Positions 1-64,000 of a DNA stretch of 64,000 nucleotides are shown piece after piece; the first letter of the stretch is position 1; every line of letters starts with the position of its first letter. The position numbers and the translations under genes were made by a program. The DNA is taken from NCBI GenBank assembly GCA_943736015.1, contig OX031060.1, positions 25,063,231 through 25,127,230 of the forward strand, read 5' to 3'. This stretch comes from Tridacna crocea (taxonomy: Eukaryota > Mollusca > Bivalvia > Cardiida > Cardiidae). The notes under the pieces are model-generated. The model ran no database searches and was not told the origin of the DNA. It saw only the letters and a list, made by a program, of their open reading frames with translations.

Positions 1-508
1 GTGGTAAAAGGAGCACTGTCCCAGGAAGTACTGCCTATTGGGGGCTTAACAAATTTTCCTTTTCCCCTTCAATATTTTCTGCATTATAAGATTAAAACAA
101 AATTGAGTTATATGTTAAAAGAGTAACCTTTCATCAAAGGAAACCAAGAAATTAGTCTTTGTGCTTTTATGCAAATCTTGTGGGACAATGAGGACTTTTC
201 CAGGAAATGGTATAGACCAAAATTAATGTTCTTTTTCCCCCAATCTTTATAAAATATAAGATTAAATATATAGATGATTTATTATTATTGATATACATGT
301 AATTATGTGAATGAAAGTTTGAAACTATGAGTTAACAGTGAAGTTTATTCAATGCTACATGTGCATATTTAATTTTTTGTTAAGACCAACTTCACTCGCT
401 TATTTTGTCTATTATTTTTTGTAAGAAAAAGTTGTTGGCCATTATTTTACTTGGGCCAGAGCTAGCACTGCTTACCCTCTCAGATTTAACTTGGTTGCTT
501 TTGTATCA
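1..508. other. AT-rich DNA, no gene seen
   Basis: Low-complexity AT-rich sequence. I see no open frame with coding-like composition, no repeat copy and no RNA gene. Confidence 0.5.
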
Positions 509-716
509 TTAACCCTTTTCCAAACAATCCCTGGTTTTTACGGGTCTGGAATAGTAGCCTTTTGAAAACAATGTGGGAAAAGGAGAAAATGCTGGTGACC
601 AATGTTTTCTACCCTATCATAGACAAAAATCATCTTTTCAGAAAGAGTTGAATTGTCGTTTGCAAATGCTTTCAATTTGGTCTAGTCCAAAAGTTTATCG
701 TTTGGGAAAGGGTTAA
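509..716 (+). mobile_element. TTAA-FB type 4
   Basis: Both termini are TTAA, with TTAACCCTTTTCCAAAC at left and GTTTGGGAAAGGGTTAA at right. The left arm carries the GGGTCTGGAATAGTAGCC signature. Most of the right half of the central palindrome is deleted, so only one arm of the hairpin remains. Confidence 0.82.
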
Positions 717-752
717 GGACAATGTCCGTGTCAAACTCTGTGAAAAAGAGGT

Positions 753-876
753 TTAATGCATTTGCAAAAGGTATCAACCCAAGTCAGTGTGTGCAGTCTT
801 CTCCTTTTTCCCACAATGTTTCAAAAGAACTTTTTCTCAGGGTCTTCAAAAGTTGGGATTGTGTGGTAAAGTGTTA
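753..876 (-). mobile_element. TTAA-FB right-part fragment, first unit of a duplication
   Basis: Ends in GTGTGGTAAAGTGTTAA and keeps the CCCACAATG part of one hairpin arm. The left half is missing. It is a diverged direct repeat of 1103-1226, and a complete copy lies between the two. Confidence 0.65.
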
Positions 877-1106
877 ACCCATTACCATACAATCCCTACT
901 TTTGACGCCCTTGAGAAAAACGCCTTTTGAAAACAATGTGGGAAAAGGAGAAAATGCTGGTAACCAGCATTTTCTCCTTTTCCCACAGTGTTTTCCACCC
1001 TTCCGAGAACAAATTTCAATTTTTCAGTCACCTTTATTTTGTTGTATGCAAATGCTTTCAATTTGGACCTGTCTAAAATTATATTATCTTGTGTGGTAAA
1101 GAGTTG
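873..1106 (+). mobile_element. TTAA-FB type 1, complete
   Basis: Starts TTAACCCATTACCATAC and ends GTGTGGTAAAGAGTTGA. The palindrome is full length with apex CTGGTAACCAG. It shares its first TTAA with the preceding fragment. Confidence 0.92.
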
Positions 1107-1226
1107 ATGCATTTGCAAAAAGTATCGACCCAAGTCAGTCTGTGCAGTCTGCCCCTTTTCCCACAATGTTTCAAAAGTCCTTTTTCTCACGGTCTTCAAA
1201 AGTTGGGATTGTGTGGTAAAGTGTTA
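1103..1226 (-). mobile_element. TTAA-FB right-part fragment, second unit of a duplication
   Basis: Same length (124 bp) and same breakpoints as 753-876, with roughly ten differences. Both begin TGATGCATTTGC or TAATGCATTTGC, so this is one duplicated block and not two independent insertions. Confidence 0.65.
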
Positions 1227-1564
1227 ATACAGGTTGCGATAGAAAGCAGCCAGTAGCTTGGGAAGAACATTGTGTGAAGCACTCCAGAAAAGCAAGGCCA
1301 GATGCACTGGCCATTGCCAAAAAAAAAAAACCTGATATAATGTTAAAAATAGCATCAGGCTTCAAACAAACTCAACAGACAAATGAGCAGCATGCTGGGA
1401 AAAGGGGCCAAATGATGTATTAACTAGCAAGTAATGACCATGGACCCATCAATAATAGATTTTGTGTCCCAACTGCTTGGATCAGAAGTTGGACTGAATG
1501 GGCCTTTATATACAAATTCACCAACTGCAAAAAACTTTTAAGTCTTTAAGACACAACCCATGTT
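1227..1564. other. unassigned DNA, no gene seen
   Basis: Contains the motif GTAGCTTGGGAAGAA followed by an A-run. The motif recurs near 3176 and 32461, so it may be a decayed retroposon tail. No convincing coding frame. Confidence 0.35.
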
Positions 1565-1784
1565 TTAACCCTTTCCCAAACAAGCCCTGGTTTATAATAT
1601 GTGTTTGCAGTAAAAGTCTTTAGAAAACACTCTGGGGAAAGGAGAAATTGCTTGTAATGAGCAATTTCTCCTTTTCCCAGTGTTTTCTACCCTTTTTGAG
1701 AACTTTCTGCCATTTTCTCCGAATCAAAAATTGTCATCTGCAAACTGACTTGAGGTTTTTGAAGGGTCCAAAATTTGTCGTTCT
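1565..1784 (+). mobile_element. TTAA-FB type 2
   Basis: Starts TTAACCCTTTCCCAAACAAG. The apex is TTGCTTGTAATGAGCAA, the type 2 apex with two changes. The right end stops at TTTGTCGTT without a terminal TTAA, where the next copy abuts it. Confidence 0.85.
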
Positions 1785-1950
1785 AAAACACTGTGGGAAA
1801 AGGAGAAAATGCCAGCATTTTCTCCGATTCCAACAATGTTTTCAACCCTGCTGGAAACAAATTTCAACTTTGGAGTTGCATTTATTTTGTCATCTGCAAG
1901 TGCTTTCAATTTGGATCAGTCTAAAATTCTTTTGTATGACAAAGATTTAA
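1785..1950 (+). mobile_element. TTAA-FB type 1, left end missing
   Basis: Begins inside the left hairpin arm (AAAACACTGTGGG) and runs to a terminal TTTAA. The apex is shortened to ATGCCAGCAT. Confidence 0.8.
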
Positions 1951-2294
1951 AGCCAAATACCAATTGAGGTTCCTAACTTGAAACATAACTGACACAATTT
2001 AGGTGTTGCTTTTGTAAACAAATAATCAAATAGAGACAAAATGTGCCTTGTGACATTGGATCTACATTGTTTGATACATTGAAATCCTTTATTTCGCAAA
2101 GTTGTTACAAGTTTAGGTTGTGTGTAATAAATTTAAATGAATCCATACAATACAACACATTTTTGACAAAGCTGACAGTTTGATTTCATGGTTAACAGAT
2201 AGCTTCTATGTTCTCTACAGATGACGGCTCAAATTAAACTTAGTATTCATATTGAAAGCATACTAATATTGAACACAATTGATTAAAGAAGGTT
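1951..2294. other. AT-rich DNA, no gene seen
   Basis: No repeat, RNA gene or coding-like segment recognised. A short frame opening at 2221 is explained by a decayed TTAA-FB arm. Confidence 0.4.
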
Positions 2295-2460
2295 CAGTTG
2301 ATCACCTTTGTCTTTCAAAAGGACTGTAAACATTGTGGAAAATATCATGACTGGAGAAAAAGTGGGCAGCCAGCTACCGTCATTTCTCCCACATTATGTT
2401 TTCAAAAGCTTTCTTTAATTTACAGTCATAAAAACACTGAGGGTTGCCTCGTGAAGGCTT
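2295..2460 (-). mobile_element. decayed TTAA-FB
   Basis: Only the hairpin region (AACATTGTGG, then CACATTATGTTTTCAAAAG) is still legible. No TTAA termini can be seen. Confidence 0.35.
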
Positions 2461-2709
2461 GAGCTATTTATCACCAGGCATCACCAAAAATAGGATAAAA
2501 AAGATATATAGGAAACAAACGAGGATTGGGACCAAGTCTCAAGTTTGATATATTTGTCAATGAAAGATTACCATCAGACAAAGAGGAGCCTCAATTTCAT
2601 AGATTTTTTTCTCCTACAAAATTTCGACCCTTCTCCCAGACTCTTCAGGTGGTAAAACTGTTCTAGTCACCACCATTTTCTTACTCAAAAGTCTTTTTGC
2701 AAGAAATCC

Positions 2710-2940
2710 TTAACTCTTTACCAGATGACAAAATTTTAGCCTTGTCCATATTGAAAGCAACTGCAGACGACAACTTTAAAAGTATAGCTCAAATGCTGCA
2801 ATTTTTCTTTGACAGGGGGGAAAACATTGTGAGAAAGTAGAAAATGCTGGTTACCAGCATTTTCTCCTTTTCTCACCACGTTTTCAAAAGGCTTCCTTCC
2901 CAGGGGTGTTAAAAGTTGTGATTGCGTGGTAAAGATTTAA
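2710..2940 (-). mobile_element. TTAA-FB type 1, complete
   Basis: TTAACTCTTTACCAGATGAC at one end and GCGTGGTAAAGATTTAA at the other. Intact apex CTGGTTACCAG. The next fragment shares its terminal TTAA. Confidence 0.9.
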
Positions 2941-3040
2941 CCGACTTTACCAGATGACAAAAGTAAATATTTTGTCATCAAAGATGGGATTGATCTTTGT
3001 ATTAGGGTAGAAAATACTGTGGGAAATGGAGAAGATGCTG
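2937..3040 (-). mobile_element. TTAA-FB half copy, broken at the apex
   Basis: One arm runs from TTAACCGACTTTACC to GAAGATGCT, then stops where a SINE-like segment begins. Traces of the other arm may follow after 3240. Confidence 0.5.
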
Positions 3041-3245
3041 AGCTTGAAACTGTCCAGTGTTTGCTGGTTTGAATCCCCTGCACATCCTTTTTCTATAAAA
3101 GAACTAGTGACTGTAACAAGGTTAATTCCTCTGTCACCTCCGATCATTGATGTTTTTTTTTTTTGTGGAAAAGTAGCAAGTGGCTTGGAAAGAAGTTTGT
3201 GCAAAAATACAAAAACCGTCAGTAAAGCATAAAAAAAAAACGCTG
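3040..3245 (+). mobile_element. possible tRNA-derived SINE
   Basis: Contains GGTTTGAATCC, a good match to the RNA polymerase III B box, followed by about 170 bp and an A-run at 3231-3240. The A box is not clear. Its position at the apex of a broken TTAA-FB suggests an insertion, with a possible short GCTG duplication. Confidence 0.35.
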
Positions 3246-3280
3246 GCAATTGAGATATTTTCTGAAATAATGTTGAAACA

Positions 3281-3510
3281 GTTAGCTGTTTACCAATAAC
3301 AGAATTTTAGACTGGTCCAAATTCAAAGCATTTGCAGATGACAAAATAAATGCGACTGAAAATTTGAAATTTGGTTTAAGAAGGGTAGAAAACATAATGC
3401 GGAATGGAGACAATGCTGATTACCAGCATTTTCTCCTTTTTCCCACAATGTTTTCAAAAGGCTTCTCTATGAGGGTCGTTAAAAGTCTGGATTGTGTGGT
3501 AAAGTTTTAA
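3281..3510 (-). mobile_element. TTAA-FB type 1, nearly complete
   Basis: Starts at a changed terminus GTTAGCTGTTTACC and ends GTGTGGTAAAGTTTTAA. Apex CTGATTACCAG. Confidence 0.85.
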
Positions 3511-3588
3511 AAGTGTAAACATTCAAACAAAGAAAGCAACAATAGTGAGGGACTCATTTTCACTCTTAAGTAGAACTGAAAAGCAAAT

Positions 3589-3874
3589 TCATAAATCTTT
3601 ACATGTAATCAAATAAATAACACTTTTGGAGATTGTTACAAAAGCTTTGCAACAAGAGAGATTGGTCATAGATCCATTATAAAATTCTGTCAAAAATCTT
3701 AGTCCAAGTACTTCTTGCAGCAGGAGAGAACAATTTGTAGTAACACAAAGGTCTGGGGAGAAAAGGTGAAAAGGGAGAAAGACACTGTTCAAATGCTTTG
3801 AACATTCAAAGAGACAATATTTACTTTCGGGCAACAAAAAACCTTCAAAAACTTCAAAGCTCTGCCTAGTTAAC
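3589..3874 (-). CDS. weak candidate terminal exon, unknown product
   Basis: On the minus strand a T-rich stretch ending in GTGAACAG resembles a splice acceptor and is followed by 94 open codons to TGA at 3589-3591. The predicted peptide is rich in Phe, Leu, Ser and Cys, which is what a T-rich strand gives by chance, so the coding case is weak. No domain, signal peptide or family is recognised. The first base would complete a codon left as AG at the donor of the candidate exon at 9831-9905, but that phase match alone has a one in three chance. Random AT-rich sequence is the main alternative. Confidence 0.2.
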
Positions 3875-4065
3875 CTGTTCACAAAAAAAAGTCCACAAAG
3901 TCATAACATAATTTCACAAACATCACTGAGAAATTTTATAAATCCTTTTTTTTCAACTTTTAACCATATAAAGATATCTTTGTCAGATTGATTCTGGTAA
4001 ATACAGTAACAGCTCTGCAACACTGCAACTCTCTGATTCTGGTTTCAAAGACACCAATGGAAATT

Positions 4066-4272
4066 TGACCTATTACCACACAATCCCTACTTTTGACGAC
4101 CCTGAGAAAGGAGCCTTTGGAAAACATAGTGTGAAATGATAAAAAATGCCGGTAACCAGCATTTTCTCCTTTTTCCACAATGTTTTCTACCCTTCACGAA
4201 ACAAATTTCAAATTTTCAATCTGCAAATGCTTTCGATCTAAACTAAAATTTTGTCATTTGGTAATGAGTTAA
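4066..4272 (+). mobile_element. TTAA-FB type 1, internal deletion in right arm
   Basis: Left terminus changed to GACCTATTACCACAC. Right terminus GGTAATGAGTTAA is intact. The right arm is about 20 bp short. Confidence 0.87.
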
Positions 4273-4790
4273 ATTTTACACCAAGGTGACAAAATTTCAA
4301 TGGTTCAAACAATACAATGATGACGGTGTCCCGAGAAAGAAATGCACTGGTTTTAACTTCCTTTTATGAGGTTGATGAGGTTAAGGCTCGAAATCTCATC
4401 GATGTGACAAAAATATTAACTCTTTCACCTCCACATCAATAATTTACACTTTTTCCAATGGCTACAAAGACAGTTCCACTGCAATATAATTTAGACAAAG
4501 TTTGATCCATATCGAAAACAAAGTTGTAGACGGCATGAATTAGAAGTCAAACGGCACATTTTGTGCGGTCTGATCTTGATCTGCTTCATCAACAAAAGTT
4601 TCTTCAAGGTTTTCCATGTACCCCCCCCCCCCTCCCCCCGTTCTTTTGAATTTTTGACCATAAATTTTATTAAATATTTAAAGTTCTGAGAATACCTTGC
4701 TAAATCTTGAGTTGTCTATGGAAAGGAAACAGTCACTTATTACCTTCTGGAAGGCAAGAGCATTGCATGCAGATGCAAGCGCTTGGCTGG
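4273..4790. other. unassigned DNA with poly-C tract
   Basis: Holds a run of twelve C, a T and six C at 4621-4639, and a short foldback of the GGTCTGATCTTGATCTGC type at about 4555-4610. That foldback resembles similar segments near 21010, 39055 and 56090. No gene supported. Confidence 0.45.
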
Positions 4791-5000
4791 AAGTGAATGG
4801 TTTTCATTAAAAATTGACAAAGGGGCATAACTGTGTAAATTATTTTGATGGTTGCCTACCCTTTTCATAATCTGTCTAAGATTGAAGTAGATATATTCAG
4901 TAATAACAGACATATTACAAAATGCCCATGACATCGATGCAGACGATGACAAAGCCATGGCTCTGACAATCACTTGTTGTTTTGTTCGAAAACAGGCAAG
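4790..5000 (+). repeat. interspersed repeat, GGGGCATAACT family
   Basis: Contains AAAGGGGCATAACTGTG, then TTTGATGGTTGCC and, further on, GATGCAGACGATGACAAAGC. The same order of motifs occurs at 17575-17830, and the first part recurs near 34760, 34925 and 39320. No protein is encoded. Confidence 0.6.
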
Positions 5001-6005
5001 GTAAAAATGTCAGCAAGAGAACCCTAAAATAATCCTTGTGACATACAGATGACCAATTATGCCATAACATTACAGAGAGAAGACAAATTGCTTTAGCAAA
5101 CAGGACAAACTTAAGAAATCAAGTAGAAGAAATGCAATTAACATGATCTTCTTCTGTCTAATGTTTTAATTTCAATTTTTCATGCAATATTTAATTTCAG
5201 TATTTCTCCCCAATTGCATATGTTACCTTAAATGTCAGATTCACTTGATAAAGAATCTAAAATTTTACATTAACTATACAATGTTCAACTATTCTTATAT
5301 CCAGCTGATAGTGTGGTAAGTTATTTTTTGTAAGATGTACGTGAACAGATTGTGTGTCACACATGTCATTTGCATTCTTTGTGTGACGAAAAACTTTTTA
5401 GTCATATAAATTCATTCATTCATTCATGATACAACCAAAGTGAAATGGTAATTAACACCACCATCTAGAGAAATGATTGGTTGCTTCTGTAACAACAATA
5501 CTTGGCTAATTTACATAAATAAAGCAAAGTATCATAGGTCATTTTAGCAGCTGACTTTGAACAAGTAGATCTACCACTTAATTTGAAAACTGCCACAATT
5601 GAAACGATGTGTTTGTGCCAAGACAAAATATCTAACTTTTTTACAATATAGTATACCTTTGACGTTTTCTTTTAGGCCTTATTCATGCAATCCAAACTTA
5701 AAGTTCTGCAGAATAAAGTCTCAAAAGCACTGACATGAGAAAATTCTTGCTAATTTTTCAACAATAATTATTGTTTGTACCCATGGGCTGACAAATCTAC
5801 TCACTAATGGGCCACATTTTGTATGATATCACAAGTTGTTTCAATTTTAGTCTAAAAATTTCTCGTATTTGGATAAAAGAATACTGTAATTTAAAACATT
5901 TCTGACAGACAGTATTTACCACCAGAAGAGAAAATTACCCATCTTGTGTATCCACAAATGACATGCCTTTTTTCTCTCATCCATACATTAAGATACAAAT
6001 ACTGA
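5001..6005. other. about 1 kb without a recognised gene
   Basis: AT-rich. Includes a short ATTC tandem at 5408-5425. A pyrimidine-rich acceptor-like site at 5675 is followed by about 20 open codons to TGA at 5736, too short to call. Confidence 0.4.
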
Positions 6006-6008
6006 CTC

Positions 6009-6239
6009 TAACTCTTTAACAAACAATCTCTGGTTTTTATGACCCCATGAGTCAGAGGCCTTTTGAAAACATTGTTGGAAAAGGAGAAAATGCTGGTAAC
6101 CAGCATTTTCTCCTTTTCCCACAATGTTTTCTACCCTTTACAAAACAAATTTCAAATTTTCAGTCACTTTTATTTTGTCGACTGCAAATGCTTTCGATTT
6201 GGTCCAGCCTAATCTATAATGTCTTTGGTAATGAGTTAA
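6009..6239 (+). mobile_element. TTAA-FB type 1, complete
   Basis: Starts TAACTCTTTAACAAAC and ends GGTAATGAGTTAA. Perfect apex CTGGTAACCAG. The left flank base pair of TTAA is mutated. Confidence 0.9.
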
Positions 6240-6246
6240 CTGTTGC

Positions 6247-6474
6247 TTAACCCATTACCACACAATCCCAACTTTTGACGCCCCTGTGAAAGAAGCCCTT
6301 TGAAAACACTGTGGGAAAAGAAGAAAATGCTGGTAAACAGCATTTTCTTATTTTCTCACAGTGTTTTCTAGCCTTCTCAAACCAAATTTAATTTTTAGGT
6401 TACCTTTATTTTGTCGTCTGCAAGTGCTTTAAATTTGGACCAGTCTAAAATTTTGTCATTTGGTAATGAGTTAA
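6247..6474 (+). mobile_element. TTAA-FB type 1, complete, first of a chain
   Basis: TTAACCCATTACCACAC to GGTAATGAGTTAA. Its last TTAA is also the first TTAA of the next copy. Confidence 0.92.
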
Positions 6475-6700
6475 CCCTTTACTCCATAGATACTCATTTC
6501 TACGCATTGCTTGTTGGAGCCTTTGGAAAACATTGTGGCAAAAGGTGAAATTGCTCGTGACGAGCAATTTCACCTTTTGCCACAATGCTTTCTACACTAT
6601 CAAAAGGTGTCATATACACATAAGAAACGGCTGACATCCTCGCTGTTATCTAGGGTCAATAAGAGATACCAAAGAAATGCCTTATTGGGTAAAGGGTTAA
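6471..6700 (+). mobile_element. TTAA-FB type 3, complete, second of a chain
   Basis: Reference copy for type 3. Starts TTAACCCTTTACTCCATAG and ends GGGTAAAGGGTTAA. Perfect hairpin GGTGAAATTGCTCG, TGA, then the complement. Outside the termini it differs from type 1 along its whole length. Confidence 0.9.
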
Positions 6701-6807
6701 TGCTTTACTACACAGTCTTGACTTTTAAAAACCCAGAGAAAGAAGTCTTTTTCTTTTATCTGCAAATCGTTTCAATTCTAAAATTTTGTCATTTGGTGAA
6801 AAGTTAA
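6697..6807 (+). mobile_element. TTAA-FB with palindrome deleted, third of a chain
   Basis: Both TTAA-bounded ends are present within 111 bp, but the entire central palindrome and part of both arms are missing. Confidence 0.75.
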
Positions 6808-6924
6808 GAAACCATGCAGGTTTCTCGGTTCACTTTGTAAATTGAATTTCTCATCCATTTCCTATCGAAGTTAAAGTCATAAACCTCAACATAATGATAG
6901 ATATTCTGGTAAAGTCATCTGTAT

Positions 6925-7160
6925 TTAACACTTTACCACAAGATCAACTCTTCAACAAACCTTTGGAACAAAGAATTAGAAAACCTTGTCTGAAAAAGAG
7001 ATAATGCTGGTAACCAGCATTATCTCTTTTTCAGACAAGGTTTTCCAGGCTTTGAAAGACAACTAAGTGCTTCATTTGAGGCACATGTTCATAGATAAAA
7101 TTGTCTACAAGTTCGTTGGATTTCAATAAGACTAGGATTTTGTTGTCTAGTAAAGAGTTA
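6925..7160 (+). mobile_element. TTAA-FB with divergent but self-matching hairpin
   Basis: The arms read CCTTGTCTGAAAAAGAGATA instead of the family CATTGTGGGAAAAGGAGAAA, yet the opposite arm carries the exact complement of every change. The hairpin is therefore still perfect. Termini TTAACACTTTACCAC and GTAAAGAGTTA. Confidence 0.82.
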
Positions 7161-7390
7161 TATGACATCACAAACATTAATTTTGTGTTTTATTACCCTT
7201 TAGTGGGTGCTCGATTATTTTGCTAGGTTTACCAATTCTCAAACTTTCATTTATTCCCTTGCTACTAGTTTACTTGCCATTTTGCAACATTTACAGTTTG
7301 CAAAGGCTGAGCCAGATTGAAACTTTTTAACTGTCCTTAAATTTTGTATAATTTCTGCATGTCAAAAGGCCATTCTACCTCCTGATATAC

Positions 7391-8090
7391 TAGTATAGTC
7401 GACTGTCATAATCTTGAATCTCTTGGGACAACAAAAATAGTTTGACATAACAGTAGTTGATATAAGAATTCGAGGACCGACTTCTAAAACAGGGAGTAAA
7501 CATAAAATAAGAACGAGGATAAATCATCATCATGGATTTGTGGAACAACCCCCAAAAATTTAAAGGTCCCTCGCTGGACTGCTTGAGCATAGCAAAGGCA
7601 CAATTAAACTTCAAATTTCTGATGACATTTATGCACATTCAACAATTAAATAGGCTGTCTTTGTGCAGACAGAATTAAACCACGAAACAACGACTTAAAA
7701 CATGGGCGATTACTAAAAGAGACAAACTAACAAGCCGCACCGTTCAGTGTAATTTTCACGATGTGTAAGTCTTACATGAACTGCTGGTACAAACTTATTC
7801 GCACCTTTTATAATCTGATATCAATCAAGATAATTAAGTATCGTGTGAATTTGGCACCTTATTATGTACAAACAATAGCAGATATATCTGTGAAAATATG
7901 ATCCGACGTTCAAAATTGCTCTCCAAATTACTTTAACATAACAGGTTTGGGGATGCAATAGCTTTGAGATAAAAACTAAAATCAGTATGAAATAAAGAGG
8001 CTCAAAGTTTGGACATTGCTTCAACTTTGACATAACAGGAGTTTTGAGATAAGCGATTTTGACATATTGAGAGTCGACTAGTTGGCAGTG
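7391..8090. mobile_element. possible pogo/Tigger-like non-autonomous element
   Basis: The ends are inversely related: AGTCGACTGTCATAATCTTG at left, and AGTCGACTCTCAATATGTC read from the right. They are followed by repeated short blocks of the GACATAACAG and GAGATAAG type. I associate this style of terminus with pogo-like elements. No clear TA duplication is seen, and the open frames inside are not recognisable proteins. Confidence 0.35.
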
Positions 8091-8167
8091 AGATAAAATA
8101 GATTTTAACGATTTGTAACTATATATTATGTGATGATTTCTATGGTCCAACGCAACATGGAGGTGCT

Positions 8168-8372
8168 TTAACCCTCTACCAAACATTATCCCTTATTTTT
8201 ACAACCCCAAGGAAGAAGCCTTCTGAAAAAACTGTGGGAAAAGGAGAAAATGCTGGTAACCAGCATTTTTTTCCTTTTCCCACAATGTTTTCTACTCTTC
8301 TCACAACATGTTTTAATTTTTCAGTTCTATTTATTTGTCATCTGCAAGTGCTTTCAATTTGGTTACAAAATA
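8168..8372 (+). mobile_element. TTAA-FB type 1, right end missing
   Basis: Starts TTAACCCTCTACCAAAC. Palindrome intact with T-run expansion on one arm. Ends where an oppositely oriented fragment begins. Confidence 0.82.
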
Positions 8373-8533
8373 ACCATGACTCAAATGTTGAAATGTCACG
8401 GTTCATGGAGGAGCAGAAAACATTGTGAGAAAAGGAGAAAATTCTGGTTACCAGCATTTTCTCCTTCCCCCATAATGTTTTCTAAAGCTGACTTTGCTAG
8501 GGTCATCAGTCGGTATTGTGTAGTAAAGGGTAA
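8373..8533 (-). mobile_element. TTAA-FB, left end missing
   Basis: Runs from GACTCAAATG through an intact hairpin to GTGTAGTAAAGGGTAAA. It abuts the preceding copy with the two right-arm regions facing each other. Confidence 0.65.
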
Positions 8534-8911
8534 ACCTAACAAATATGGGATGTGAACTCGAAACTTTTAGGCAAATGTTGCTATTTCAAAGGTAATTGTT
8601 GGGAGAAATGGTACAGAATTAAACTTGCGATTGTTTGGTTATATGTCAACTACAATCAATCTCTATGATGTCCATATAAGGCAAACAAACAGATGCAAAA
8701 GCTGGCCGCATGTATCTAATGGAATTTGCTTGATGCATCTTCATTCTACATGACACAGGTGTATTATGCTAATTTCTACAGATTTATCACCATTACTTTG
8801 ACACATGCATTACCATTTAACGGTTTGTGAGTAATTTATGTTATCGACAGAGTGTAACATCATGTTGTACTTACTGTCTTTTTTACAGAAAAGAAAATTC
8901 CAAATAGCTCT
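8534..8911. other. unassigned DNA, no gene seen
   Basis: AT-rich. No repeat or coding-like segment recognised. Confidence 0.4.
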
Positions 8912-9062
8912 ATATACCACACAGGAAAATTTTTTGACTTGCCCAAAGCCAAACCATTTGCAGAAAGAACATTAACTGTGACTCAAACTTAGATTTGTCT
9001 TGAAAGAGGTTAAAAACATTATTAGAAAAGGAGAAAATGCTGATCAATAACATCTGTGCTGC
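8912..9062 (-). mobile_element. decayed TTAA-FB
   Basis: Right-arm motifs and one hairpin arm (AAAAGGAGAAAATGCTG) remain. The sequence leaves the family at the apex. Confidence 0.42.
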
Positions 9063-9830
9063 TAAAGACTTTTTTCAATTTATTCTTAACAAGACTGTCT
9101 TTTAAAATAGCACTGATGCAATGACTAGTTGTCATATGTTGTAATGCTTTTGTAAAAATGATCCCCACCATAATTATGTTTGTTATTCATGAATCTGTTC
9201 CATAATTTTAATCCCTTACATGTATTAATTTTGGTGTTTAAAGGAAAAGGGCTTATAAAAACTTGTCCAGGATGAGGTCTGACCCCACAACTTCCTGGTC
9301 CACGAGCTACAAATGCCAGTTCTATCATAGCAAGGCAGAACTAGAGCAAACTAAGTAAATGCTAGACTTTGCTGTATTTTGACAGTCTCTTTAGGCCTGT
9401 ATTATCCATTCTTTGAACCATTGAGTATCTAATCCTCAAGAATTTTCTAACCTTCAAAGTAAAGCAATGTCTGATTAGCTAAGTGATTCAGCCAATCAGA
9501 GATTGTGTTACTTTCTGAACCTAGAATGAATTTAAAGATGCAATTTAAGTGGTCAATACAATTCCTAATCCATAAGAATTTTGAAATTTCAAATATAATC
9601 TAATTTTGATTGGCTAACCAAAATGTTTTAGCCAATCTGAGTTTGTGTTGCTTTAATTGGAGTCTCACATAAAACTATACATGTAATATACAATCTTAGA
9701 AAATATTTGCTGAATATGCGAGTCTGATGTTTTTTTTTTCACATCTTTATCCCCACCAGACTGACCACAGTGTTTGGCCATAATTCATGCAAATCTTGTT
9801 TGCTATTCTGACAAAGTCTTCTAGACATAC
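9063..9830. other. unassigned DNA with decayed palindromes
   Basis: Segments at about 9460-9545 and 9590-9655 carry TTAGCCAATCWGAG-type inverted motifs, as in the large palindrome at 57972-58093, and look like decayed relatives of it. No gene supported. Confidence 0.4.
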
Positions 9831-9905
9831 CTCATCATCAGAAAATTAGGTCTGTACACGGCTGGAATATCACAGCATCCCTCCAACAAATTTGGTATTC
9901 TTAAC
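9831..9905 (-). CDS. candidate internal exon, unknown product
   Basis: The minus strand reads a possible acceptor GGGTCAG, one base, 24 open codons, two bases, and then a strong donor GATGAG|GTATGTC. The peptide (LRIPNLLEGCCDIPAVYRPN and on) looks protein-like but matches no family I know. The plus strand across the same bases is also open for about 40 codons after an acceptor-like TCTTCTAG, so the strand is not settled by reading frame alone. I favour minus because of the donor. It would belong to a gene read toward lower coordinates. Confidence 0.3.
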
Positions 9906-9939
9906 CTGACCCAAGCAGGATGTTTTTTTCTCCATCAGT

Positions 9940-10177
9940 TTAATACTTTACCAAACAACAAATTTATAGTCTTGTATAGTCTTGTTTAAATTGAAAAGCA
10001 TTTGCAAACGACGAAATAAAAGTGACTGAACAATCAAAATTTGATTTCGGAAGGATAGAAAACATTGTGGGAAAAGGAGAAAATGCTGGTTACTAGCATT
10101 TTCTCCTTTTCCAACAATGTTTTCAAAAGGCATCTATTTCAGGGCCATCAAGTAGTCATTATGTGGTAAAGGGTTAA
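9940..10177 (-). mobile_element. TTAA-FB type 1, complete
   Basis: TTAATACTTTACCAAAC to GTGGTAAAGGGTTAA. It contains a short duplication, TATAGTCTTGTATAGTCTTG, in the right arm. Shares its last TTAA with the next copy. Confidence 0.87.
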
Positions 10178-10402
10178 CTCTTCACCAAACAATCCCTGGT
10201 TGTTATGACCTGGATGAAAAAGCATTCTGAAAACATTGTAGTTAAAGAAGTAAATGATGGTAACCAGTATTTTCTCCTTTTCCCACAATGTTTTCTACTA
10301 TTCCCAAAACAAATTTCATTATTTGAGTCCAATTAATTTTGTCATCTGCAAATGCTTCCAACTTGGACAAGTCTAGAATTTTGTCGTTTGGTAAAGAGTT
10401 AA
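10174..10402 (+). mobile_element. TTAA-FB type 1, complete
   Basis: TTAACTCTTCACCAAAC to GTTTGGTAAAGAGTTAA. The left hairpin arm has diverged (GTAGTTAAAGAAGTAAATG) while the right arm matches the family, so here the arms no longer match each other. Confidence 0.9.
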
Positions 10403-10471
10403 GAAATTATGGCATTTATTTTCATGAATGGATGTAGATCTACTGGTATAATATATAATATCTACAATATT

Positions 10472-10685
10472 TCAATTCTTTACCATACAGTCCCTACTTT
10501 TAACAAACCTGAGAAAGAAGCTTTTTGAAAACATTATGGGAAAAGGAAAAAATGATGGTAACCACAATTTCCCCTTTTCCCATACTGTTTTCTAACCTTT
10601 CAAAACTGAGTCTTAATTTTTCAGTCACATTTTTGTTGTTGTCTGTAAAGGCTTTTAATTTGGACAAGTCTAAAATTTTGTCTTG
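10472..10685 (+). mobile_element. TTAA-FB type 1, termini eroded
   Basis: Begins near CAATTCTTTACCATAC and ends at AAATTTTGTCTTG with no TTAA at either side. Confidence 0.75.
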
Positions 10686-11069
10686 ACTTGTGATCCCTTC
10701 CTGAAGTTGCTGCTTTTCAAAGAAAGTTTTCTTTCTCCAAAAAATAAATCTCTCTCATATACATGTATTTGTCATCATAATATCTAATAGTGTTATGTAC
10801 TCTTTTTTTAGAAGTCTGAAAATAACCTGCACAGTAACAGATTAGTAACAAAAACCATCTGGGATCTGGTGACACTTGACTGTCAGCGTCATATATCTTA
10901 CATTTTGAGGTCAACATCAATAACACTGTCACATCTATTATTCAAGGTATGCAGCCACAGCAGCAATAAAAAATAACTATAAACACAATAAAAAGGAATT
11001 AATCACAGGCTATTGTCATAGCGAAATCCTGACAAATCATACCACACTTAAAGCCTATGCATTTCCTGA
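10686..11069. other. unassigned DNA, no gene seen
   Basis: No repeat or coding-like segment recognised. Confidence 0.4.
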
Positions 11070-11250
11070 GCTCCAGATAGAGGGAGTGATTTTGATTTCA
11101 AAATTGAAAATGTTAATAATTCTCTAAACCCTATGTTATGGGTACTCATTAGAATCGTCCCATTGAGACAATTCTAATGAGTACCCACAACATGGGTTTT
11201 GAATGAGAAATAACAACTTTAGAATTTCATCACTCCCTCTTATCTAGAGC
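11070..11250. mobile_element. foldback element, GAGGGAGTGAT family
   Basis: Inverted repeat along nearly its whole length, with termini GCTCCAGATAGAGGGAGTG and, from the other side, GCTCTAGATAAGAGGGAGTG. The centre reads TACTCATTAGAATCG and AATTCTAATGAGTACC. A second copy lies at 58535-58720. Confidence 0.75.
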
Positions 11251-11324
11251 TGTGCATTTAGACACATACATGGTACATTAGTATAAAGTCAATGTCACTC
11301 ACTCATTAAGGTCCAGGATAATAC

Positions 11325-11438
11325 TGTAATTATTAGAAATCCAAACACAAAGCATTTTGCAAATGACAAATACAGCTGACAAATTGAACCTTGTTTTGGG
11401 AAGGGCAGAAAACATTATTGGAAAAGGAGAAAATGCTT
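11325..11438 (-). mobile_element. TTAA-FB half copy, broken at the apex
   Basis: One arm from CAAAGCATTTTGCAAATGAC to GAGAAAATGCT, then unrelated sequence. The break is exactly at the palindrome centre. Confidence 0.6.
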
Positions 11439-11705
11439 AGGGGTACACATATAATAGATAGGAAGAAAAAAAGTATATCAGGTGGGACATTTTTAAAGAT
11501 GTGGTGTATTTTTGACTTACTGATAAAATGAGTTTTCTCCCTTTACAATAATTTTTTGTTTTTCATCTTTGAGATCCAGATTTCCAACGTCTTACTGATA
11601 AAATATTCTATCTTGCTGTCACAGTAATCAAAATGGAATATTATAAAGCTAAAATAAAGAAATATGTGCAAACCTGGGAGCAGAAAAAAACAATGGCACA
11701 TTTGC

Positions 11706-11935
11706 TTAACCTTTTGCCACGCAATCCCGACTTTTGACGACCGTGAGAAAGAAACCTTTAGAGAACGTTGTGGGACAAGAAGAAAATGCTGGTAACCAGC
11801 AATTTTTACTTTTCCCATGATGTTTTCTACTCTCCCCCATACAAATTTCAATTTTCAAGTCACTTTCACTTTGTCATCTGCAAATGCTTCCAATTTTGGA
11901 CAAGGCTGAAATTTTGTTGTTTGGTAAAGAGTTAA
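11706..11935 (+). mobile_element. TTAA-FB type 1, complete
   Basis: TTAACCTTTTGCCACGC to GTTTGGTAAAGAGTTAA, 230 bp. Left hairpin arm GTGGGACAAGAAG is slightly diverged. Confidence 0.93.
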
Positions 11936-12066
11936 GCAATTGTTATTAAATGGCTTTCAGTGCTTCCGTCCAGTTTGTGACAAAGATGCTGAGTTATCAT
12001 CCATCATTAATGTTTGAAAACATGTATGAGTTTTGGCCACTTTTAACCCTCTGCCTTCTAAAACAT

Positions 12067-12295
12067 TTAACTCTTTACCACACAATCCCGACTTTTAACG
12101 ACCCTTAGAAAGAAGGCTTTTGAAAGCATTGTGGGAAAAGGAGAAAATGCTGGTTACCAGCATTTTCTCCTTTTCCCACAGTGTTTTCTAATCTTCTCAA
12201 TTCGATTTTCAATTTTTGATTCACATTCATTTCCTCCTTTGCAAATGCTTTCAATATGGACAAGATCAAAATTTTGTCGTTTGGTAAAGAGTTAA
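12067..12295 (+). mobile_element. TTAA-FB type 1, complete
   Basis: TTAACTCTTTACCACAC to GTTTGGTAAAGAGTTAA, 229 bp. Long perfect palindrome with apex CTGGTTACCAG. Confidence 0.95.
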
Positions 12296-12738
12296 TTTCA
12301 TTTGTCAAGCTTTTGCTTTGAACAAGCAGCATGCAAATGTTAGAAGAGAAAAAAAATTATCACCAGTATTTTCATTCTTCCCTACAACCTCCCATGTTCC
12401 CAAGATTCTCTTGCCACATGATCTGTGCAAAGCAAAGGTTGCGGTGGTTCTGTTCTTTCACATGCATATTTAGAAAATTAAAATTAACAGCAGTGCCATT
12501 GGAAAAAGCAGTTGTGCATTCCATTGGTAATCAAATAATGATCAACAAAAAAAAAACCAGTCTAATTACAAGCTTATTAGAAGAAATCAGACTTGCAGAA
12601 GTAATCAAAGTGCCAGTAGTATTACATAATTAAGGCTTCATGTTGGAATAAATCTGCTCTTTTATTGAAACAGACAATTGTGAACAAAATCTACTAGCAC
12701 ACAGTAAATAAATGACCCTAAGGAAAACTGGAATCTAA
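12296..12738. other. unassigned DNA with an open frame
   Basis: A plus-strand frame of 100 codons (12331-12633) is open, but it has no splice borders, no domain and neutral base bias by codon position. I do not call it a gene. Confidence 0.35.
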
Positions 12739-12875
12739 TTTATTCCTTTACCATACCAATCTAACTTTTACAAGACTAGGGAAGAAAATGCTTTCAAAAA
12801 TATCCACTAGGATATTATTTGGGCCACATTTTATTTGTCCTGTTTGGATGAATCTAAAGTTTCCTCATCTGTTAG
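12739..12875 (+). mobile_element. decayed TTAA-FB with hairpin deleted
   Basis: Left-end and right-end motifs (TTCCTTTACCATACC and TGGATGAATCTAAAG) with no palindrome between them. Confidence 0.4.
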
Positions 12876-13110
12876 CCCTTTCACCACCAAATGGTATAAA
12901 GACATTGTACAATACTTTTCAAAACATTGTGGGAAAGGGAGAAAATGCTAGTATTTAGCCAACATTTCACCTTTTTTCCAAATGAAATGTTTTCTACTCT
13001 ATCCAAGACAGAAATCATCATCTGAGCTAACTTTAATGATTATGTCATCTGCAAATGCTGTCAATTTGGTTGAGTTCTTTTTTATGGTCATTTGGAACGA
13101 AAAGATTATA
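12872..13110 (+). mobile_element. diverged TTAA-FB
   Basis: Starts TTAGCCCTTTCACCACC. The hairpin is heavily changed and its arms no longer match. Confidence 0.5.
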
Positions 13111-13328
13111 ACTCTTTCAGCCCTTTAATAAACGATAACTGGTTTTTAAGGCCCCCCAAAAAATGCTTTTGAAAGTAAGAAAAAGGTAACCAGCATTTTC
13201 TCCTTTTCCCACAATGTTTTCTATCTCTTCCACTTGAAATTTTGATTTCTGGGTCACATTTTGATGTCTGCAAAAGCTTTCCAATTTGGACCAGTCCAAA
13301 ATTTTGTCATCAGTGGTAACGGGTTATA
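13107..13328 (+). mobile_element. TTAA-FB type 1, diverged left side
   Basis: Right half is well preserved (GGACCAGTCCAAAATTTTGT, then GGTAACGGGTTATAA). The left hairpin arm is reduced to AAGAAAAAGG. Confidence 0.78.
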
Positions 13329-13393
13329 ACAGGCAACAGTTTTTTCGACTCATCCATATTCAAGCCATTCGCAAACCAAAAATTACACGAAGT

Positions 13394-13623
13394 TTAACTC
13401 TTTACCACACAATCCCTACTTTTGACGCCCCCTGAAAAAGAAGCCTTTAGAAAACACTGTGGGAAAAGGAGAAAATGCTGGTAACCAGCATTTTCTACTT
13501 TTCCCACATTGTTTTCCACCCTTCACAAAACAAATTTCAAATTTTCAGTCATTTTTATTTTATCGTCTGCAAATGCTTTCTATTAGGACAAGCCTAAAAT
13601 TTTGTCATTTGGTAATGAGTTAA
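13394..13623 (+). mobile_element. TTAA-FB type 1, complete
   Basis: TTAACTCTTTACCACAC to GGTAATGAGTTAA, 230 bp. Apex CTGGTAACCAG. Confidence 0.95.
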
Positions 13624-13634
13624 ATGAATGGAGC

Positions 13635-13780
13635 CATCCTTATAAGAATGGAACATATTTTGGGGAAAAGAGAAGATACTGGATTAGTAACACATTTTCT
13701 CCTTTTCAAACAAAGTCTTTGAAAGCTGTCTTCCTGACGAGGTCATTGAAACACCAGACTTAGATTGGTAAAGAGCTAGA
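13635..13780 (-). mobile_element. decayed TTAA-FB
   Basis: Hairpin remnants GGGGAAAAGAGAAGATACTGG and CATTTTCTCCTTTTC, with right-arm remnants after them. Termini not recognisable. Confidence 0.4.
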
Positions 13781-14097
13781 AAGAAATATGGATTGGGTCT
13801 GATTTATCCACTATGAAGGTTCTTCTCGACCACAATTTGTGAACACCCAATAGGTCAGCAAACTTTCATATTTCTCATCCTGGTTTCAGAACAGGCAGGT
13901 TTCAGGAAATGCAGAGTTGATAATTATAGTGAACAAGGTAAATCCTAGTGATGACCAGATATTCTTTGCCTTCTGTAGATGTATTCATATTTTTGTTATA
14001 ATCTTGAGTCAATCTTTGAAAGGGATGGAATTTTAGTCAGCCATCTCTGTCAAGATTTACAAAAAAAATCCCTGCTGAGTGCTGATTCAAATCTTGT

Positions 14098-14232
14098 TTA
14101 ACTCTTTACTAAACCACAAAACTTTAGACTTGTCCAAATTGCAAACATTTGCAGATGACAAAATAAACAACTCAAAAATTAAAATTTGTTCCCAGCAGGT
14201 TTCAAAAACCTTCTTTCATGGGGATGTTTTAA
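14098..14232 (-). mobile_element. TTAA-FB with palindrome deleted
   Basis: TTAACTCTTTACTAAACC at one end and a TTTTAA at the other. The hairpin is missing. It shares a TTAA with the next copy. Confidence 0.72.
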
Positions 14233-14441
14233 CCCAATTCCTACTTTTGACAAGATTGAGAAAGAAGCCTTTGGAAAGCATTGTGGGAAAAGGAGAAAAT
14301 GCTGGAAATCAGCATTTTCTCCTTTTCCCACAATGTTTTCTACCCTTCACAAAACAAATTTCAAATTTTCGGTCACTTTTATTTTGTTGTCTGCAAACGC
14401 TTTCAATTACAAGCCTAAAATATTATATGGTAAAGGGTTAA
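14229..14441 (+). mobile_element. TTAA-FB type 1
   Basis: TTAACCCAATTCCTAC to TGGTAAAGGGTTAA. Apex changed to CTGGAAATCAG. About 15 bp lost from the right arm. Confidence 0.9.
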
Positions 14442-14616
14442 ATCATAAAGCACCTTGAACATACGACCATAATTGTTTATGTGGCCAATATAGTTCAAAA
14501 TGTCAGACAGGTCTTCGATCTACACAGGCTGCTTTCCTGAAATTCTGTAGACAAAAACAAACATACAATTGCAATCATTTGGGTCATACTCATAGAATGA
14601 AAATGTGTCGTATCCT

Positions 14617-15366
14617 CAATAACCTTTCCAAAATGCAGACAACAAAATTAATGTGACTCAAAACCTGAAATTCGTTTTGGGAAGGGTAGTAGTCTAAATA
14701 ATGAGATGCCCCGTTGATCTTTTTCATATTTGGACATTTACTATACACCGTACCGTCTCAAGTCCATCGTAAATTTTCAGGTAGAGCGCTATACCGAATT
14801 TCGGTTTGGTCAGTTTTATCTGTATTGCAGTGAAATGCGATTAAATTTTAGTACTAATCATGACCAAAAACAAATTGTTAAACCATTCATTACATAAAAA
14901 ACTTGTAGGAGTCGATTACAAATGTTTTTTCTCCGAAAAATCACGGACGAAAGTTATCGTGCGTGGCGTCCATTTTGAATGTTTTCGAGAACGTGAACAG
15001 CTCAAGTCACTGATGAAATGCACGGTATTTTCTCACGATCAGCGTTTGAATTGAAAATAGTTGTATTTCAAATGAAAGAATATTGAATACGCAAGCCATG
15101 GGTATGTTTAAATCCTAGTTTTGTGCTCTATTAAGGAAATTATAAGAGTTCAAACTTGCGCACAAAATCTGTGCGGAACTTTCAACTGATTTTGTCCGGA
15201 TTGTCTCTGTACCCAGAGGCGACGAGTCGAAAAGTAACATCGCCTTTGGGGACAGTTATCTGTACTAGGAAGGGTAGAAAATATTATTGGAAAGGAAAAA
15301 ATGCTGGTTTACAGAAGGCTTTTCTCGAAGGGTCATGAAAACCCTGGATTGTTTGATAAAGGGTTT
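14617..15366 (-). mobile_element. TTAA-FB split by a 578-bp insertion
   Basis: Flanking parts 14617-14689 and 15278-15366 are the two sides of one copy. They join at TTTTGGGAAGGGTAG and AAAATATTATTGG, as in unbroken copies. The left end is truncated and the right end reads GATAAAGGGTTTA. Confidence 0.78.
14690..15267 (+). mobile_element. Mutator-like non-autonomous element with 10-bp target duplication
   Basis: Inserted inside a TTAA-FB copy and flanked by exact direct repeats GGAAGGGTAG at 14680-14689 and 15268-15277. The termini are weakly inverted: TAGTCTAAATAATG at left, and TAGTACAGATAACTG read inward from the right. A 9-10 bp duplication with inverted ends fits the Mutator superfamily; the assignment is an inference because no transposase is encoded. 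The base composition is less AT-rich than the flanks. A 64-codon plus-strand frame inside it resembles nothing I know. Confidence 0.72.
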
Positions 15367-15567
15367 ATTTGGCACTCTGTGGGTTAAAATAGAGAAATGG
15401 GTTATTGGCTATCTCCTTTGATCATCTCCCCCCCCCCCTTACGAATCACCAAATTCGTCACCTGTATGATTTATCAAATACCAAAGCAGATAAAGGATGA
15501 AATCTGGGTAGATTAGTTGGTATGTTGTCATACAAGACACCCACTTTTACATAGCTATTTATCATAC

Positions 15568-15793
15568 TTAACTCTTTACCAAGCAACAAATTCTGGACCA
15601 ATCCAGATTCTAAGCATTTGCAGATGGCAGTTTCAATATGACTCAGATGATGTGTTTTCTTTGATATGAAGAAAAACATTGTGGCAAAAGGAGAAAAGGC
15701 TGGTTACCAGCATTTTCTCCTTTTCCCACAATGTTTTCAAATGGCTTCTTGCTCTGGGTTGTAAGAACTTGTGATTGTATGATTAAAAATTAA
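15568..15793 (-). mobile_element. TTAA-FB type 1, complete
   Basis: TTAACTCTTTACCAAGC to GTATGATTAAAAATTAA. Hairpin with one changed base pair near the apex (AAAAGGCTGG against CCAGCATTTT). Confidence 0.87.
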
Positions 15794-15814
15794 ACCCTCC
15801 AACAAATAATCCGT

Positions 15815-16026
15815 TTCCACTCTTTACCACTGAGGACAATTGTTTTCGACCAGTCCAAATTGAAAGCATTTAAGCAGGTCTAAAACAAGTGACTACAATT
15901 ATAGGATATGTCATTGAAAAATAAAGGTAGAAAACATTGTGAGAAAAGGAGAAAATGCTGGTTACTGACAGTATTTTCATAGGTACTTTCCTGAATTCAT
16001 TAAAACTTGAGATTGGGTGCAATTAA
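15815..16026 (-). mobile_element. diverged TTAA-FB
   Basis: CCACTCTTTACCACTGAGG start. One hairpin arm is intact, the other reduced to CAGTATTTTC. Confidence 0.52.
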
Positions 16027-16103
16027 AAGCCCAGAGGTTATTTTAGATTATGAGCCGTTTGCCCATTTCCCAAAATAGTTACCACTGTATTAGCCCTGGC
16101 AGC

Positions 16104-16156
16104 CTGTTCCTGTGTGAAATAAAATAGGACTGACGTAATGCAACACACAGGAACAG
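16104..16156. repeat. short inverted repeat
   Basis: CTGTTCCTGTGTG and CACACAGGAACAG, 13 bp each, separated by about 27 bp. Could be a small foldback element. No target duplication seen. Confidence 0.5.
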
Positions 16157-17575
16157 AGGAAGCAAACTTGTTAGCATCAGAACTTACCTCAGAGTATGTC
16201 ACAAGACTCAGACACGATCCATGTTTCAGAAATGGAGTCGCCTTTCCTTGACTGAATAGGTTGTAATTGAACCCTAAATCAACCTGTTTGGCTACATTCT
16301 ATTAGACATTTATGAATGGACATGGATGTGGAGATGGACAACAGAATACAGGTTTCAATAAGGGGTTTTCTCAAAGTAACTATGCCATTATGTATATAGG
16401 CCAAAGAAAAAGACATCATGGTTGAAGGTCTACAGTCCCCAAGTCTCACAGTGAAAGACGGAAGCTGCCGAGATTGGCTGAATTGCCTATAGGGATCGTA
16501 ATCCTTAACTCCTTTTTTATTCAGCGCTTCTGATAGAACACAATGGTAAAACTTTTAAATAAGCATCAACATTTTCAGAACTCTACCTATGCCTAGTTCC
16601 CTCATTGTTTTTGGTTTCCCCATTTTCCACACAACATTGCAACATTAATATTGTTGCTCTATAGAAACAGAGTGTTTCTGTTGTTCATGTGGTTGGTATT
16701 ATTTTTTCAACTTAGTTTCTTTAACTGTGTTGTTTTATGTTAGTATCTGAACAGAAAGAAATGTGATAAATGCATTGATGTCTGGTCTTTATGGCACTTT
16801 CCAATGGTATTTAGGTTTGCATGTGATTGCATAATGGTTGACCCGACAAGGAAACTTAAATGAAATTGGGATGGTTGTCCGTGCAATGGATGGAACGAGT
16901 CAAAAATATGAAGACCTGCTAAAATTCGATCAAAAATAGTTTTACTTCGGATATCGATTTTACCTCTGTACATGTAGGCCTACTCGTCACAACTTGGTCA
17001 ATTCCGTACCTGTATCTAATTTGAGGGCTCCTGTTACCCGAGGTATGCCGAATGCATGTGGATCTATAACCAGGTTGTCATATACAATACCGAAATGGTT
17101 TGGTAGACGGAAACTGGATTAAGGGTCATCAGGATGATATCCAGCAATTCATTCTGATGCACAAATTTGACAACAGTTACCATTTCTGGTTGGTTGCGTA
17201 TTGGTCGTGGATGAAAAATAATACAATATATCCAGAGTTCTAGTCATGACCATCTGTAATGCACATTTGAGTCGGAGAGCTTCTGTAATGCGCATGCGAG
17301 TCGGAGAGTGGAGATAAACGTCAACATGCATGTTGATAAGCAATATATTTCATGTTATAGGATGAAGGTTGAAGACATAAACGCAGTGCATTAATGGTTA
17401 ACTTTGGTGGCGTCAGAGACAATTCGTATCGTTCACTTTTCGAATCATTGCAAAAATAGTATATCCGAATCGCTGTAAATCAGTGGGATCAATTCGATGA
17501 AAAGTTATGTTTCTAATAATGCTATTAGCTTGATTATCATGTTTTCTTGGCTTGGCTATGTGTACAGTCGCTTGA
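16157..17575. other. about 1.4 kb with no TTAA-FB and no recognised gene
   Basis: One of the longest stretches free of the foldback family. A short direct repeat, AATGCRCATKYGAGTCGGAG, occurs twice near 17258-17305. Minus-strand frames at 16740-16973 and 17149-17343 are open but show no clear coding bias or domain. Confidence 0.4.
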
Positions 17576-17830
17576 TTTTTAGTGGAAATACTAACAAGTG
17601 GTTTAACTGTGTCAAAATACTTTCGTGGTTATCTGCCCTTGTTGTATCGGTTCCCCATTTGATAGAGAACAAGCTGTCCAAGCTTCAGGTGACTATCTTC
17701 CGTCATCACAAGAGATATAAAATGTCAGTTCCTTATAATGTCAAAGTTTTTACCCAATGACAATGCAGACGATGGCGCAGACAACACCAGGGCTACGACT
17801 ATACCTCGACGTTTTCTTCATAAACAATCG
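17575..17830 (+). repeat. interspersed repeat, GGGGCATAACT family
   Basis: TTTAACTGTGTCAAAATACT, TGGTTATCTGCCCTTGTTG, GGTTCCCC, then ATGCAGACGATGGCGCAGAC and CTCGACGTTTTCTTC follow in the same order as at 4790-5000. The 87-codon frame across it is a by-product of the repeat. Confidence 0.65.
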
Positions 17831-17887
17831 AGCTAAAAATGATTATTGTAAAAGATTTCAATAAAAAATCATAATATGGCCTTAATG

Positions 17888-17957
17888 ATCATTTTGATAC
17901 ATGTGACTCGTCACACATAATGATTTTGATACATGTGACCCGTCACGCAAAAAGAGT
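17888..17957 (+). repeat. 34-bp tandem duplication
   Basis: Two adjacent units containing TTTTGATACATGTGAC and CGTCAC, 34 bp apart, with two or three differences. Confidence 0.8.
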
Positions 17958-18127
17958 CTATCATTGAATCCGTAAATCAAACAAATGATGAGGAGATTGA
18001 AGTCAGTTTAGGTTGATCCGGGAAGATATGTTTAAACAACTATTTAGAAAGGTTGAATGGTCTTTTAACATATTGAACATCTTCCAAAAGCGTAAAGTTT
18101 TGACCCTGGTCAGACTGAGCAGTCGGC

Positions 18128-18370
18128 CTAGTCTGATGAGGGTCGATGATTTTTGCAGTTCTCAAATGGTTCCTTTATGCCTGACGCGTCACAAATGAAT
18201 ACCGGTATGTTGAGACAATCCCCGAGTTTTCTCTGCTTTCTGTTGTCCATCTCCATATCCGTGTCCGCCCGCAAATATCTAGTGGGCTTCTCAATTGTCA
18301 GCACTGGGACTGCCATGGCAAATCTTTTGACAGGCAAAAATTCTGGCACACCAACCTCAGTGATCACATT
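18128..18370 (-). CDS. coding-like segment, candidate exon, unknown product
   Basis: An open minus-strand frame of about 80 codons ending at TAG (18128-18130). G is found at about a third of first codon positions and about 15 percent of second positions, the bias expected of coding DNA, and the segment is clearly less AT-rich than its surroundings. Upstream the frame is closed by a TAG shortly before an acceptor-like CTTGTCAG (18371-18378), so an exon may begin at AAT at 18368-18370. The peptide contains VPEFLPVKRFAMAVPVLTIE and DNRKQRKLGDCLNIPVFICD. I recognise no domain. A fragment of an old transposon gene is a real alternative to a host exon. The plus strand is also open here for 73 codons but lacks the bias. 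Confidence 0.45.
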   Translation of the reverse strand, partial: NVITEVGVPEFLPVKRFAMAVPVLTIEKPTRYLRADTDMEMDNRKQRKLGDCLNIPVFICDASGIKEPFENCKNHRPSSD

Positions 18371-18435
18371 CTGACAAGTCTACTTATCCCGTTCCTTTGC
18401 TTTGTATAACATCAATCACATTTTGGCCACAGTTG

Positions 18436-18635
18436 TTAGAAATGTGGCTGCCATGGCTGTCGGAACATGATTTAAACATAAGATTCCCCCCTGCTTGTCA
18501 CAGATACCATGTGGTACCATAAAGTCTGGGACTTAACTAAACTTGGTAAATGGAGAAAAAAAAAACACAATATCTCAAGGTATACCATGTTTCGGACAAG
18601 TGGGGCGGCCATGGCTATCAGGAACATGGTGTAAA
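18436..18635 (+). repeat. pair of diverged direct repeats
   Basis: TGGCTGCCATGGCTGTCGGA at about 18440 and GGCGGCCATGGCTATCAGGA at about 18604, each followed by ACATG and a GTAAAC-like stretch. About 165 bp apart. Confidence 0.5.
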
Positions 18636-18939
18636 TGTATAATAAAGGCCCATCAGTGCCAACTGTAAACATTTCTGTGAGTAAAAACCAGGGATAGTTC
18701 ATAATACTAATAGTATGTTATGGCAGTGATCATAAATCTGATAATCTGATATAACATGATTCGTCAAAGTTCAAACCATTGGCTGAGGAAATGAATATTA
18801 GAGCTAGAATTAATGGTCCTAGAGTAAATTAACTGTAGACAGCATGCTATAATGTTACAGCAGTAAATGACATAAATCTACTTGATCAGCATAATTATCA
18901 GTAGATGGCATGAGTGTATTCATATTAACCCTAATCCTG

Positions 18940-19168
18940 TTAACCCATTACCACGCAATCCCTACTTTTAACGCCCCTGAGAAAGAAGCCTTTTGAAAAC
19001 ACGGTGGGAAAAGGAGAAAATGCTGGTAACTAGCATTTTCTCCTTTTCCCACAGTGTTTTCTACCCTTCCCAGAACACATTTCAATTTTTCAATCACCCT
19101 TATTTTGTCGTCTGCAAATGCTTTCAATTTGGACCAGTCTAAAAATTTCTCGTGTGGTAAAGAGTTAA
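18940..19168 (+). mobile_element. TTAA-FB type 1, complete
   Basis: TTAACCCATTACCACGC to CGTGTGGTAAAGAGTTAA, 229 bp. Near-perfect palindrome with apex CTGGTAACTAG. Confidence 0.95.
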
Positions 19169-19376
19169 TAACTAAAAGGAAATTTTTAATTCATAAAAGT
19201 AAAAACCCAAATATTGCTATTTAGAAGTCACGTTTTGTGGAATAATATCTCCTTATCAGACAGTGTAGATCCAAGACCATACTGCATGTTCTATGGAGTA
19301 TGATCTTGATCTTGTCCGCAAAAGGTATGCGAGTCACGCTTAGCAGCTTAGGGGTTTAGCAGCCAAATCTGAAGTA

Positions 19377-19506
19377 TTAACCTTATACCAGACAAAAAAA
19401 TTTTAGCCTTGAAAATTTAGAACGTTTGCAGGGGACAAATTATAGTGGCTCATACAGTGCTTCTTTCTCAGGTTGTTTTAAGTCCGCATTGTGCGGTACA
19501 GGTTCA
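19377..19506 (-). mobile_element. TTAA-FB with palindrome deleted
   Basis: TTAACCTTATACCAGAC at one end and GTGCGGTACAGGTTCAA at the other. The hairpin is gone. Confidence 0.6.
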
Positions 19507-19524
19507 AAGTGTGGGCACCATGAT

Positions 19525-19837
19525 AAAACAAATAGATGCTAGCAACACCTTTAACCCATTACCACACAATCCCTACTTTTGATGCCCATGAGAAAGAAGC
19601 CTTTAGAAAACATTGTGGGAAAAGGAGAAAATGCTGGTAGCCAGCATTTTCTCCTTTTCCCACAATGTTTTCTACCCTTCACAAAACAAATTTCCAATTT
19701 TCAGTCCCTTTTATTTTGTCATCTACAAATCTTTTCAATTTGGACCAGTCTAAAATATTGTCGTTTGGTAATGGGTTAATTGTAGTATCATTTAAAACAA
19801 ATAGATGCTAACAATAGCATTAATTGTAGTATCAGTT
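19525..19837 (+). repeat. 44-bp tandem duplication, one unit carrying a TTAA-FB
   Basis: Left flank AAAACAAATAGATGCTAGCA (19525 on) and right flank TTAATTGTAGTATCA (19776 on) are repeated at 19794-19834 as an uninterrupted unit with a single TTAA at 19820-19823. Subtracting the 225 inserted bases gives a period of 44 bp. Confidence 0.9.
19551..19779 (+). mobile_element. TTAA-FB type 1, complete, with empty site alongside
   Basis: TTAACCCATTACCACAC to GTTTGGTAATGGGTTAA, 229 bp. The neighbouring duplicate unit preserves the unoccupied site, showing that the element added 225 bp and duplicated TTAA. Confidence 0.97.
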
Positions 19838-20524
19838 GTAGGTGGAATTGGTATAATATCAGCAGCAGCCAACCTAGTGTACATAGCAGCAACATCTGTA
19901 ATTATATATCTGTAGCAGATGACACAAATGTAAAGTAAACCACAGAGATTATGTACAAGGAAAAAATTATATTATCATATGCAAATACAATGAAATAATC
20001 AAGAGCAGTGTGCATGTGAATTGAAAACATCATGAAAAATATATTACACTCCATTACAAATTAATCTTTCAACAGATTATTTCTTCAACATCACAATTTT
20101 AGATCAGAATACAAAATCTGTGAGCCACATGATATTATGTCCTGGTTACTTTTTCAATATGGGTGAATGTATCCAAACAAGAATGGCTGCATCTAATAAC
20201 AAGGAAAATGGTGGTGAAATATCATATTATATAAACAAACCACACAAGATACAACAAAACCTGTTTGAAGAGATAATTGCTTCGTCACTTGAAGCTATTT
20301 GAGGAAGGTTTATAATTAGACCGGTAAATAGCTGACATATTTTGTTGAAAATAAGTCCTATTCTTCTTTTTGTAAATCAAAATTCCTCTGCCTGTTCAAT
20401 TAGAATAAAAAGGTGATCAGGTCAAGCCAGTCTTATTGGTGGCGTCATCTTGAGAAATAGGTTGATCTTACAAATTTTGTCCACACCTGTATTGTAAATT
20501 ATTTTTACTTGCTGCCAGAAAAAC
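19838..20524. other. unassigned DNA, no gene seen
   Basis: AT-rich. A 60-codon plus frame at 20120-20302 lacks splice borders and any recognisable motif. Confidence 0.4.
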
Positions 20525-20642
20525 AAAATTACAAACTTGTATATATTGAAACCAATTTCAAATAAGACACTGAAAATGGCCCAAATGACCATATCTCTAT
20601 TTGAAAGAGGACCAAACACTGTGGAAAAGGTGAAAAAGCTGG
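20525..20642 (-). mobile_element. decayed TTAA-FB half copy
   Basis: One arm ending AACACTGTGGAAAAGGTG then AAGCTGG, leaving the family at the apex. Confidence 0.38.
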
Positions 20643-20670
20643 CCTACTATGACTGAACTATGATGATTCT

Positions 20671-20898
20671 TTAACCCTTAACAAACAATCCTGACTTTTA
20701 CTGACCCCAAAATACATGTACAAGCATCTGAAAACACTGAGGGAAAAAGAAAAATGCTGGTAACCAGCATTTTCTCCTTTTCTAGCAATGTTTTCTACCC
20801 TTCCTGATACAAATCCAGTCATTTCAGTATCATTTTGTCGTCTGCAAGTTCTTTAGATTTGGACAAGTCTAAAATTTTGTCATTTGGTAAAGAGTTTA
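20671..20898 (+). mobile_element. TTAA-FB type 1
   Basis: TTAACCCTTAACAAACAATC to TTTGGTAAAGAGTTTA. Apex CTGGTAACCAG. Confidence 0.85.
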
Positions 20899-21302
20899 TG
20901 CCATCACCTTTGTTAACATGTTAACAAACGTCAACTCTTTCAGTAAAAACACAATTTTTAGACTTTCGGCTCCAGTAAGTAACGAGTAAAAGTCTTATCT
21001 GTTGATGCTAGATCAAAATGTCTGTATCTTACAGGCAGCCTTGTCAGATTCTGCATCTACACTGTTTCAAATTTCAGAGACATTCAGGCTAAAATTGTGA
21101 CAGTAATTTATATTTGCAACAGTTGGCTTCAAAATGTCTGAATTTATCACAGTTGGGCCTAATATTGTCTGAATTTGCAACAGTTGAGTTTGAAATTGGC
21201 TGGATTTGCAACATTTTAGTTAAAAATTGTGACCTTGATGAAAATTATCTCTTGAAAGATTAATTTGAATAGGAGCAGGGGATGACCCTGATCTTGACTC
21301 CT

Positions 21303-21480
21303 TCAACCCTAAACAATCCAATGCTCCTATGGAAAGGAAGCTATTGAAAACATGGTAGAAAAACTCCCCAATAGTTTGATATGATTCAAAAGACAACTTC
21401 TAAGACATATTTGTTTGCATTCAGAATTTTCCATTTAAAGATAATATTGTCTAACATTTTGTTGTCTGGTACACAGTTAA
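21303..21480 (+). mobile_element. diverged TTAA-FB
   Basis: Left end reduced to CAACCCTAAACAATCC. Right end GTTGTCTGGTACACAGTTAA is recognisable. The palindrome has lost one arm. Confidence 0.5.
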
Positions 21481-21483
21481 GGA

Positions 21484-21712
21484 TTAACTCATTACCACAT
21501 GAAAAATATTTAGACTGGTCCAAATTGAAAGCATTTGCAGAGGACAAAATACAGGTGACTGAAAAATTGAAATTTGTTCTGGGAAGTGTAGAAAACACTG
21601 TGGGAAAAGGAGAAAATGCTGGTTACCAGCATTTTCTCCTTTTCCTACAGTGTTTTCAAAAGGCTTCTTTCTCAGGGGCGTCAAAAGTAGGGATTGTGTG
21701 GTAATGGGTTAA
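21484..21712 (-). mobile_element. TTAA-FB type 1, complete
   Basis: TTAACTCATTACCACATG to GTGTGGTAATGGGTTAA, 229 bp. Apex CTGGTTACCAG. Confidence 0.95.
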
Positions 21713-21716
21713 CCCT

Positions 21717-21931
21717 TTAATTCTTTACCAAGCGAAAAAATTTTGGAATAGTTCAAATTCAAAGCACTTGCAGACGACAAAATAAACGTGGCTCAAAAAC
21801 TGAAATCTGTTTTGAGCAGGGTAGAAAACATTGAGGGAAAAGGAGAAAATGCTGGTTACCAGCATTTTATCCTTTTCCCACAATGTTTTCAGAAGGCTTC
21901 TTTCTCAGGGGCTATAAAAGTCGGGATTCCA
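21717..21931 (-). mobile_element. TTAA-FB type 1, distal end missing
   Basis: Starts TTAATTCTTTACCAAGC, full hairpin, then stops at AAAGTCGGGATTCC, where an oppositely oriented copy begins. Confidence 0.87.
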
Positions 21932-22103
21932 ATCCCAAGTTTTTTTTAACAACCCTGAATAAGAAAGCTTTTGAAACCATTGTGGGAAAAGGAGAAAATT
22001 CTTTTACAAACAAATCTCATTACTTGTGCCACATTTATTATCTCCTTTGGAAATGCTTCTAATTTGAACCTGTCTAAAGTTTTGTTGTGTGGTAAAGAGT
22101 TAA
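21932..22103 (+). mobile_element. TTAA-FB, left end and right hairpin arm missing
   Basis: Begins AATCCCAAG and keeps one hairpin arm up to GGAGAAAATTC, then the right arm to GTGTGGTAAAGAGTTAA. The two left ends meet head to head with the preceding copy. Confidence 0.72.
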
Positions 22104-22544
22104 TTAGGCTAGGAGTGGGTGATGACCCTGATCTTAGCTTCTCTAATTGGACTGACATGTGACAAAAGCTATTTTGCCATTTCTTTTAAAGCTACCCACG
22201 CAAGCTTGAAAAAAAAGGCCATTTCATGAATACAAACTGATACTAGATTTCAAAAGGGCCCCATAGACTGGTCCTGAGATTTTTATCTCTCTTCTCTTCT
22301 CTCTCTGCAATATTAATCTTGTTTGGTTATGATTTGGGTCGCGAGACAAAAACGAAAAAGAATCCCTTACATGCATGCATGGGGCTTGAAAACTTTCTTG
22401 AAAGCTATATGAAGTATGCATGCAAGACTGTATGATTTTTCAGGCTTTATCAGTGCGACAGGCAAAAAACAAAGTTTTACTTAAAAAGAATCATTGCCCC
22501 AAAAGTCAATTAATGACCCTTATTTCGAACTCCGTATTACTCTA
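22104..22544. other. unassigned DNA, no gene seen
   Basis: Includes a GCATGCATGG / CATGCATGCAAG pair near 22370-22425. No gene or clear repeat. Confidence 0.4.
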
Positions 22545-22736
22545 AACTTTAGCCTTTCCAATACGGATTTGCAGATCAAAAAACGATACTCAAAAGATAG
22601 CATTTGTCTTTGCTCTATAAAACATTGCTGGGAAGGAGAAAAACACTAAATATCTCTGTCGTAGTCCCACCATTCTTTCAGACACTTTATACTCCATGGT
22701 CATGAAAAGACATCAATCGTTTTGGCAAAGGGTTAA
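22545..22736 (-). mobile_element. decayed TTAA-FB
   Basis: Ends GTTTTGGCAAAGGGTTAA. Hairpin region strongly altered. Shares its TTAA with the next copy. Confidence 0.45.
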
Positions 22737-22957
22737 CTCAGCACCAGTTGAAATCTCCTTGATGAAGACGGCTTTGGGAAACATTGTGGGAAATGGAGAA
22801 AATCCTGGTGACCAGCATTTTCTCCTTCTTCTACACAATGTTTTCTAACCTTCACAAGACAAATCCTTTTTTTGGCCATGTTTAAGTTATGGTCTGCAAA
22901 ATGAGTAGTCTTTCCAATTTGGACAAGTCTAAAATTTTGTCATTTAGTAAAGAGTTC
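22733..22957 (+). mobile_element. TTAA-FB type 1, diverged ends
   Basis: TTAACTCAGCACCAG to TTTAGTAAAGAGTTCAA. Hairpin nearly intact with an extra two bases on one arm. Confidence 0.82.
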
Positions 22958-23351
22958 AAAGTAATGGAACAATCATTGCATTGTTAAATGCTTTTTTACG
23001 TTAGATCTGATAATGTTCATTGAATGAATAACAGGTTACTGCATTTTATTCAAGTGTCGAACACAAAAAACCTTGATCATTGTGCTAGGGTCAATTATAT
23101 CAACAGCCCACTGAAAAGAAAAAAGAACCAAAATAAATGGTTTCTAACCAGATAATTTGAAAATTGGAAATATAAGAATCCTAATAATCAGAATTTCATT
23201 TATCACCATTTAATTCACATTTAAAGTGTAAATCACAATCCTATCCTAGCCAATACCTCATTATTTAGAAATATCTAAAAAGTTATGCATTTTAGGAGAG
23301 AAACCCATGTTTTACAAACAGAAATGACGAAACAAGACGTATGAACAATGT
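22958..23351. other. unassigned DNA, no gene seen
   Basis: AT-rich. No feature recognised. Confidence 0.4.
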
Positions 23352-23600
23352 TTTAATCCATTACCATGATCTGAAAGTTTTAATGACCCTGAGGTGGAAC
23401 CAGCTTTTGATAGATCATAGTAAGAGAGAAGGCAATGCTGCCCCGTGAGTAACCAGCATTTTCTCTTAATTCCCTCAATGTCTTCAATCCTTTCAAAACC
23501 CCGTCTACTGAATTAGTAAGCATTTAAATTTTTCATCTGCTAATGTTTATAAAATCATTTCTGTTTAAACCGGTCTTGAATTTTATCCTTGGAGTTACAG
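23352..23600 (+). mobile_element. decayed TTAA-FB
   Basis: TTTAATCCATTACCATG start, GTAACCAGCATTTTCTC hairpin arm and CGGTCTTGAATTTTATCC right end, all diverged. Confidence 0.45.
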
Positions 23601-24683
23601 TTGAAACGTTACTCCAAGCAATTGTGATAAATAGTTCTGAATAAGACTCTCTGGTGTTTTGGACTTTTAGAAAGCTTTTCACTACAGGGGCATCAAAAAA
23701 GATTTAGATCAAAATTTGACTGCAAAAAAGCAGTCCCACAAAATTTGATCTACACAGCCTCTTTGCCTAAATATTCAGGACAAAAGGAACCTTGAACTTG
23801 TTAATATTTTGAATTAATCAACTGAAAGAGTCTGAAAGATTTATTCAAGGCACCAAGGGTTGGCAAAGCGCAAGTTTGGTTCAGAAAATACTTTTTCAAA
23901 CAACAAGAAAACTGAAGCTTAGATTGTGACATAAATTTGTTGAGCTTTCATAGAATTAATCTGCAAAGAGCTTCAATGGCCTCATTTGTCTGGGGCTTTA
24001 TGCTGATACATTTGCCATATGACAAGTGATAAAAGAATTATCCATGCATTTTCATGGCTTTGGGACCATTTACCACAGGCTCACAGGTATACATACATGT
24101 ACTAAGGTACTCCGACCTCAAGTAAATGACCACCTGGAATCCAACCAAGATGTTTTGAGTTATCAAATGTCCCAATCATTGACATACAAATGCCATAAGT
24201 GATGGATACTGCTATACCACACATGCCATAATAGCCGAGTCAAAAAATGCCATTACCACTGAGCCACATTTATTGCCAAGTACTGCAAAACCCAAGCATA
24301 GTTTGAGCTGATGTCTGTTTCTTTCAGACAACAGAATATGAAAATGGAACTATTTTAAAATATAAATTTATAAATAGGTCAGACTTTAAAAATAGTGTCA
24401 GTTACTAAGAATACTCACAATGTACCGAACATTGTATCTACTTTGGTGCATATAGAAAATTGCCTATTTATTTTGTACTTTGTTATGACCTGTTAAATGT
24501 TTATACTGCTATAAACATTTGAGACTCAAGGTTTCATGTCAATAGCATTCTTTTTTGTGGATTAGGCTGATTAAATGGTAGGATTTTTCTGTGGAGAGAC
24601 TTTTAAGGCAAAATTTTTTTTTCATAAAACGAAGATTTACCGAACAACTTCAAACTACACATGGACCAATTGGTATGCCTCCA
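23601..24683. other. about 1.1 kb without a recognised gene
   Basis: AT-rich. A GCAGTCCCACAAAATTTGAT CTACAC stretch near 23730 resembles the GTCTGATCTTGATCTAC motif seen elsewhere in the window. Nothing else supported. Confidence 0.4.
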
Positions 24684-24916
24684 TTAACCCTTTGCCACAC
24701 AATAATGACTTTTAACGCCCTTGAGGAAGAAGCCTTTTGAAAACACTATGGGAAAAGGAGAAAATGCTGGTTACCAGCATTTTCTCCTTTATCCAAAATG
24801 TTTTGTATCCTGTCTGGGTCAAATTTCATTATTTGAGTCATATTGAAATTGTTGTCTGCATAATTATGCTTTCAATTTAGACAAGGTCAAAATTTTGTCG
24901 CCTGGTAAACAGTTAA
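24684..24916 (+). mobile_element. TTAA-FB type 1, complete
   Basis: TTAACCCTTTGCCACAC to GGTAAACAGTTAA. Apex CTGGTTACCAG. Right arm diverged. Confidence 0.92.
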
Positions 24917-25214
24917 TTGAGAAACGTTTGGAAATTTGATATTCTTGATATTTTCGTTGTTATGTATCCCATGACAAAACAACATCTGAAGTCATTTCAG
25001 TGTTGTTCAAATTCCATGAATGGGTACATTAATTTCAGTTACCATCATCTATCAATAACCTATTGCAAAGCATTGTTTTCTTGAAGCTACCAAATTTTAT
25101 TGCAAATTCAAAGCATTTTCATTTTCAAGGGGTGCACTGAACTTCATTTGACTGCAGGCTGTACCATCTTTTTCACAATGACATTAATCCAAATAGTTTG
25201 TACAGGCCCTGGGT

Positions 25215-25443
25215 TTAACTCTTTACCAAACGACAAAATTTTACACAAGTCCAAACTAAAAGCATTTGCAGACGACAAAATTAATGTGATTCTAGAATTG
25301 AAATTTGTTTTGGGAAGGGTAGAAAACATTGTGGGAAAAGGAGAAAATGCTGGTTACCAGCATTTTCTCCTTTTCTCACAATGTTTTCAAAAGGCTTCTT
25401 TCTCAGGGGGTCAAAAGTGGAGATTGTGTGGTAAAAAGTTCAA
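25215..25443 (-). mobile_element. TTAA-FB type 1, complete
   Basis: TTAACTCTTTACCAAACGAC to GTGTGGTAAAAAGTTCAA. Perfect palindrome apart from one arm base. Confidence 0.93.
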
Positions 25444-26084
25444 AGTTCTCAATGTTTTGGGTGCTGGTGATTAACAGTTTACTATTTAAGATGTCTGTGA
25501 GAGCTTCAAATAAAATTTACAATGCATTTATGCTCCATTCTGTGTCCCATGGGCATAAATCATCACAAATGTAAAATGGGTTGTCAAACACAGCTTCCTG
25601 CTGCCCTTACATGGCCTAGTAAATGTAATTATTAGAAAAATATTGTTCACCTATCCTTTCCTTCATCTTTGCAGCTCGTTATGATTGTGCTTACTCATTA
25701 TGTGCTGACATTTCCAGGTCAGAAATTGGGTCACTAAGAAAAGATGGTAACATTCAGAGACAATATTTTGTTTAGACCATTGAAGCAACCATGTCAGAAT
25801 GTTTAATTTAGACTGGACTATTAAGTAAGGAATGCATTCAAAATATTTGTATCAGTAATGTCAATCATTATAATTTGATCATATATATATATGTATGTAT
25901 TTTCGAAGAAAGCAAAACGTTTTCACACAATGTTCTACATCAATTGTGATCTAGTTATTTTCTCAAATGCCCTCAAATTCCAATAAATGGGGTCTTGTCA
26001 TAGAGCCTTTCCCATTGTCTTATATATAAAGTATTTCATGAGCTATTTAACTGCATCAATGTCTTTTCCATTTCTTCAATTTAA
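25444..26084. other. unassigned DNA, no gene seen
   Basis: Short ATATATATATAT tract at about 25881. No gene or repeat copy recognised. Confidence 0.4.
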
Positions 26085-26245
26085 AAAAAAATGCAAATGA
26101 CAAAGTAAATCTGGCCAACATGATGGGATTTGTTTTTAAAAGGAATAAGAAAACACTGTGGGGAAAAGTAGAAAATGTATTTGACCAGCAGTTTCTTCTT
26201 TACCCAAAATGTTTTCTAAAGCCTGTTACCTCAAGGTCATTAAAA

Positions 26246-28780
26246 ACAAGAGCCGTCAGAGACGGGTTATGCTCCCTGAACAAGTGCTTGTCATAAAATA
26301 TATGAAATTGATATAAATTTACTTCTTTTATCCTAAAAGGACCTGTTCATGCTCCCCAAAAATTGAAGTGAAAAGGCAATTACTTTCTTTGAGATAGCCA
26401 ACACAAACTTGTAGATGACAATAAGCCCACTACGCCCCCTTTAAGCCCTCTTTTCCCATAAGGCAATATTGCATCATTGAAATAAATACAACTGGTGTGT
26501 GATTTGTGGCATTTTTTAGTAATAATTCAAAATTCGAAATTTCATAAAATTTTGAGCAGTCATGTCGTAAATATTACATAAAATGATTTTTTACATGGAG
26601 CCCCCTTTTTCCATGACGCAGCCTAAAATTGAGAAACCGGAAGAGAGGTACCTGGCAACGTTCCAACAAGTTCAGATTTGAAATTTCACAAAGTTTTGAG
26701 CACAGATGTAGGAAATACAAATGAAAAACAATTTTTTTCCATAAAGTCCGGCCTTTTTCCGTGGCGCAGCCTCAGATTGAGAAACCAGGAAAGAGGTATT
26801 TGCGCATTTAATAACTCATAGATTGAAAATAACAATGGTACATGTTAAAACTTGTAAAATAAGATATAACCATGAAGTTTCACGAAATTTTGACAAAAAC
26901 TGAACGAGATATTAGTAAAAATTGCAATTTTGCATTAAGGCCCCTTTTTCCTTGGCATTTTACAAGAAACCCCCTTTTTTCATGACAGAAGGTCAAATTG
27001 AAAAACACATAGATAAAGAAACAAGAGCACATGGTGAAACTTTGAAAAAACAATATAACCATGAAGTTTAATGAAATTTTGACCAAAACTGAATGAGACA
27101 TTAGTAACAAGAGGGCCATGAGGGCCCTGTATCGCTCCACTGGCTAATTCGTAAAAACACTACAAGCCAAACATTACATTATTTGGCCAACTGGTTTCAA
27201 ACTTGAGGACATACAATTTTTTTCCATAAAAACCTACAAAAAAGCTGAGACCCCTGGGCAAATCCAATTTTGAACACAAAGCTATAATTGTATCCTGGTG
27301 GAAGTCTACAAGATAAAGCCCCATACCAAATAATACAGGTGTAGAATGTGTAGTTATAAACAAGAAGATTTTCAAAGTTTTCTCAATAAAAGGACCTGTA
27401 CAACATAAAATCCATGAGACAGGGCTAAATTTAGTGGTCCTAGTCTTTATTATGGTTAGTAACAAGATGACATAGAAAGTTTTCACCACAAAAGCCCATG
27501 TAAAACTTGTGACCCCTGGTGTTGGGACAAACTTGACCCTAAGGCTATAATTTGGGCCCTCCTGGTAGAGGCCCACTAGATAAAGCTACATGCAAAATTT
27601 GATAGCCCTAGGCCTTATGGCTAGGTACAAGTAGATTTTTAAAAAATTCCCAATATGAGCCCATGTAAAACTTGTGACCCCCAGGACAAGGCCAAATTTG
27701 ACCCCAGGGCTACAATTTGGGCACCTTTGGTAGACAACCACTTGATAAAGCTAGATGCAAAATTGAGTAGCCCTAGGCCTTATGGCTTGGTACGAAAAGA
27801 TTTTTAAAGTTTTCACTATATAAGCCCATATAAAACTTGTGACCCCCCGGGGCCGGGTCAAATTTGACCTCTGGGCTATCATTTGGGCACTCTGGGTAGA
27901 GTTCTACTAGATAAAGCTTCATGCCAAATTTGGTAGCCCTAGGCCCTATGGCTAGGTACCAGAAGGATTTTAAAGTGTTCCCTATATAAGCCCATATAAA
28001 ACCTGTGACCCCTGGGGTGGTGCCAATTTTGACCCTAAGGCTATTATTTGAATGAAATTGGTAGAGGTCCATGAGATAAAGCTACATGCCAAATTTGGTA
28101 GCCCTAGGCCTTATGGTTTCAGAGAAAAAGATTTTTAAAAATTTTCAATATTTTTCAGTTTTGTTGCCATGGCAACCAGAGTTTTTGAAGGAATAAAATT
28201 CTTTCAAGGAATTCTGAAGAGGACCATGGCAGGATCATTTCGGTGAAGTTTCATCAAAATTGGATGGGTAGTTTCAGAGAAGAAGATGTTTGAAATAAAA
28301 GTTAATGCACGCACAGACGCACGTATGCACGCACGCACGGATGCACAACAGACACCGGGCCATGACATAAGCCCGCTGGCCTTCGGCCAGTGGAGCTAAA
28401 AATTGGAATTTTGCAAGAAACCCCCTTTTACCGTGACAGAACATCAACTTAAAAACGCCTAGATTAAAAATAGTAAGGGCACATGCTGAATCTTTCCATA
28501 AACAATATAACCATGAAGTTTCATGAAATTTCAACAAAAACTGTATGAGATATTAAGTAAAAATTGCAATTTTGCATTAAGTCCCTTTTTTCCATGACAC
28601 GGGGTCAAATGGAAAAAGCGGGAAAGACGCGTCGGCGCCTTACCCTAAGGTCAGTTCATATATGAAGTTTTATCCAATTTGGTCCAGGGGTTGCGGAGAA
28701 ATGGCTTCGGACGGACGGAAGGACAGGCGGATTGACAGATGTACCTGCGACTATATGCTCGCCCTTCGGGGAGCATAAAA
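26246..28780 (+). mobile_element. repeat element with TATGCTCCC / GGGAGCATA termini, interrupted
   Basis: Starts ACAAGAGCCGTCAGAG then GGTTATGCTCCC, and ends in the hairpin GCTCGCCCTTCGGGGAGC followed by ATAAAA. The 5' subterminal TATGCTCCC is complementary to the 3' GGGAGCATA. Internally it carries repeated units of the TTTTTCCATGACRC type. A hairpin-ended element without a clear target duplication, entering an A-run, suggests a Helentron-like or related non-autonomous transposon; this is an inference. Confidence 0.65.
27107..28400 (+). mobile_element. GCTCCACTGGC element nested in another element
   Basis: Starts ACAAGAGGGCCATGAGGGCC then GCTCCACTGGC, and ends CTGGCCTTCGGCCAGTGGAG CTAAAA. 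It interrupts the outer element between GACATTAGTA and AATTGGAATTTTGC, which are contiguous in the outer element's own internal repeat. It contains tandem units of about 166-170 bp starting GCCCATRTAAAACTTGTGAC. Open frames across it are periodic by-products. Confidence 0.85.
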
Positions 28781-28806
28781 ATAGGGCTGTCTGGTGAACC
28801 ATGATC

Positions 28807-29193
28807 TGCCCCTGGGACTTGTTTGAGGTATCAACAGAGGCAGTACCCAGTCACGATATAGCATGTTCATGTTCGTGTGCAGTGTCCATAACAGACAACT
28901 TCTGAATAAGTTATGAGAGAAAATAAACTATCGGTATGTTAAAAACACACAATCCATATTAGTGACCTCTGCTTTAACAATTCACTTGCTTTGTTTGATT
29001 TCTTTACTTGTTTCCATGTAGGATAGATATTAGCAAAAAGAATTACATGATACAATGCTTGTATTACATATCCACCAGAGTTGTGAATGTGATTACTGGC
29101 TAATTTAGAAGATTCCTGGTTGTCATTGTGACATTTTAGATTCTTTTCTCTCTCACCACAGAAGATTGTCTTAGCCTGGTTCATTTTCTTTTA
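28807..29193. other. unassigned DNA, no gene seen
   Basis: No repeat copy or coding-like segment recognised. Confidence 0.4.
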
Positions 29194-29419
29194 TTAACCC
29201 ATTACCACACAATGATCCCTACTTCTGGCAACCCTGAGAAAGAAGCCTTTACTAAACATTGTGGGAAAAGGAGAAAAAGACATTCTCTCCTTTTCCACCA
29301 ATGTTTTCTACCCTTCACTAAACAAATTTCAACTTTTCAGTCAATTTATTTTGTTGTCTGCATATGCTTTCCATTTGGACAAACCTGAAATATTGTTGTT
29401 TGGTAATGGCCCGTATTAA
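29194..29419 (+). mobile_element. TTAA-FB type 1
   Basis: TTAACCCATTACCACAC to TTTGGTAATGGCCCGTATTAA. The apex is lost: the arms meet at GGAGAAAAAGACATTCTCTCC. Confidence 0.85.
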
Positions 29420-29928
29420 ATAGCCAAAAGAGAGAAATTTGGGAATAGTAATTTCAAACAGGTATTCAAATGTATGAAATGTGTTGATAAGTATTGGTTT
29501 TGCCGTTTCCATGCCTTTGCTTGTTTCTATGTAACAGGGATATCCCAGTCATTTTGAACTCAACTGGTTGTGAGTGTACACTAGTTCCGGCTTCAGAAGA
29601 TTCATGGTTGACTTTGTGATAAAGTACATTTCTTGTCTCATCAGTCATCACTGACCATTGTGTGGAGTTTTGTGCTCATAAGGGTGATAATAAGGCAGAC
29701 ACCCCAGAAAGAATGTTGTGCATACTACCCTATAAATACATGGAACTGGTTCACTGGTGCCTACAACATAACTAAGTTCATATTTGGGAAGCAGCTCTAC
29801 AAAATAACAGTAAACCAATATTAGCAATAATGTTAGGATCTCTCTATGAGTAGTATATTTATTTTCAAAAAAAAATCACCAAAGACCCAATCTCATAGCT
29901 AAATATGTCAAGAATTCTGAAACAATAT
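29420..29928. other. unassigned DNA, no gene seen
   Basis: Two 61-63 codon frames on opposite strands at 29466-29824 show no domain, splice borders or bias. Confidence 0.4.
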
Positions 29929-30092
29929 TTAACCTTTTTCTCCATAGATACTCATTTCCACACATTGCCTGTAGAGGCCTTTTGAAAACATTGTGGCAAA
30001 ATGTGAAATTGCTCAATTTCACTTTTTGTCACATTGTTTTCTATGCTATCAAAAGATGTCATATACACATTTCATGGAGAGTAATCAGTTAA
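29929..30092 (+). mobile_element. TTAA-FB type 3, right half shortened
   Basis: TTAACCTTTTTCTCCATAG start. The hairpin apex is shortened to GAAATTGCTCAATTTC. Ends ATGGAGAGTAATCAGTTAA. Shares TTAA with the next copy. Confidence 0.82.
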
Positions 30093-30275
30093 CTCTTTAC
30101 CACACAATCACAACTTTTAACGAGAAAGAAGCCTGAATGAGATTTTCTCCTTTTCCAACAATATTTTCTACCCTATCAAAGTCAGAAATTGTCAAAATAC
30201 AAAGATTTAATTTGTTGTCTGCAGATGCTTTGAATTTGGCCCAGTCCAAAAAGTTGTCGTTTGGTAAAAAGTTTA
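30089..30275 (+). mobile_element. TTAA-FB, left hairpin arm deleted
   Basis: TTAACTCTTTACCACAC to GTCGTTTGGTAAAAAGTTTA. Confidence 0.78.
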
Positions 30276-30422
30276 CATGGGACCCAACAGGAAAGGGTTA
30301 CGTGTAATTTGGGAAATTCAAGCTAATGAATGAATGGTTCTGGCACATGCCTGGTAATGGAGTATCATGGGTGCTACCATACATGGGCTTTTCAATTTTT
30401 AATGAGTCACAAACAATGGATT

Positions 30423-30490
30423 TTAACTCTTTATCATACCACAAAGTTTCAAACATGTCCAATCAAAAGCATTTGCCACTAAATAAATGT
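30423..30490 (-). mobile_element. TTAA-FB end fragment
   Basis: TTAACTCTTTATCATACC followed by about 50 bp of right-arm sequence only. Confidence 0.5.
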
Positions 30491-30514
30491 TGGTAACATA
30501 ATTGCAATTATCTT

Positions 30515-30741
30515 TTAACTCTTTACCAAACAACAAGATTTTAGAATGGTCCAAATTAAAAGCATTTGCGGACGACAAAATAAATGTGACTCAAATATTA
30601 AAATTTGTTTTGAGAAGGCAAGAAAACATTGTTGGAAAAGAAGAAAATGCTGGTTCAGCATTTTCTCCTTTTCCCACAATGTTTTCGGAGGGCTTCTTTC
30701 TGAGGGTCGTTAAAAGTCGGGATTGTGTGGTAAAGAGTTAA
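30515..30741 (-). mobile_element. TTAA-FB type 1, complete
   Basis: TTAACTCTTTACCAAAC to GTGTGGTAAAGAGTTAA. The apex lost four bases (TGCTGGTTCAGCA). Confidence 0.92.
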
Positions 30742-30888
30742 AGGATAGAAAACACTGTGTGGTAAAAATAAGAAAATGCTGGTGAGCAAGATTTTCGCTT
30801 TTTCCTCACAATGTTTTCTAAAGCCTTCCTCCTCAAGGTTGTTAAAAGGTTGCTGAGAGATAGGTTTGTTTGGTTTTGAAAGGATTAA
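30738..30888 (-). mobile_element. TTAA-FB, proximal part missing
   Basis: Begins TTAAAGGATAGAAAACAC at the hairpin and runs to GGTTTTGAAAGGATTAA. Confidence 0.7.
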
Positions 30889-31118
30889 CCCATTACCACA
30901 CAATCCCTACTTTTGACGACCGAGAAAGAGGCATTTCGAAAACACTGTGGGAAAAAGAGAAAATGCTGGTAACCAGCATTTTCTTTTTCTCCTTTTTCCC
31001 ACAATGTTGTCTACTCTTCGCAAAATAAATTTCAAATTTTCAGTTACTTTTATTTTGTCATCTGCAAATGCTTTTGATATGGACTAGTCTGAAATATTGT
31101 CTTTTGGTAATAAGTTAA
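30885..31118 (+). mobile_element. TTAA-FB type 1, complete
   Basis: TTAACCCATTACCACAC to TTTTGGTAATAAGTTAA. One hairpin arm has a TTTTTC duplication. Confidence 0.92.
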
Positions 31119-31254
31119 TCATAGCTCAGAGAAAGTATTTTGTCAATACAAATATCAGTGTACTCATAGCAATGTGGCTGCTTTGAATAAACCAACACTT
31201 TTTAGGCAGCATAATGTACAAAAAAGATTTAAGGGACAGCATATCATCTATCTG

Positions 31255-31395
31255 TAAATATGATGTTGCCAAAAAAATGTGGCAAAAACTCACTGTAACA
31301 AGCATTCCTTTCTCTTTTTGCTGTTATGTCTTCAAAAGGAATCTGCTTCCTCCAGGGAATTGCCAATATTTTGTTTGTGGTGTAATGGGTGTTAT
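31255..31395 (-). mobile_element. decayed TTAA-FB
   Basis: ATGTGGCAAAAACTCACTGTAACAAGCATT and TGTCTTCAAAAGGAATCTGC resemble the hairpin and adjoining arm. Weak. Confidence 0.3.
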
Positions 31396-31504
31396 GGAAA
31401 TAATAACTTGTCAATACAAATATCAATTAAAATCATTATTTGCACAAACAGAAGTAACCATACACATACAGGAAAACATAAACATTATTTTAAGTATTGT
31501 TTCA

Positions 31505-31555
31505 ACAGGAGGGCAAATGATGGCCCTGTCTTGCTCCACTATCCTAAAATACATA
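31505..31555 (+). repeat. solitary 5' end of the GCTCCACTGGC element
   Basis: GGAGGGCAAATGATGGCCC, then TGCTCCACTATCC, matches the start of the elements at 27107 and 42878. The body is absent. Confidence 0.5.
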
Positions 31556-31879
31556 AATGAGCAAAAATTGGGATGGATAGTGAAATTGATTTGTAATCTA
31601 TAAGATAATAACATAATACTTTACGAAAAAAGCAAACAAAGCAAGGAGAAGTCATAGTTCTTTTTGAAATAAAGTATTTACAACAGTTACTGTCTTACAC
31701 AACAAATGGTTTTTGACAAGATGATATCCAAAGATTCATGTAATTCTGTTTATATTTGCTTTAGCACACAATTTAGATAAAGATCAGACAGCACACCCTG
31801 AGCAGTCTGATCTTAGATCTACTCTGTGTACTTTTTGCTAGAAATTCTAAGTACAGCAGCTATGAAATGGCAATATCTG

Positions 31880-32098
31880 CCAATCCTCTTTACTAAATCA
31901 CAAAAGTTTGGACCTTCTCAAATAGAAAGCAGTTGCAGACGACAAATAAACTTGACTCAAAACCTGAAAATTGTTTTCGGAAGGGTAGAAAACATTGTTG
32001 TAAAAGGAGAAATACTGGTTACCAGCATTTTCTCCTTTTCCTACAATGTTTTCAAAAGCTTTATTTCTCAGTGTCGTTAAAAGTCAGGATCATGTTAA
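31880..32098 (-). mobile_element. TTAA-FB type 1, diverged ends
   Basis: CCTCTTTACTAAATCACAAA start. Full hairpin. End reads AGTCAGGATCATGTTAAG. Confidence 0.8.
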
Positions 32099-32540
32099 GT
32101 AGCCAAAAATTTTATATAAATCTAATTAGCAACACATTAAGGGGTTAACTCTCTACCAAACAATCTCTGGTGTTAACAACCCTTATACATAGGGAAAACA
32201 TTGAGGGAAAAGGAGCCCCTGCAAAAAAGTAGTTCTTTAATTCCTGAACAATTCCTGATCTACAGTTCATGAGCAATCCTATGAACAGAAAATGGTTGGT
32301 TCATGAACCATTTTTGTTCATGAACCTTTGTTTTGGTTCTATGAACGGTTTATGAACAGTTCATGAACTGTTTATGAGTAACAGCTCTTAATCAGTAATC
32401 CATGAACAGTTCCATGAATCAATCCTTCTGAGTTACCTTTACTCAGTTAGGTTGAAGCTGCAAGTAGCTTAGAAAGAAATAGTGGGTATTGCACTTGTAG
32501 CCATGATGTAACTGAATACTGTTATAATTTGTGTTGGGTT

Positions 32541-32850
32541 TGGTCATTTTTATTTATTTATCATCGCTACTGGTTGCCAATCTGACTGACGCCCCCAGAT
32601 TAGACGAGTTGTCAGGGGAATTATATGCAAGGATACAGGTTGAAACTACTGAGAGCTTTTCCTGGTTCTTTAACATGCTCGGCATATAGCACCATCACAC
32701 GGGACCTCGGTTTAATGTCTCATCCGAAAGACTGTAAGTAATTTTAGTTGGCCAGCCAGGGATTCGAACCCACAACCTGTAGTGACTCAAAACATTGTGT
32801 TCACGAGTCCTACGCTCTACGTACTGAGCTATATTGGCTGGTACTATATA
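32541..32850 (-). mobile_element. tRNA-derived SINE
   Basis: On the minus strand the head contains TAGCTCAGTACGTAGAGCG (A box) and GGTTCGAATCCC (B box, plus-strand 32759-32770), followed by a conserved-looking core and an ATAAATAAATAAAAAT tail near 32545. The tRNA fold is incomplete, so this is a SINE and not a tRNA gene. Its core (plus-strand TTCTTTAACATGCTCGGC) reappears inverted at 46735-46755. Confidence 0.8.
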
Positions 32851-32855
32851 TTGTG

Positions 32856-33083
32856 TTAACCCTTTCCCAAACAATCCCTGGATTTTACGACCCTGAGATA
32901 GAAGCCTTTTGAAAACATTGTGGGAAAAGGAGAAAATGCTGGTATCCAGCATTTTCTCCTTTTCCCACAATGTTTTCTACTTTTCTTGAAACAAATTTCA
33001 ATTTTTGAGTTGTGTTTATTTTGTCGTCTGCAAGTGCTTTCAATTTGGACCAGTCTAAAATTTTGTCATTTGGTAAAGAAGTT
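32856..33083 (+). mobile_element. TTAA-FB type 1, right end shared with another copy
   Basis: TTAACCCTTTCCCAAAC start. Right end GGTAAAGAAGTTTGAAG in place of GGTAAAGAGTTAA. Its last 49 bp and the following 129 bp are identical to 36052-36229. Confidence 0.87.
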
Positions 33084-33212
33084 TGAAGTACCGTAAATAT
33101 CTTCAATTATAATAGAGATAATGCAAATTGTCAAAGTTTTTGTATGAGGACACAACAACACCTTGGCAATGGCAATAACTTGTCATTTTTTTCCTAAAAA
33201 AGCCGAGCAAAA
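33035..33212 (+). repeat. 178-bp block identical to 36052-36229
   Basis: From TGCTTTCAATTTGGACC, across the right end of a TTAA-FB, to AGCCGAGCAAAA. I find no difference between the two blocks, although the adjoining parts of the two TTAA-FB copies differ visibly. Confidence 0.9.
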
Positions 33213-33971
33213 AGAGTTAACCCCCTTACAATAAGTATCTGCAAATTGCATGACTGAAAGTGGTTTTACGGTATTACCATCCTTATGCTTGTAGCACAAC
33301 ATGGAATGAAATTTCTTATACGATGATAAATAAGGATTTATACTGATACAATAGTTTTGCACATTTTCTAACTGACCAGAAATTCATTTGATGTCCATCA
33401 TAAAATTATTTGTCGATATTTTGTTATTTTTCAGAAAAGGAAGGAAATTATTGTCTCCATTTGTAATAGGAATAGAGTGGCCTAGATTTATAAATGATAA
33501 TTCTTAGATGGAAAAAGTGGCTCGGTCAAAGTAGTACAATACACTATATTACACTCATTTTCAATCATAGCAACTTTTTTAGGATAATAAAGTGGAAATA
33601 ACTGTTTTGGTACCATCTTAAATATCTAAGTTATTGAATTCTTCCTTGAACTTCTTAAAGACAGCAAGTTCATGAATTGTTCGAGAATGATCAGTTCATG
33701 AACTGATGTCAGAGTCTATTTCATGAACTATTAGTAACTGTTTATGAGTACCGAGTTCATGAACCACCAGTTATAGTTCAAGAATTTTTCTACCAGTTCT
33801 AGAACACTTCATGAAATGAAACATATACCATGAACTGTTCATGAACTCAAGAACTACTTTTCGCAGGGGAGAAAATGCTGGCAAACAGCATGTTCTCCTT
33901 GTCCCACAATGTTTTCTACTCTATCAAGGACAAATCCTGCCATTTCAGCATTCTTAATTTGTCGTCTGCAA

Positions 33972-34159
33972 GACACCTTTTGAAAACATTGTGGGAAAAG
34001 GAGAAAAACCTGAAAACCAGCATTTTCTCCTTTGCCCACAAGTTATTCTACAGTCTATCAAAGACAAAAATTCTGCCATTCCAGCCATTTTCACATTTTC
34101 CTCTGCAACTGCTTTCAATTTGGACCAGTCTTAAATTTCATCTCTTGGTAAAGAGTTAA
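33972..34159 (+). mobile_element. TTAA-FB, left end missing
   Basis: Begins GACACCTTTTGAAAACATTG and ends CTTGGTAAAGAGTTAA. Apex altered to CCTGAAAACCAG. Confidence 0.78.
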
Positions 34160-34227
34160 AAGCAGGGTAACATGAGCATCCAAAGAATTAAGCAAGTAAT
34201 TTACAACTCTATCTTTTCCAAAAAAGT

Positions 34228-34564
34228 TCATTTTGTTTTCAATTCTAATTCAATGAGAGCCTGAGAAAACTTGGAATTGCTAAATAAGTTCTGATAAATT
34301 GATTTTTCTGTCCATTTTCCTTCAACAGCAAAAAATATGGTGCCTTCCAACCCATCACAAGCTCTCTTGCTTGTTTCAGGAAGAAGAACTCTAGACTCTT
34401 TCCTATGCCAAACAATCCTGCCTTCTATAATGACCAAATGCAAAAGGTATTTACTTCTTTCTACCATATGAAAAAACTCTACAGTTTTCCAAACCAAAGC
34501 ATTCATTTGCTGATAAAAAATTATGTAGTTGAAATCGTAGGAATAGTCCCTTAACATGGTCATA
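34228..34564 (-). CDS. candidate terminal exon with acceptor from a TTAA-FB, unknown product
   Basis: The minus strand carries TGTTCTCTCCTGTTCCCAG, a good acceptor, and then 111 open codons to TGA at 34228-34230. First codon positions are richer in G (about 25 percent) than second positions (about 15 percent), as in coding DNA. The peptide includes YSYDFNYIIFYQQMNALVWK and ACDGLEGTIFFAVEGKWTEK, with no family recognised. The acceptor lies in a decayed TTAA-FB hairpin (34565-34640). A competing plus-strand exon (34329-34446) with a good acceptor CCTTCAACAG and donor CAAAAG|GTATTT is possible, so strand and status are uncertain. A frame this long is expected about once or twice by chance in the window. 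Confidence 0.32.
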
Positions 34565-34640
34565 CTGGGAACAGGAGAGAACACTAATCATCAGCATTTC
34601 CTTCTTTTTCCATAATGTTTTCTTTGTTTTTTTCTTTAAC
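34565..34640 (-). mobile_element. decayed TTAA-FB hairpin
   Basis: Minus strand reads ACATTATGGAAAAAGAAGG, AAATGCTGATGATTAG and TGTTCTCTCCTGTTCCC, the two arms of the family palindrome. Confidence 0.45.
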
Positions 34641-34754
34641 TGACTGCATGGGGTCTGTTTGAAACTTAGGGTGACTCAATGATGTGCCACAAAATAATAA
34701 AGCAAGTCTCAGCCCTACATGCTGGTACCTATAATTATTTGGCTGTTTTTTTTT

Positions 34755-34970
34755 TTAATTTTTAGTGAAAAAATTCCAAGTTGGACAATTTTTATGGGTA
34801 TCTGCCCTTGATGTTTGGGTTCCCCCTATGATAGTTAACAATTGTCTGAGTTTCAAGTATGATACCTACAGTAATAACAGAAATATTATATAATACATGT
34901 ATTCAAGTTCTTTTTTTAAATTCTAGTCAAAAAAGGGCATGTAACTGTCAAAAATATTTGATGGTTGCCT
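34755..34970 (+). repeat. interspersed repeat fragments, GGGGCATAACT family
   Basis: TATCTGCCCTTGATG, GGTTCCCCCTATGATAGT and TCAAGTATGATACCTACAG, then a second start AAAAGGGCATGTAACTGTC with TTTGATGGTTGCC. Order and wording match the fuller copies at 4790 and 17575. Confidence 0.55.
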
Positions 34971-35417
34971 TTAACCCTTTACCTCATTTATAAGGCATTT
35001 GTATGGTATCTCTCCTTAACCCTAAATAACAGCAAGAATGAAGCTGTTTCTTATGTGTATATGACACCTTCTGATAGCATAGAAAACAATGTGGCAAAAG
35101 GTGAAATTGCTCGTCACGAGCAATTTCACCTTAACCCTTTACCACACGAGAAAATTTTAGATTGGTCCAAATTGAAAGCAATTGCAGACAACAAAATAAA
35201 CATGACTAAAAAATAGAAAGTTGTTCTGGGAAGGATATAAAACACTATGGGAAAAGGAGAAAATGCTGGTTACCAGCATTTTCTTCTTTTCCCATAGTGT
35301 TTTCAAAAGGCTTTTTTCTCAGGGGCATCAAAAGTAGGGATTGTGTGGTAATGGGTTAAGCCACAATGTTTTCCAAAGGCTCCTACAAGCAATGTGTAGA
35401 AATGAGTAAAGGGTTAA
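34971..35417 (-). mobile_element. TTAA-FB type 3 interrupted by a type 1 copy
   Basis: Starts TTAACCCTTTACCTC and runs through GGTGAAATTGCTCG to CAATTTCACC (35130). It resumes at 35360 with GCCACAATG and ends GTAAAGGGTTAA. The intact type 3 copy at 6471 shows CACCTTTTGCC at the same point. Confidence 0.88.
35131..35359 (-). mobile_element. TTAA-FB type 1, complete, nested in type 3
   Basis: TTAACCCTTTACCACACGAG to GTGTGGTAATGGGTTAA, 229 bp, flanked by TTAA on both sides inside the right hairpin arm of its host. Confidence 0.96.
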
Positions 35418-35640
35418 CCCATTACCACACAATTCCGACTTTTTACGACCCTGAGAAAAAGCCTTTAAAAACATTGTGGGAAAAGGAGAAAATGCTGGTA
35501 ACCAGCATTTTCTACTTTTCCCACAATGTTTTTTACCCTTTCCAAAACAAATTTTAAATTTTCAGTCACTTTTACTTTGTTGCCTGCAAATGATTTTGAT
35601 TTGGACAAGCCGAAAATTTTGTTGTTTGGTAATGAGTTAA
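35414..35640 (+). mobile_element. TTAA-FB type 1, complete
   Basis: TTAACCCATTACCACAC to GTTTGGTAATGAGTTAA. Shares TTAA with both neighbours. Confidence 0.95.
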
Positions 35641-35866
35641 CTCTTTACCAAACAATCCCGACTTTTAACGACCCTGAGAAAGAAAGCCTTTGAAAACATT
35701 GTAGGAAAAGGAGAAAATGCTGGTAACCAGCATTTTCTCCTTTTCCCACAATGTTTTCTACCCTTTCCAAATCAAATTTCATTTTTTTGATTCACATTTA
35801 TATTGTCGTCTGCAAGTGCTTTCAATTTGGACTGGTCCAAAATTTCGTCGTTTGGTAATGAGTTAA
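35637..35866 (+). mobile_element. TTAA-FB type 1, complete
   Basis: TTAACTCTTTACCAAAC to GTTTGGTAATGAGTTAA. Same orientation as the copy before it. Confidence 0.95.
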
Positions 35867-35873
35867 GCAGTGC

Positions 35874-36101
35874 ATAACCCTTATCAAACAATCCCTGGTT
35901 TTTACAACCCTGAGATAGAGTCCCTTTGAAAACATTGTGGAAAAAGAAGAAAATGCTGATAACCAGCATTTTCTTCTTTTCCCACAATGTTTTCTACCCT
36001 GCTTGAAACAATTTCAATTTTTGGGTTGGGTTTTATTTTGTAGTCTGCAAATGCTTTCAATTTGGACCAGTCTAAAATTTTGTCATTTGGTAAAGAAGTT
36101 T
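35874..36101 (+). mobile_element. TTAA-FB type 1, right end shared with another copy
   Basis: ATAACCCTTATCAAAC start. Both hairpin arms carry the matched change AAGAAG and CTTCTT. Right end GGTAAAGAAGTTTGAAG as at 33083. Confidence 0.87.
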
Positions 36102-36229
36102 GAAGTACCGTAAATATCTTCAATTATAATAGAGATAATGCAAATTGTCAAAGTTTTTGTATGAGGACACAACAACACCTTGGCAATGGCAATAACTTGT
36201 CATTTTTTTCCTAAAAAAGCCGAGCAAAA
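36052..36229 (+). repeat. 178-bp block identical to 33035-33212
   Basis: See the partner block. The identity starts inside the TTAA-FB right arm and ends at GCCGAGCAAAA, after which the sequences are unrelated. Confidence 0.9.
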
Positions 36230-36333
36230 CCAAGTCTGCAAGAAGTACCAGTACTTGTACCGATATTTACCCCTTAATAAAGAAAACTGGCAGACCTCGT
36301 GATAATTTTCCTATAATTATTTATGAATCATGA

Positions 36334-36514
36334 GTTTACTCTTTACCAAACAATCCAATTAATTTACACCCAATATTACAGGTAATAATTATTACCATCA
36401 TTTTAATGTAATCCACCACAATTTCAACATCCACTTGACCAAACATAAAGAGCTCATCCGCATATATTTTGAATTTCAAAGAGTATAAAATTCTGTCATC
36501 AGGTAAAGAGTTAA
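36334..36514 (+). mobile_element. diverged TTAA-FB
   Basis: TTTACTCTTTACCAAACAATCC start and TCATCAGGTAAAGAGTTAA end. The hairpin has been replaced by unrelated AT-rich sequence. Confidence 0.5.
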
Positions 36515-36935
36515 TGTTTACAAAATTATAGTATAAATTACATTGTCAATTGCTGGGAGGCCTAGCGATACAATACTCATTATAATAAAATTATCATAAT
36601 TAAAAAATATAAAAAAAGGCTTCAAAGAATATTGAACAGTTGTCTAACCAACAAGAACGCACATGTTTACATGAACCTTAATTTCAATGCCAAAAGACAG
36701 TTATAAAAGGAAATCTCTAACTTAACTCTGCAAAGTTATGGAAAAATAGCTTAAAATATACTATCATAATTAATTTCTTTACTACAGATATTTACTTTAC
36801 TCTCTTTTTTCTAGACTAAATTAAAATATAATATAGCATTCAGTATTAATTTCTCAGTGTTTTTTTCTGTTACTGTTAATGAATTATTACAGTTTTGTAC
36901 ATTTGTATTTGTACGACTATGAGCATAATAGAAGT
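36515..36935. other. AT-rich DNA, no gene seen
   Basis: Very AT-rich. No feature recognised. Confidence 0.4.
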
Positions 36936-37162
36936 TTAACCCATTACCACACAATCCCTACTTTTGACGCCCCTGAGAAAGAAGCCTTTTGAAAACACTG
37001 TAGGAAAAGGAGAAAATGCTGGTAACCAGCATTTTCACCTTTTCCCAGTGTTTTTTACCCTTCCCAGAACAAATTTCAATTTTTCAGTCACCTTTATTTT
37101 GTCGTCTGCAAATGCTTTCAATTTGAACCAGTCTAAAATTTTGTCGTGTAGTTAAGAGTTAA
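36936..37162 (+). mobile_element. TTAA-FB type 1, complete
   Basis: TTAACCCATTACCACAC to GTGTAGTTAAGAGTTAA. Apex CTGGTAACCAG. Two bases lost from the right hairpin arm. Confidence 0.94.
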
Positions 37163-37269
37163 TACAAAGAGAAAGATTTGACAGAATGAAAAACATTATT
37201 TTAAAGCATACTGAGCATTTTGCAATGGAAAACTACAGCTTGAGAGATATTAAACTTATACCATAATAG

Positions 37270-38360
37270 CTGTTTTCTGCGGGGAGCAAAAATGTGCTAC
37301 AGGAGGTACTTTAGAAACATAAAAAATATGGCAGAGGCACTTAACTTTGACTGCAAAAATAAGGTACTGCTGGAGCATTACAGCACTGCAGAGAAAGTAG
37401 AATAAGAGCATACAAAGTTAAAAAACACTATCTTCTGCTAGATCATTACATTCCATAGGCATAACTTCTATTATGCACACCACACAAGTGCATAATGTAA
37501 AAAAATTGAGAATAGGTCGTAGGTTGCCTCTTTTCGCGTATTTTTCAGTTTGGATGTTTTCTTAAACAGCCAAGATCAGAAATATCTTGATTTTACGGCT
37601 CTGATTCCATTTGGCTGATTCTGAATTGCTCTTGTCACCTGCCTCAAAAATGGCCAACTTCGGCATGCATATAATTTACTTTTTCCTGTTTATGTGTATG
37701 CATTCAACACAAACACATCTATGTTTATATTCTGGGTACAGAAGCGGACTATTTTTTTAAAACAACAACCTTTAATTTGAATTTCAAAGTAAAATAAATA
37801 TTTACTCAATAAAACGCTACTTGGTGTGATTCAGCTATGATCGGCTAGCATGTAACCTATGCATCAGAAAAGTCCCTAAAACCTTGGGTAAAAGTTTAAT
37901 AGATTTGGTATAAGCCCTACTTTTCCCATGTTTCAGGTGATCAGTGATGCGTCATGGTATACAAGGTGAATCATCAAAGAATATGACAATGCACAGACAA
38001 CGAGATTAAGAAAAGCAATAAAAGTACTGCAGGGGCAGTATAGTACTGCACCAGCACATAAAATGAACAGTAGCAATATGCAATGTACTAAAATGGGCAG
38101 TCTTACCCATTATTACCGGTAAATTTTCTACACAGACATTAAAATTTATGTACCTCCTGAAGGGACATAATTATTAGAATACTGAATGGGCATTAAATAC
38201 TTGTATACTTCAGGTGCATTTTAAGTACATGTACATCAGGGAGAAGTGCTGCAACAGCATAAAAAGAAGTACCGCATGGAGCATTATACAAGTACAGTGC
38301 AACAAGGACAGAAAAGTACCATTGGAAGTGGACAATAGGGGCACAACCTGCCAAAAGTAG
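37270..38360. repeat. degenerate GTACTGCAGGGGCAGTA-type repeat region
   Basis: Many imperfect short units around GTACTGCAGGGGCAGTA and GGAGCATTATACAAGTAC recur at irregular spacing (for example near 37290, 37365, 38025, 38270). Between them is unassigned sequence. At 37652 an ATG in good context (AAAATGGCC) opens about 35 codons with a hydrophobic start, too weak to call a gene. Confidence 0.4.
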
Positions 38361-38457
38361 CAAAAACATTGTATTAACAGAGCTATGGGTTAAAGACACA
38401 GAATAAGTCACGAGAAATGGGTTAAAGACACAGGAAAGTCAAACAGATAACCAATAA

Positions 38458-38661
38458 GTGATCAATAGATCTGGCGATTATTATCACCTGCTTTCTGAAC
38501 AAGAGCCTGAGAAAAATAGGCGGGAAAATGTGATAATGGAAAAACCAGTGGTGAATTACTCTTTAACTACTGCACAAAGCATCATGGCTCAATACTTTTG
38601 TACATCATCTTTTTCTTCTATGGATATTATGTTCATTCTACCTTTACAACTTTTTTTTTAA
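38458..38661 (+). CDS. weak candidate exon ending at a TTAA-FB border, unknown product
   Basis: 67 open codons with G about twice as common at first as at second codon positions. The peptide includes GDYYHLLSEQEPEKNRREN and is mostly hydrophilic. No clear acceptor precedes it. The frame closes at TAA formed by the TTAA of the adjoining foldback element. On the minus strand of the same segment there is a strong acceptor-like CTATTTTTCTCAG, so strand is uncertain. No domain recognised. Confidence 0.22.
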   Translation: MINRSGDYYHLLSEQEPEKNRRENVIMEKPVVNYSLTTAQSIMAQYFCTSSFSSMDIMFILPLQLFF

Positions 38662-38891
38662 TCTTTACCAAATGGCAATGTTTTAGACAGATCTAATTTG
38701 AAACAGTTGCAAATGACAAAATTTATATGGCACAAATGATGGGATATGTATCTATTCAGTCTACAAAACAATGTGGGAAAAAGAGAAAATGCTGGTTACC
38801 AGCATTTTCTCTTTTTCCCTCAATGTTTTCAAAAGGCATACTACTAGGTAATCAGGGTCATTGAACTCAGGTTTGTGAAGTAAAGGGTTAA
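38658..38891 (-). mobile_element. TTAA-FB type 1, complete
   Basis: TTA ATCTTTACCAAATG start, TGAAGTAAAGGGTTAA end. Arms carry the matched change AAAAAGAG and CTCTTTTT. Confidence 0.87.
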
Positions 38892-38957
38892 AGCATTCCA
38901 TCCCTTTATTTGCTCCCCCCAAACAATTTTACCTAAAAACAGCCTTTCAACATAACA

Positions 38958-39030
38958 TCGGCGTACTTCCAAAACCTCGAAACTACAGCTTGTAACAAGC
39001 TGTAGTTACGAGGTTTTGGAAGTACACCGA
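38958..39030. mobile_element. 73-bp palindromic foldback, CCAAAACCTCG family
   Basis: TCGGCGTACTTCCAAAACCT and its near complement, with apex ACAGCTTGTAACAAGCTGT. A second copy at 56428-56489 sits inside a TTAA-FB. Confidence 0.75.
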
Positions 39031-39044
39031 CGATAAGTAGTTGC

Positions 39045-39200
39045 TTTTACTGCCGATGTAGATCAAGATCAGACTGTACAAACATGCAGTGTGATCCTAG
39101 ACTATACAGTCTGCTTTGCTCAGATATTCCAGACAACAGTAACATTGAAACTGCGATTGTTGGATCTCATTCCTTGACTAAAAATGTCTGCTGGGTCTAA
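39045..39200 (+). repeat. short foldback-like repeat, GTAGATCAAGATCAGACTG type
   Basis: GTAGATCAAGATCAGACTG and GCAGTGTGATCCTAGAC are inverted neighbours, followed by CTTGACTAAAAATGTCTG, which recurs at about 56180 after a similar motif. Related motifs lie near 4560, 21010, 23730, 31780 and 55070. Confidence 0.45.
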
Positions 39201-39309
39201 TAGTTCTTTACTCCATGCTTAAAGTACCTTTATGAACATCTAAGTCAAGATTATGTGAATAAGGGTGTCAGTCCTTGGTTGCAGAATGGTTTCAGCAAGA
39301 TCACTGATA

Positions 39310-39490
39310 ATCGAAACCAAAAGGGGGCATAACTGCGTAAAGAAATACTTTGATGGTTACCTGCTGTCCTTGTATTTGTTACCTTTTTTATGGTTACCTG
39401 CTCTACACTACTTGTTACTCTTTTGATGGTTACCTGCTCTCCTTGTACTTGTTACCCTTTCAACAGTTCACAACTAACCTTGCCTTGAAA
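39310..39490 (+). repeat. interspersed repeat fragments, GGGGCATAACT family
   Basis: AAAGGGGGCATAACTGCG, then TTTGATGGTTACCTGC in three nearby imperfect copies (about 39350, 39385, 39425). Confidence 0.55.
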
Positions 39491-39574
39491 TAAATACTGA
39501 AGTGACTATAACCAGTTATTTCTCTTTTTCTCACAATATTTTCTATCCTATCAGGAGGCCAAGCTAGGTCATTC

Positions 39575-39803
39575 TTAACCCATTACCACACAATCCCTAC
39601 TTTTGACGCCTCTGAAAAAGAATCCTTTTGAAACCACTGTAGGAAAAGGAGAAAATGCTGCTAACCAGCATTTTCTCCTTTTCCCACAGTGTTTTCTACC
39701 CTTCCCAGAACAAATTTCAATTTTTCAGTACCTTTTTTTTTGTTGTCTGCAAATGCTTTCAATTCGGACCAGTCTAAAATTTTCTCGTGTGGTAAAGGAT
39801 TAA
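39575..39803 (+). mobile_element. TTAA-FB type 1, complete
   Basis: TTAACCCATTACCACAC to CGTGTGGTAAAGGATTAA, 229 bp. A decayed hairpin fragment precedes it at about 39500-39560. Confidence 0.95.
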
Positions 39804-39910
39804 CGATTGTGAAATTGTGGTCTGCAGATGTTATGAAATTAAAGGAGTCCAATTTATCATTTGGAACATTCTGATCTTGATTTCTACCATCCTCAAAAAC
39901 TCATGTTAAG

Positions 39911-40139
39911 ACTTATCCCTTTACCAAACAATCTACTGTTTTAAAATTCCTAATGATGAGGTCTTTTGAAAACACTGTGGGAAAAGGCGAAAATGTTGGA
40001 AACCAGCATTTTCTCCTTTTCTCACAGAGTTTTCAGCTCTTCCACAGAACAAGTTTTAATTTTTCAGTCACACTTATGTTGTGGTTTGCAGAGGCTTTCA
40101 ATTTGGATTTAAATTTTTATTCACATGATAAACATTTAA
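39911..40139 (+). mobile_element. TTAA-FB type 1, diverged
   Basis: CTTATCCCTTTACCAAAC start. Hairpin with a few mismatches. End GATAAACATTTAA. Confidence 0.8.
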
Positions 40140-40299
40140 TTACTGTGATGTGACCCAGTTCCCATTATCAAATTACTATTAAAAGAAGAGCAAACAAACA
40201 TGAGAGTTAAAATCAATATTGACCTTGTTTCACTTCCTCTTGCAAGCCTCTCAGCAAACAGTAACTCCCTGTCATGGACACTTTCTCATTCTTTCTCAT

Positions 40300-40490
40300 G
40301 TATGAACTTGTTACCAGATGACATAATTGAAGACTGGTCCAAAATGAAAGCTTTTGCAGACCACAAGTCATACTGGGGCTCACTGACAGCATTTGGCATT
40401 GAACAAGTAGAAAATATTGTGGGAAAAGTAGTAAATGGCAGTTATGAGCATTTTCTTATTTTTCCCACAATGCTTTCAATTGTCTAGAGA
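40300..40490 (-). mobile_element. diverged TTAA-FB
   Basis: GAACTTGTTACCAGATGAC start. Arms GTGGGAAAAGTAGTAAATGG and CATTTTCTTATTTTTCCCAC partly match. Confidence 0.5.
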
Positions 40491-40535
40491 TCTTTCTGAC
40501 AGATTGTTGAAACGAAACATGGACAAGATCCTTAG

Positions 40536-40761
40536 ATAACCCTTTCCTAAACAAGCCCTGGTTTTACGTATCTGCAGATAAAGTCTTTGAAAACACTGTG
40601 GGAAAAGGAGAAATTGCTCGTAACGAGCAATTTCTCCTTTTCCCACAGTGTTTTCTACCTTTTTCGAGAACTTTCTGCAATTTTCTCCAAATCTAAAATT
40701 GTCATCTGCAAACTCTTTCGGTTTGGAAGGGTCCAAAATTTGTTGTTTAGGAAAGGGATAA
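40536..40761 (+). mobile_element. TTAA-FB type 2
   Basis: ATAACCCTTTCCTAAACAAG to GTTTAGGAAAGGGATAA. Perfect type 2 apex TTGCTCGTAACGAGCAA. Confidence 0.92.
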
Positions 40762-41041
40762 AGGGGGAACTCTTTGATGTGTCTAAATTTAGCAGAGCTG
40801 GTAGCATGCAGGGCTTGAAACTAGAGACTTGCTGGTTCCACTCTTAACTTGTGCAACTTCTTACCACAAAATGACTGTCTTTGTTGTAAAAATTTCATAC
40901 CTGTCTTTACTGCTGACCACTGTTTTGACAATAATCAAGTTGTTAAACTTTTATGACACAATCCTGAGGGTTCACTAATCCGCCATCCTGACCCCCAACA
41001 TCACTCCCCAAAAATAGAAGTGTAGCACTAAAGTCTTACAG

Positions 41042-41304
41042 GTGTCAAGAAGTACTGGTATTTGAATGAAATTAGAAATCATTTCCTATCTCCAACATTG
41101 ACGGGATTTAAAAAAAATCAATTTACAACAGGAAATCACTGTTTACAATTTTTGTTCAATAAGGACAATGATTTCTTTGACAAAGTTAAAGCTAAAATGC
41201 AATCTCCTCACAAAATTAACGGTGACAGGTACAGCTTGGGTAATCCAATTAACCCGCCAGGAGATTTGTCATCATTTACCCAACACCTTCTTGAAACACA
41301 TTAG
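41042..41304 (+). CDS. candidate terminal exon, unknown product
   Basis: An acceptor-like AAGTCTTACAG is followed by two bases and 86 open codons to TAG at 41302-41304, while the minus strand is broken by many stops. The peptide (VKKYWYLNEIRNHFLSPTLT at the start, NGDRYSLGNPINPPGDLSSF near the end) has a balanced, protein-like composition. I recognise no domain. It ends inside the eroded terminus of the next TTAA-FB copy, which supplies the stop codon. It would be the last exon of a plus-strand gene whose earlier exons I cannot identify. Chance open frame remains possible. Confidence 0.42.
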
Positions 41305-41527
41305 ACGTTTACCACACCTTCCTGAGTTTTCACAGCCCTGAAGAAGAGAAGTTTTGAAACACATTTTGAGGAAAAGGAGAAAAGCTGGTAACCAGCATTT
41401 TCTCCTTTTCCCACAAGTTTTCCACCCTACCAAAGAGAGAAATCATTTCAGCTATATACTTATTGTCTTTTGCAAAGGCTTATTGTACAATTTGGTACAG
41501 TCTATAATTTTATCCTTTGATAAAGGG
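41301..41527 (+). mobile_element. TTAA-FB, diverged ends
   Basis: TTAGACGTTTACCACACC start. Hairpin arms GGAAAAGGAGAAAAGCTGG and its partner are recognisable. End CCTTTGATAAAGGG. Confidence 0.65.
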
Positions 41528-41934
41528 AACTTGCATCATCATCAAAATTGGTAAATTAACTGAAGTATGAAGGTATAAATAAAGTGTTAAACCACAGTTT
41601 TATCCCAAATTCTTACAACAACCAACTGAAATCTGGCTTTATATGTGTATTAATTCAGTTCATTACTGTTGATTGTCAATATTTTACAAAGATGCTTTCA
41701 CAGGTTGCTGCTGTACCCAAGTTTCAAGAGGAAATGAGTTAAATGAAATAAAGGTTTTTTTCTTATCAAATCAAAGGCTTTAACAGGTCCTTTAAATACA
41801 GGATATCCTGTAGTCTCTATGTGTTTATGAATACAAATTTGGCCACACATGTGATCTGTAACAAATTATATAACATCCATGGCTTCCTGTCTGGCGGGAA
41901 TTATTTTGTCATACACAGAATATTCACCTTGTCA
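41528..41934. other. unassigned DNA, no gene seen
   Basis: AT-rich. No repeat copy or coding-like segment recognised. Confidence 0.4.
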
Positions 41935-42028
41935 ACCCATTACCATCAGAATTTTAGAACATCAACATCATCTGCAAAAGTTTCAATTTGGACAATTCTT
42001 AAATTTCTTTTGAATAAAGAGAATCTCA
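41935..42028 (+). mobile_element. TTAA-FB with palindrome deleted
   Basis: CAACCCATTACCATCAG start joined directly to right-arm sequence CATCTGCAAAAG and TTCAATTTGGACAATTC. Confidence 0.45.
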
Positions 42029-42197
42029 GTGCATTGACATAACCCGAAGTGCTAATAATACATGGTTGAAAATAAAGGTCAGGTCCACGCCTAAATGCTT
42101 TTGAAAGCTATGATCGCTGGAAAAAATACTTGCAAACTTTTAAATCAAAGTACCATCATTTAATTGCCTTTTCATCTTTTCTGGTATTCTTGGATCC

Positions 42198-42427
42198 TTA
42201 ACCCTTTCCCAAACGACAAATTTTGGATTCTTCCAAACTGAAAGAGTTTGCAGATGACAATTTCTGATTTTAAGAAAATGGCAAAAAGTTCTCAAAAAGG
42301 GTAGAAAACACTGTGGGAAAAGGAGAAATTGCTCGTTACGAGGAATTTCTCCTTTTCCCACAGTGTTTTCAAAAGAGTTTTACAGCCGACACGTAAAAAC
42401 CAGGACAAATGTTTAGGAAAGGGTTAA
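42198..42427 (-). mobile_element. TTAA-FB type 2, complete
   Basis: TTAACCCTTTCCCAAACGAC to TTTAGGAAAGGGTTAA, 230 bp. Apex TTGCTCGTTACGAGGAA. Confidence 0.93.
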
Positions 42428-42674
42428 TGTGACTGATATTCTGATTCTCAAATTTAATCAGTTGACATTATAACTCCTTTTTCATAAGCCTACAGTTAAT
42501 TGGCCAACAACAAAGAAAATACATAGTTTTATTATCATAAGGTTTTTAGTTCATATTTCTGTGCAGTGCATGGGCTGAAATTTGTCACACAGGGCTCTTG
42601 TCTGGATAGCTTAAATTCATCCTGTGGAGTTAAATGTGTCTGTTCTGTACTCCTGCAAGAGGTATCATTCCCAT

Positions 42675-42750
42675 CTGGTAACCAGAATTTTTTCCTTACC
42701 CCAAATGTTTGAAAAAGCTTTTTTCAACAGTATCATTAAAACTCAACTCG
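42675..42750 (-). mobile_element. TTAA-FB half copy starting at the apex
   Basis: CTGGTAACCAGAATTTTTTCC onward, covering one hairpin arm and part of the adjoining arm. Confidence 0.4.
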
Positions 42751-42808
42751 GAGTAATTGTATCAATGTGAAATATAAGCCAGTTTTAAGAAAGGCTTGGG
42801 CATAGTTT

Positions 42809-44346
42809 TTAACCATTTACAAAACAATGGCATGTTTTAACAACACTGATGAAAAAGACATATGAAAATATTGAGTAACAAGAGGGCCATGATGGCCCTG
42901 TATCGCTCCACTGGCTAATTCGTAAAAACACTACAAGCCAAACATTACATTATTTGGCCAACTGGTTTCAAACTTGAGGGCATACAATTTTTTTTCACAA
43001 AAACCAACAAAAAAGCTGTGACCCCTGGGCAAATCCAGGTTTGACCACAAAGCTATAATTACTTGAATCCTGGTGGAGGTCTACAAGATACAGCCCCATA
43101 CCAAATAATACAGGTCTAGAATGTGTGTTTATAAACAAGAAGATTTTCAAAGTTTTCTCAATAAAAGGCCCTGTAAAACATGAAATCCATGAGACAGGGC
43201 TACATTTAGTGGTCCTAGTCTTTATTATGGTTAGTCACAAGATGACTTAGAAAGTCTTCATCACAAAAGCCCATGTAAAGCTTGTGACCCCTGGTGTGGG
43301 GACAAACTTGACCCTAAGGCTATAATTTGGGCCCTCCTGGTAGAGGCCCACTAGATAGAGCTACATGCAAAATTTGGTAGCCTTAGGCCTTATAGCTAGT
43401 AGATAATAGTAGATAATAGCTATATACAAGTAATTTCTTAACAAAATCCCAATATGAGCCCATGTAAAACTTGTAACCCCCAGGACAGCAAAATCCAGGA
43501 CAGGGCCAAATTTGACCCCAGGGCTACAATTTGGGCACCTTTGGTAGACAACCACTTGATAAAGCTAGATGCAAAATTGAGTAACCCTAGGCCTTATGGC
43601 TTGGTACGAAAAGATTTTTAAAGTTTTCACTACATGTATATAAGCCCATATAAAACTTGTGACCCCCGGGGCCGGGCCAAATTTGACCTCTGGGCTATCA
43701 TTTGGGCACTCTGGTTAGAGGTCAACTAGATAAAGCTACATGCCAAATTTTGTAGCCCTAGGCCCTATGGCTAGGTACCAGAAGAATTTTAAAGTTTTCC
43801 CTATATAAGCCCATATAAAACTTGTGACCCCCGGGGTGGGGCCAATTTTGACCCCAGGGCTAATATTTGAAGGAACTTGGTAGAGGTCCACTAGATAAAG
43901 CTACATGCCATATTTGGTAGCCCTAGGCCTTATGGTTTCAGAGAAGATTTTTAAAAAATTTCAATATTTTTCAATTTTGTTGCCATGGCAACCAGAGTTT
44001 TTGAAGGAATAAAATTCTTTCAAGGAATTCTGAAGAGGACCATTACAGGATCATTTCTGTGAAGTTTTATCAAAATTGGATGGGTAGTTTTCAAAGAAGA
44101 AGATATTTGAAATAAAAGTTAACGCACGCATGCACGCACACACACACGGACGGACGCAAGACGGACACCGGGCCATGACATAAGCCCGCTGGCCTTCGGC
44201 CAGTGGAGCTAAAAACAGAAAGGTTGTAGCCACAATGTTTTCTACCATTCCTAACAAAAATTTCCAATGCTGAGTCAAGTCTATTATATTGTCTTAAAAT
44301 GCTTTCAATTGGATTAGTCAAAAATTTTGTTGTTTTGTTCAGTTAA
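42809..44346 (+). mobile_element. TTAA-FB split by a GCTCCACTGGC element
   Basis: Left part TTAACCATTTACAAAAC to GAAAATATTGAGTA. Right part resumes at 44216 (AGAAAGGTTG, CCACAATGTTTTCTACC) and ends TTCAGTTAA, shared with the next copy. Confidence 0.78.
42878..44215 (+). mobile_element. GCTCCACTGGC element, second copy
   Basis: ACAAGAGGGCCATGATGGCC start, CTGGCCTTCGGCCAGTGGAG CTAAAA end. Same internal 166-170 bp units as at 27107 and very similar throughout. Ends in a CACGCACACACACACGGACG tract before the terminal hairpin. Confidence 0.87.
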
Positions 44347-44571
44347 CTCTTTACCACACGACAAAATTTTAGACTGGTTCAAATTGAAAGCATTTGCAGA
44401 CGACAAAATAAATGTGACTGAAAAATTGAAATTTGTTCTGGGAAGGGTAGAAAACACTGTGGGAAAAGGAGAAAATGCTGGTTATAAGCATTTTCTCCTT
44501 TTCCTACAGTGTTTTCAAAAGTCTTCTTTTTCTGGGGCGTCAAAAGTAGGGATTGTGTGGTAATTGGTTAA
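44343..44571 (-). mobile_element. TTAA-FB type 1, complete
   Basis: TTAACTCTTTACCACACGAC to GTGTGGTAATTGGTTAA, 229 bp. Confidence 0.95.
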
Positions 44572-44815
44572 AGAACTGAAACCACAAAGAATTCACAAAA
44601 AATTTCATCTAAAACAGGCTAAAATTTCCAATTCCTTACAGTAGTACCAATATACTAAGCACTCTGAAAATGTCTTAGAAGTCTGCTTTATTTGCTACTC
44701 TCTGGGTAAATATGGAACAAAAAAGCCATGGATTAACCTGACAAAAGTTGGATAATGTCATTCAATAAATTTGATGGGAAGACAAACTTCCTGTGGAGTG
44801 AAAGTGTCAATTAAA

Positions 44816-45082
44816 CTAACCCTTTATCAAATAACCTGCCATAGGTGGTTTTTAACAGTAATTTATGGAGATAGCAATTTCTGAAAACATTTTCGGACAA
44901 AAGGAGAGAATAATGGTAGCCATCATTGTCTACGAAAGGTTTCTGCATTTTCAGAAGCAAAATTCATCTTTCAATCTACATTCAATGACTGCAATTTTAT
45001 GTTAGCCACAGAGGGCCTCTACAAAATAATGCTTTCAAAATCAACAAGTCAACTTAGAGTTTTGTCATCTGGTGAAGAGTGA
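44816..45082 (+). mobile_element. decayed TTAA-FB
   Basis: CTAACCCTTTATCAAAT start and TTTTGTCATCTGGTGAAGAG end. The interior is poorly preserved and longer than usual. Confidence 0.42.
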
Positions 45083-45120
45083 AGTCTTATTCTTACAAGA
45101 TTTTCAAAATGTCACATTCC

Positions 45121-45365
45121 CTTGCCTACCACATTTTACCCTGTAATACTCACTTCTGTTTTTTATGGAGCCTTTAATATGGAAAAAGACAGCTTTGGAA
45201 ACCACCCTGGGAAAAGGAGAAAATGCCCGTAACAAGCATTTTCTCCTTTTCCAACATACAGTATATTTTAAGCTTTCTATGACAAATGGATTGATTTTAT
45301 CAATGGTCTGGAAATCCTTTAATTTGAAAAAAACTCCAAAATTTTGTCTCCTAGATAAGAGTTAA
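45121..45365 (+). mobile_element. TTAA-FB, mixed features
   Basis: The left end resembles type 3 (AATACTCACTTC, TATGGAGCCTTT). The hairpin is type 1-like with apex GCCCGTAACAAGC. Ends CTAGATAAGAGTTAA. Confidence 0.62.
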
Positions 45366-45730
45366 TCTAGTGGCCAAGACTTTATTAGATATTTTACTGT
45401 GAAATGTGACCAACATTTCCTGACAGGCTTAAAGAAGGATTACCAGGTCCTGGAAAATTGCTAGGAAATCAATTTGCTTCTGACAACTACTCTGGAATGT
45501 AAATCTCTGGAAAATCTGGTCAACCAGACATTTATTCCAACATTTCTTTATCAATCACTGATTGCCTAATAAACCAAATTTACAGTAGCTATAGATCTGG
45601 AAAAACAACCTTCAGACTCCAGCTTGATAATTCTGGTAGGCAGATCGGTACATACTGTCAGTCTTAAGGTCCCATCAAAGCTTTCCAAGCTTTTTTCAAG
45701 GAATGAATTGATTGGTATATGTATTGTATT
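45366..45730. other. unassigned DNA, no gene seen
   Basis: No repeat or coding-like segment recognised. Confidence 0.4.
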
Positions 45731-46187
45731 TTAACCCATTACCACACAATCCCTACTTTTGACGACCTTAAGAAGAAGCCTTAACCCATTACCACACAAT
45801 CCCTACTTTTGACGCCCCTGAGAAAGAAGCCTTTTGAAAGCATTGTGGGAAAAGGAGAAAATGCTTGTAACCAGCATTTTCTCCTTTTCCCACAATGTTT
45901 TCTACTCTTCACAAAACAAATTTCAAATTTTTAGTCACCTTTATTTTGTCGCCTGGAAATGCTTTCAATTTGGACAAGTCTATAATATTGTCGAGTGGTA
46001 ATGGGTTAAGAACACATCGCGGGAAAGGGAGAAAATGCTGTTAACCAGCATTTTCTCCTTTTCTGACAATGTTTTCCATTCTTCACATAGCAAATTCTAA
46101 ATTTTCATTCACTTTTACTTTTTCATCTGCCATTTTATGCTTTCAATTTGGACCAGTCCAGAATTTTGTTGTTTGGTAAAACGTTAA
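45731..46187 (+). mobile_element. TTAA-FB type 1 interrupted by another type 1 copy
   Basis: First 50 bp (TTAACCCATTACCACAC to AGAAGAAGCC), then the inserted copy, then continuation from 46010 with GAACACATCGCGGG to GGTAAAACGTTAA. The junction corresponds to GCCTTTTGAAAACAC in unbroken copies. Confidence 0.9.
45781..46009 (+). mobile_element. TTAA-FB type 1, complete, nested in its own kind
   Basis: TTAACCCATTACCACAC to GAGTGGTAATGGGTTAA, 229 bp, same orientation as its host, TTAA on both sides. Confidence 0.96.
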
Positions 46188-46245
46188 TCACCGTAGGTTT
46201 CATTTCTCTCACTTCACTGACCTTGACCAGTCTAAAGGGGCCTAC

Positions 46246-46608
46246 CATCTTCGCGAGCCAAAGTTATGATCACTACATGGATCTTACCTTGGCAGATTGA
46301 GCCCGATTTCGAGATTCCTGCAGTGCATTTCTAAAAGCCAATGTAATATCGTTTTACAAACCGCTTATGAATACACATGAAACGATAAGCAGACATCCAC
46401 GTGGGTTTCCATGTTTACCTTCTATTCGAAAGGTAGCGACGTTGTTCTATTTTTATCAAAGATAAAATGCTACCAGCGATTTCATTCACTGCAGTTAGGG
46501 CTTGCTATATCCAATGAAAAAGTGTATCGGGTGAATGTAAAAATCAAGCTCGATCCCGCAAGGCTAGAGTAACAGTAGTGAACCGTCAGTCTTGGCTAGC
46601 GAAGACTG
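46246..46608 (+). mobile_element. CATCTTC element, copy 1
   Basis: Termini CATCTTCGCGAGCCAAAG and TCTTGGCTAGCGAAGACT are inverted. Flanked by GGGCCTAC (46238-46245) and GGCCCTAC (46609-46616), an 8-bp duplication with one mismatch. It sits at the head of a SINE. Confidence 0.78.
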
Positions 46609-46616
46609 GGCCCTAC

Positions 46617-46790
46617 TGGTAGAGCTGAGGACTCAAAGAAGGTCATGTCTGGGGCCAATTGAGGGTGTGGATTTGAGTCCATCTTTCAGATGTCAACAAT
46701 GAACAGAGGTCCTGTGAGATGGTGCTCTATACCTAGCACGTTAAAGAACCAGGTGAGGTGTAACTTGGGTCATGTTTCGTCTTGTATCTT
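46617..46790 (+). mobile_element. tRNA-derived SINE, head split by the CATCTTC element
   Basis: TGGTAGAGCTGAGGACTC resembles an A box and GGATTTGAGTCC a B box. Downstream AGCACGTTAAAGAACCA is the inverse of the core in the SINE at 32541-32850. The first bases of the head probably lie before 46246. Confidence 0.65.
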
Positions 46791-46842
46791 GCACTATATC
46801 CATAACTAATATAGCCTTGATACTTCTCTGTGAAGGGGTGAG

Positions 46843-46985
46843 TGAAATCCATTACCAAACAAAACTGCGTTTTGAACAACCCATAGATAGGGTAGCTTTT
46901 GATAAAATTCTGGTAACCAGCATTTTCTCCTCTTCCCAGAATGTTTCCTACCCTTTTGAGGATACATCCTAGCATTTAAAGACGT
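46843..46985 (+). mobile_element. TTAA-FB, partial
   Basis: AATCCATTACCAAAC start. The left hairpin arm is lost (ATAAAATTCTGGTAACCAG), the right arm is present, and the right end is absent. Confidence 0.52.
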
Positions 46986-47742
46986 TTATGACAAATTCTT
47001 CCAACGGACAGATTTTTTTTAAACTTTGCACACACAAAGCTCATCATGTCTCTTGTAGATTACAATGAAAAAAAAAGGGGGTCCCCGTTCTCGTTTCCGA
47101 GAAATTCGCTTTTGAAAAGGTATATACAGTTACAAAATTCAGCATATACTGGATTAAACACACTTTCCTTGAATAGTCAATTAAACAGGAAAATTGCCAG
47201 AAGAATATACAAATATACATCACTTTAAAGAAAAATAATTCAGTTTTGCACAAAAAACATATAAAAGCCTGGTTCTGAGCATGGCAAATGTACCAATATG
47301 CATTTTATATATAGACCACTGAGTTAAAAAGGGAGATAATTTGACCGTGTTAAGGGTTAATTTTCAATAAAAACATACTTTCTAACGGACAGATTTTTTC
47401 TAAAACTTCCACAATCATAGTACTTATAAATCTTGACAATAAGAAAAAATAAAAATGGCACCAACCCGTGCTTTTTTCCCCAGGAAAAAGGGATGAAGGT
47501 CACATTTGAAGTTAATTTTTTCCAAGGAAAGGGATAAAAGCTCGGCTGACATGATGGAAAAGGGAAAAAATATTCAGTGGAAGAAATTTTCCCTTTTCCC
47601 ACAGTATTTTTCAAAGAGGAAATAGCTATACTTCAAGAAAAAGGTATACTTCAACAGCTTTAATTTTCTGCCTGTTTCATTGTTTGCTGTGTAACTGGAT
47701 TTTTTTCCAGCTAAATCTTTACCAGTCATAATCATCCTTACA
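46986..47742. other. unassigned DNA, no gene seen
   Basis: CTAACGGACAGATTTTTTYT occurs twice (about 47000 as CCAACGG, and 47380). A decayed hairpin near 47545-47620 vaguely resembles TTAA-FB. No gene supported. Confidence 0.35.
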
Positions 47743-47806
47743 CTGGCAGGCCAGTTTTGAAGCTATCACCTTCTCCGGAAAGGATAGCATGACAACTGGC
47801 CTGCCA
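47743..47806. repeat. palindromic repeat, TGGCAGGCCAGTT
   Basis: TGGCAGGCCAGTTTTGAAGC and its imperfect complement around a TCCGGA centre. The 13-bp outer repeats are exact. Confidence 0.6.
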
Positions 47807-48123
47807 ATTTCAGGAAAACGTCAGAAGCTGTATCATTTTCATCGTTGGATGGCTGACATTGCGTAAAAAATTCCCTTTTCCACGACAAATAAGCATTCGT
47901 TTTGGTGAAAACTTCCCCTTTTTATTTTAACCATAGAATACCATGGCTAGTGCAACCGTGCTATTACCATCCGTAGAATGTTCTTCTTGTAAAAGTGCAC
48001 CGTCGGTCCGCTGTTACTATTGCCATTTGTGCGAAAAATACAAAATAGCGCTGATAGTTTTACTATCTGTGAGAAATACACATGCGCAGTATGAATGCGC
48101 ATAAACATTTATACCAAACGCCG
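47807..48123. other. unassigned DNA, no gene seen
   Basis: No feature recognised. Confidence 0.35.
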
Positions 48124-48347
48124 TTAACTCTTTACCAAACATCAAAATTTTAGACTTGTCCAAATTTAAAGCATTTGCAGACGACAAAATGAAAGTGACT
48201 GAGAATTTGAAATTTATTTTGGGAAGGGTAGAAAGCATCGTGGGAAAAGGAGAAAGTGCTGGTTAACAGCATTTTATCCTTTTCCCACATTGCTTTCTAA
48301 AGGCTTCTTTCTCAGGGTCATCAAAAGCTTGTGTTGTAAAGGGTTAA
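48124..48347 (-). mobile_element. TTAA-FB type 1, complete
   Basis: TTAACTCTTTACCAAACATC to TGTTGTAAAGGGTTAA. Apex CTGGTTAACAG. Confidence 0.92.
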
Positions 48348-48675
48348 GCCACTGTGACCTAGTATGTTCTGTGAAAAAGCTTTACAAGTGTAAAGTCATA
48401 GAGCTTGTGGTCTGGTAAAGGAATAATCTGGTCAAAAGGTTGAGAAAAAACATGACCAAAATTAGGGCCACAAAGAGGCGATCATGTTTACATTAATTAC
48501 ACGCCAGACTGACATTGTAAGACTCCAGCATTGTGTTACAAAATCAATGATTTCATAGGCCACAATCAGTAATCCACTAATCCTATACAGCCCGGATTAT
48601 TCGCCCTTCAATACAACTTTCATATCCGTAAAACCTGTATCAAAACTATTTATTAACTTCCCAACGCTACTCTTA
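48348..48675. other. unassigned DNA, no gene seen
   Basis: No repeat copy or coding-like segment recognised. Confidence 0.35.
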
Positions 48676-48850
48676 GCATGCATAAATTCTTTACCAAACT
48701 CAAAATATTGAAGGGTCAATTCTATGCTGATGGTAAGTTAAATCTTGTTCAAATGATGGAGAACATTGGTCAAAAGCATTTTATCCTTTTCCAGCCATTT
48801 TTCAAAAGCTCTTTGCCTGAAAATTGTAAAAAGTTGGGCTAGTTCGATTG
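48676..48850 (-). mobile_element. decayed TTAA-FB
   Basis: TTCTTTACCAAACTC start and CAAAAGCATTTTATCCTTTTCC arm. Termini and apex lost. Another vague fragment follows to about 48960. Confidence 0.4.
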
Positions 48851-49082
48851 AAGGTTTATCCTTCTTATTCACATTGTGTTGGAAGAAAAAAGGAGAAACC
48901 ACTAATAATGAGCTTTCTTTCTCTTTTTCCTTTTGTCATTCTATTCTTTGGAGGACATTTTGTCTACCCTAATTAACCCTTAACTATTCAATCTTTGTGG
49001 TTTGAAATTACATGTAAAATTAAATATCTTCATCTAAAATGTCTGCAGAATCAGTTACAGTAATAATCAGCAGCTTGAAGAG

Positions 49083-49290
49083 TTAACTCTTTATCACACA
49101 ATGTAATTTTAAATGACCCTAGGAGAGAGAGTTTTCAGAGCCATTGCAGGAATAGGTGGAAATGCTTGTTACCAGCATTTTCTCATTTACCTACAATGTT
49201 AATTGCTACCCTGCAATACACCAATTTCAATGTCTGTGTCCAGTTTGGACAGGTATTAAGTTTTTCCTTTCAGTAAAGAGAGTTTTAAGG
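49083..49290 (+). mobile_element. TTAA-FB type 1, diverged
   Basis: TTAACTCTTTATCACAC start. Apex CTTGTTACCAG. Right arm shortened. End TTTCAGTAAAGAGAGTT. Confidence 0.68.
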
Positions 49291-49578
49291 GAAAGACTGC
49301 TATAGCAAAGGGATCAAATCATTATCATGTTATTGGGCAGGTGGTCAGTTATTGATCTAGGCAAGAATATTTCAATCAAAACCCCTAATGTCCTTGAGAA
49401 TGATTTCCCTCCCTAGCAACCAGAAGGGTACCTGGCCCTTGTCTTCAATATCAGTCATACCTGTGCATTAGTCCCCAACACAAGTCTTGCCTCAGAACTT
49501 GCATGAAAATATAAATAAGCGGAAATAAACATAAATGCTTTACAGTAATGAGTTCATCCTCTGAGGGAAAAGTTATTT

Positions 49579-49807
49579 TTAACTCATTACCAAACGACAA
49601 TATTTTAGACTGGTCCAAATCAAAAGCATTTGCAGACGACATAATAAAAGTGACTGAAAATTTGAAAATTGTTTTGTGAAGGCTAGAAAACATTGTGGGA
49701 AAAGGAGAAAATGCGGGTTACCAGCATTTTCTCCTTTTCTCACAATCTTTTATAAAGGCTTCTTTCTCAGGGGCATCAAAAGTGGGAATTGTGTGGTAAT
49801 GGTTTAA
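49579..49807 (-). mobile_element. TTAA-FB type 1, complete
   Basis: TTAACTCATTACCAAACGAC to GTGTGGTAATGGTTTAA, 229 bp. Confidence 0.94.
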
Positions 49808-49859
49808 AGCAATTACTAGAGTTGTTTCATCTTTTTTATCATTTAATGTTTTTCAAAAG

Positions 49860-49968
49860 GGGCACAAAAGCACCTGAGGTCATTTTATGGTCAATATGCA
49901 ACAAAGGATGCTGGAAAGCTTGCTTCTTTGATCAGTGGCACACCTTTTGCCCAATTCACAGCTTTCAG
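49860..49968 (+). CDS. candidate internal exon, unknown product
   Basis: A pyrimidine-rich tract ending in CAAAAG precedes 35 complete open codons, with two bases left over at each end. The segment ends at a textbook donor, TTTCAG|GTAGGT. The peptide includes FYGQYATKDAGKLASLISGT. Its outgoing phase (AG) fits the candidate exon at 50310. The minus strand across it is also open, with a poorer acceptor. No domain recognised. It starts 53 bp after the complete TTAA-FB at 49579. Confidence 0.35.
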
Positions 49969-50309
49969 GTAGGTTGGAAAGTTCTTTTGGAATTACAACA
50001 GCTGCAGCTGGTCAAACAGTATCTGAACACAATCTTTTCCTTTGACTTCTCATAGAGCATCAATACAGTTACAGTCAAGAAAGTGTCTCCAGGATACCAA
50101 AACTCTGGGTGACTTTTAACTTTCTTGTGTTCACCTTGAAACATTCATAATATTGTTCTCAGTACATAACAATAACTTAGGTGCCCACTGCTTGAATATG
50201 CACATCTCCATACTTTCTGTTGGAAAACAACAACAACAGAATGAATAGTAATTGATTTTGTTATTCTAATTATGTCTCTGTCAAACTTTAATGCTCATCA
50301 GATCTTCAG

Positions 50310-50559
50310 ATTTCATGTACATGAACTGATCTCTATAAAATGTCTTTTTCCATCTCTTATCAAAAATCTAAACAGTCCTGTCAAAATGCAAATAAAACTT
50401 GAACAACAACTGATAACAGAACACTCTTTGCTCTCAGGTGATGAAAACCTGTCTTTCCTTCATCTCAAACATTATGGTATCTGGTTTTCAAAACCTTTTA
50501 TTCTCAAACAGGAGTTTTTTAAAAATTTGTTTCACTGCTTTCGAAGGCCTCAAAATTAA
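50310..50559 (+). CDS. candidate terminal exon, unknown product
   Basis: After acceptor-like GATCTTCAG, one base completes the AG left by the exon at 49860-49968 and gives Arg. Then 82 open codons run to TAA at 50557-50559. The peptide (FHVHELISIKCLFPSLIKNL at the start, HYGIWFSKPFILKQEFFKNL later) is Phe- and Lys-rich, which AT-rich DNA can give by chance. No family recognised. Confidence 0.28.
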
Positions 50560-50739
50560 TAGTAGATATAATGGTATGTTATACAACTAATCCATAAACC
50601 CTTACTAAAAGCTTTTCAACAATTAGGAACAAAATTTGAATTCTATGATATACGGCATCGAAAAGATTAGCAGCAATAACTCAACAATCAAATTGTGGCT
50701 CAATTGAAAAGATTTTTCTTTTGGTACAAAAAAAGGCCA

Positions 50740-50898
50740 TAAAATAAACATTTTGGCAAAAATAAGAAAATGTTGGTTGCTACAGCAGAGAAAATACTGG
50801 TTACCAGTCCTTTCTTCCTTTCCCAGAATGCTTTTAAAAGCCTATTGCTTATATCATGAAACACAGAAAACAAGGGATTATTTGTTTTAAAAGGGTTA
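50740..50898 (-). mobile_element. decayed TTAA-FB
   Basis: GAGAAAATACTGGTTACCAG hairpin apex and CCCAGAATGCTTTTAAAAGC arm. Ends TTTAAAAGGGTTAG. Confidence 0.42.
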
Positions 50899-50917
50899 GT
50901 AGGCATTGCTAAAGAGG

Positions 50918-51128
50918 TTTTAGTCTCTACCAAATGGCAAAATTAAATAGACTTGTCCAAAATTTTAAATGACCAAGTCAATGTGGCTCAAATGATGCCA
51001 TTTTTCTTTGAAAAAGCAGAAAACTTTTGGAACAGCATGGTAACCAGCATTTTCTCCTTTTCCCTCAATGTTTAATCTTTCCTCTGACAGTCATTAAACC
51101 TTGACTAATATGTTTTGTAAAGGGTTTG
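50918..51128 (-). mobile_element. diverged TTAA-FB
   Basis: TAGTCTCTACCAAATGGC start. Right hairpin arm well kept (CAGCATTTTCTCCTTTTCCC), left arm poor. End TTTGTAAAGGGTT. Confidence 0.55.
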
Positions 51129-51666
51129 TAAATGTGTTTTACTAGTCTTGTTTAAAAATAAACTAGGTTGAAGGATTGTCAAAAACATGATGTAAGGTCA
51201 CATTTTTTACACATGACAAAAGATTTTTCAACTGGCACTAATAACACTGACATAACTTCTACAAGCATCAAGGAAATGTTTCTTTGCTTGTTGTTCAATA
51301 CTGTTTTTCACATTATTTCAGTTATATTGCCATGGCCAGACTACCCACTCTATCCTTGATATTTCTTCAACCATTACTGTAAACATTATTCTTTTAAGGC
51401 CACTGGCTGCTTTCCCATATAAACATCCTGGAAACATTGTTTTGATGTTATAATTCATGGATCTTGTGGCATAATGTATAATAATCAATCCACAAACAGA
51501 AACGGCTGAGCTGGGAAATCTATCCAATGATCCCTAGGTTTCAAGTTTTGTATGTAGCCTAAATGAACTTCCAAGTATGGTACCCCTCCATACTTCAAGT
51601 GGTAGGGGCAGGTAATCCAGACTGTGAACTTCCATGCTCCACATTAATCATTTTCCTTCAAGCACG
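51129..51666. other. unassigned DNA, no gene seen
   Basis: Contains AAGTATGG and CCATACTT inverted motifs at 51571-51596. No gene supported. Confidence 0.35.
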
Positions 51667-51895
51667 TTAACCCTTCACCACACAATCCTGAGTTCTTAAC
51701 AACCCTGACAAAGAAAGCTTTTGAAAACATTGAGGAAAAAGGAGAAAATGCTAATAACCAGCATCCTCTCCTTTTTCCACAATGTTTTCCATTCTTTCAC
51801 AGAAAGTTTCATCATTTGAGCCTCATTTGATTTGTTGTCTGCAAAGTCTTCAAATTTGGACAAGTCGAAAATTCTATAATCTGGTAAAGAGTCAA
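51667..51895 (+). mobile_element. TTAA-FB type 1, complete
   Basis: TTAACCCTTCACCACAC to TCTGGTAAAGAGTCAA. Both arms carry AAAAAGGAG and CTCCTTTTT. Confidence 0.88.
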
Positions 51896-51904
51896 CTTGT
51901 AGGT

Positions 51905-52005
51905 TTTTTACCAAATAACAAAATTTTGGACTTTTCTGAACCCAAACTATTTGCAGACAATAATATTAAATGTCGGTCAAATCATAGATAATTGTCTTTC
52001 CAAGG
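51905..52005 (-). mobile_element. TTAA-FB end fragment
   Basis: TTTTTACCAAATAACAAAAT TTTGGAC and GCAGACAATAATATTAAATG are right-arm sequence only. Confidence 0.42.
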
Positions 52006-52049
52006 GTATCAAGCAGTCTGGGCTACATCATATTTTTCTTATCTTTTAT

Positions 52050-52273
52050 TTAACCCTTTACCTGATATGCCAATTTCAGGCTCTTCCATTTCAGCAGCAA
52101 ATAAAGATATGATGTCAAAAATATGGACAAATTAGGATACAAATATCTGATATAGTAGAAAACATTGTGGGAAAAGGAGAAATTGCTTATTGCGAGCAAT
52201 TTCTCCTTTTCACACAGAATTTTCAAAAGCTGTCTGTTGTTGATATGTCAAAATCTATGGAGTAAAGGGTTAA
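52050..52273 (-). mobile_element. TTAA-FB type 3
   Basis: TTAACCCTTTACCTGATATG to CTATGGAGTAAAGGGTTAA. Apex TTGCTTATTGCGAGCAA. Shares TTAA with the next copy. Confidence 0.88.
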
Positions 52274-52512
52274 CTCGTACAGTACATTAGCCTCAGTTTT
52301 AACAAGTCTACAGTGGAAGCCTTCTGAAAACAATTTGTGGAAAAAGGAGAAAATGCTGGTAACCAGCATTTTCTCCTTTTTCCACAATGTTTTCCAACCA
52401 TTCAAAGACTAAGTCCATTACCGTATATGAGCCATGTTTTAATCATTGTCTGTATATGATTTCAATCTGGACAACATTAGTCTTAAGATTTTGTTGTGTC
52501 ATAAAAGATTAT
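52270..52512 (+). mobile_element. TTAA-FB type 1, diverged ends
   Basis: TTAACTCGTACAGTAC start. Hairpin arms share the matched change GTGGAAAAAGGAG and CTCCTTTTTCCAC. End GTGTCATAAAAGATTA. Confidence 0.82.
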
Positions 52513-52647
52513 TTGAAAAGTCTCTGGGACTTCCTATGACATGACCATGCAAACAAGGAAACAAAACTCAAACAAAATTTGAGCCATTGAACATGTCTAA
52601 AAATACCACCTATGTCAGAGAGATCTTTTGCACTTGACTAAATTCAC

Positions 52648-52825
52648 TTAACCTTCCATAACAATAATCTCATTTTTCGCAATTCTTAAGAAGACTGGGC
52701 TTCTGAAACATTGTGACCATCATTTTATCATTCCTAAGATGTCATTTACATTTACTGACTCTCACTCTGCAAAATCAATGCTCTAAAGTTTGGTTAAGAA
52801 TTTTGTCACCTGGTAGAGGCAAAGG
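52648..52825 (+). mobile_element. decayed TTAA-FB
   Basis: TTAACCTTCCATAACAAT start and TTTTGTCACCTGGTAGAGG end. No hairpin. Confidence 0.32.
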
Positions 52826-53046
52826 TGTAAAAGGTTTTGGCTAACAAATAGGGTTCAGGGCCAGAATTCACCAACCATTCTTAGTGATGTGATGGCTTTC
52901 TGAACAGTTCGCCACGGATCTTTGTGCAAAGGAGTGGACTGATGGCGATCGTGGAGATCCATTAAAGATCTGTAAGTGTTCTTCTGGCGCTCTGCATAGC
53001 GATCTACGGCGCTCCGTGAGAGCCTAGTGGAATGGTGGTATTAGAA

Positions 53047-53265
53047 CATAACTCTTTACCACAGATTCCCGACTTTAATGACCCTGAGAAAAGAGCCTTT
53101 TGGAAACTTTGCGAGAAAAGGAGAAAACGCTGGTAACCAGATTCCCACACTGACTTCTACACTTCCCGAACCAATTTTAAATTTTTCAGTCACATTCTTT
53201 TTGTCATCTGCTAATGCTTTTGATTTGGACCAGTCTATAATTTTGTCACTCACTAAAGACTTACA
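53047..53265 (+). mobile_element. TTAA-FB type 1, right hairpin arm partly deleted
   Basis: ATAACTCTTTACCACAG start, GAGAAAACGCTGGTAACCAG then ATTCCCACACTGAC. End TTTGTCACTCACTAAAG. Confidence 0.78.
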
Positions 53266-53667
53266 ATATTATGAAAAAAAGAAGGTTTGCTTTTTGTTAT
53301 CAGCACTTTTTTTTTTGAAACAACATCCAATACATTTATGGAGAAAGGTAGTAAAAACTCAAATCATATTTATTCAGTAATGGGTCAAAACTCTAACTTC
53401 CCACAAAATATGAGAAAGATACATTTTTATGGGTAACAAAGTAAATAACAAACTGTGGCTTCAAACACTGTCCCATAAAAGAGCACTCTCTAACAATAGG
53501 CTGTAAAATTCAACACTCATCAAGTTTCATGTGTCTAATTGATGTGAGGCCATGGCAATGAACCATGCTGCTTGTCATGTTGTCAAAAATGGGAAATTTG
53601 TCATTGGTGCTCAGGTTTTTTCCATATGCTAAAAAACCTACTTGTGTAAACGTTGCTAAAATGTTCT
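53266..53667. other. unassigned DNA, no gene seen
   Basis: No repeat copy or coding-like segment recognised. Confidence 0.35.
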
Positions 53668-53897
53668 TTAACCCATAACCACACGAGAAAAATTTAGACT
53701 GGTCCAAATTGAAAGCATTTGCAGACAACAAAAGAAAGGTGACTGAAAAATTGAAATTTGTTCTGGGAAGGGTAAAAAAACACTGTGGGAAAAGGAGAAA
53801 ATGCTGGTTACCAGCATTTTCTCCTTTTCCCACAGTGTTTTCAAAAGGCTTCTTTCTCAGGGGCGTCAAAAGTAGGGATTGTGTGGTAATGGGTTAA
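53668..53897 (-). mobile_element. TTAA-FB type 1, complete
   Basis: TTAACCCATAACCACACGAG to GTGTGGTAATGGGTTAA, 230 bp. Perfect palindrome. Confidence 0.95.
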
Positions 53898-53906
53898 CTT
53901 AATAAT

Positions 53907-54184
53907 TTAATGAGGGATGAAATTTTGGACATGTCCAAATTGACCATTGTTAGCAGTATGCCAATTCAGGCTTAAATGAGTGCATTTTTCTGCAATGGGC
54001 TGCACCAGGCTGAAGTTCTGATGTTGCTTGCTCAAGGACATTCCAATGTACCTTACAGCCTCAGTCAGGGTTGAATAAGCAATATCTGCAAACAAGGCTT
54101 TACCAGCATTTTCTCCTTTTCCAACAATGTTTTCAAAAGGCTTCTTTCTCAGGGACGTTAAACCAGGGATTGTTTGATTAAAAA
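53907..54184 (-). mobile_element. TTAA-FB with the first hairpin arm replaced
   Basis: Left part TTAATGAGGGATGAAATTTT to about 53990. Right part starts exactly at the apex (TACCAGCATTTTCTCC, 54102) and ends GGATTGTTTGATTAAAA. The roughly 110 bp between are unrelated. Confidence 0.62.
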
Positions 54185-54340
54185 AAACTTAGGGTGAGTG
54201 GTAAAAGGGTTAAGTGATAATGCCAGAACCAGACGAGATGGTATAACTTTAAATTTAATGACAGTTTTATGAGTCCCAGGTAAATTTTTATCACAAACCA
54301 TTACAGAGTACATGTATTGTCCTGATCTAATCTTATTATC

Positions 54341-54575
54341 CATAGCCCTTTACTGAACAATCCCTTTTCCTAATAACCCTTGTGAAAAAGGCTCTTGAAA
54401 ACTTCTGTGTCAAAATAAATGGAAAAAATCCCTCTGGCCAGCATCGCCTCCTTTCCAATATTTTCAACTCTTCCAAGAATAAAATACAATATATGAGCCA
54501 GTTATAGATCTAAAAATGTGTTGTCTTAAAATGATCTCAATTTGGACAAAATGATTTCAATATTGACATGACTAT
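54341..54575 (+). mobile_element. decayed TTAA-FB
   Basis: ATAGCCCTTTACTGAACAATC start. Altered hairpin. Right arm with a duplicated ATGATYTCAATWTTGACA. Confidence 0.42.
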
Positions 54576-54607
54576 TAAGTGTTGATGTTCAGTCTCAGTT
54601 TATGGTT

Positions 54608-55010
54608 CATCTTCCCGAGCCAAGGTTACAATCACTACATGGATCGTACCTTGGCTGATTGAGCCCGATTTCGAGATTCCTGCGATGCGCCTTCTATTGG
54701 ATGCTAGTTATTACCCCCCTTTACATCATATTTCTAAAAGCCAATAAGATATCGTTTTACAAACCACTTACGAATATACTTGAAGTGATAAGCAGACATC
54801 CACATGGGTTTCCAAGTTTACCTTCTATCCGAAAGGTAGCGACCTTATTCTATTTTTATCAAAGATGAAATGCTACGAGCGATTTCATTTGTTCCAGTTA
54901 GAGCTGGCTGCATCCAATGAAAAAGTGTATTGGAGGCATGTAAAAATCAAGCTCGATCTGCCAAGGGTAGAGTAGCGTAGTGAATTGTCAGCCTTGGCTT
55001 GCGAAGATGC
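54608..55010 (+). mobile_element. CATCTTC element, copy 2
   Basis: CATCTTCCCGAGCCAAGG to CCTTGGCTTGCGAAGATG. Flanked by exact TTATGGTT at 54600-54607 and 55011-55018. Shares GGTTTCC, ACCTTCTATYCGAAAGGTAG and TTTTTATCAAAGATRAAATG with copies 1 and 3. Confidence 0.87.
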
Positions 55011-55256
55011 TTATGGTTGCTTTGCAGACATTCTTGGCTTCAACTCAATATATCATGCATTTATAACATGCAGTCTGACCAGTTTGGATCTACATGCCTC
55101 ACTATTTTTTAATGATAAGTGTATTTCCATCCGAAAGAGCTTTTTAGAAGTTGTAATATTTCAGTCTTTACTGACTAATACTGGCTACATGATAGCCTCC
55201 AAGTCAAAAAAAGATTAAGACGAGTTCATAAGTAAAAGCATTTTTTGAAAGACATT

Positions 55257-55437
55257 TTATATGTGATTCAAATAAAAGGATTTGTCCTAAAAAGTGACAA
55301 AAACGTTGGAAGAAAACAGTACCAAGTTAACAGCATCTTACTGATTTCCAACAATCTTTTTTAAACCATTTTAAAACCTTCTACTTTAGGGTCATAAAAC
55401 CACAGGATCACTACAATCTTATACAGGGTAAAGGGCT
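55257..55437 (-). mobile_element. decayed TTAA-FB
   Basis: AACGTTGGAAGAAAACAG, CCAACAATCTTTTTTAAACC and TTAGGGTCATAAAACC hint at the family. Weak. Confidence 0.3.
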
Positions 55438-55527
55438 ATCTGTCTCCTGTTTTACAAAAAGACAAATTCAATCAAACTTTGTCGACACCGCGGGTGTTCA
55501 AAACCATTAAAGTAAATTTATTCAATT

Positions 55528-55762
55528 TCAACTCTTTGCCAGACAGCAAAATTTTTGACTGGTCCAGATTGAATTAAGCAACTGAGAAGGAAGCCTTTTG
55601 AAAACATTGTAGGAAAAGGAGAAAATACTGGTAACCAGCATTTTCTCCTTTTCCCACAATGTTTTGTACCCTTCCCAAGAAGTTTTAAGCCATATTTCTT
55701 TTGTCATCTGCAATTGCTTTCAATTTGGATGTTTAAATTTTTGTTGTTTGGTTAAGAATTAA
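55528..55762 (+). mobile_element. TTAA-FB chimera with right-end sequence at both ends
   Basis: Left 47 bp (TCAACTCTTTGCCAGACAGC to GACTGGTCCAGATTGAA) are an inverted right end. The body then runs left to right from ACTGAGAAGGAAGCC to GTTTGGTTAAGAATTAA, so the normal left end has been exchanged. Confidence 0.78.
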
Positions 55763-55799
55763 TGTAACAGAGGTAATGGGACTTACCTGTGAAATGTTA

Positions 55800-55939
55800 G
55801 AAATTACATATGTTGCAAGAAAAATAGAGAATGCTGCTTAATTACGGTGTACCAGCATTTTCTCCTTTTCCCACAATTTTTTCAAAAGCTGTCATTCTCA
55901 GGGTCATTTAAAATTGGGATTATTTGGTACAGACTTAGA
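55800..55939 (-). mobile_element. TTAA-FB partial
   Basis: GTACCAGCATTTTCTCC onward to GGATTATTTGGTACAGAC. The first arm is mostly lost. Confidence 0.5.
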
Positions 55940-56372
55940 AAAGAACAGTTATGCAAATTAATCCCCATAATTGTGCCATTCAATCATACCTGAGCACTTG
56001 GTTTGGTTACCTTTCACAACTTCAGTTGCCTATGTAACCAATGTACATCAACATCAAACTACATGAACACTGAACAGTCAATAGTCATGTAGTCTGATTC
56101 TTGATCCATCACATTTCCTTTGGCCAACCTGCATTCTGTATTGAAAAAAGCTTCAACTTGCAAATGCTTTGGTCTTATTTCTTGACTAAAAATGTCTGAT
56201 GGGTTATTCTGCACCTTTGGAAAGGTTAAATTTAATCCATATTTTCATTATGCAGTTCTTCCTTCTTTGAAACATTTTTCAGACTAGGTTTTAGAATTGC
56301 TAAAGACTTATAATCATACATACTGGCAAATTCAAAATGCTTTCAATGCTATTTCTGCACCAACACAAGACT
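55940..56372. other. unassigned DNA, no gene seen
   Basis: GTAGTCTGATTCTTGATCC and CTTGACTAAAAATGTCTG near 56090-56195 match the repeat at 39045. No gene supported. Confidence 0.4.
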
Positions 56373-56570
56373 TTAACCCTTAACCACACCACAAAATTTT
56401 GGACATGTCCAAAGTGAAAGCATTTTGTTGGTTTGCTTCCAAAACCTCGGAACTGCACCTGTAGTTACGAGGTTTTGGCAGCAAACCAATAATTTCACTT
56501 TTGACCAATACTCAAAATATGGCTCAAATGATAGAACTTGTCTTTGATAGGTCCAAAAGCATTTCAGAAA
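56373..56570 (-). mobile_element. TTAA-FB interrupted by a 62-bp palindrome
   Basis: TTAACCCTTAACCACACC to GAAAGCATTTT, then the palindrome, then ATACTCAAAATATGGCTC continuing the right arm. Hairpin and far end lost. Confidence 0.58.
56428..56489. mobile_element. 62-bp palindromic foldback, CCAAAACCTCG family
   Basis: TTGGTTTGCTTCCAAAACCT and GTTTTGGCAGCAAACCAA, nearly perfect inverted arms. It interrupts a TTAA-FB, which shows that it can insert. Confidence 0.75.
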
Positions 56571-56589
56571 AATAGGGGCTTCCAAACTG

Positions 56590-56995
56590 ACAGCAATTCA
56601 AAACTAGAACTTGTTTTTGTACCAAAAAGAAAACAAAGCAAAGTGTTCACCCCCCTTTTTTTGTGTCATGATACTTCATCTTATGGTGCTTTACAAATGT
56701 GTGAAGTTTTATCAAAATATCTGAAAAGGTTTCTGAGCTATTGAGCAGAAATGATTTGTGATGGAATATAATCAAAGGGGAATAACTTGAAAAATAGACA
56801 AGCCAGAGTTACAGTTCTTAGGCATAACAGTTTGTCTCATAGTGCTCTACAAATGTGTGCAGCTTTATCAAAATATCTTAAAAGGGTTTCTATTTATACA
56901 GCAGACACAATTTGTGACGATCAGACAGATTGACAGACACACATGGGGAGAAACAACATGTCTCCAAACCCTGATGGGGGAGACATATTGACAAA
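56590..56995 (+). repeat. interspersed repeat ending in a CATGTCTCC hairpin
   Basis: TCATAGTGCTCTACAAATGTGTG and TTATCAAAATATCT occur twice about 130 bp apart, followed by GACAGATTGACAGACACACA and a terminal ACATGTCTCC / GGGGGAGACAT hairpin. Same design as the elements at 26246 and 27107. Confidence 0.55.
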
Positions 56996-56999
56996 ATGA

Positions 57000-57146
57000 T
57001 GAGTGGCTAAAATGAGAGAACTTTTCCTGAAACGCTTCTATAGGCTTTCTTCCTAAAAACTGTTCAAACTCCTAATTGCCTGGTAACCGGTTAAAAAAGA
57101 TCACCAAACAACAAAATTCTAGATTTATCCACACTGAAAGCAGACT
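57000..57146 (-). mobile_element. two TTAA-FB end fragments
   Basis: GGCTTTCTTCCTAAAAACTG to GGTAACCGGTTAA is one end. GATCACCAAACAACAAAATTC after it is the start of the other end. Confidence 0.38.
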
Positions 57147-57383
57147 GTTTTGCCATGGATTACCCAGACGACATGACTGCAACTGTCCCATAAACTTGCT
57201 GAGATAGAGCTTATTGTCACAATGAGACAAAATTCACTCAAAGCAATTTCTAAAATAAAGAAAAGGAGAGTCCTAGCCGTGTGTATTGTGATGGGACATT
57301 TTTCTTGCTCAATGGGACAATGGGTCAGAAACATGGCCCAGGGAAAATACTGGGAATCAACTGTAGATGACATATAGGATATG

Positions 57384-57527
57384 TGTTTTTTTCGGTGTAA
57401 GATCGAAATTTATTTCATCGAGTGGACATCATCGGTAATATTTTCACTCGTGGCACAGCCACGAGTGAAAATATTACCGATGGTGTTCACGAGATGAAAT
57501 AAATTTCAATCTTTCACCGAAAAAAAC
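57384..57527. repeat. 144-bp inverted repeat, CACTCGTGGC centre
   Basis: Arms TTTATTTCATCGAGTGGACA and its complement, TAATATTTTCACTCGTGGC against GCCACGAGTGAAAATATTA, with only ACA between them. A related half-copy (GGTATTTTCACTGGTGG, GTAAGATCGAAAAATATTTT) follows at 57735-57800. Confidence 0.82.
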
Positions 57528-57971
57528 AAATATTCTATTTATTTTATGCTTTTAATCCTTTATGGGAGGAGCTTTATCAAAATTCAGGTCAGTTCTTTTC
57601 CCTTATTCCCCGTGGCGTACCCCTCCCGCATAGCAACGTTACGTCAAGCGCGTGAACTGTAAGGTATATGACGTCATATTTCCCATCTGGTTGTTAGGCA
57701 CGCGCAATTTACCTAGGCAACAAGAACGTGAAAATCGGTATTTTCACTGGTGGTACCAGTGTAAGATCGAAAAATATTTTCACTGCTATTTCTCGATATC
57801 CTACCGGAAAGCATGAAATAAATACATGTATCAGCGGTCTTGCACAATTCATTTTGTTTCTGATAGAATAGAACATAACTTAGGATACAATATCCAGTCA
57901 TTTACCAACATTTCTTCCTTATCAAATACTAGTACCAGTATTACTTTCATAAGTCTTTTTTCCTCTGCATG
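57528..57971. other. unassigned DNA, no gene seen
   Basis: Apart from the half-copy of the inverted repeat at 57735-57800, nothing is recognised. Confidence 0.35.
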
Positions 57972-58093
57972 GTCTTATTCTTCAAGATTTCCTGACTGTG
58001 ACAGTAACAGAACTTCTGATTGGCTAAACCATATGGTTTAGCCAATCAGAAGTTCTGTTACTTTCACAGGTAGAAAATCTTGAAGAATAAGAC
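57972..58093. repeat. 122-bp palindrome centred on ACCATATGGT
   Basis: GTCTTATTCTTCAAGATTT at one end and its complement at the other. The inner 60 bp (AACAGAACTTCTGATTGGCT onward) are a perfect palindrome. Decayed relatives lie at 9460 and 9590. Confidence 0.88.
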
Positions 58094-58104
58094 AAAGAAT
58101 GTTC

Positions 58105-58333
58105 TTAACCCTTTCCCAAATGACAAACTTTTGAACTAGACCAAATTGAAAGCATTTGCAGACGACAATTCAACTCCTGTTGAAAAGATGATTTCTGTCT
58201 AGAATAGGGTAGTAAACATTGTGGGAAAAGGAGAAAATGCTGGAAACCAGCAATTTCTCCTTTTCCCACAATGTTTTCAAAAGGCTACTATTCCAGACCC
58301 ATAAAAACCAGAGATTGTTTGGGAAATGGTTAG
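58105..58333 (-). mobile_element. TTAA-FB type 4, complete
   Basis: TTAACCCTTTCCCAAATGAC to TTTGGGAAATGGTTAG. Carries GGCTACTATTCCAGACCC, the complement of the type 4 signature at 509-716, with both hairpin arms present. Confidence 0.92.
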
Positions 58334-58383
58334 TGAATACAGACCCAGGTCCTGGATACTTTGGTACATGTATCCAGTGTTAA

Positions 58384-58751
58384 AGAGTTACCCTTCACCA
58401 TACAATCTAAAATTTTAATTACCCTAAGGAAGAAAGCTTTTGACTTGTGACATTGTGAGGAAAAGGAGAATTTTTCTCTCATTACTTCAGCCACATTACA
58501 CACTGCAAGCGCTGTAGTATGGAAGCAGAATTCCACATGGAGGGAGTGATTTCGATTAAAAAATTGAAAATATTAATTATTCTCCACTAAGCCCTATTTT
58601 GTGGGCACTCATTCAAATCATCTCACCGAAACCATTCTAATGAGTACACACAACATAGGGTTACAAAGAGAAATAATGATTTTCGAATAGCATCACTTCC
58701 TCTTATACAGAAGCTCTGTGGAAGGGTCTAAATTTTTGTTGTCTGGTAAAA
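58384..58751 (+). mobile_element. TTAA-FB interrupted by a GAGGGAGTGAT foldback
   Basis: TTACCCTTCACCATACAATC start, one hairpin arm to GGAGAATTTTTC, right arm to about 58534. The end resumes after the insertion as GGGTCTAAATTTTTGTTG and TGGTAAAAC. Confidence 0.6.
58535..58720. mobile_element. foldback element, GAGGGAGTGAT family, second copy
   Basis: GGAGGGAGTGATTTCGATT at left and CATCACTTCCTCTTATAC at right. The centre contains GGGCACTCATTCAAATCAT and TTCTAATGAGTACAC. More diverged than the copy at 11070. Confidence 0.68.
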
Positions 58752-58989
58752 CTAGAAGAGCAGTTATCAAGGACCGTCTAGGGTCATGTGGTCTTACCAA
58801 TATTATTTTCTCCCAGTGTTTTTCTACATCAAATATTAATAAATAAATGTCCTGTGAATGGACAGGATGTCATTCAGTAGCCAGCCTAGACACATTTATT
58901 GACCCTATGATAAAGATAACTGACTGTGTAACATTCTGCTGCCAGTGGACACTGAAAGACATTGTTTGCACACCTGTTCTACCTCTAGC

Positions 58990-59165
58990 CCTTGACCAAA
59001 TAATCTCATTCTTATGATTATGACCCTGAGAAAGATTACTTTTGAAAAACATGGTGGGAATAGCAAAAAAATGCTGGTATCCTGGTCCAGCATTTTCTCC
59101 TTTTCCCTCTATGTATTTTTTCCCTTTATTCTGAGTTTACACTTGACAAATGGCATCATTGCTGC
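58990..59165 (+). mobile_element. diverged TTAA-FB
   Basis: CTTGACCAAATAATCTC start, GACCCTGAGAAAGATTAC left arm and altered apex TGGTATCCTGGTCCAGCATT. Ends in unrelated sequence. Confidence 0.48.
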
Positions 59166-60072
59166 TTATACCTGTATCATACTGTACTGTATTTGGTCTC
59201 TCAGGTGCTATACATAAACATGTATTCAATTTGGCTTCTGCAACTGCTACAAAGAAAGGCATTTTAGTAGAACATTTTGTCCTTTGGCTACATTAGAGAC
59301 TGTATCAGCTTGTACTGAACCAATACTTTATAGCACTTTATCAACCTTGAAGCTTACTTGTTTACTGGTGAACATTGTTTTCAAAACTTCTTCAACAGAA
59401 GTCCAGTAAAATAAATTAAATACCAGAGGGAAGGAAATGCTCTGACTCCACCCCCATCCCACAGACACACACACTTAGAAGTCAATAACTCATGGTTGAG
59501 AAGATCCTTAGGAGCTGGAAGCTAGTTTTGAATTTTCAGCTTTAGAAACTTCAAGGAGTTTCAATGAAAGGAGAAAAAACACATCCCTGTACAAACATAT
59601 CTTTGGAGCCAGTGTACCTATCCATATGGAATTTTAGGAAAAATGCGGTTACCGGATTCGTGAAATGGTACTGGTTTGATATTGCACAGCATTTATGTAA
59701 AATACAGTCATATTTTAAAAAAAAAAAAATGTTCTAAATGTGGAGACTTCCTCATGGTTAGAACTGGAAACGTTGACTTTTCTTGTAAACGGCTTACATC
59801 CACTGAAATCTGGAAACCAAAGTATCATATAATAAGACGAGTACGTTTTCAGTGGGACCCCCCCTGAGAAAGATATCTGGATCCGCGCTTGTTCTAACAT
59901 CAGATAGCCTTGGAAAAGGCATAAAAAATGTTATGCTGAATGAAAATGATGGTGGTAGCCTTTCCGAGAAGGTTTTTCCAGCCTTTAGAAACAACACACT
60001 TGATTTCAGATTTTGAGTAACAGGTACTCTGCTGTCAGCAGACAGATGCTTTAACTCAGACACTTCTTAACC
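59166..60072. other. about 0.9 kb without a recognised gene
   Basis: Includes an A-run of 13 at 59717-59729. No repeat or supported coding segment. Confidence 0.4.
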
Positions 60073-60478
60073 CATCTTCGCAAGCCAAGGCTGACGATTC
60101 ACTACACTACTCTAGACTACCTTTGGCGGATCGAGCTTGATTTTTATTCACCCAATACGCTTTTTCATTGGATGCAGCCAGCTCTAGCTGCAACGAATTA
60201 AATCTCCCATAGCATTTCATCTTTGATAAAAATAGAACAAGGTCGCTACCTTTCGTATAGAAGGTAAACATGGAAATCCATGTGGATGTCTGCTTATCGT
60301 TTCATGTGTATTCGTAAGCAGTTTGTAGAACGATATTTCATTTGCTTTTAAAAATATGATGTAAAGGGGGGTTATTACCAGCATCCAATAGAGGGCGCAT
60401 CGCAGGAATCTCTAAATTGGGCTCAATCATCCAAGGTAAGATCCACGTAGTGATGGCAACCTTGGTTCGTGAAGATGG
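60073..60478 (-). mobile_element. CATCTTC element, copy 3
   Basis: CATCTTCGCAAGCCAAGG to CCTTGGTTCGTGAAGATG, inverted relative to copies 1 and 2. Flanked by exact TCTTAACC at 60065-60072 and 60479-60486. The right duplication overlaps the terminal TTAACC of the next TTAA-FB, so this element landed on that border. Confidence 0.87.
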
Positions 60479-60480
60479 TC

Positions 60481-60701
60481 TTAACCCTTTACCACCTGAT
60501 CCCATTTTAATGGCCATAAGAAAGAAGTCTTTAAAAAACATTAAGGGAAAAGGAGAAAATGCTGGTAACCAGCATTTTCTCCTTTTCCCCCAGTGTTTAT
60601 TACCCTTCCAAGGGCAACCAAGATCATTTGAATTAAATTATTGTCTGCAAGAATGCTTCAATTTAGATCTGTCTGAAATTTTGCTGTATGCTAAAGGGTT
60701 A
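60481..60701 (+). mobile_element. TTAA-FB type 1
   Basis: TTAACCCTTTACCACCTG to GTATGCTAAAGGGTTA. Apex CTGGTAACCAG. Confidence 0.88.
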
Positions 60702-60925
60702 TATCATCATCCTGTCATCTGGTAAAAGGTTTAAGTGTTTGATTAATATGGAGATAGGTATTATCAAATTTAACTTATCAATCTTTGCATTCAAATACAG
60801 ACTTTAATACTAGGCTAAGAATGAAATGATAAAAAATGTTTTATCGGAAATACCCCTAATGTCACCATGGTACAAATGTTTTGTCATAAGTTTAAATTGA
60901 AACCTTTTTCACCTATTTAAACAGT

Positions 60926-61100
60926 TTAACCCTTTACCACAAATGCATAACATTTATAACTTGTCTAAATTCAAAGTCTTTGCAGACAGTAATTTAAATG
61001 TAACCTAAAATGTCAACAGTATTTTCTCCTTTTCCAACAATGTTTTCAAAAGGCTTTTTTCTTGGGACCTTAAAAATTTGTCTTTGTGGTAATGGCTTAA
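60926..61100 (-). mobile_element. TTAA-FB, first hairpin arm deleted
   Basis: TTAACCCTTTACCACAAATG to TTGTGGTAATGGCTTAA. Only the ACAGTATTTTCTCC arm remains. Confidence 0.72.
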
Positions 61101-61102
61101 AG

Positions 61103-61344
61103 CTATATACAAGACAATCTTTATGACCCTGTAAAACAAAGCTTTTGGAATCATCATTGGAAAAAAAAATGTTGCTATTTAAACAGTGTTTTCTCCTTTT
61201 CAGGCAATGATACCAACAGTTACCTAACCTTTAAAAAAAAAAATGTTTTGCCTATCATGAGTCTATCAACTTTAAGCCATCTTATGTTAACACATTCATT
61301 ACAGAAAAGGTCTTTCATTTTTGTCATATGGTAAAAAAGTTAGG
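61103..61344 (+). mobile_element. decayed TTAA-FB
   Basis: ACCCTGTAAAACAAAGC, AGTGTTTTCTCCTTTTC and TTTGTCATATGGTAAAAAAG are in family order with much divergence between. Confidence 0.42.
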
Positions 61345-61439
61345 CTTACAAATCTTTAAGTAAACACGGCCATTATTACAGATCAATATCAGAAAGTCAC
61401 TGGCCCTAATCGCACAAGGTTACACCCTTATGAAAAATC

Positions 61440-62170
61440 ACCACATTGCCATGTTGTAATCAGTGTGTTGCCAGTCTGTTGCCATTGTCCTCACAGTGTA
61501 TATCCAGATTATTTCCAGATTGTTTCCAGTCCATTGGGATTTATTTCCAGCTCAACCAGTGTATAACCATTGTATTGCCATTGCATTGCCAGAACTGGCA
61601 TCAGTATGGCACTATACTAGCACTAGGCTGACAACAAACTGGGAACAGACTGAATGCATATTGGGACATAAAAATTCATACTCAAATTATTTCATTCTGA
61701 ATACACCAAATTTAAGGAAGATTATCTCGTAAATCTGACAACAAACTGATACTAAACTGACAATGTAAAAAGATCTGACAATAATCGACCAATTTGTCTG
61801 ACAATAGGAGGGATTTTGGACTTTCCAGATAAATGTCAGACTATATCCAGAGTATTGTCAGGTATCTGACAATAATGCTGGTTACAGACTGGCAATACAT
61901 ATTCTGGTAATAGATGGCAATACTAGGTTCTGGTAATAAATGGCAATACTATTACCAAATGAAATGACCCTCTTATAAAACTGACAACAAGCTGATACTT
62001 GACTGACATAATGTAGAAAGGTCTGACGATAACTGCCCAATTCGTCTGACAATAGGAGGGATTTTGGACTTTTCAGATAGTGTCAGATATATGATAATAT
62101 GCTGGCTACAAACTGACAATATAGACAATGGTGATGAATGGCAATACTCGGACAATACAATGTGGCAGCA
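61440..62170. repeat. inverted arrays of degenerate TTGCCAGT units
   Basis: The first part (61440-61620) is rich in TTGCCAGTSTRTTGCC-type units. The later part (61870-62170) is rich in the complement CTGGCAATA. Between and within lies a direct repeat of about 240 bp period (TCTGACAATAGGAGGGATTT at 61797 and 62045). The layout is like the GTTCATGAAC element at 32216, but I see no clear terminal repeats. Confidence 0.6.
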
Positions 62171-62378
62171 ATAGAACTGTCACAAAGCACGGTAATACCC
62201 TTCACAAGCACCTTCTTACTGGGGCAGCACATTTAATGACCTTTATCTTGACCCACGTGACACAAAGCAATAGGTTACCTCCTTAGGTCTTGAGAAACAC
62301 TTGTATGAAGTTTCAGGGTCCCAGATCGAACACCTAAACTGCGTTAATGATTTGCATCCAGAACGAAAAGGGACCAGT

Positions 62379-62607
62379 TTAACCCATTACCACACAATCC
62401 CTACTTTTGACGCCTCTGAAAAAGAATCCTTTTGAAAACACTGTGGGAAAAGGAGAAAATGCTGGTAACAAGCATTTTCTCCTTTTCCCACAGTGTTTTC
62501 AACCCTTTCCAGCACAAATTTCTATTTTTGAGTCATCTATATTTAGTCGTCTGCAAATGTTTTCAATTTGGACCAGTCTAAAATTTTCTTCTGTGGTAAA
62601 GAGTTAA
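62379..62607 (+). mobile_element. TTAA-FB type 1, complete
   Basis: TTAACCCATTACCACAC to CTGTGGTAAAGAGTTAA, 229 bp. Apex CTGGTAACAAG. Confidence 0.95.
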
Positions 62608-62740
62608 AAACAAATATATACTATTCAAAATTTGCGTGGAACCATCATATAAGATTAAGCCTAGATACATATTCATGGTTTTACAATAATGTGACATTGC
62701 CCTACAGATTAAACAGACTACAAGTAGTGGAAATAGATCT

Positions 62741-62960
62741 TTAACCCTTTACCAAGCAAAGCCAACTTTTAAAGAGAATGAGAAAAGAAAGCCACTGGAA
62801 AACATTGCTGGAAAAGGGGAAAATACTGGTTACCAGCATTTTCTCCTTTCCCGAAATGTTTTTTAACCAAAGAAAGACAGTAAATTGTATGTTGTGTTTG
62901 GTTTTTAGTCTGCTTTCAACTTGGACGCTTCTAGAATTTGATAATGTGGTGAAGAGTCTA
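62741..62960 (+). mobile_element. TTAA-FB type 1, diverged
   Basis: TTAACCCTTTACCAAGC to ATGTGGTGAAGAGTCTA. Abuts the next copy. Confidence 0.87.
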
Positions 62961-63185
62961 CTCTTTACCACACAATTCTGACTTTTAATGACCCAGTGCA
63001 AGAAGCCATTTGAAAACATTTTGGGAAAAGGAGAAAATGCTGGATACCAGCATCTTCTCCTTTTCCATCAATATTTTCCACCATATCAAAGAAAACTCAC
63101 ATAATTTGAGCCACACTGAAATTTTCGTCTGCAGATGTTTTCAATTTGGACAAGTCTAAAACTTTGTCATTTGGTAAAGAGTTAA
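62957..63185 (+). mobile_element. TTAA-FB type 1, complete
   Basis: TCTACTCTTTACCACAC (mutated TTAA) to ATTTGGTAAAGAGTTAA, 229 bp. Apex CTGGATACCAG. Confidence 0.9.
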
Positions 63186-63330
63186 TGCAAAAATGTTCTA
63201 ACATATATATCCATACTGAAATATGTAAGTGATGCCTATCAAAATGTAGTATAAATTCTGCACATGTGTAAAAAAAGAAAATCACTTTTAACATAAATTC
63301 CCAAAATACTGAAAATGGATACTGTAGCAC

Positions 63331-63558
63331 CAATGATCCTTTAGCAGACAAAATTTTGGCCTTGTCAAAATTGAAAGCACTTGCAGATGACAAAAAAAAA
63401 TGTGACTGAAAAATTGGAAATTTGTTTTGGACAGGGAAGGAAACATTGCCAGAAAAGCAGAAATTCTGGATACCAGCATTTTCTTCTTTTCCCACAATGT
63501 TTTCTACGTCTTCTTTTTCAGGGTCTTTAAAAGTTGGCATTGTTCTTTAAAGGATTAA
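63331..63558 (-). mobile_element. TTAA-FB type 1, diverged
   Basis: GATCCTTTAGCAGACAAAAT start. Hairpin with mismatched arms. End TGTTCTTTAAAGGATTAA, which overlaps the stop codon of the candidate exon next to it. Confidence 0.78.
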
Positions 63559-63758
63559 ATTTAAGTAGTCAATGGTGCTGATATCTGCACTCTTCTGTTT
63601 TTGCCACTTTCTCATTTTTTCAGTTTTTGATTGTTCTCTCTTTTCTTCAGTTTCTGCTGAACATATAAAATTTTTCCCCTGCCTGCAGTGGCTGCATTTG
63701 TCATTTATAACTTTGATGAGGGAAGCTTCATCAACTTCATTTACTCGCTGAACAAATC
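63547..63758 (-). CDS. candidate terminal exon, unknown product
   Basis: On the minus strand TTTCCTTTAATTTCAG is a strong acceptor. After two bases, 69 open codons run to TAA at 63547-63549. First codon positions hold about 28 percent G against about 18 percent at second positions. The peptide begins FVQRVNEVDEASLIKVINDK, contains a CxxC (CSHC) and then a charged, probably helical tail (AETEEKREQSKTEKMRKWQK). The Cys pair could be part of a metal site, but I recognise no family. The last three codons and the stop fall in the terminus of the TTAA-FB at 63331-63558. Earlier exons would lie beyond the right edge. The plus strand is open for only 36 codons here. Confidence 0.55.
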
Positions 63759-63801
63759 CTGAAATTAAAGGAAAACAAATACAACTTTCACTCTCAACTC
63801 G

Positions 63802-64000
63802 TTAATTCTTTACCAAACGACAAAATTTTGGGTTTGTCCAAATGGAAATTATTTGAAGAAAACAAAATTAAAGTGACTGAAAATTTGAAATTTGCTTTGT
63901 GAAGGGTAGAAAACATTGTGTGAAAAAGGAGAAAATGCTGGTTACCAGCATTTTCTCCTTTTCCCACAATGTTTTCTAAAGGCGTCTTTCTCAGGGTCGT
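63802..64000 (-). mobile_element. TTAA-FB type 1, cut by the window edge
   Basis: TTAATTCTTTACCAAACGAC onward through an intact hairpin. The far end lies past position 64000. Confidence 0.92.

Follow-up and report, generated by a model that had tools for sequence, protein, structure and literature searches.

One MITE family occupies 35% (22,638 bases) of the window, that is, the whole 64-kb stretch of DNA analysed here, and the best-kept part of this element is a 67-bp palindrome in its interior, which differs between subfamilies largely by paired, compensated changes. The favoured reading, given a probability of roughly 0.6, is that of a piggyBac-type MITE, active for a long time through several sources, whose palindromic core has been constrained in the source lineages. 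The element would have transposed by cut and paste, with TTAA as target site and a transposase, most likely of piggyBac type, supplied from elsewhere in the genome; in the source copies the core would be held under constraint and change slowly, in compensated pairs, and after insertion the copies would decay mostly through one-sided changes. The usual definition of a MITE is by its ends, the interior passing for filler. In this family the interior is better preserved than the rest, and between subfamilies it is kept as a palindrome via paired changes.

Copy number, length and density

Profile search with nhmmer detected 128 copies or fragments (73 on the plus and 55 on the minus strand) over positions 509-64000, a span without strand assignment in which 22.6 kb are covered. 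Matches lying for more than half of their length beneath a better match were left out; the remaining overlaps are of at most 6 bases, and once of 45. A strict threshold (E<1e-10) retained 104 of the 128 matches, and the approximately 115 copies counted in the initial annotation, said to fill about a third of the window, fall between these two figures and agree with the coverage obtained. In the reversed window, used as control, the best profile match had only E=0.53. Both model ends are reached in 47 of the 128 copies, ranging from 185 to 266 bp with a median of 229 bp (225-233 bp in 33 of 47), and the consensus built from the copies within the window is likewise 229 bp long, as expected from the unit of about 229 bp (225-232 bp when whole) described before. 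Short and uniform in length, dispersed in many copies and devoid of coding capacity, the family has the properties of a MITE and was rightly called non-autonomous. Representative is the copy at 19551-19779 (plus strand), which measures 229 bp, is bounded by TTAA on either side and has T-A at core pair 63/115. A density of 35% over 64 kb is high, yet explicable by repeated MITE activity alone. A 165-bp tandem repeat is also present in the window and may point to a bivalve host; a text search with fragments of this repeat matched no paper.

Ends and target sites

With ends placed from the profile, exact TTAA was found at the left end of 36, at the right end of 34 and at both ends of 28 of the 47 near-complete copies. 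One divergent copy of subfamily C (40537-40761, plus strand), with a perfect palindrome as its core, has ATAA on both sides instead. The paired flanks, this ATAA/ATAA copy and the nested insertions described below uphold the TTAA duplication proposed earlier, which is also that of piggyBac elements. A longer target duplication was rejected, as bases beyond TTAA match from side to side in only 9-15 of 47 copies. Outside the elements TTAA occurs 290 times, with 406 and 322 occurrences expected from first- and second-order composition, respectively; given the second-order value, depletion as a sign of site saturation is not pressed.

Inside TTAA lies an imperfect terminal inverted repeat of 13 bp, with the consensus termini CCCTTTACCACAC and CTCTTTACCAAAC, the latter being the most frequent right end (6 of 48); termini of the family are of the TTAACCCWTTACC type. 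Most read 5'-CCC or CTC...GGG or GAG-3', and the commonest left end is CCCATT. The description of the repeats as CCC-starting thus holds for most ends, but the consensus right end begins with CTC. Of the 13 positions compared between left and right repeats, three (6, 8 and 11) match more often than expected by chance, with permutation p values of 0.005, 0.0005 and 0 of 2000, respectively (48 copies, relatedness not controlled).

Since no transposase was seen, we infer the piggyBac link, first drawn in the initial annotation, from the TTAA duplication and the CCC...GGG ends, which make it likely. A scan of 23 of the 269 open reading frames (at least 45 aa, under 30% element) found no transposase or autonomous partner in the window, the 23 giving three weak Pfam matches below the cut-off (E 0.026-0.066). 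Two groups other than piggyBac come into question, Kolobok and Sola3, the latter being a TTAA group; an origin from such a group is considered very improbable. Kolobok duplicates TTAA too, and its KolobokP lineage is well represented in bivalves, but its ends are 5'-RR...YY-3' according to the available text of PMC9587614, whereas the left ends here begin with CC or CT in most copies, and Kolobok was rejected for these wrong terminal bases. In addition, the alternative target ATAA matches that of the piggyBac element Pokey, as far as PMC3849761 was available. The piggyBac rule in the accessible part of PMC2872659 is for inverted repeats of 12-19 bp with a CC[C/T]T motif; CCCT is present in some copies, and the commonest left end CCCATT and right ends with CTCT depart from the motif.

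Nested insertions and arrays

Two insertions are clearly resolved. An older copy (45731-46187, plus strand) is split by a younger one (45781-46009, plus strand) with TTAA on each side, and a D-type element (34971-35416, minus strand) is broken by a main-family copy (35131-35359). In both cases the joined flanks align with uninterrupted relatives through a single 4-bp site, which in the first case reads TTTA, TTTT or TTTG in five aligned uninterrupted copies. Of 55 joined flanks tried, 8 had matches across the junction within the window, for some of these only because the neighbours are copies themselves. Four were inspected: apart from the two clear ones, the copy at 30515 is nested but its site is too diverged, and that at 35876 represents a flank duplication, as 32856 and 35876 have a fully identical 133-bp flank, yet their left parts differ. 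Three copies stand head to tail at 35414-36096 (plus strand), the first two having one TTAA (35637-35640) in common; because each member groups in the tree with a copy located elsewhere, the array is attributed to serial insertion, and tandem duplication was rejected. A chimeric copy occupies 1565-1950.

Subfamilies and age

Several source lineages have sustained the activity of the family for a long time, and its copies are both old and young. Between the two most similar full copies the difference is 4.4% (53668-53897, minus strand, among the youngest and with C-G at core pair 63/115, and 36936-37162), while the difference from the consensus has a median of 17% and reaches 36% (87 of 128 copies, with at least 150 aligned positions; 66 have at least 200). 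The tree contains several subfamilies, and these divergences are intermixed, so that the single recent burst considered earlier is rejected. Subfamily C, with three copies, is divergent; its member at 42198-42427 (minus strand) has TTAA at both ends and the terminal repeats CCCTTTCCTAAAC and CCCTTTCCCAAAC. The related element D, also with three copies (one truncated, one interrupted), is represented by 6471-6700 (plus strand; 230 bp, TTAA ends), whose core is similar and whose right arm is unalignable with the main family.

The palindromic core

In the consensus, the core spans model positions 56-122, with 33 of 33 positions paired around an unpaired centre base at 89. The 66-bp central palindrome of the initial annotation is therefore real, but it measures 67 bp, has an unpaired centre and lies off-centre within the 229-bp element. 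In the copy at 19551 it corresponds to 19606-19672 (plus strand), and the stretch 19605-19671 folds into a single hairpin of -50.7 kcal/mol. Two palindromic levels, as had been noted, do exist (the fully paired core and the terminal repeats); more informative is that the core is conserved above arms and ends and that its differences between subfamilies are compensated. Consensuses of 32 and 3 copies differ at 6 of 67 core, 45 of 127 arm and 6 of 32 end positions, and the six core differences form three compensated pairs. Another subfamily cut gave, over three pairwise comparisons, 14/199 differences in the core versus 114/372 in the arms, and the young consensus differs from the 3-copy subfamily at 4/67 core, 48/127 arm and 8/26 terminal repeat positions (Fisher p 4.7e-7 for core-arms and 0.003 for core-repeats). 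In element D, 57 of 67 core positions are kept and 8 of the 10 changes fall in compensated pairs, while its right arm aligns no better than shuffled sequence (173 of 300 shuffles as good). As the core changed slowly and in compensated pairs, the symmetry itself has been kept, and the likeliest reason would be that the core acts in cis when the element is mobilised, for instance by offering the transposase or a partner protein a binding site of dyad symmetry.

The pattern is not uniform. When subfamily C is enlarged by the copies at 509 and 58105, core and arms differ at 3/67 and 42/128 positions, and one of the core differences is unpaired; for 509 and 58105 alone the values are 3/67 and 34/128, with one core difference at the centre and two at pair 63/115, which are not complementary (consensuses from so few copies contain ties). 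The copy at 52050, whose left end is D-like, shows 10 differences in the core; only 2 of these belong to a compensated pair, and 7 pairs are broken. Perfect palindromes number 3 among 72 complete cores. D, C and the copy at 6925 were chosen after viewing the core table or the tree, so the statistics given for them do not come from blind testing. In the ten youngest copies, too, changes are fewer in the core (24/668) than in the arms (78/1279; p 0.018, and 0.087 for singletons), and part of the conservation may thus not be source constraint.

A reading of the core as several end-like binding motifs in series was rejected, since the apparent matches were drawn from nine comparisons: the core's CCTTTTCCCACA agrees with the left end at 10/12 positions (p 0.038), and CCCTTCCCAAA of the right arm with a C-type end at 10/11 (p 0.006). 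Rfam, microRNAs included, gave no match above the gathering score anywhere in the window, and with a lax threshold over 6900-7200 (one copy) sub-threshold matches only (best 43.6 vs 100 bits).

Maintenance of core symmetry

Tests on the core used the 89 of 128 copies with at least 50 of the 67 core positions, or the 72 with at least 64. In an unlikely alternative, mutation and not function maintains the palindrome, one arm being copied from the other during replication in active or dead copies alike. The process, weakly supported, would be template switching or quasi-palindrome correction, through which one-sided changes become compensated and palindromes are restored in place, as the available text of PMC8794818 proposes for RNA hairpins. 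It is favoured by the copy at 6925-7161 (plus strand), whose core (6979-7045, plus strand) is a perfect palindrome although it differs from the consensus at 10 positions, all in 5 compensated pairs with none broken, despite arms 38% off consensus and a right TTAA reading TTAT. This copy is the clearest of the 89 tested singly (p 1.4e-5), followed by 6471 (4.4e-4), all others exceeding 0.01. Outside the five lineage-marking pairs, compensated double changes number 29 against 15.4 expected (p 0.0013) and non-compensated ones 28 against 24.2, in a test that controlled for per-copy and per-site rates. However, leaving out 6925 lowers the excess to 24 against 15.2 (p 0.022), and leaving out 55210 as well to 20 against 13.9 (p 0.074); among the 22 complete cores listed with the most changes, 20 have at least 4 broken pairs; and unbiased correction alone should not slow divergence, whereas the core has diverged about four times less than the arms.

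That copies exchange sequence by gene conversion or recombination, which keeps cores alike while arms are swapped around them and requires no constraint, is judged quite improbable. The chimeric copy, the identical flank of 32856 and 35876, and the same core beside a different right arm in D speak for such exchange, but conversion between copies would not place the leftover differences in compensated pairs. Unlikely, too, is that the palindrome is a module of its own, common to elements with unrelated arms (main family, C and D), its perfection being renewed arm-to-arm; each dispersed copy would then record palindrome-repair events in neutral DNA.

Paired change in so well kept a core suggests either that mobilisation has an unrecognised requirement in cis or that a mutational process keeps palindromes perfect, and the two halves having changed together in some lineages makes this family a good test case for palindrome upkeep. 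At more than 100 copies per 64 kb, a genome-wide set could separate the two possibilities and measure the frequency of palindrome correction in a eukaryotic genome.

Comparison with known systems

This element is undescribed among the matches listed, so far as their text was available, in literature on bivalve piggyBac MITEs, piggyBac MITE palindromes, the sequence of the element itself, palindromic cores of MITEs and compensatory changes within them, and exact-pattern scans for relatives gave none in viral_contigs (three patterns) or genome_contigs (one). The mPok MITEs of Pokey in Daphnia, in the accessible part of PMC3849761, resemble it as piggyBac MITEs that target TTAA, with duplications of ATAA or TTAT in some cases (compare the ATAA/ATAA copy), insertion into the TTAA of other copies, and old and young subfamilies; unlike it, they are of about 750 bp and have a known autonomous partner, and a conserved palindromic core is unmentioned in that part. 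Hairpin-maintaining template switches likewise leave compensated changes that keep a hairpin paired, although those in the available text of PMC8794818 concern RNA genes, not a dispersed transposon core. In piggyBac, which has the same TTAA target, and in piggyBat, a dimer of the transposase C-terminal domain binds palindromic internal sites of about 14-19 bp (PMC7351741, PMC11707139, as far as available); the core here starts about 50 bp inside and, at 67 bp, far exceeds the 19-bp piggyBac internal repeat.

The CMITE families of Acropora corals, as presented in the available text of PMC2872659, are also piggyBac-like MITEs with TTAA duplication, ends of 13-14 bp and end-to-end arrays, and the start of family I, CCCTTTCCC, is that of one subfamily C end. 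They are shorter (about 100 bp vs 229 bp), and the main text available lacks the words 'hairpin', 'stem' and 'secondary structure'. Their internal region (75 bases) is better conserved between families than their ends, as is the core here in one subfamily comparison (4/67 against 8/26 in the terminal repeats, p 0.003), and, judged by description, this conserved interior appears comparable to the probably constrained core of the present family.

Copies and architecture of the MITE family

An iterated profile, seeded with ten copies possessing both ends and discarding any match with more than half of its length under a better one, yielded 128 matches covering 22,638 of the 64,000 bases of the window (E < 1e-10 for 104 of them); with the same profile, the best match in the reversed window, used as a control, had an E-value of only 0.53. 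Both model ends were reached in 47 of the 128 copies, with a median length of 229 bp (225-233 bp in 33 of the 47). In the consensus, TTAA followed inward by a 13-bp terminal repeat at either end encloses a 38-bp left arm, a 67-bp palindrome (the core; model positions 56-122, centered at 89, with 33 of 33 pairs complementary) and a 90-bp right arm. This profile consensus agrees in substance with the initial annotation, which described an element of about 229 bp with TTAA ends and a 66-bp central palindrome, except that the palindrome lies off-center and is one base longer. The stretch 1565-1950 is a chimera of a copy ending at model position 214 fused to a copy starting at position 52. Two short related stretches (713-877 and 1107-1227), each adjoining a full copy, carry the left end of the element with a different inner part, which suggests a pair duplication or a further MITE variant.

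Identity to the consensus ranged from 64 to 93% among 87 copies (median 83%). A tree of 66 long copies contained several subfamilies; the closest pair of copies differed by 4.4%, and the mean pairwise difference was lowest in the core (16%), higher in the ends (24%) and highest in the arms (33%). The activity of the MITE was thus long and repeated. All three members of the array at 35.4-36.1 kb grouped in this tree with copies elsewhere, and the array was therefore built by insertion beside existing copies, with one insertion going into a shared TTAA.

The 133-bp flanks of copies 32856 and 35876 (33080-33212 and 36097-36229) are 100% identical despite a 9% difference between the elements themselves, and represent recent local copying or a conversion tract leaving the element into the flank. 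Also present are a 1.3-kb repeat in two 90% identical copies (27112-28402 and 42883-44215), enclosing 165-bp tandem arrays (27476-28151 and 43503-43935) that we take to resemble a bivalve satellite type, and another dispersed repeat, roughly 400 bp long and present three times with 77-88% identity (46244-46610, 54608-55009 and 60071-60479).

Target sites and superfamily

Exact TTAA was found at the left end of 36, the right end of 34, and both ends of 28 of the 47 near-complete copies, while the flanking bases beyond it agreed between sides in only 9-15 of 47 (three positions each way). Copy 40537-40761 is flanked on both sides by ATAA, a duplication that Pokey, a piggyBac element, is also reported to show as an alternative (PMC3849761); this speaks for the four bases being target sequence rather than part of the element. 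Where copy 45781-46009 is nested in an older copy, and copy 35131-35359 in the D-type element 34971-35416, the joined flanks align with uninterrupted relatives through one 4-bp site. This site is TTAA in the interrupted copy versus TTTA, TTTT or TTTG in five relatives in the first case, and versus AAAA in both relatives in the second (two changes in four bases). The host copy may have mutated to TTAA beforehand, or the element may have carried its own TTAA into a non-standard target, overwriting it. In a third nested case (30515-30741) the site is too diverged to read.

The TTAA duplication and ends mostly beginning with CCC point to piggyBac as the likely superfamily, and likely only, because no transposase was found: none of the 23 ORFs compared with Pfam, out of 269 in the window (at least 45 aa, less than 30% element), gave a match up to the cut-off. 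The CC[C/T]T end rule (PMC2872659) holds for only part of the copies. Kolobok, the other TTAA group considered, was rejected since it is reported to have 5'-RR ends (PMC9587614).

Conservation and compensated changes of the core

In 87 copies, substitutions relative to the consensus were fewest in the core (10.3%), intermediate in the ends (14.7%) and most frequent in the arms (23.0%). The consensuses of the 32-copy subfamily and the divergent 3-copy subfamily C differ at 6 of 67 core, 45 of 127 arm and 6 of 32 end sites, the six core differences forming three compensated pairs (model positions 63/115, 81/97 and 86/92). Compared with the young consensus, subfamily C differs at 4/67, 48/127 and 8/26 sites, respectively, its terminal repeats having diverged about like the arms while the core stayed. 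Copies 509 and 58105 make the picture less clean: when they are added, the core differs at 3/67 sites, one unpaired, and on their own they also give 3/67, comprising one difference at the center and a non-complementary change at pair 63/115. Consensuses built from so few copies include ties. The related element D (6471-6700), whose relatives are 29929 and the interrupted 34971-35416, retains 57/67 core positions; of the ten differences, eight make up four compensated pairs, one lies at the center and one is unpaired. Its right arm resembles the main family no more closely than shuffled sequence does, 173 of 300 shuffles aligning equally well, versus 8 of 300 for the left arm.

Across 72 complete cores, 434 differences and 310 broken pairs were counted, and only three cores are perfect palindromes. 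Relative to their own subfamily consensus, 35 copies showed 81 one-sided, 14 compensated and two uncompensated double changes (2.8 doubles expected; pair 63/115, variable inside the large group, included); individual copies thus decay mainly through one-sided changes, whereas lineage-marking changes are mostly two-sided. In copy 6925-7161 ten core differences make five compensated pairs with none broken, versus one compensated and seven broken in copy 52050, likewise 57/67. When the expectation for 89 copies took the rates of each copy and each site into account, compensated doubles over all pairs numbered 64 versus 27.1 expected, and non-compensated ones 36 versus 34.6. The corresponding values were 38 versus 16.8 and 28 versus 26.5 without three marker pairs, 29 versus 15.4 and 28 versus 24.2 without five, 24 versus 15.2 and 28 versus 23.9 after further omitting copy 6925, and 20 versus 13.9 and 27 versus 21.9 after omitting copy 55210 too. 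Eight slid pairings, used as a control, gave no comparable excess (largest 36 versus 31.3). The excess shrinks with these removals, and thus the source lineages and copy 6925 hold much of the signal.

Template-switch correction, in which one palindrome arm is copied from the other during replication, is a route to compensated pairs proposed for RNA hairpins (PMC8794818) and would yield them here, possibly contributing to core symmetry; by itself, however, it would not slow core divergence, and constraint is therefore preferred. The somewhat lower core change in the ten youngest copies (24/668 versus 78/1279 in the arms) is fully explained by neither. Overall, we favor, at a probability of about 0.6, a likely piggyBac-type MITE with a palindromic core constrained in its source lineages.

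Relation to known elements

The core might also have a hairpin RNA role: folding of two cores gave about -51 kcal/mol, but no Rfam family reached its threshold in the window. The element belongs to a known kind of MITE; the slowly changing, compensated palindrome is a variant feature of which we found no description in the literature, searched partly through best-ranked matches. Positions 6, 8 and 11 covary between the two terminal repeats, and together with the divergence of the subfamily C repeats around a stable core, this suggests that whatever recognizes the core would be more conserved than the surface that recognizes the ends. A dyad-symmetric core may be required for mobilization, which would fit with piggyBac and piggyBat transposases, reported to bind palindromic internal sites through a C-terminal-domain dimer (PMC7351741, PMC11707139), and with the likewise piggyBac-like coral CMITEs, whose interior is reported to be better conserved than the ends (PMC2872659).
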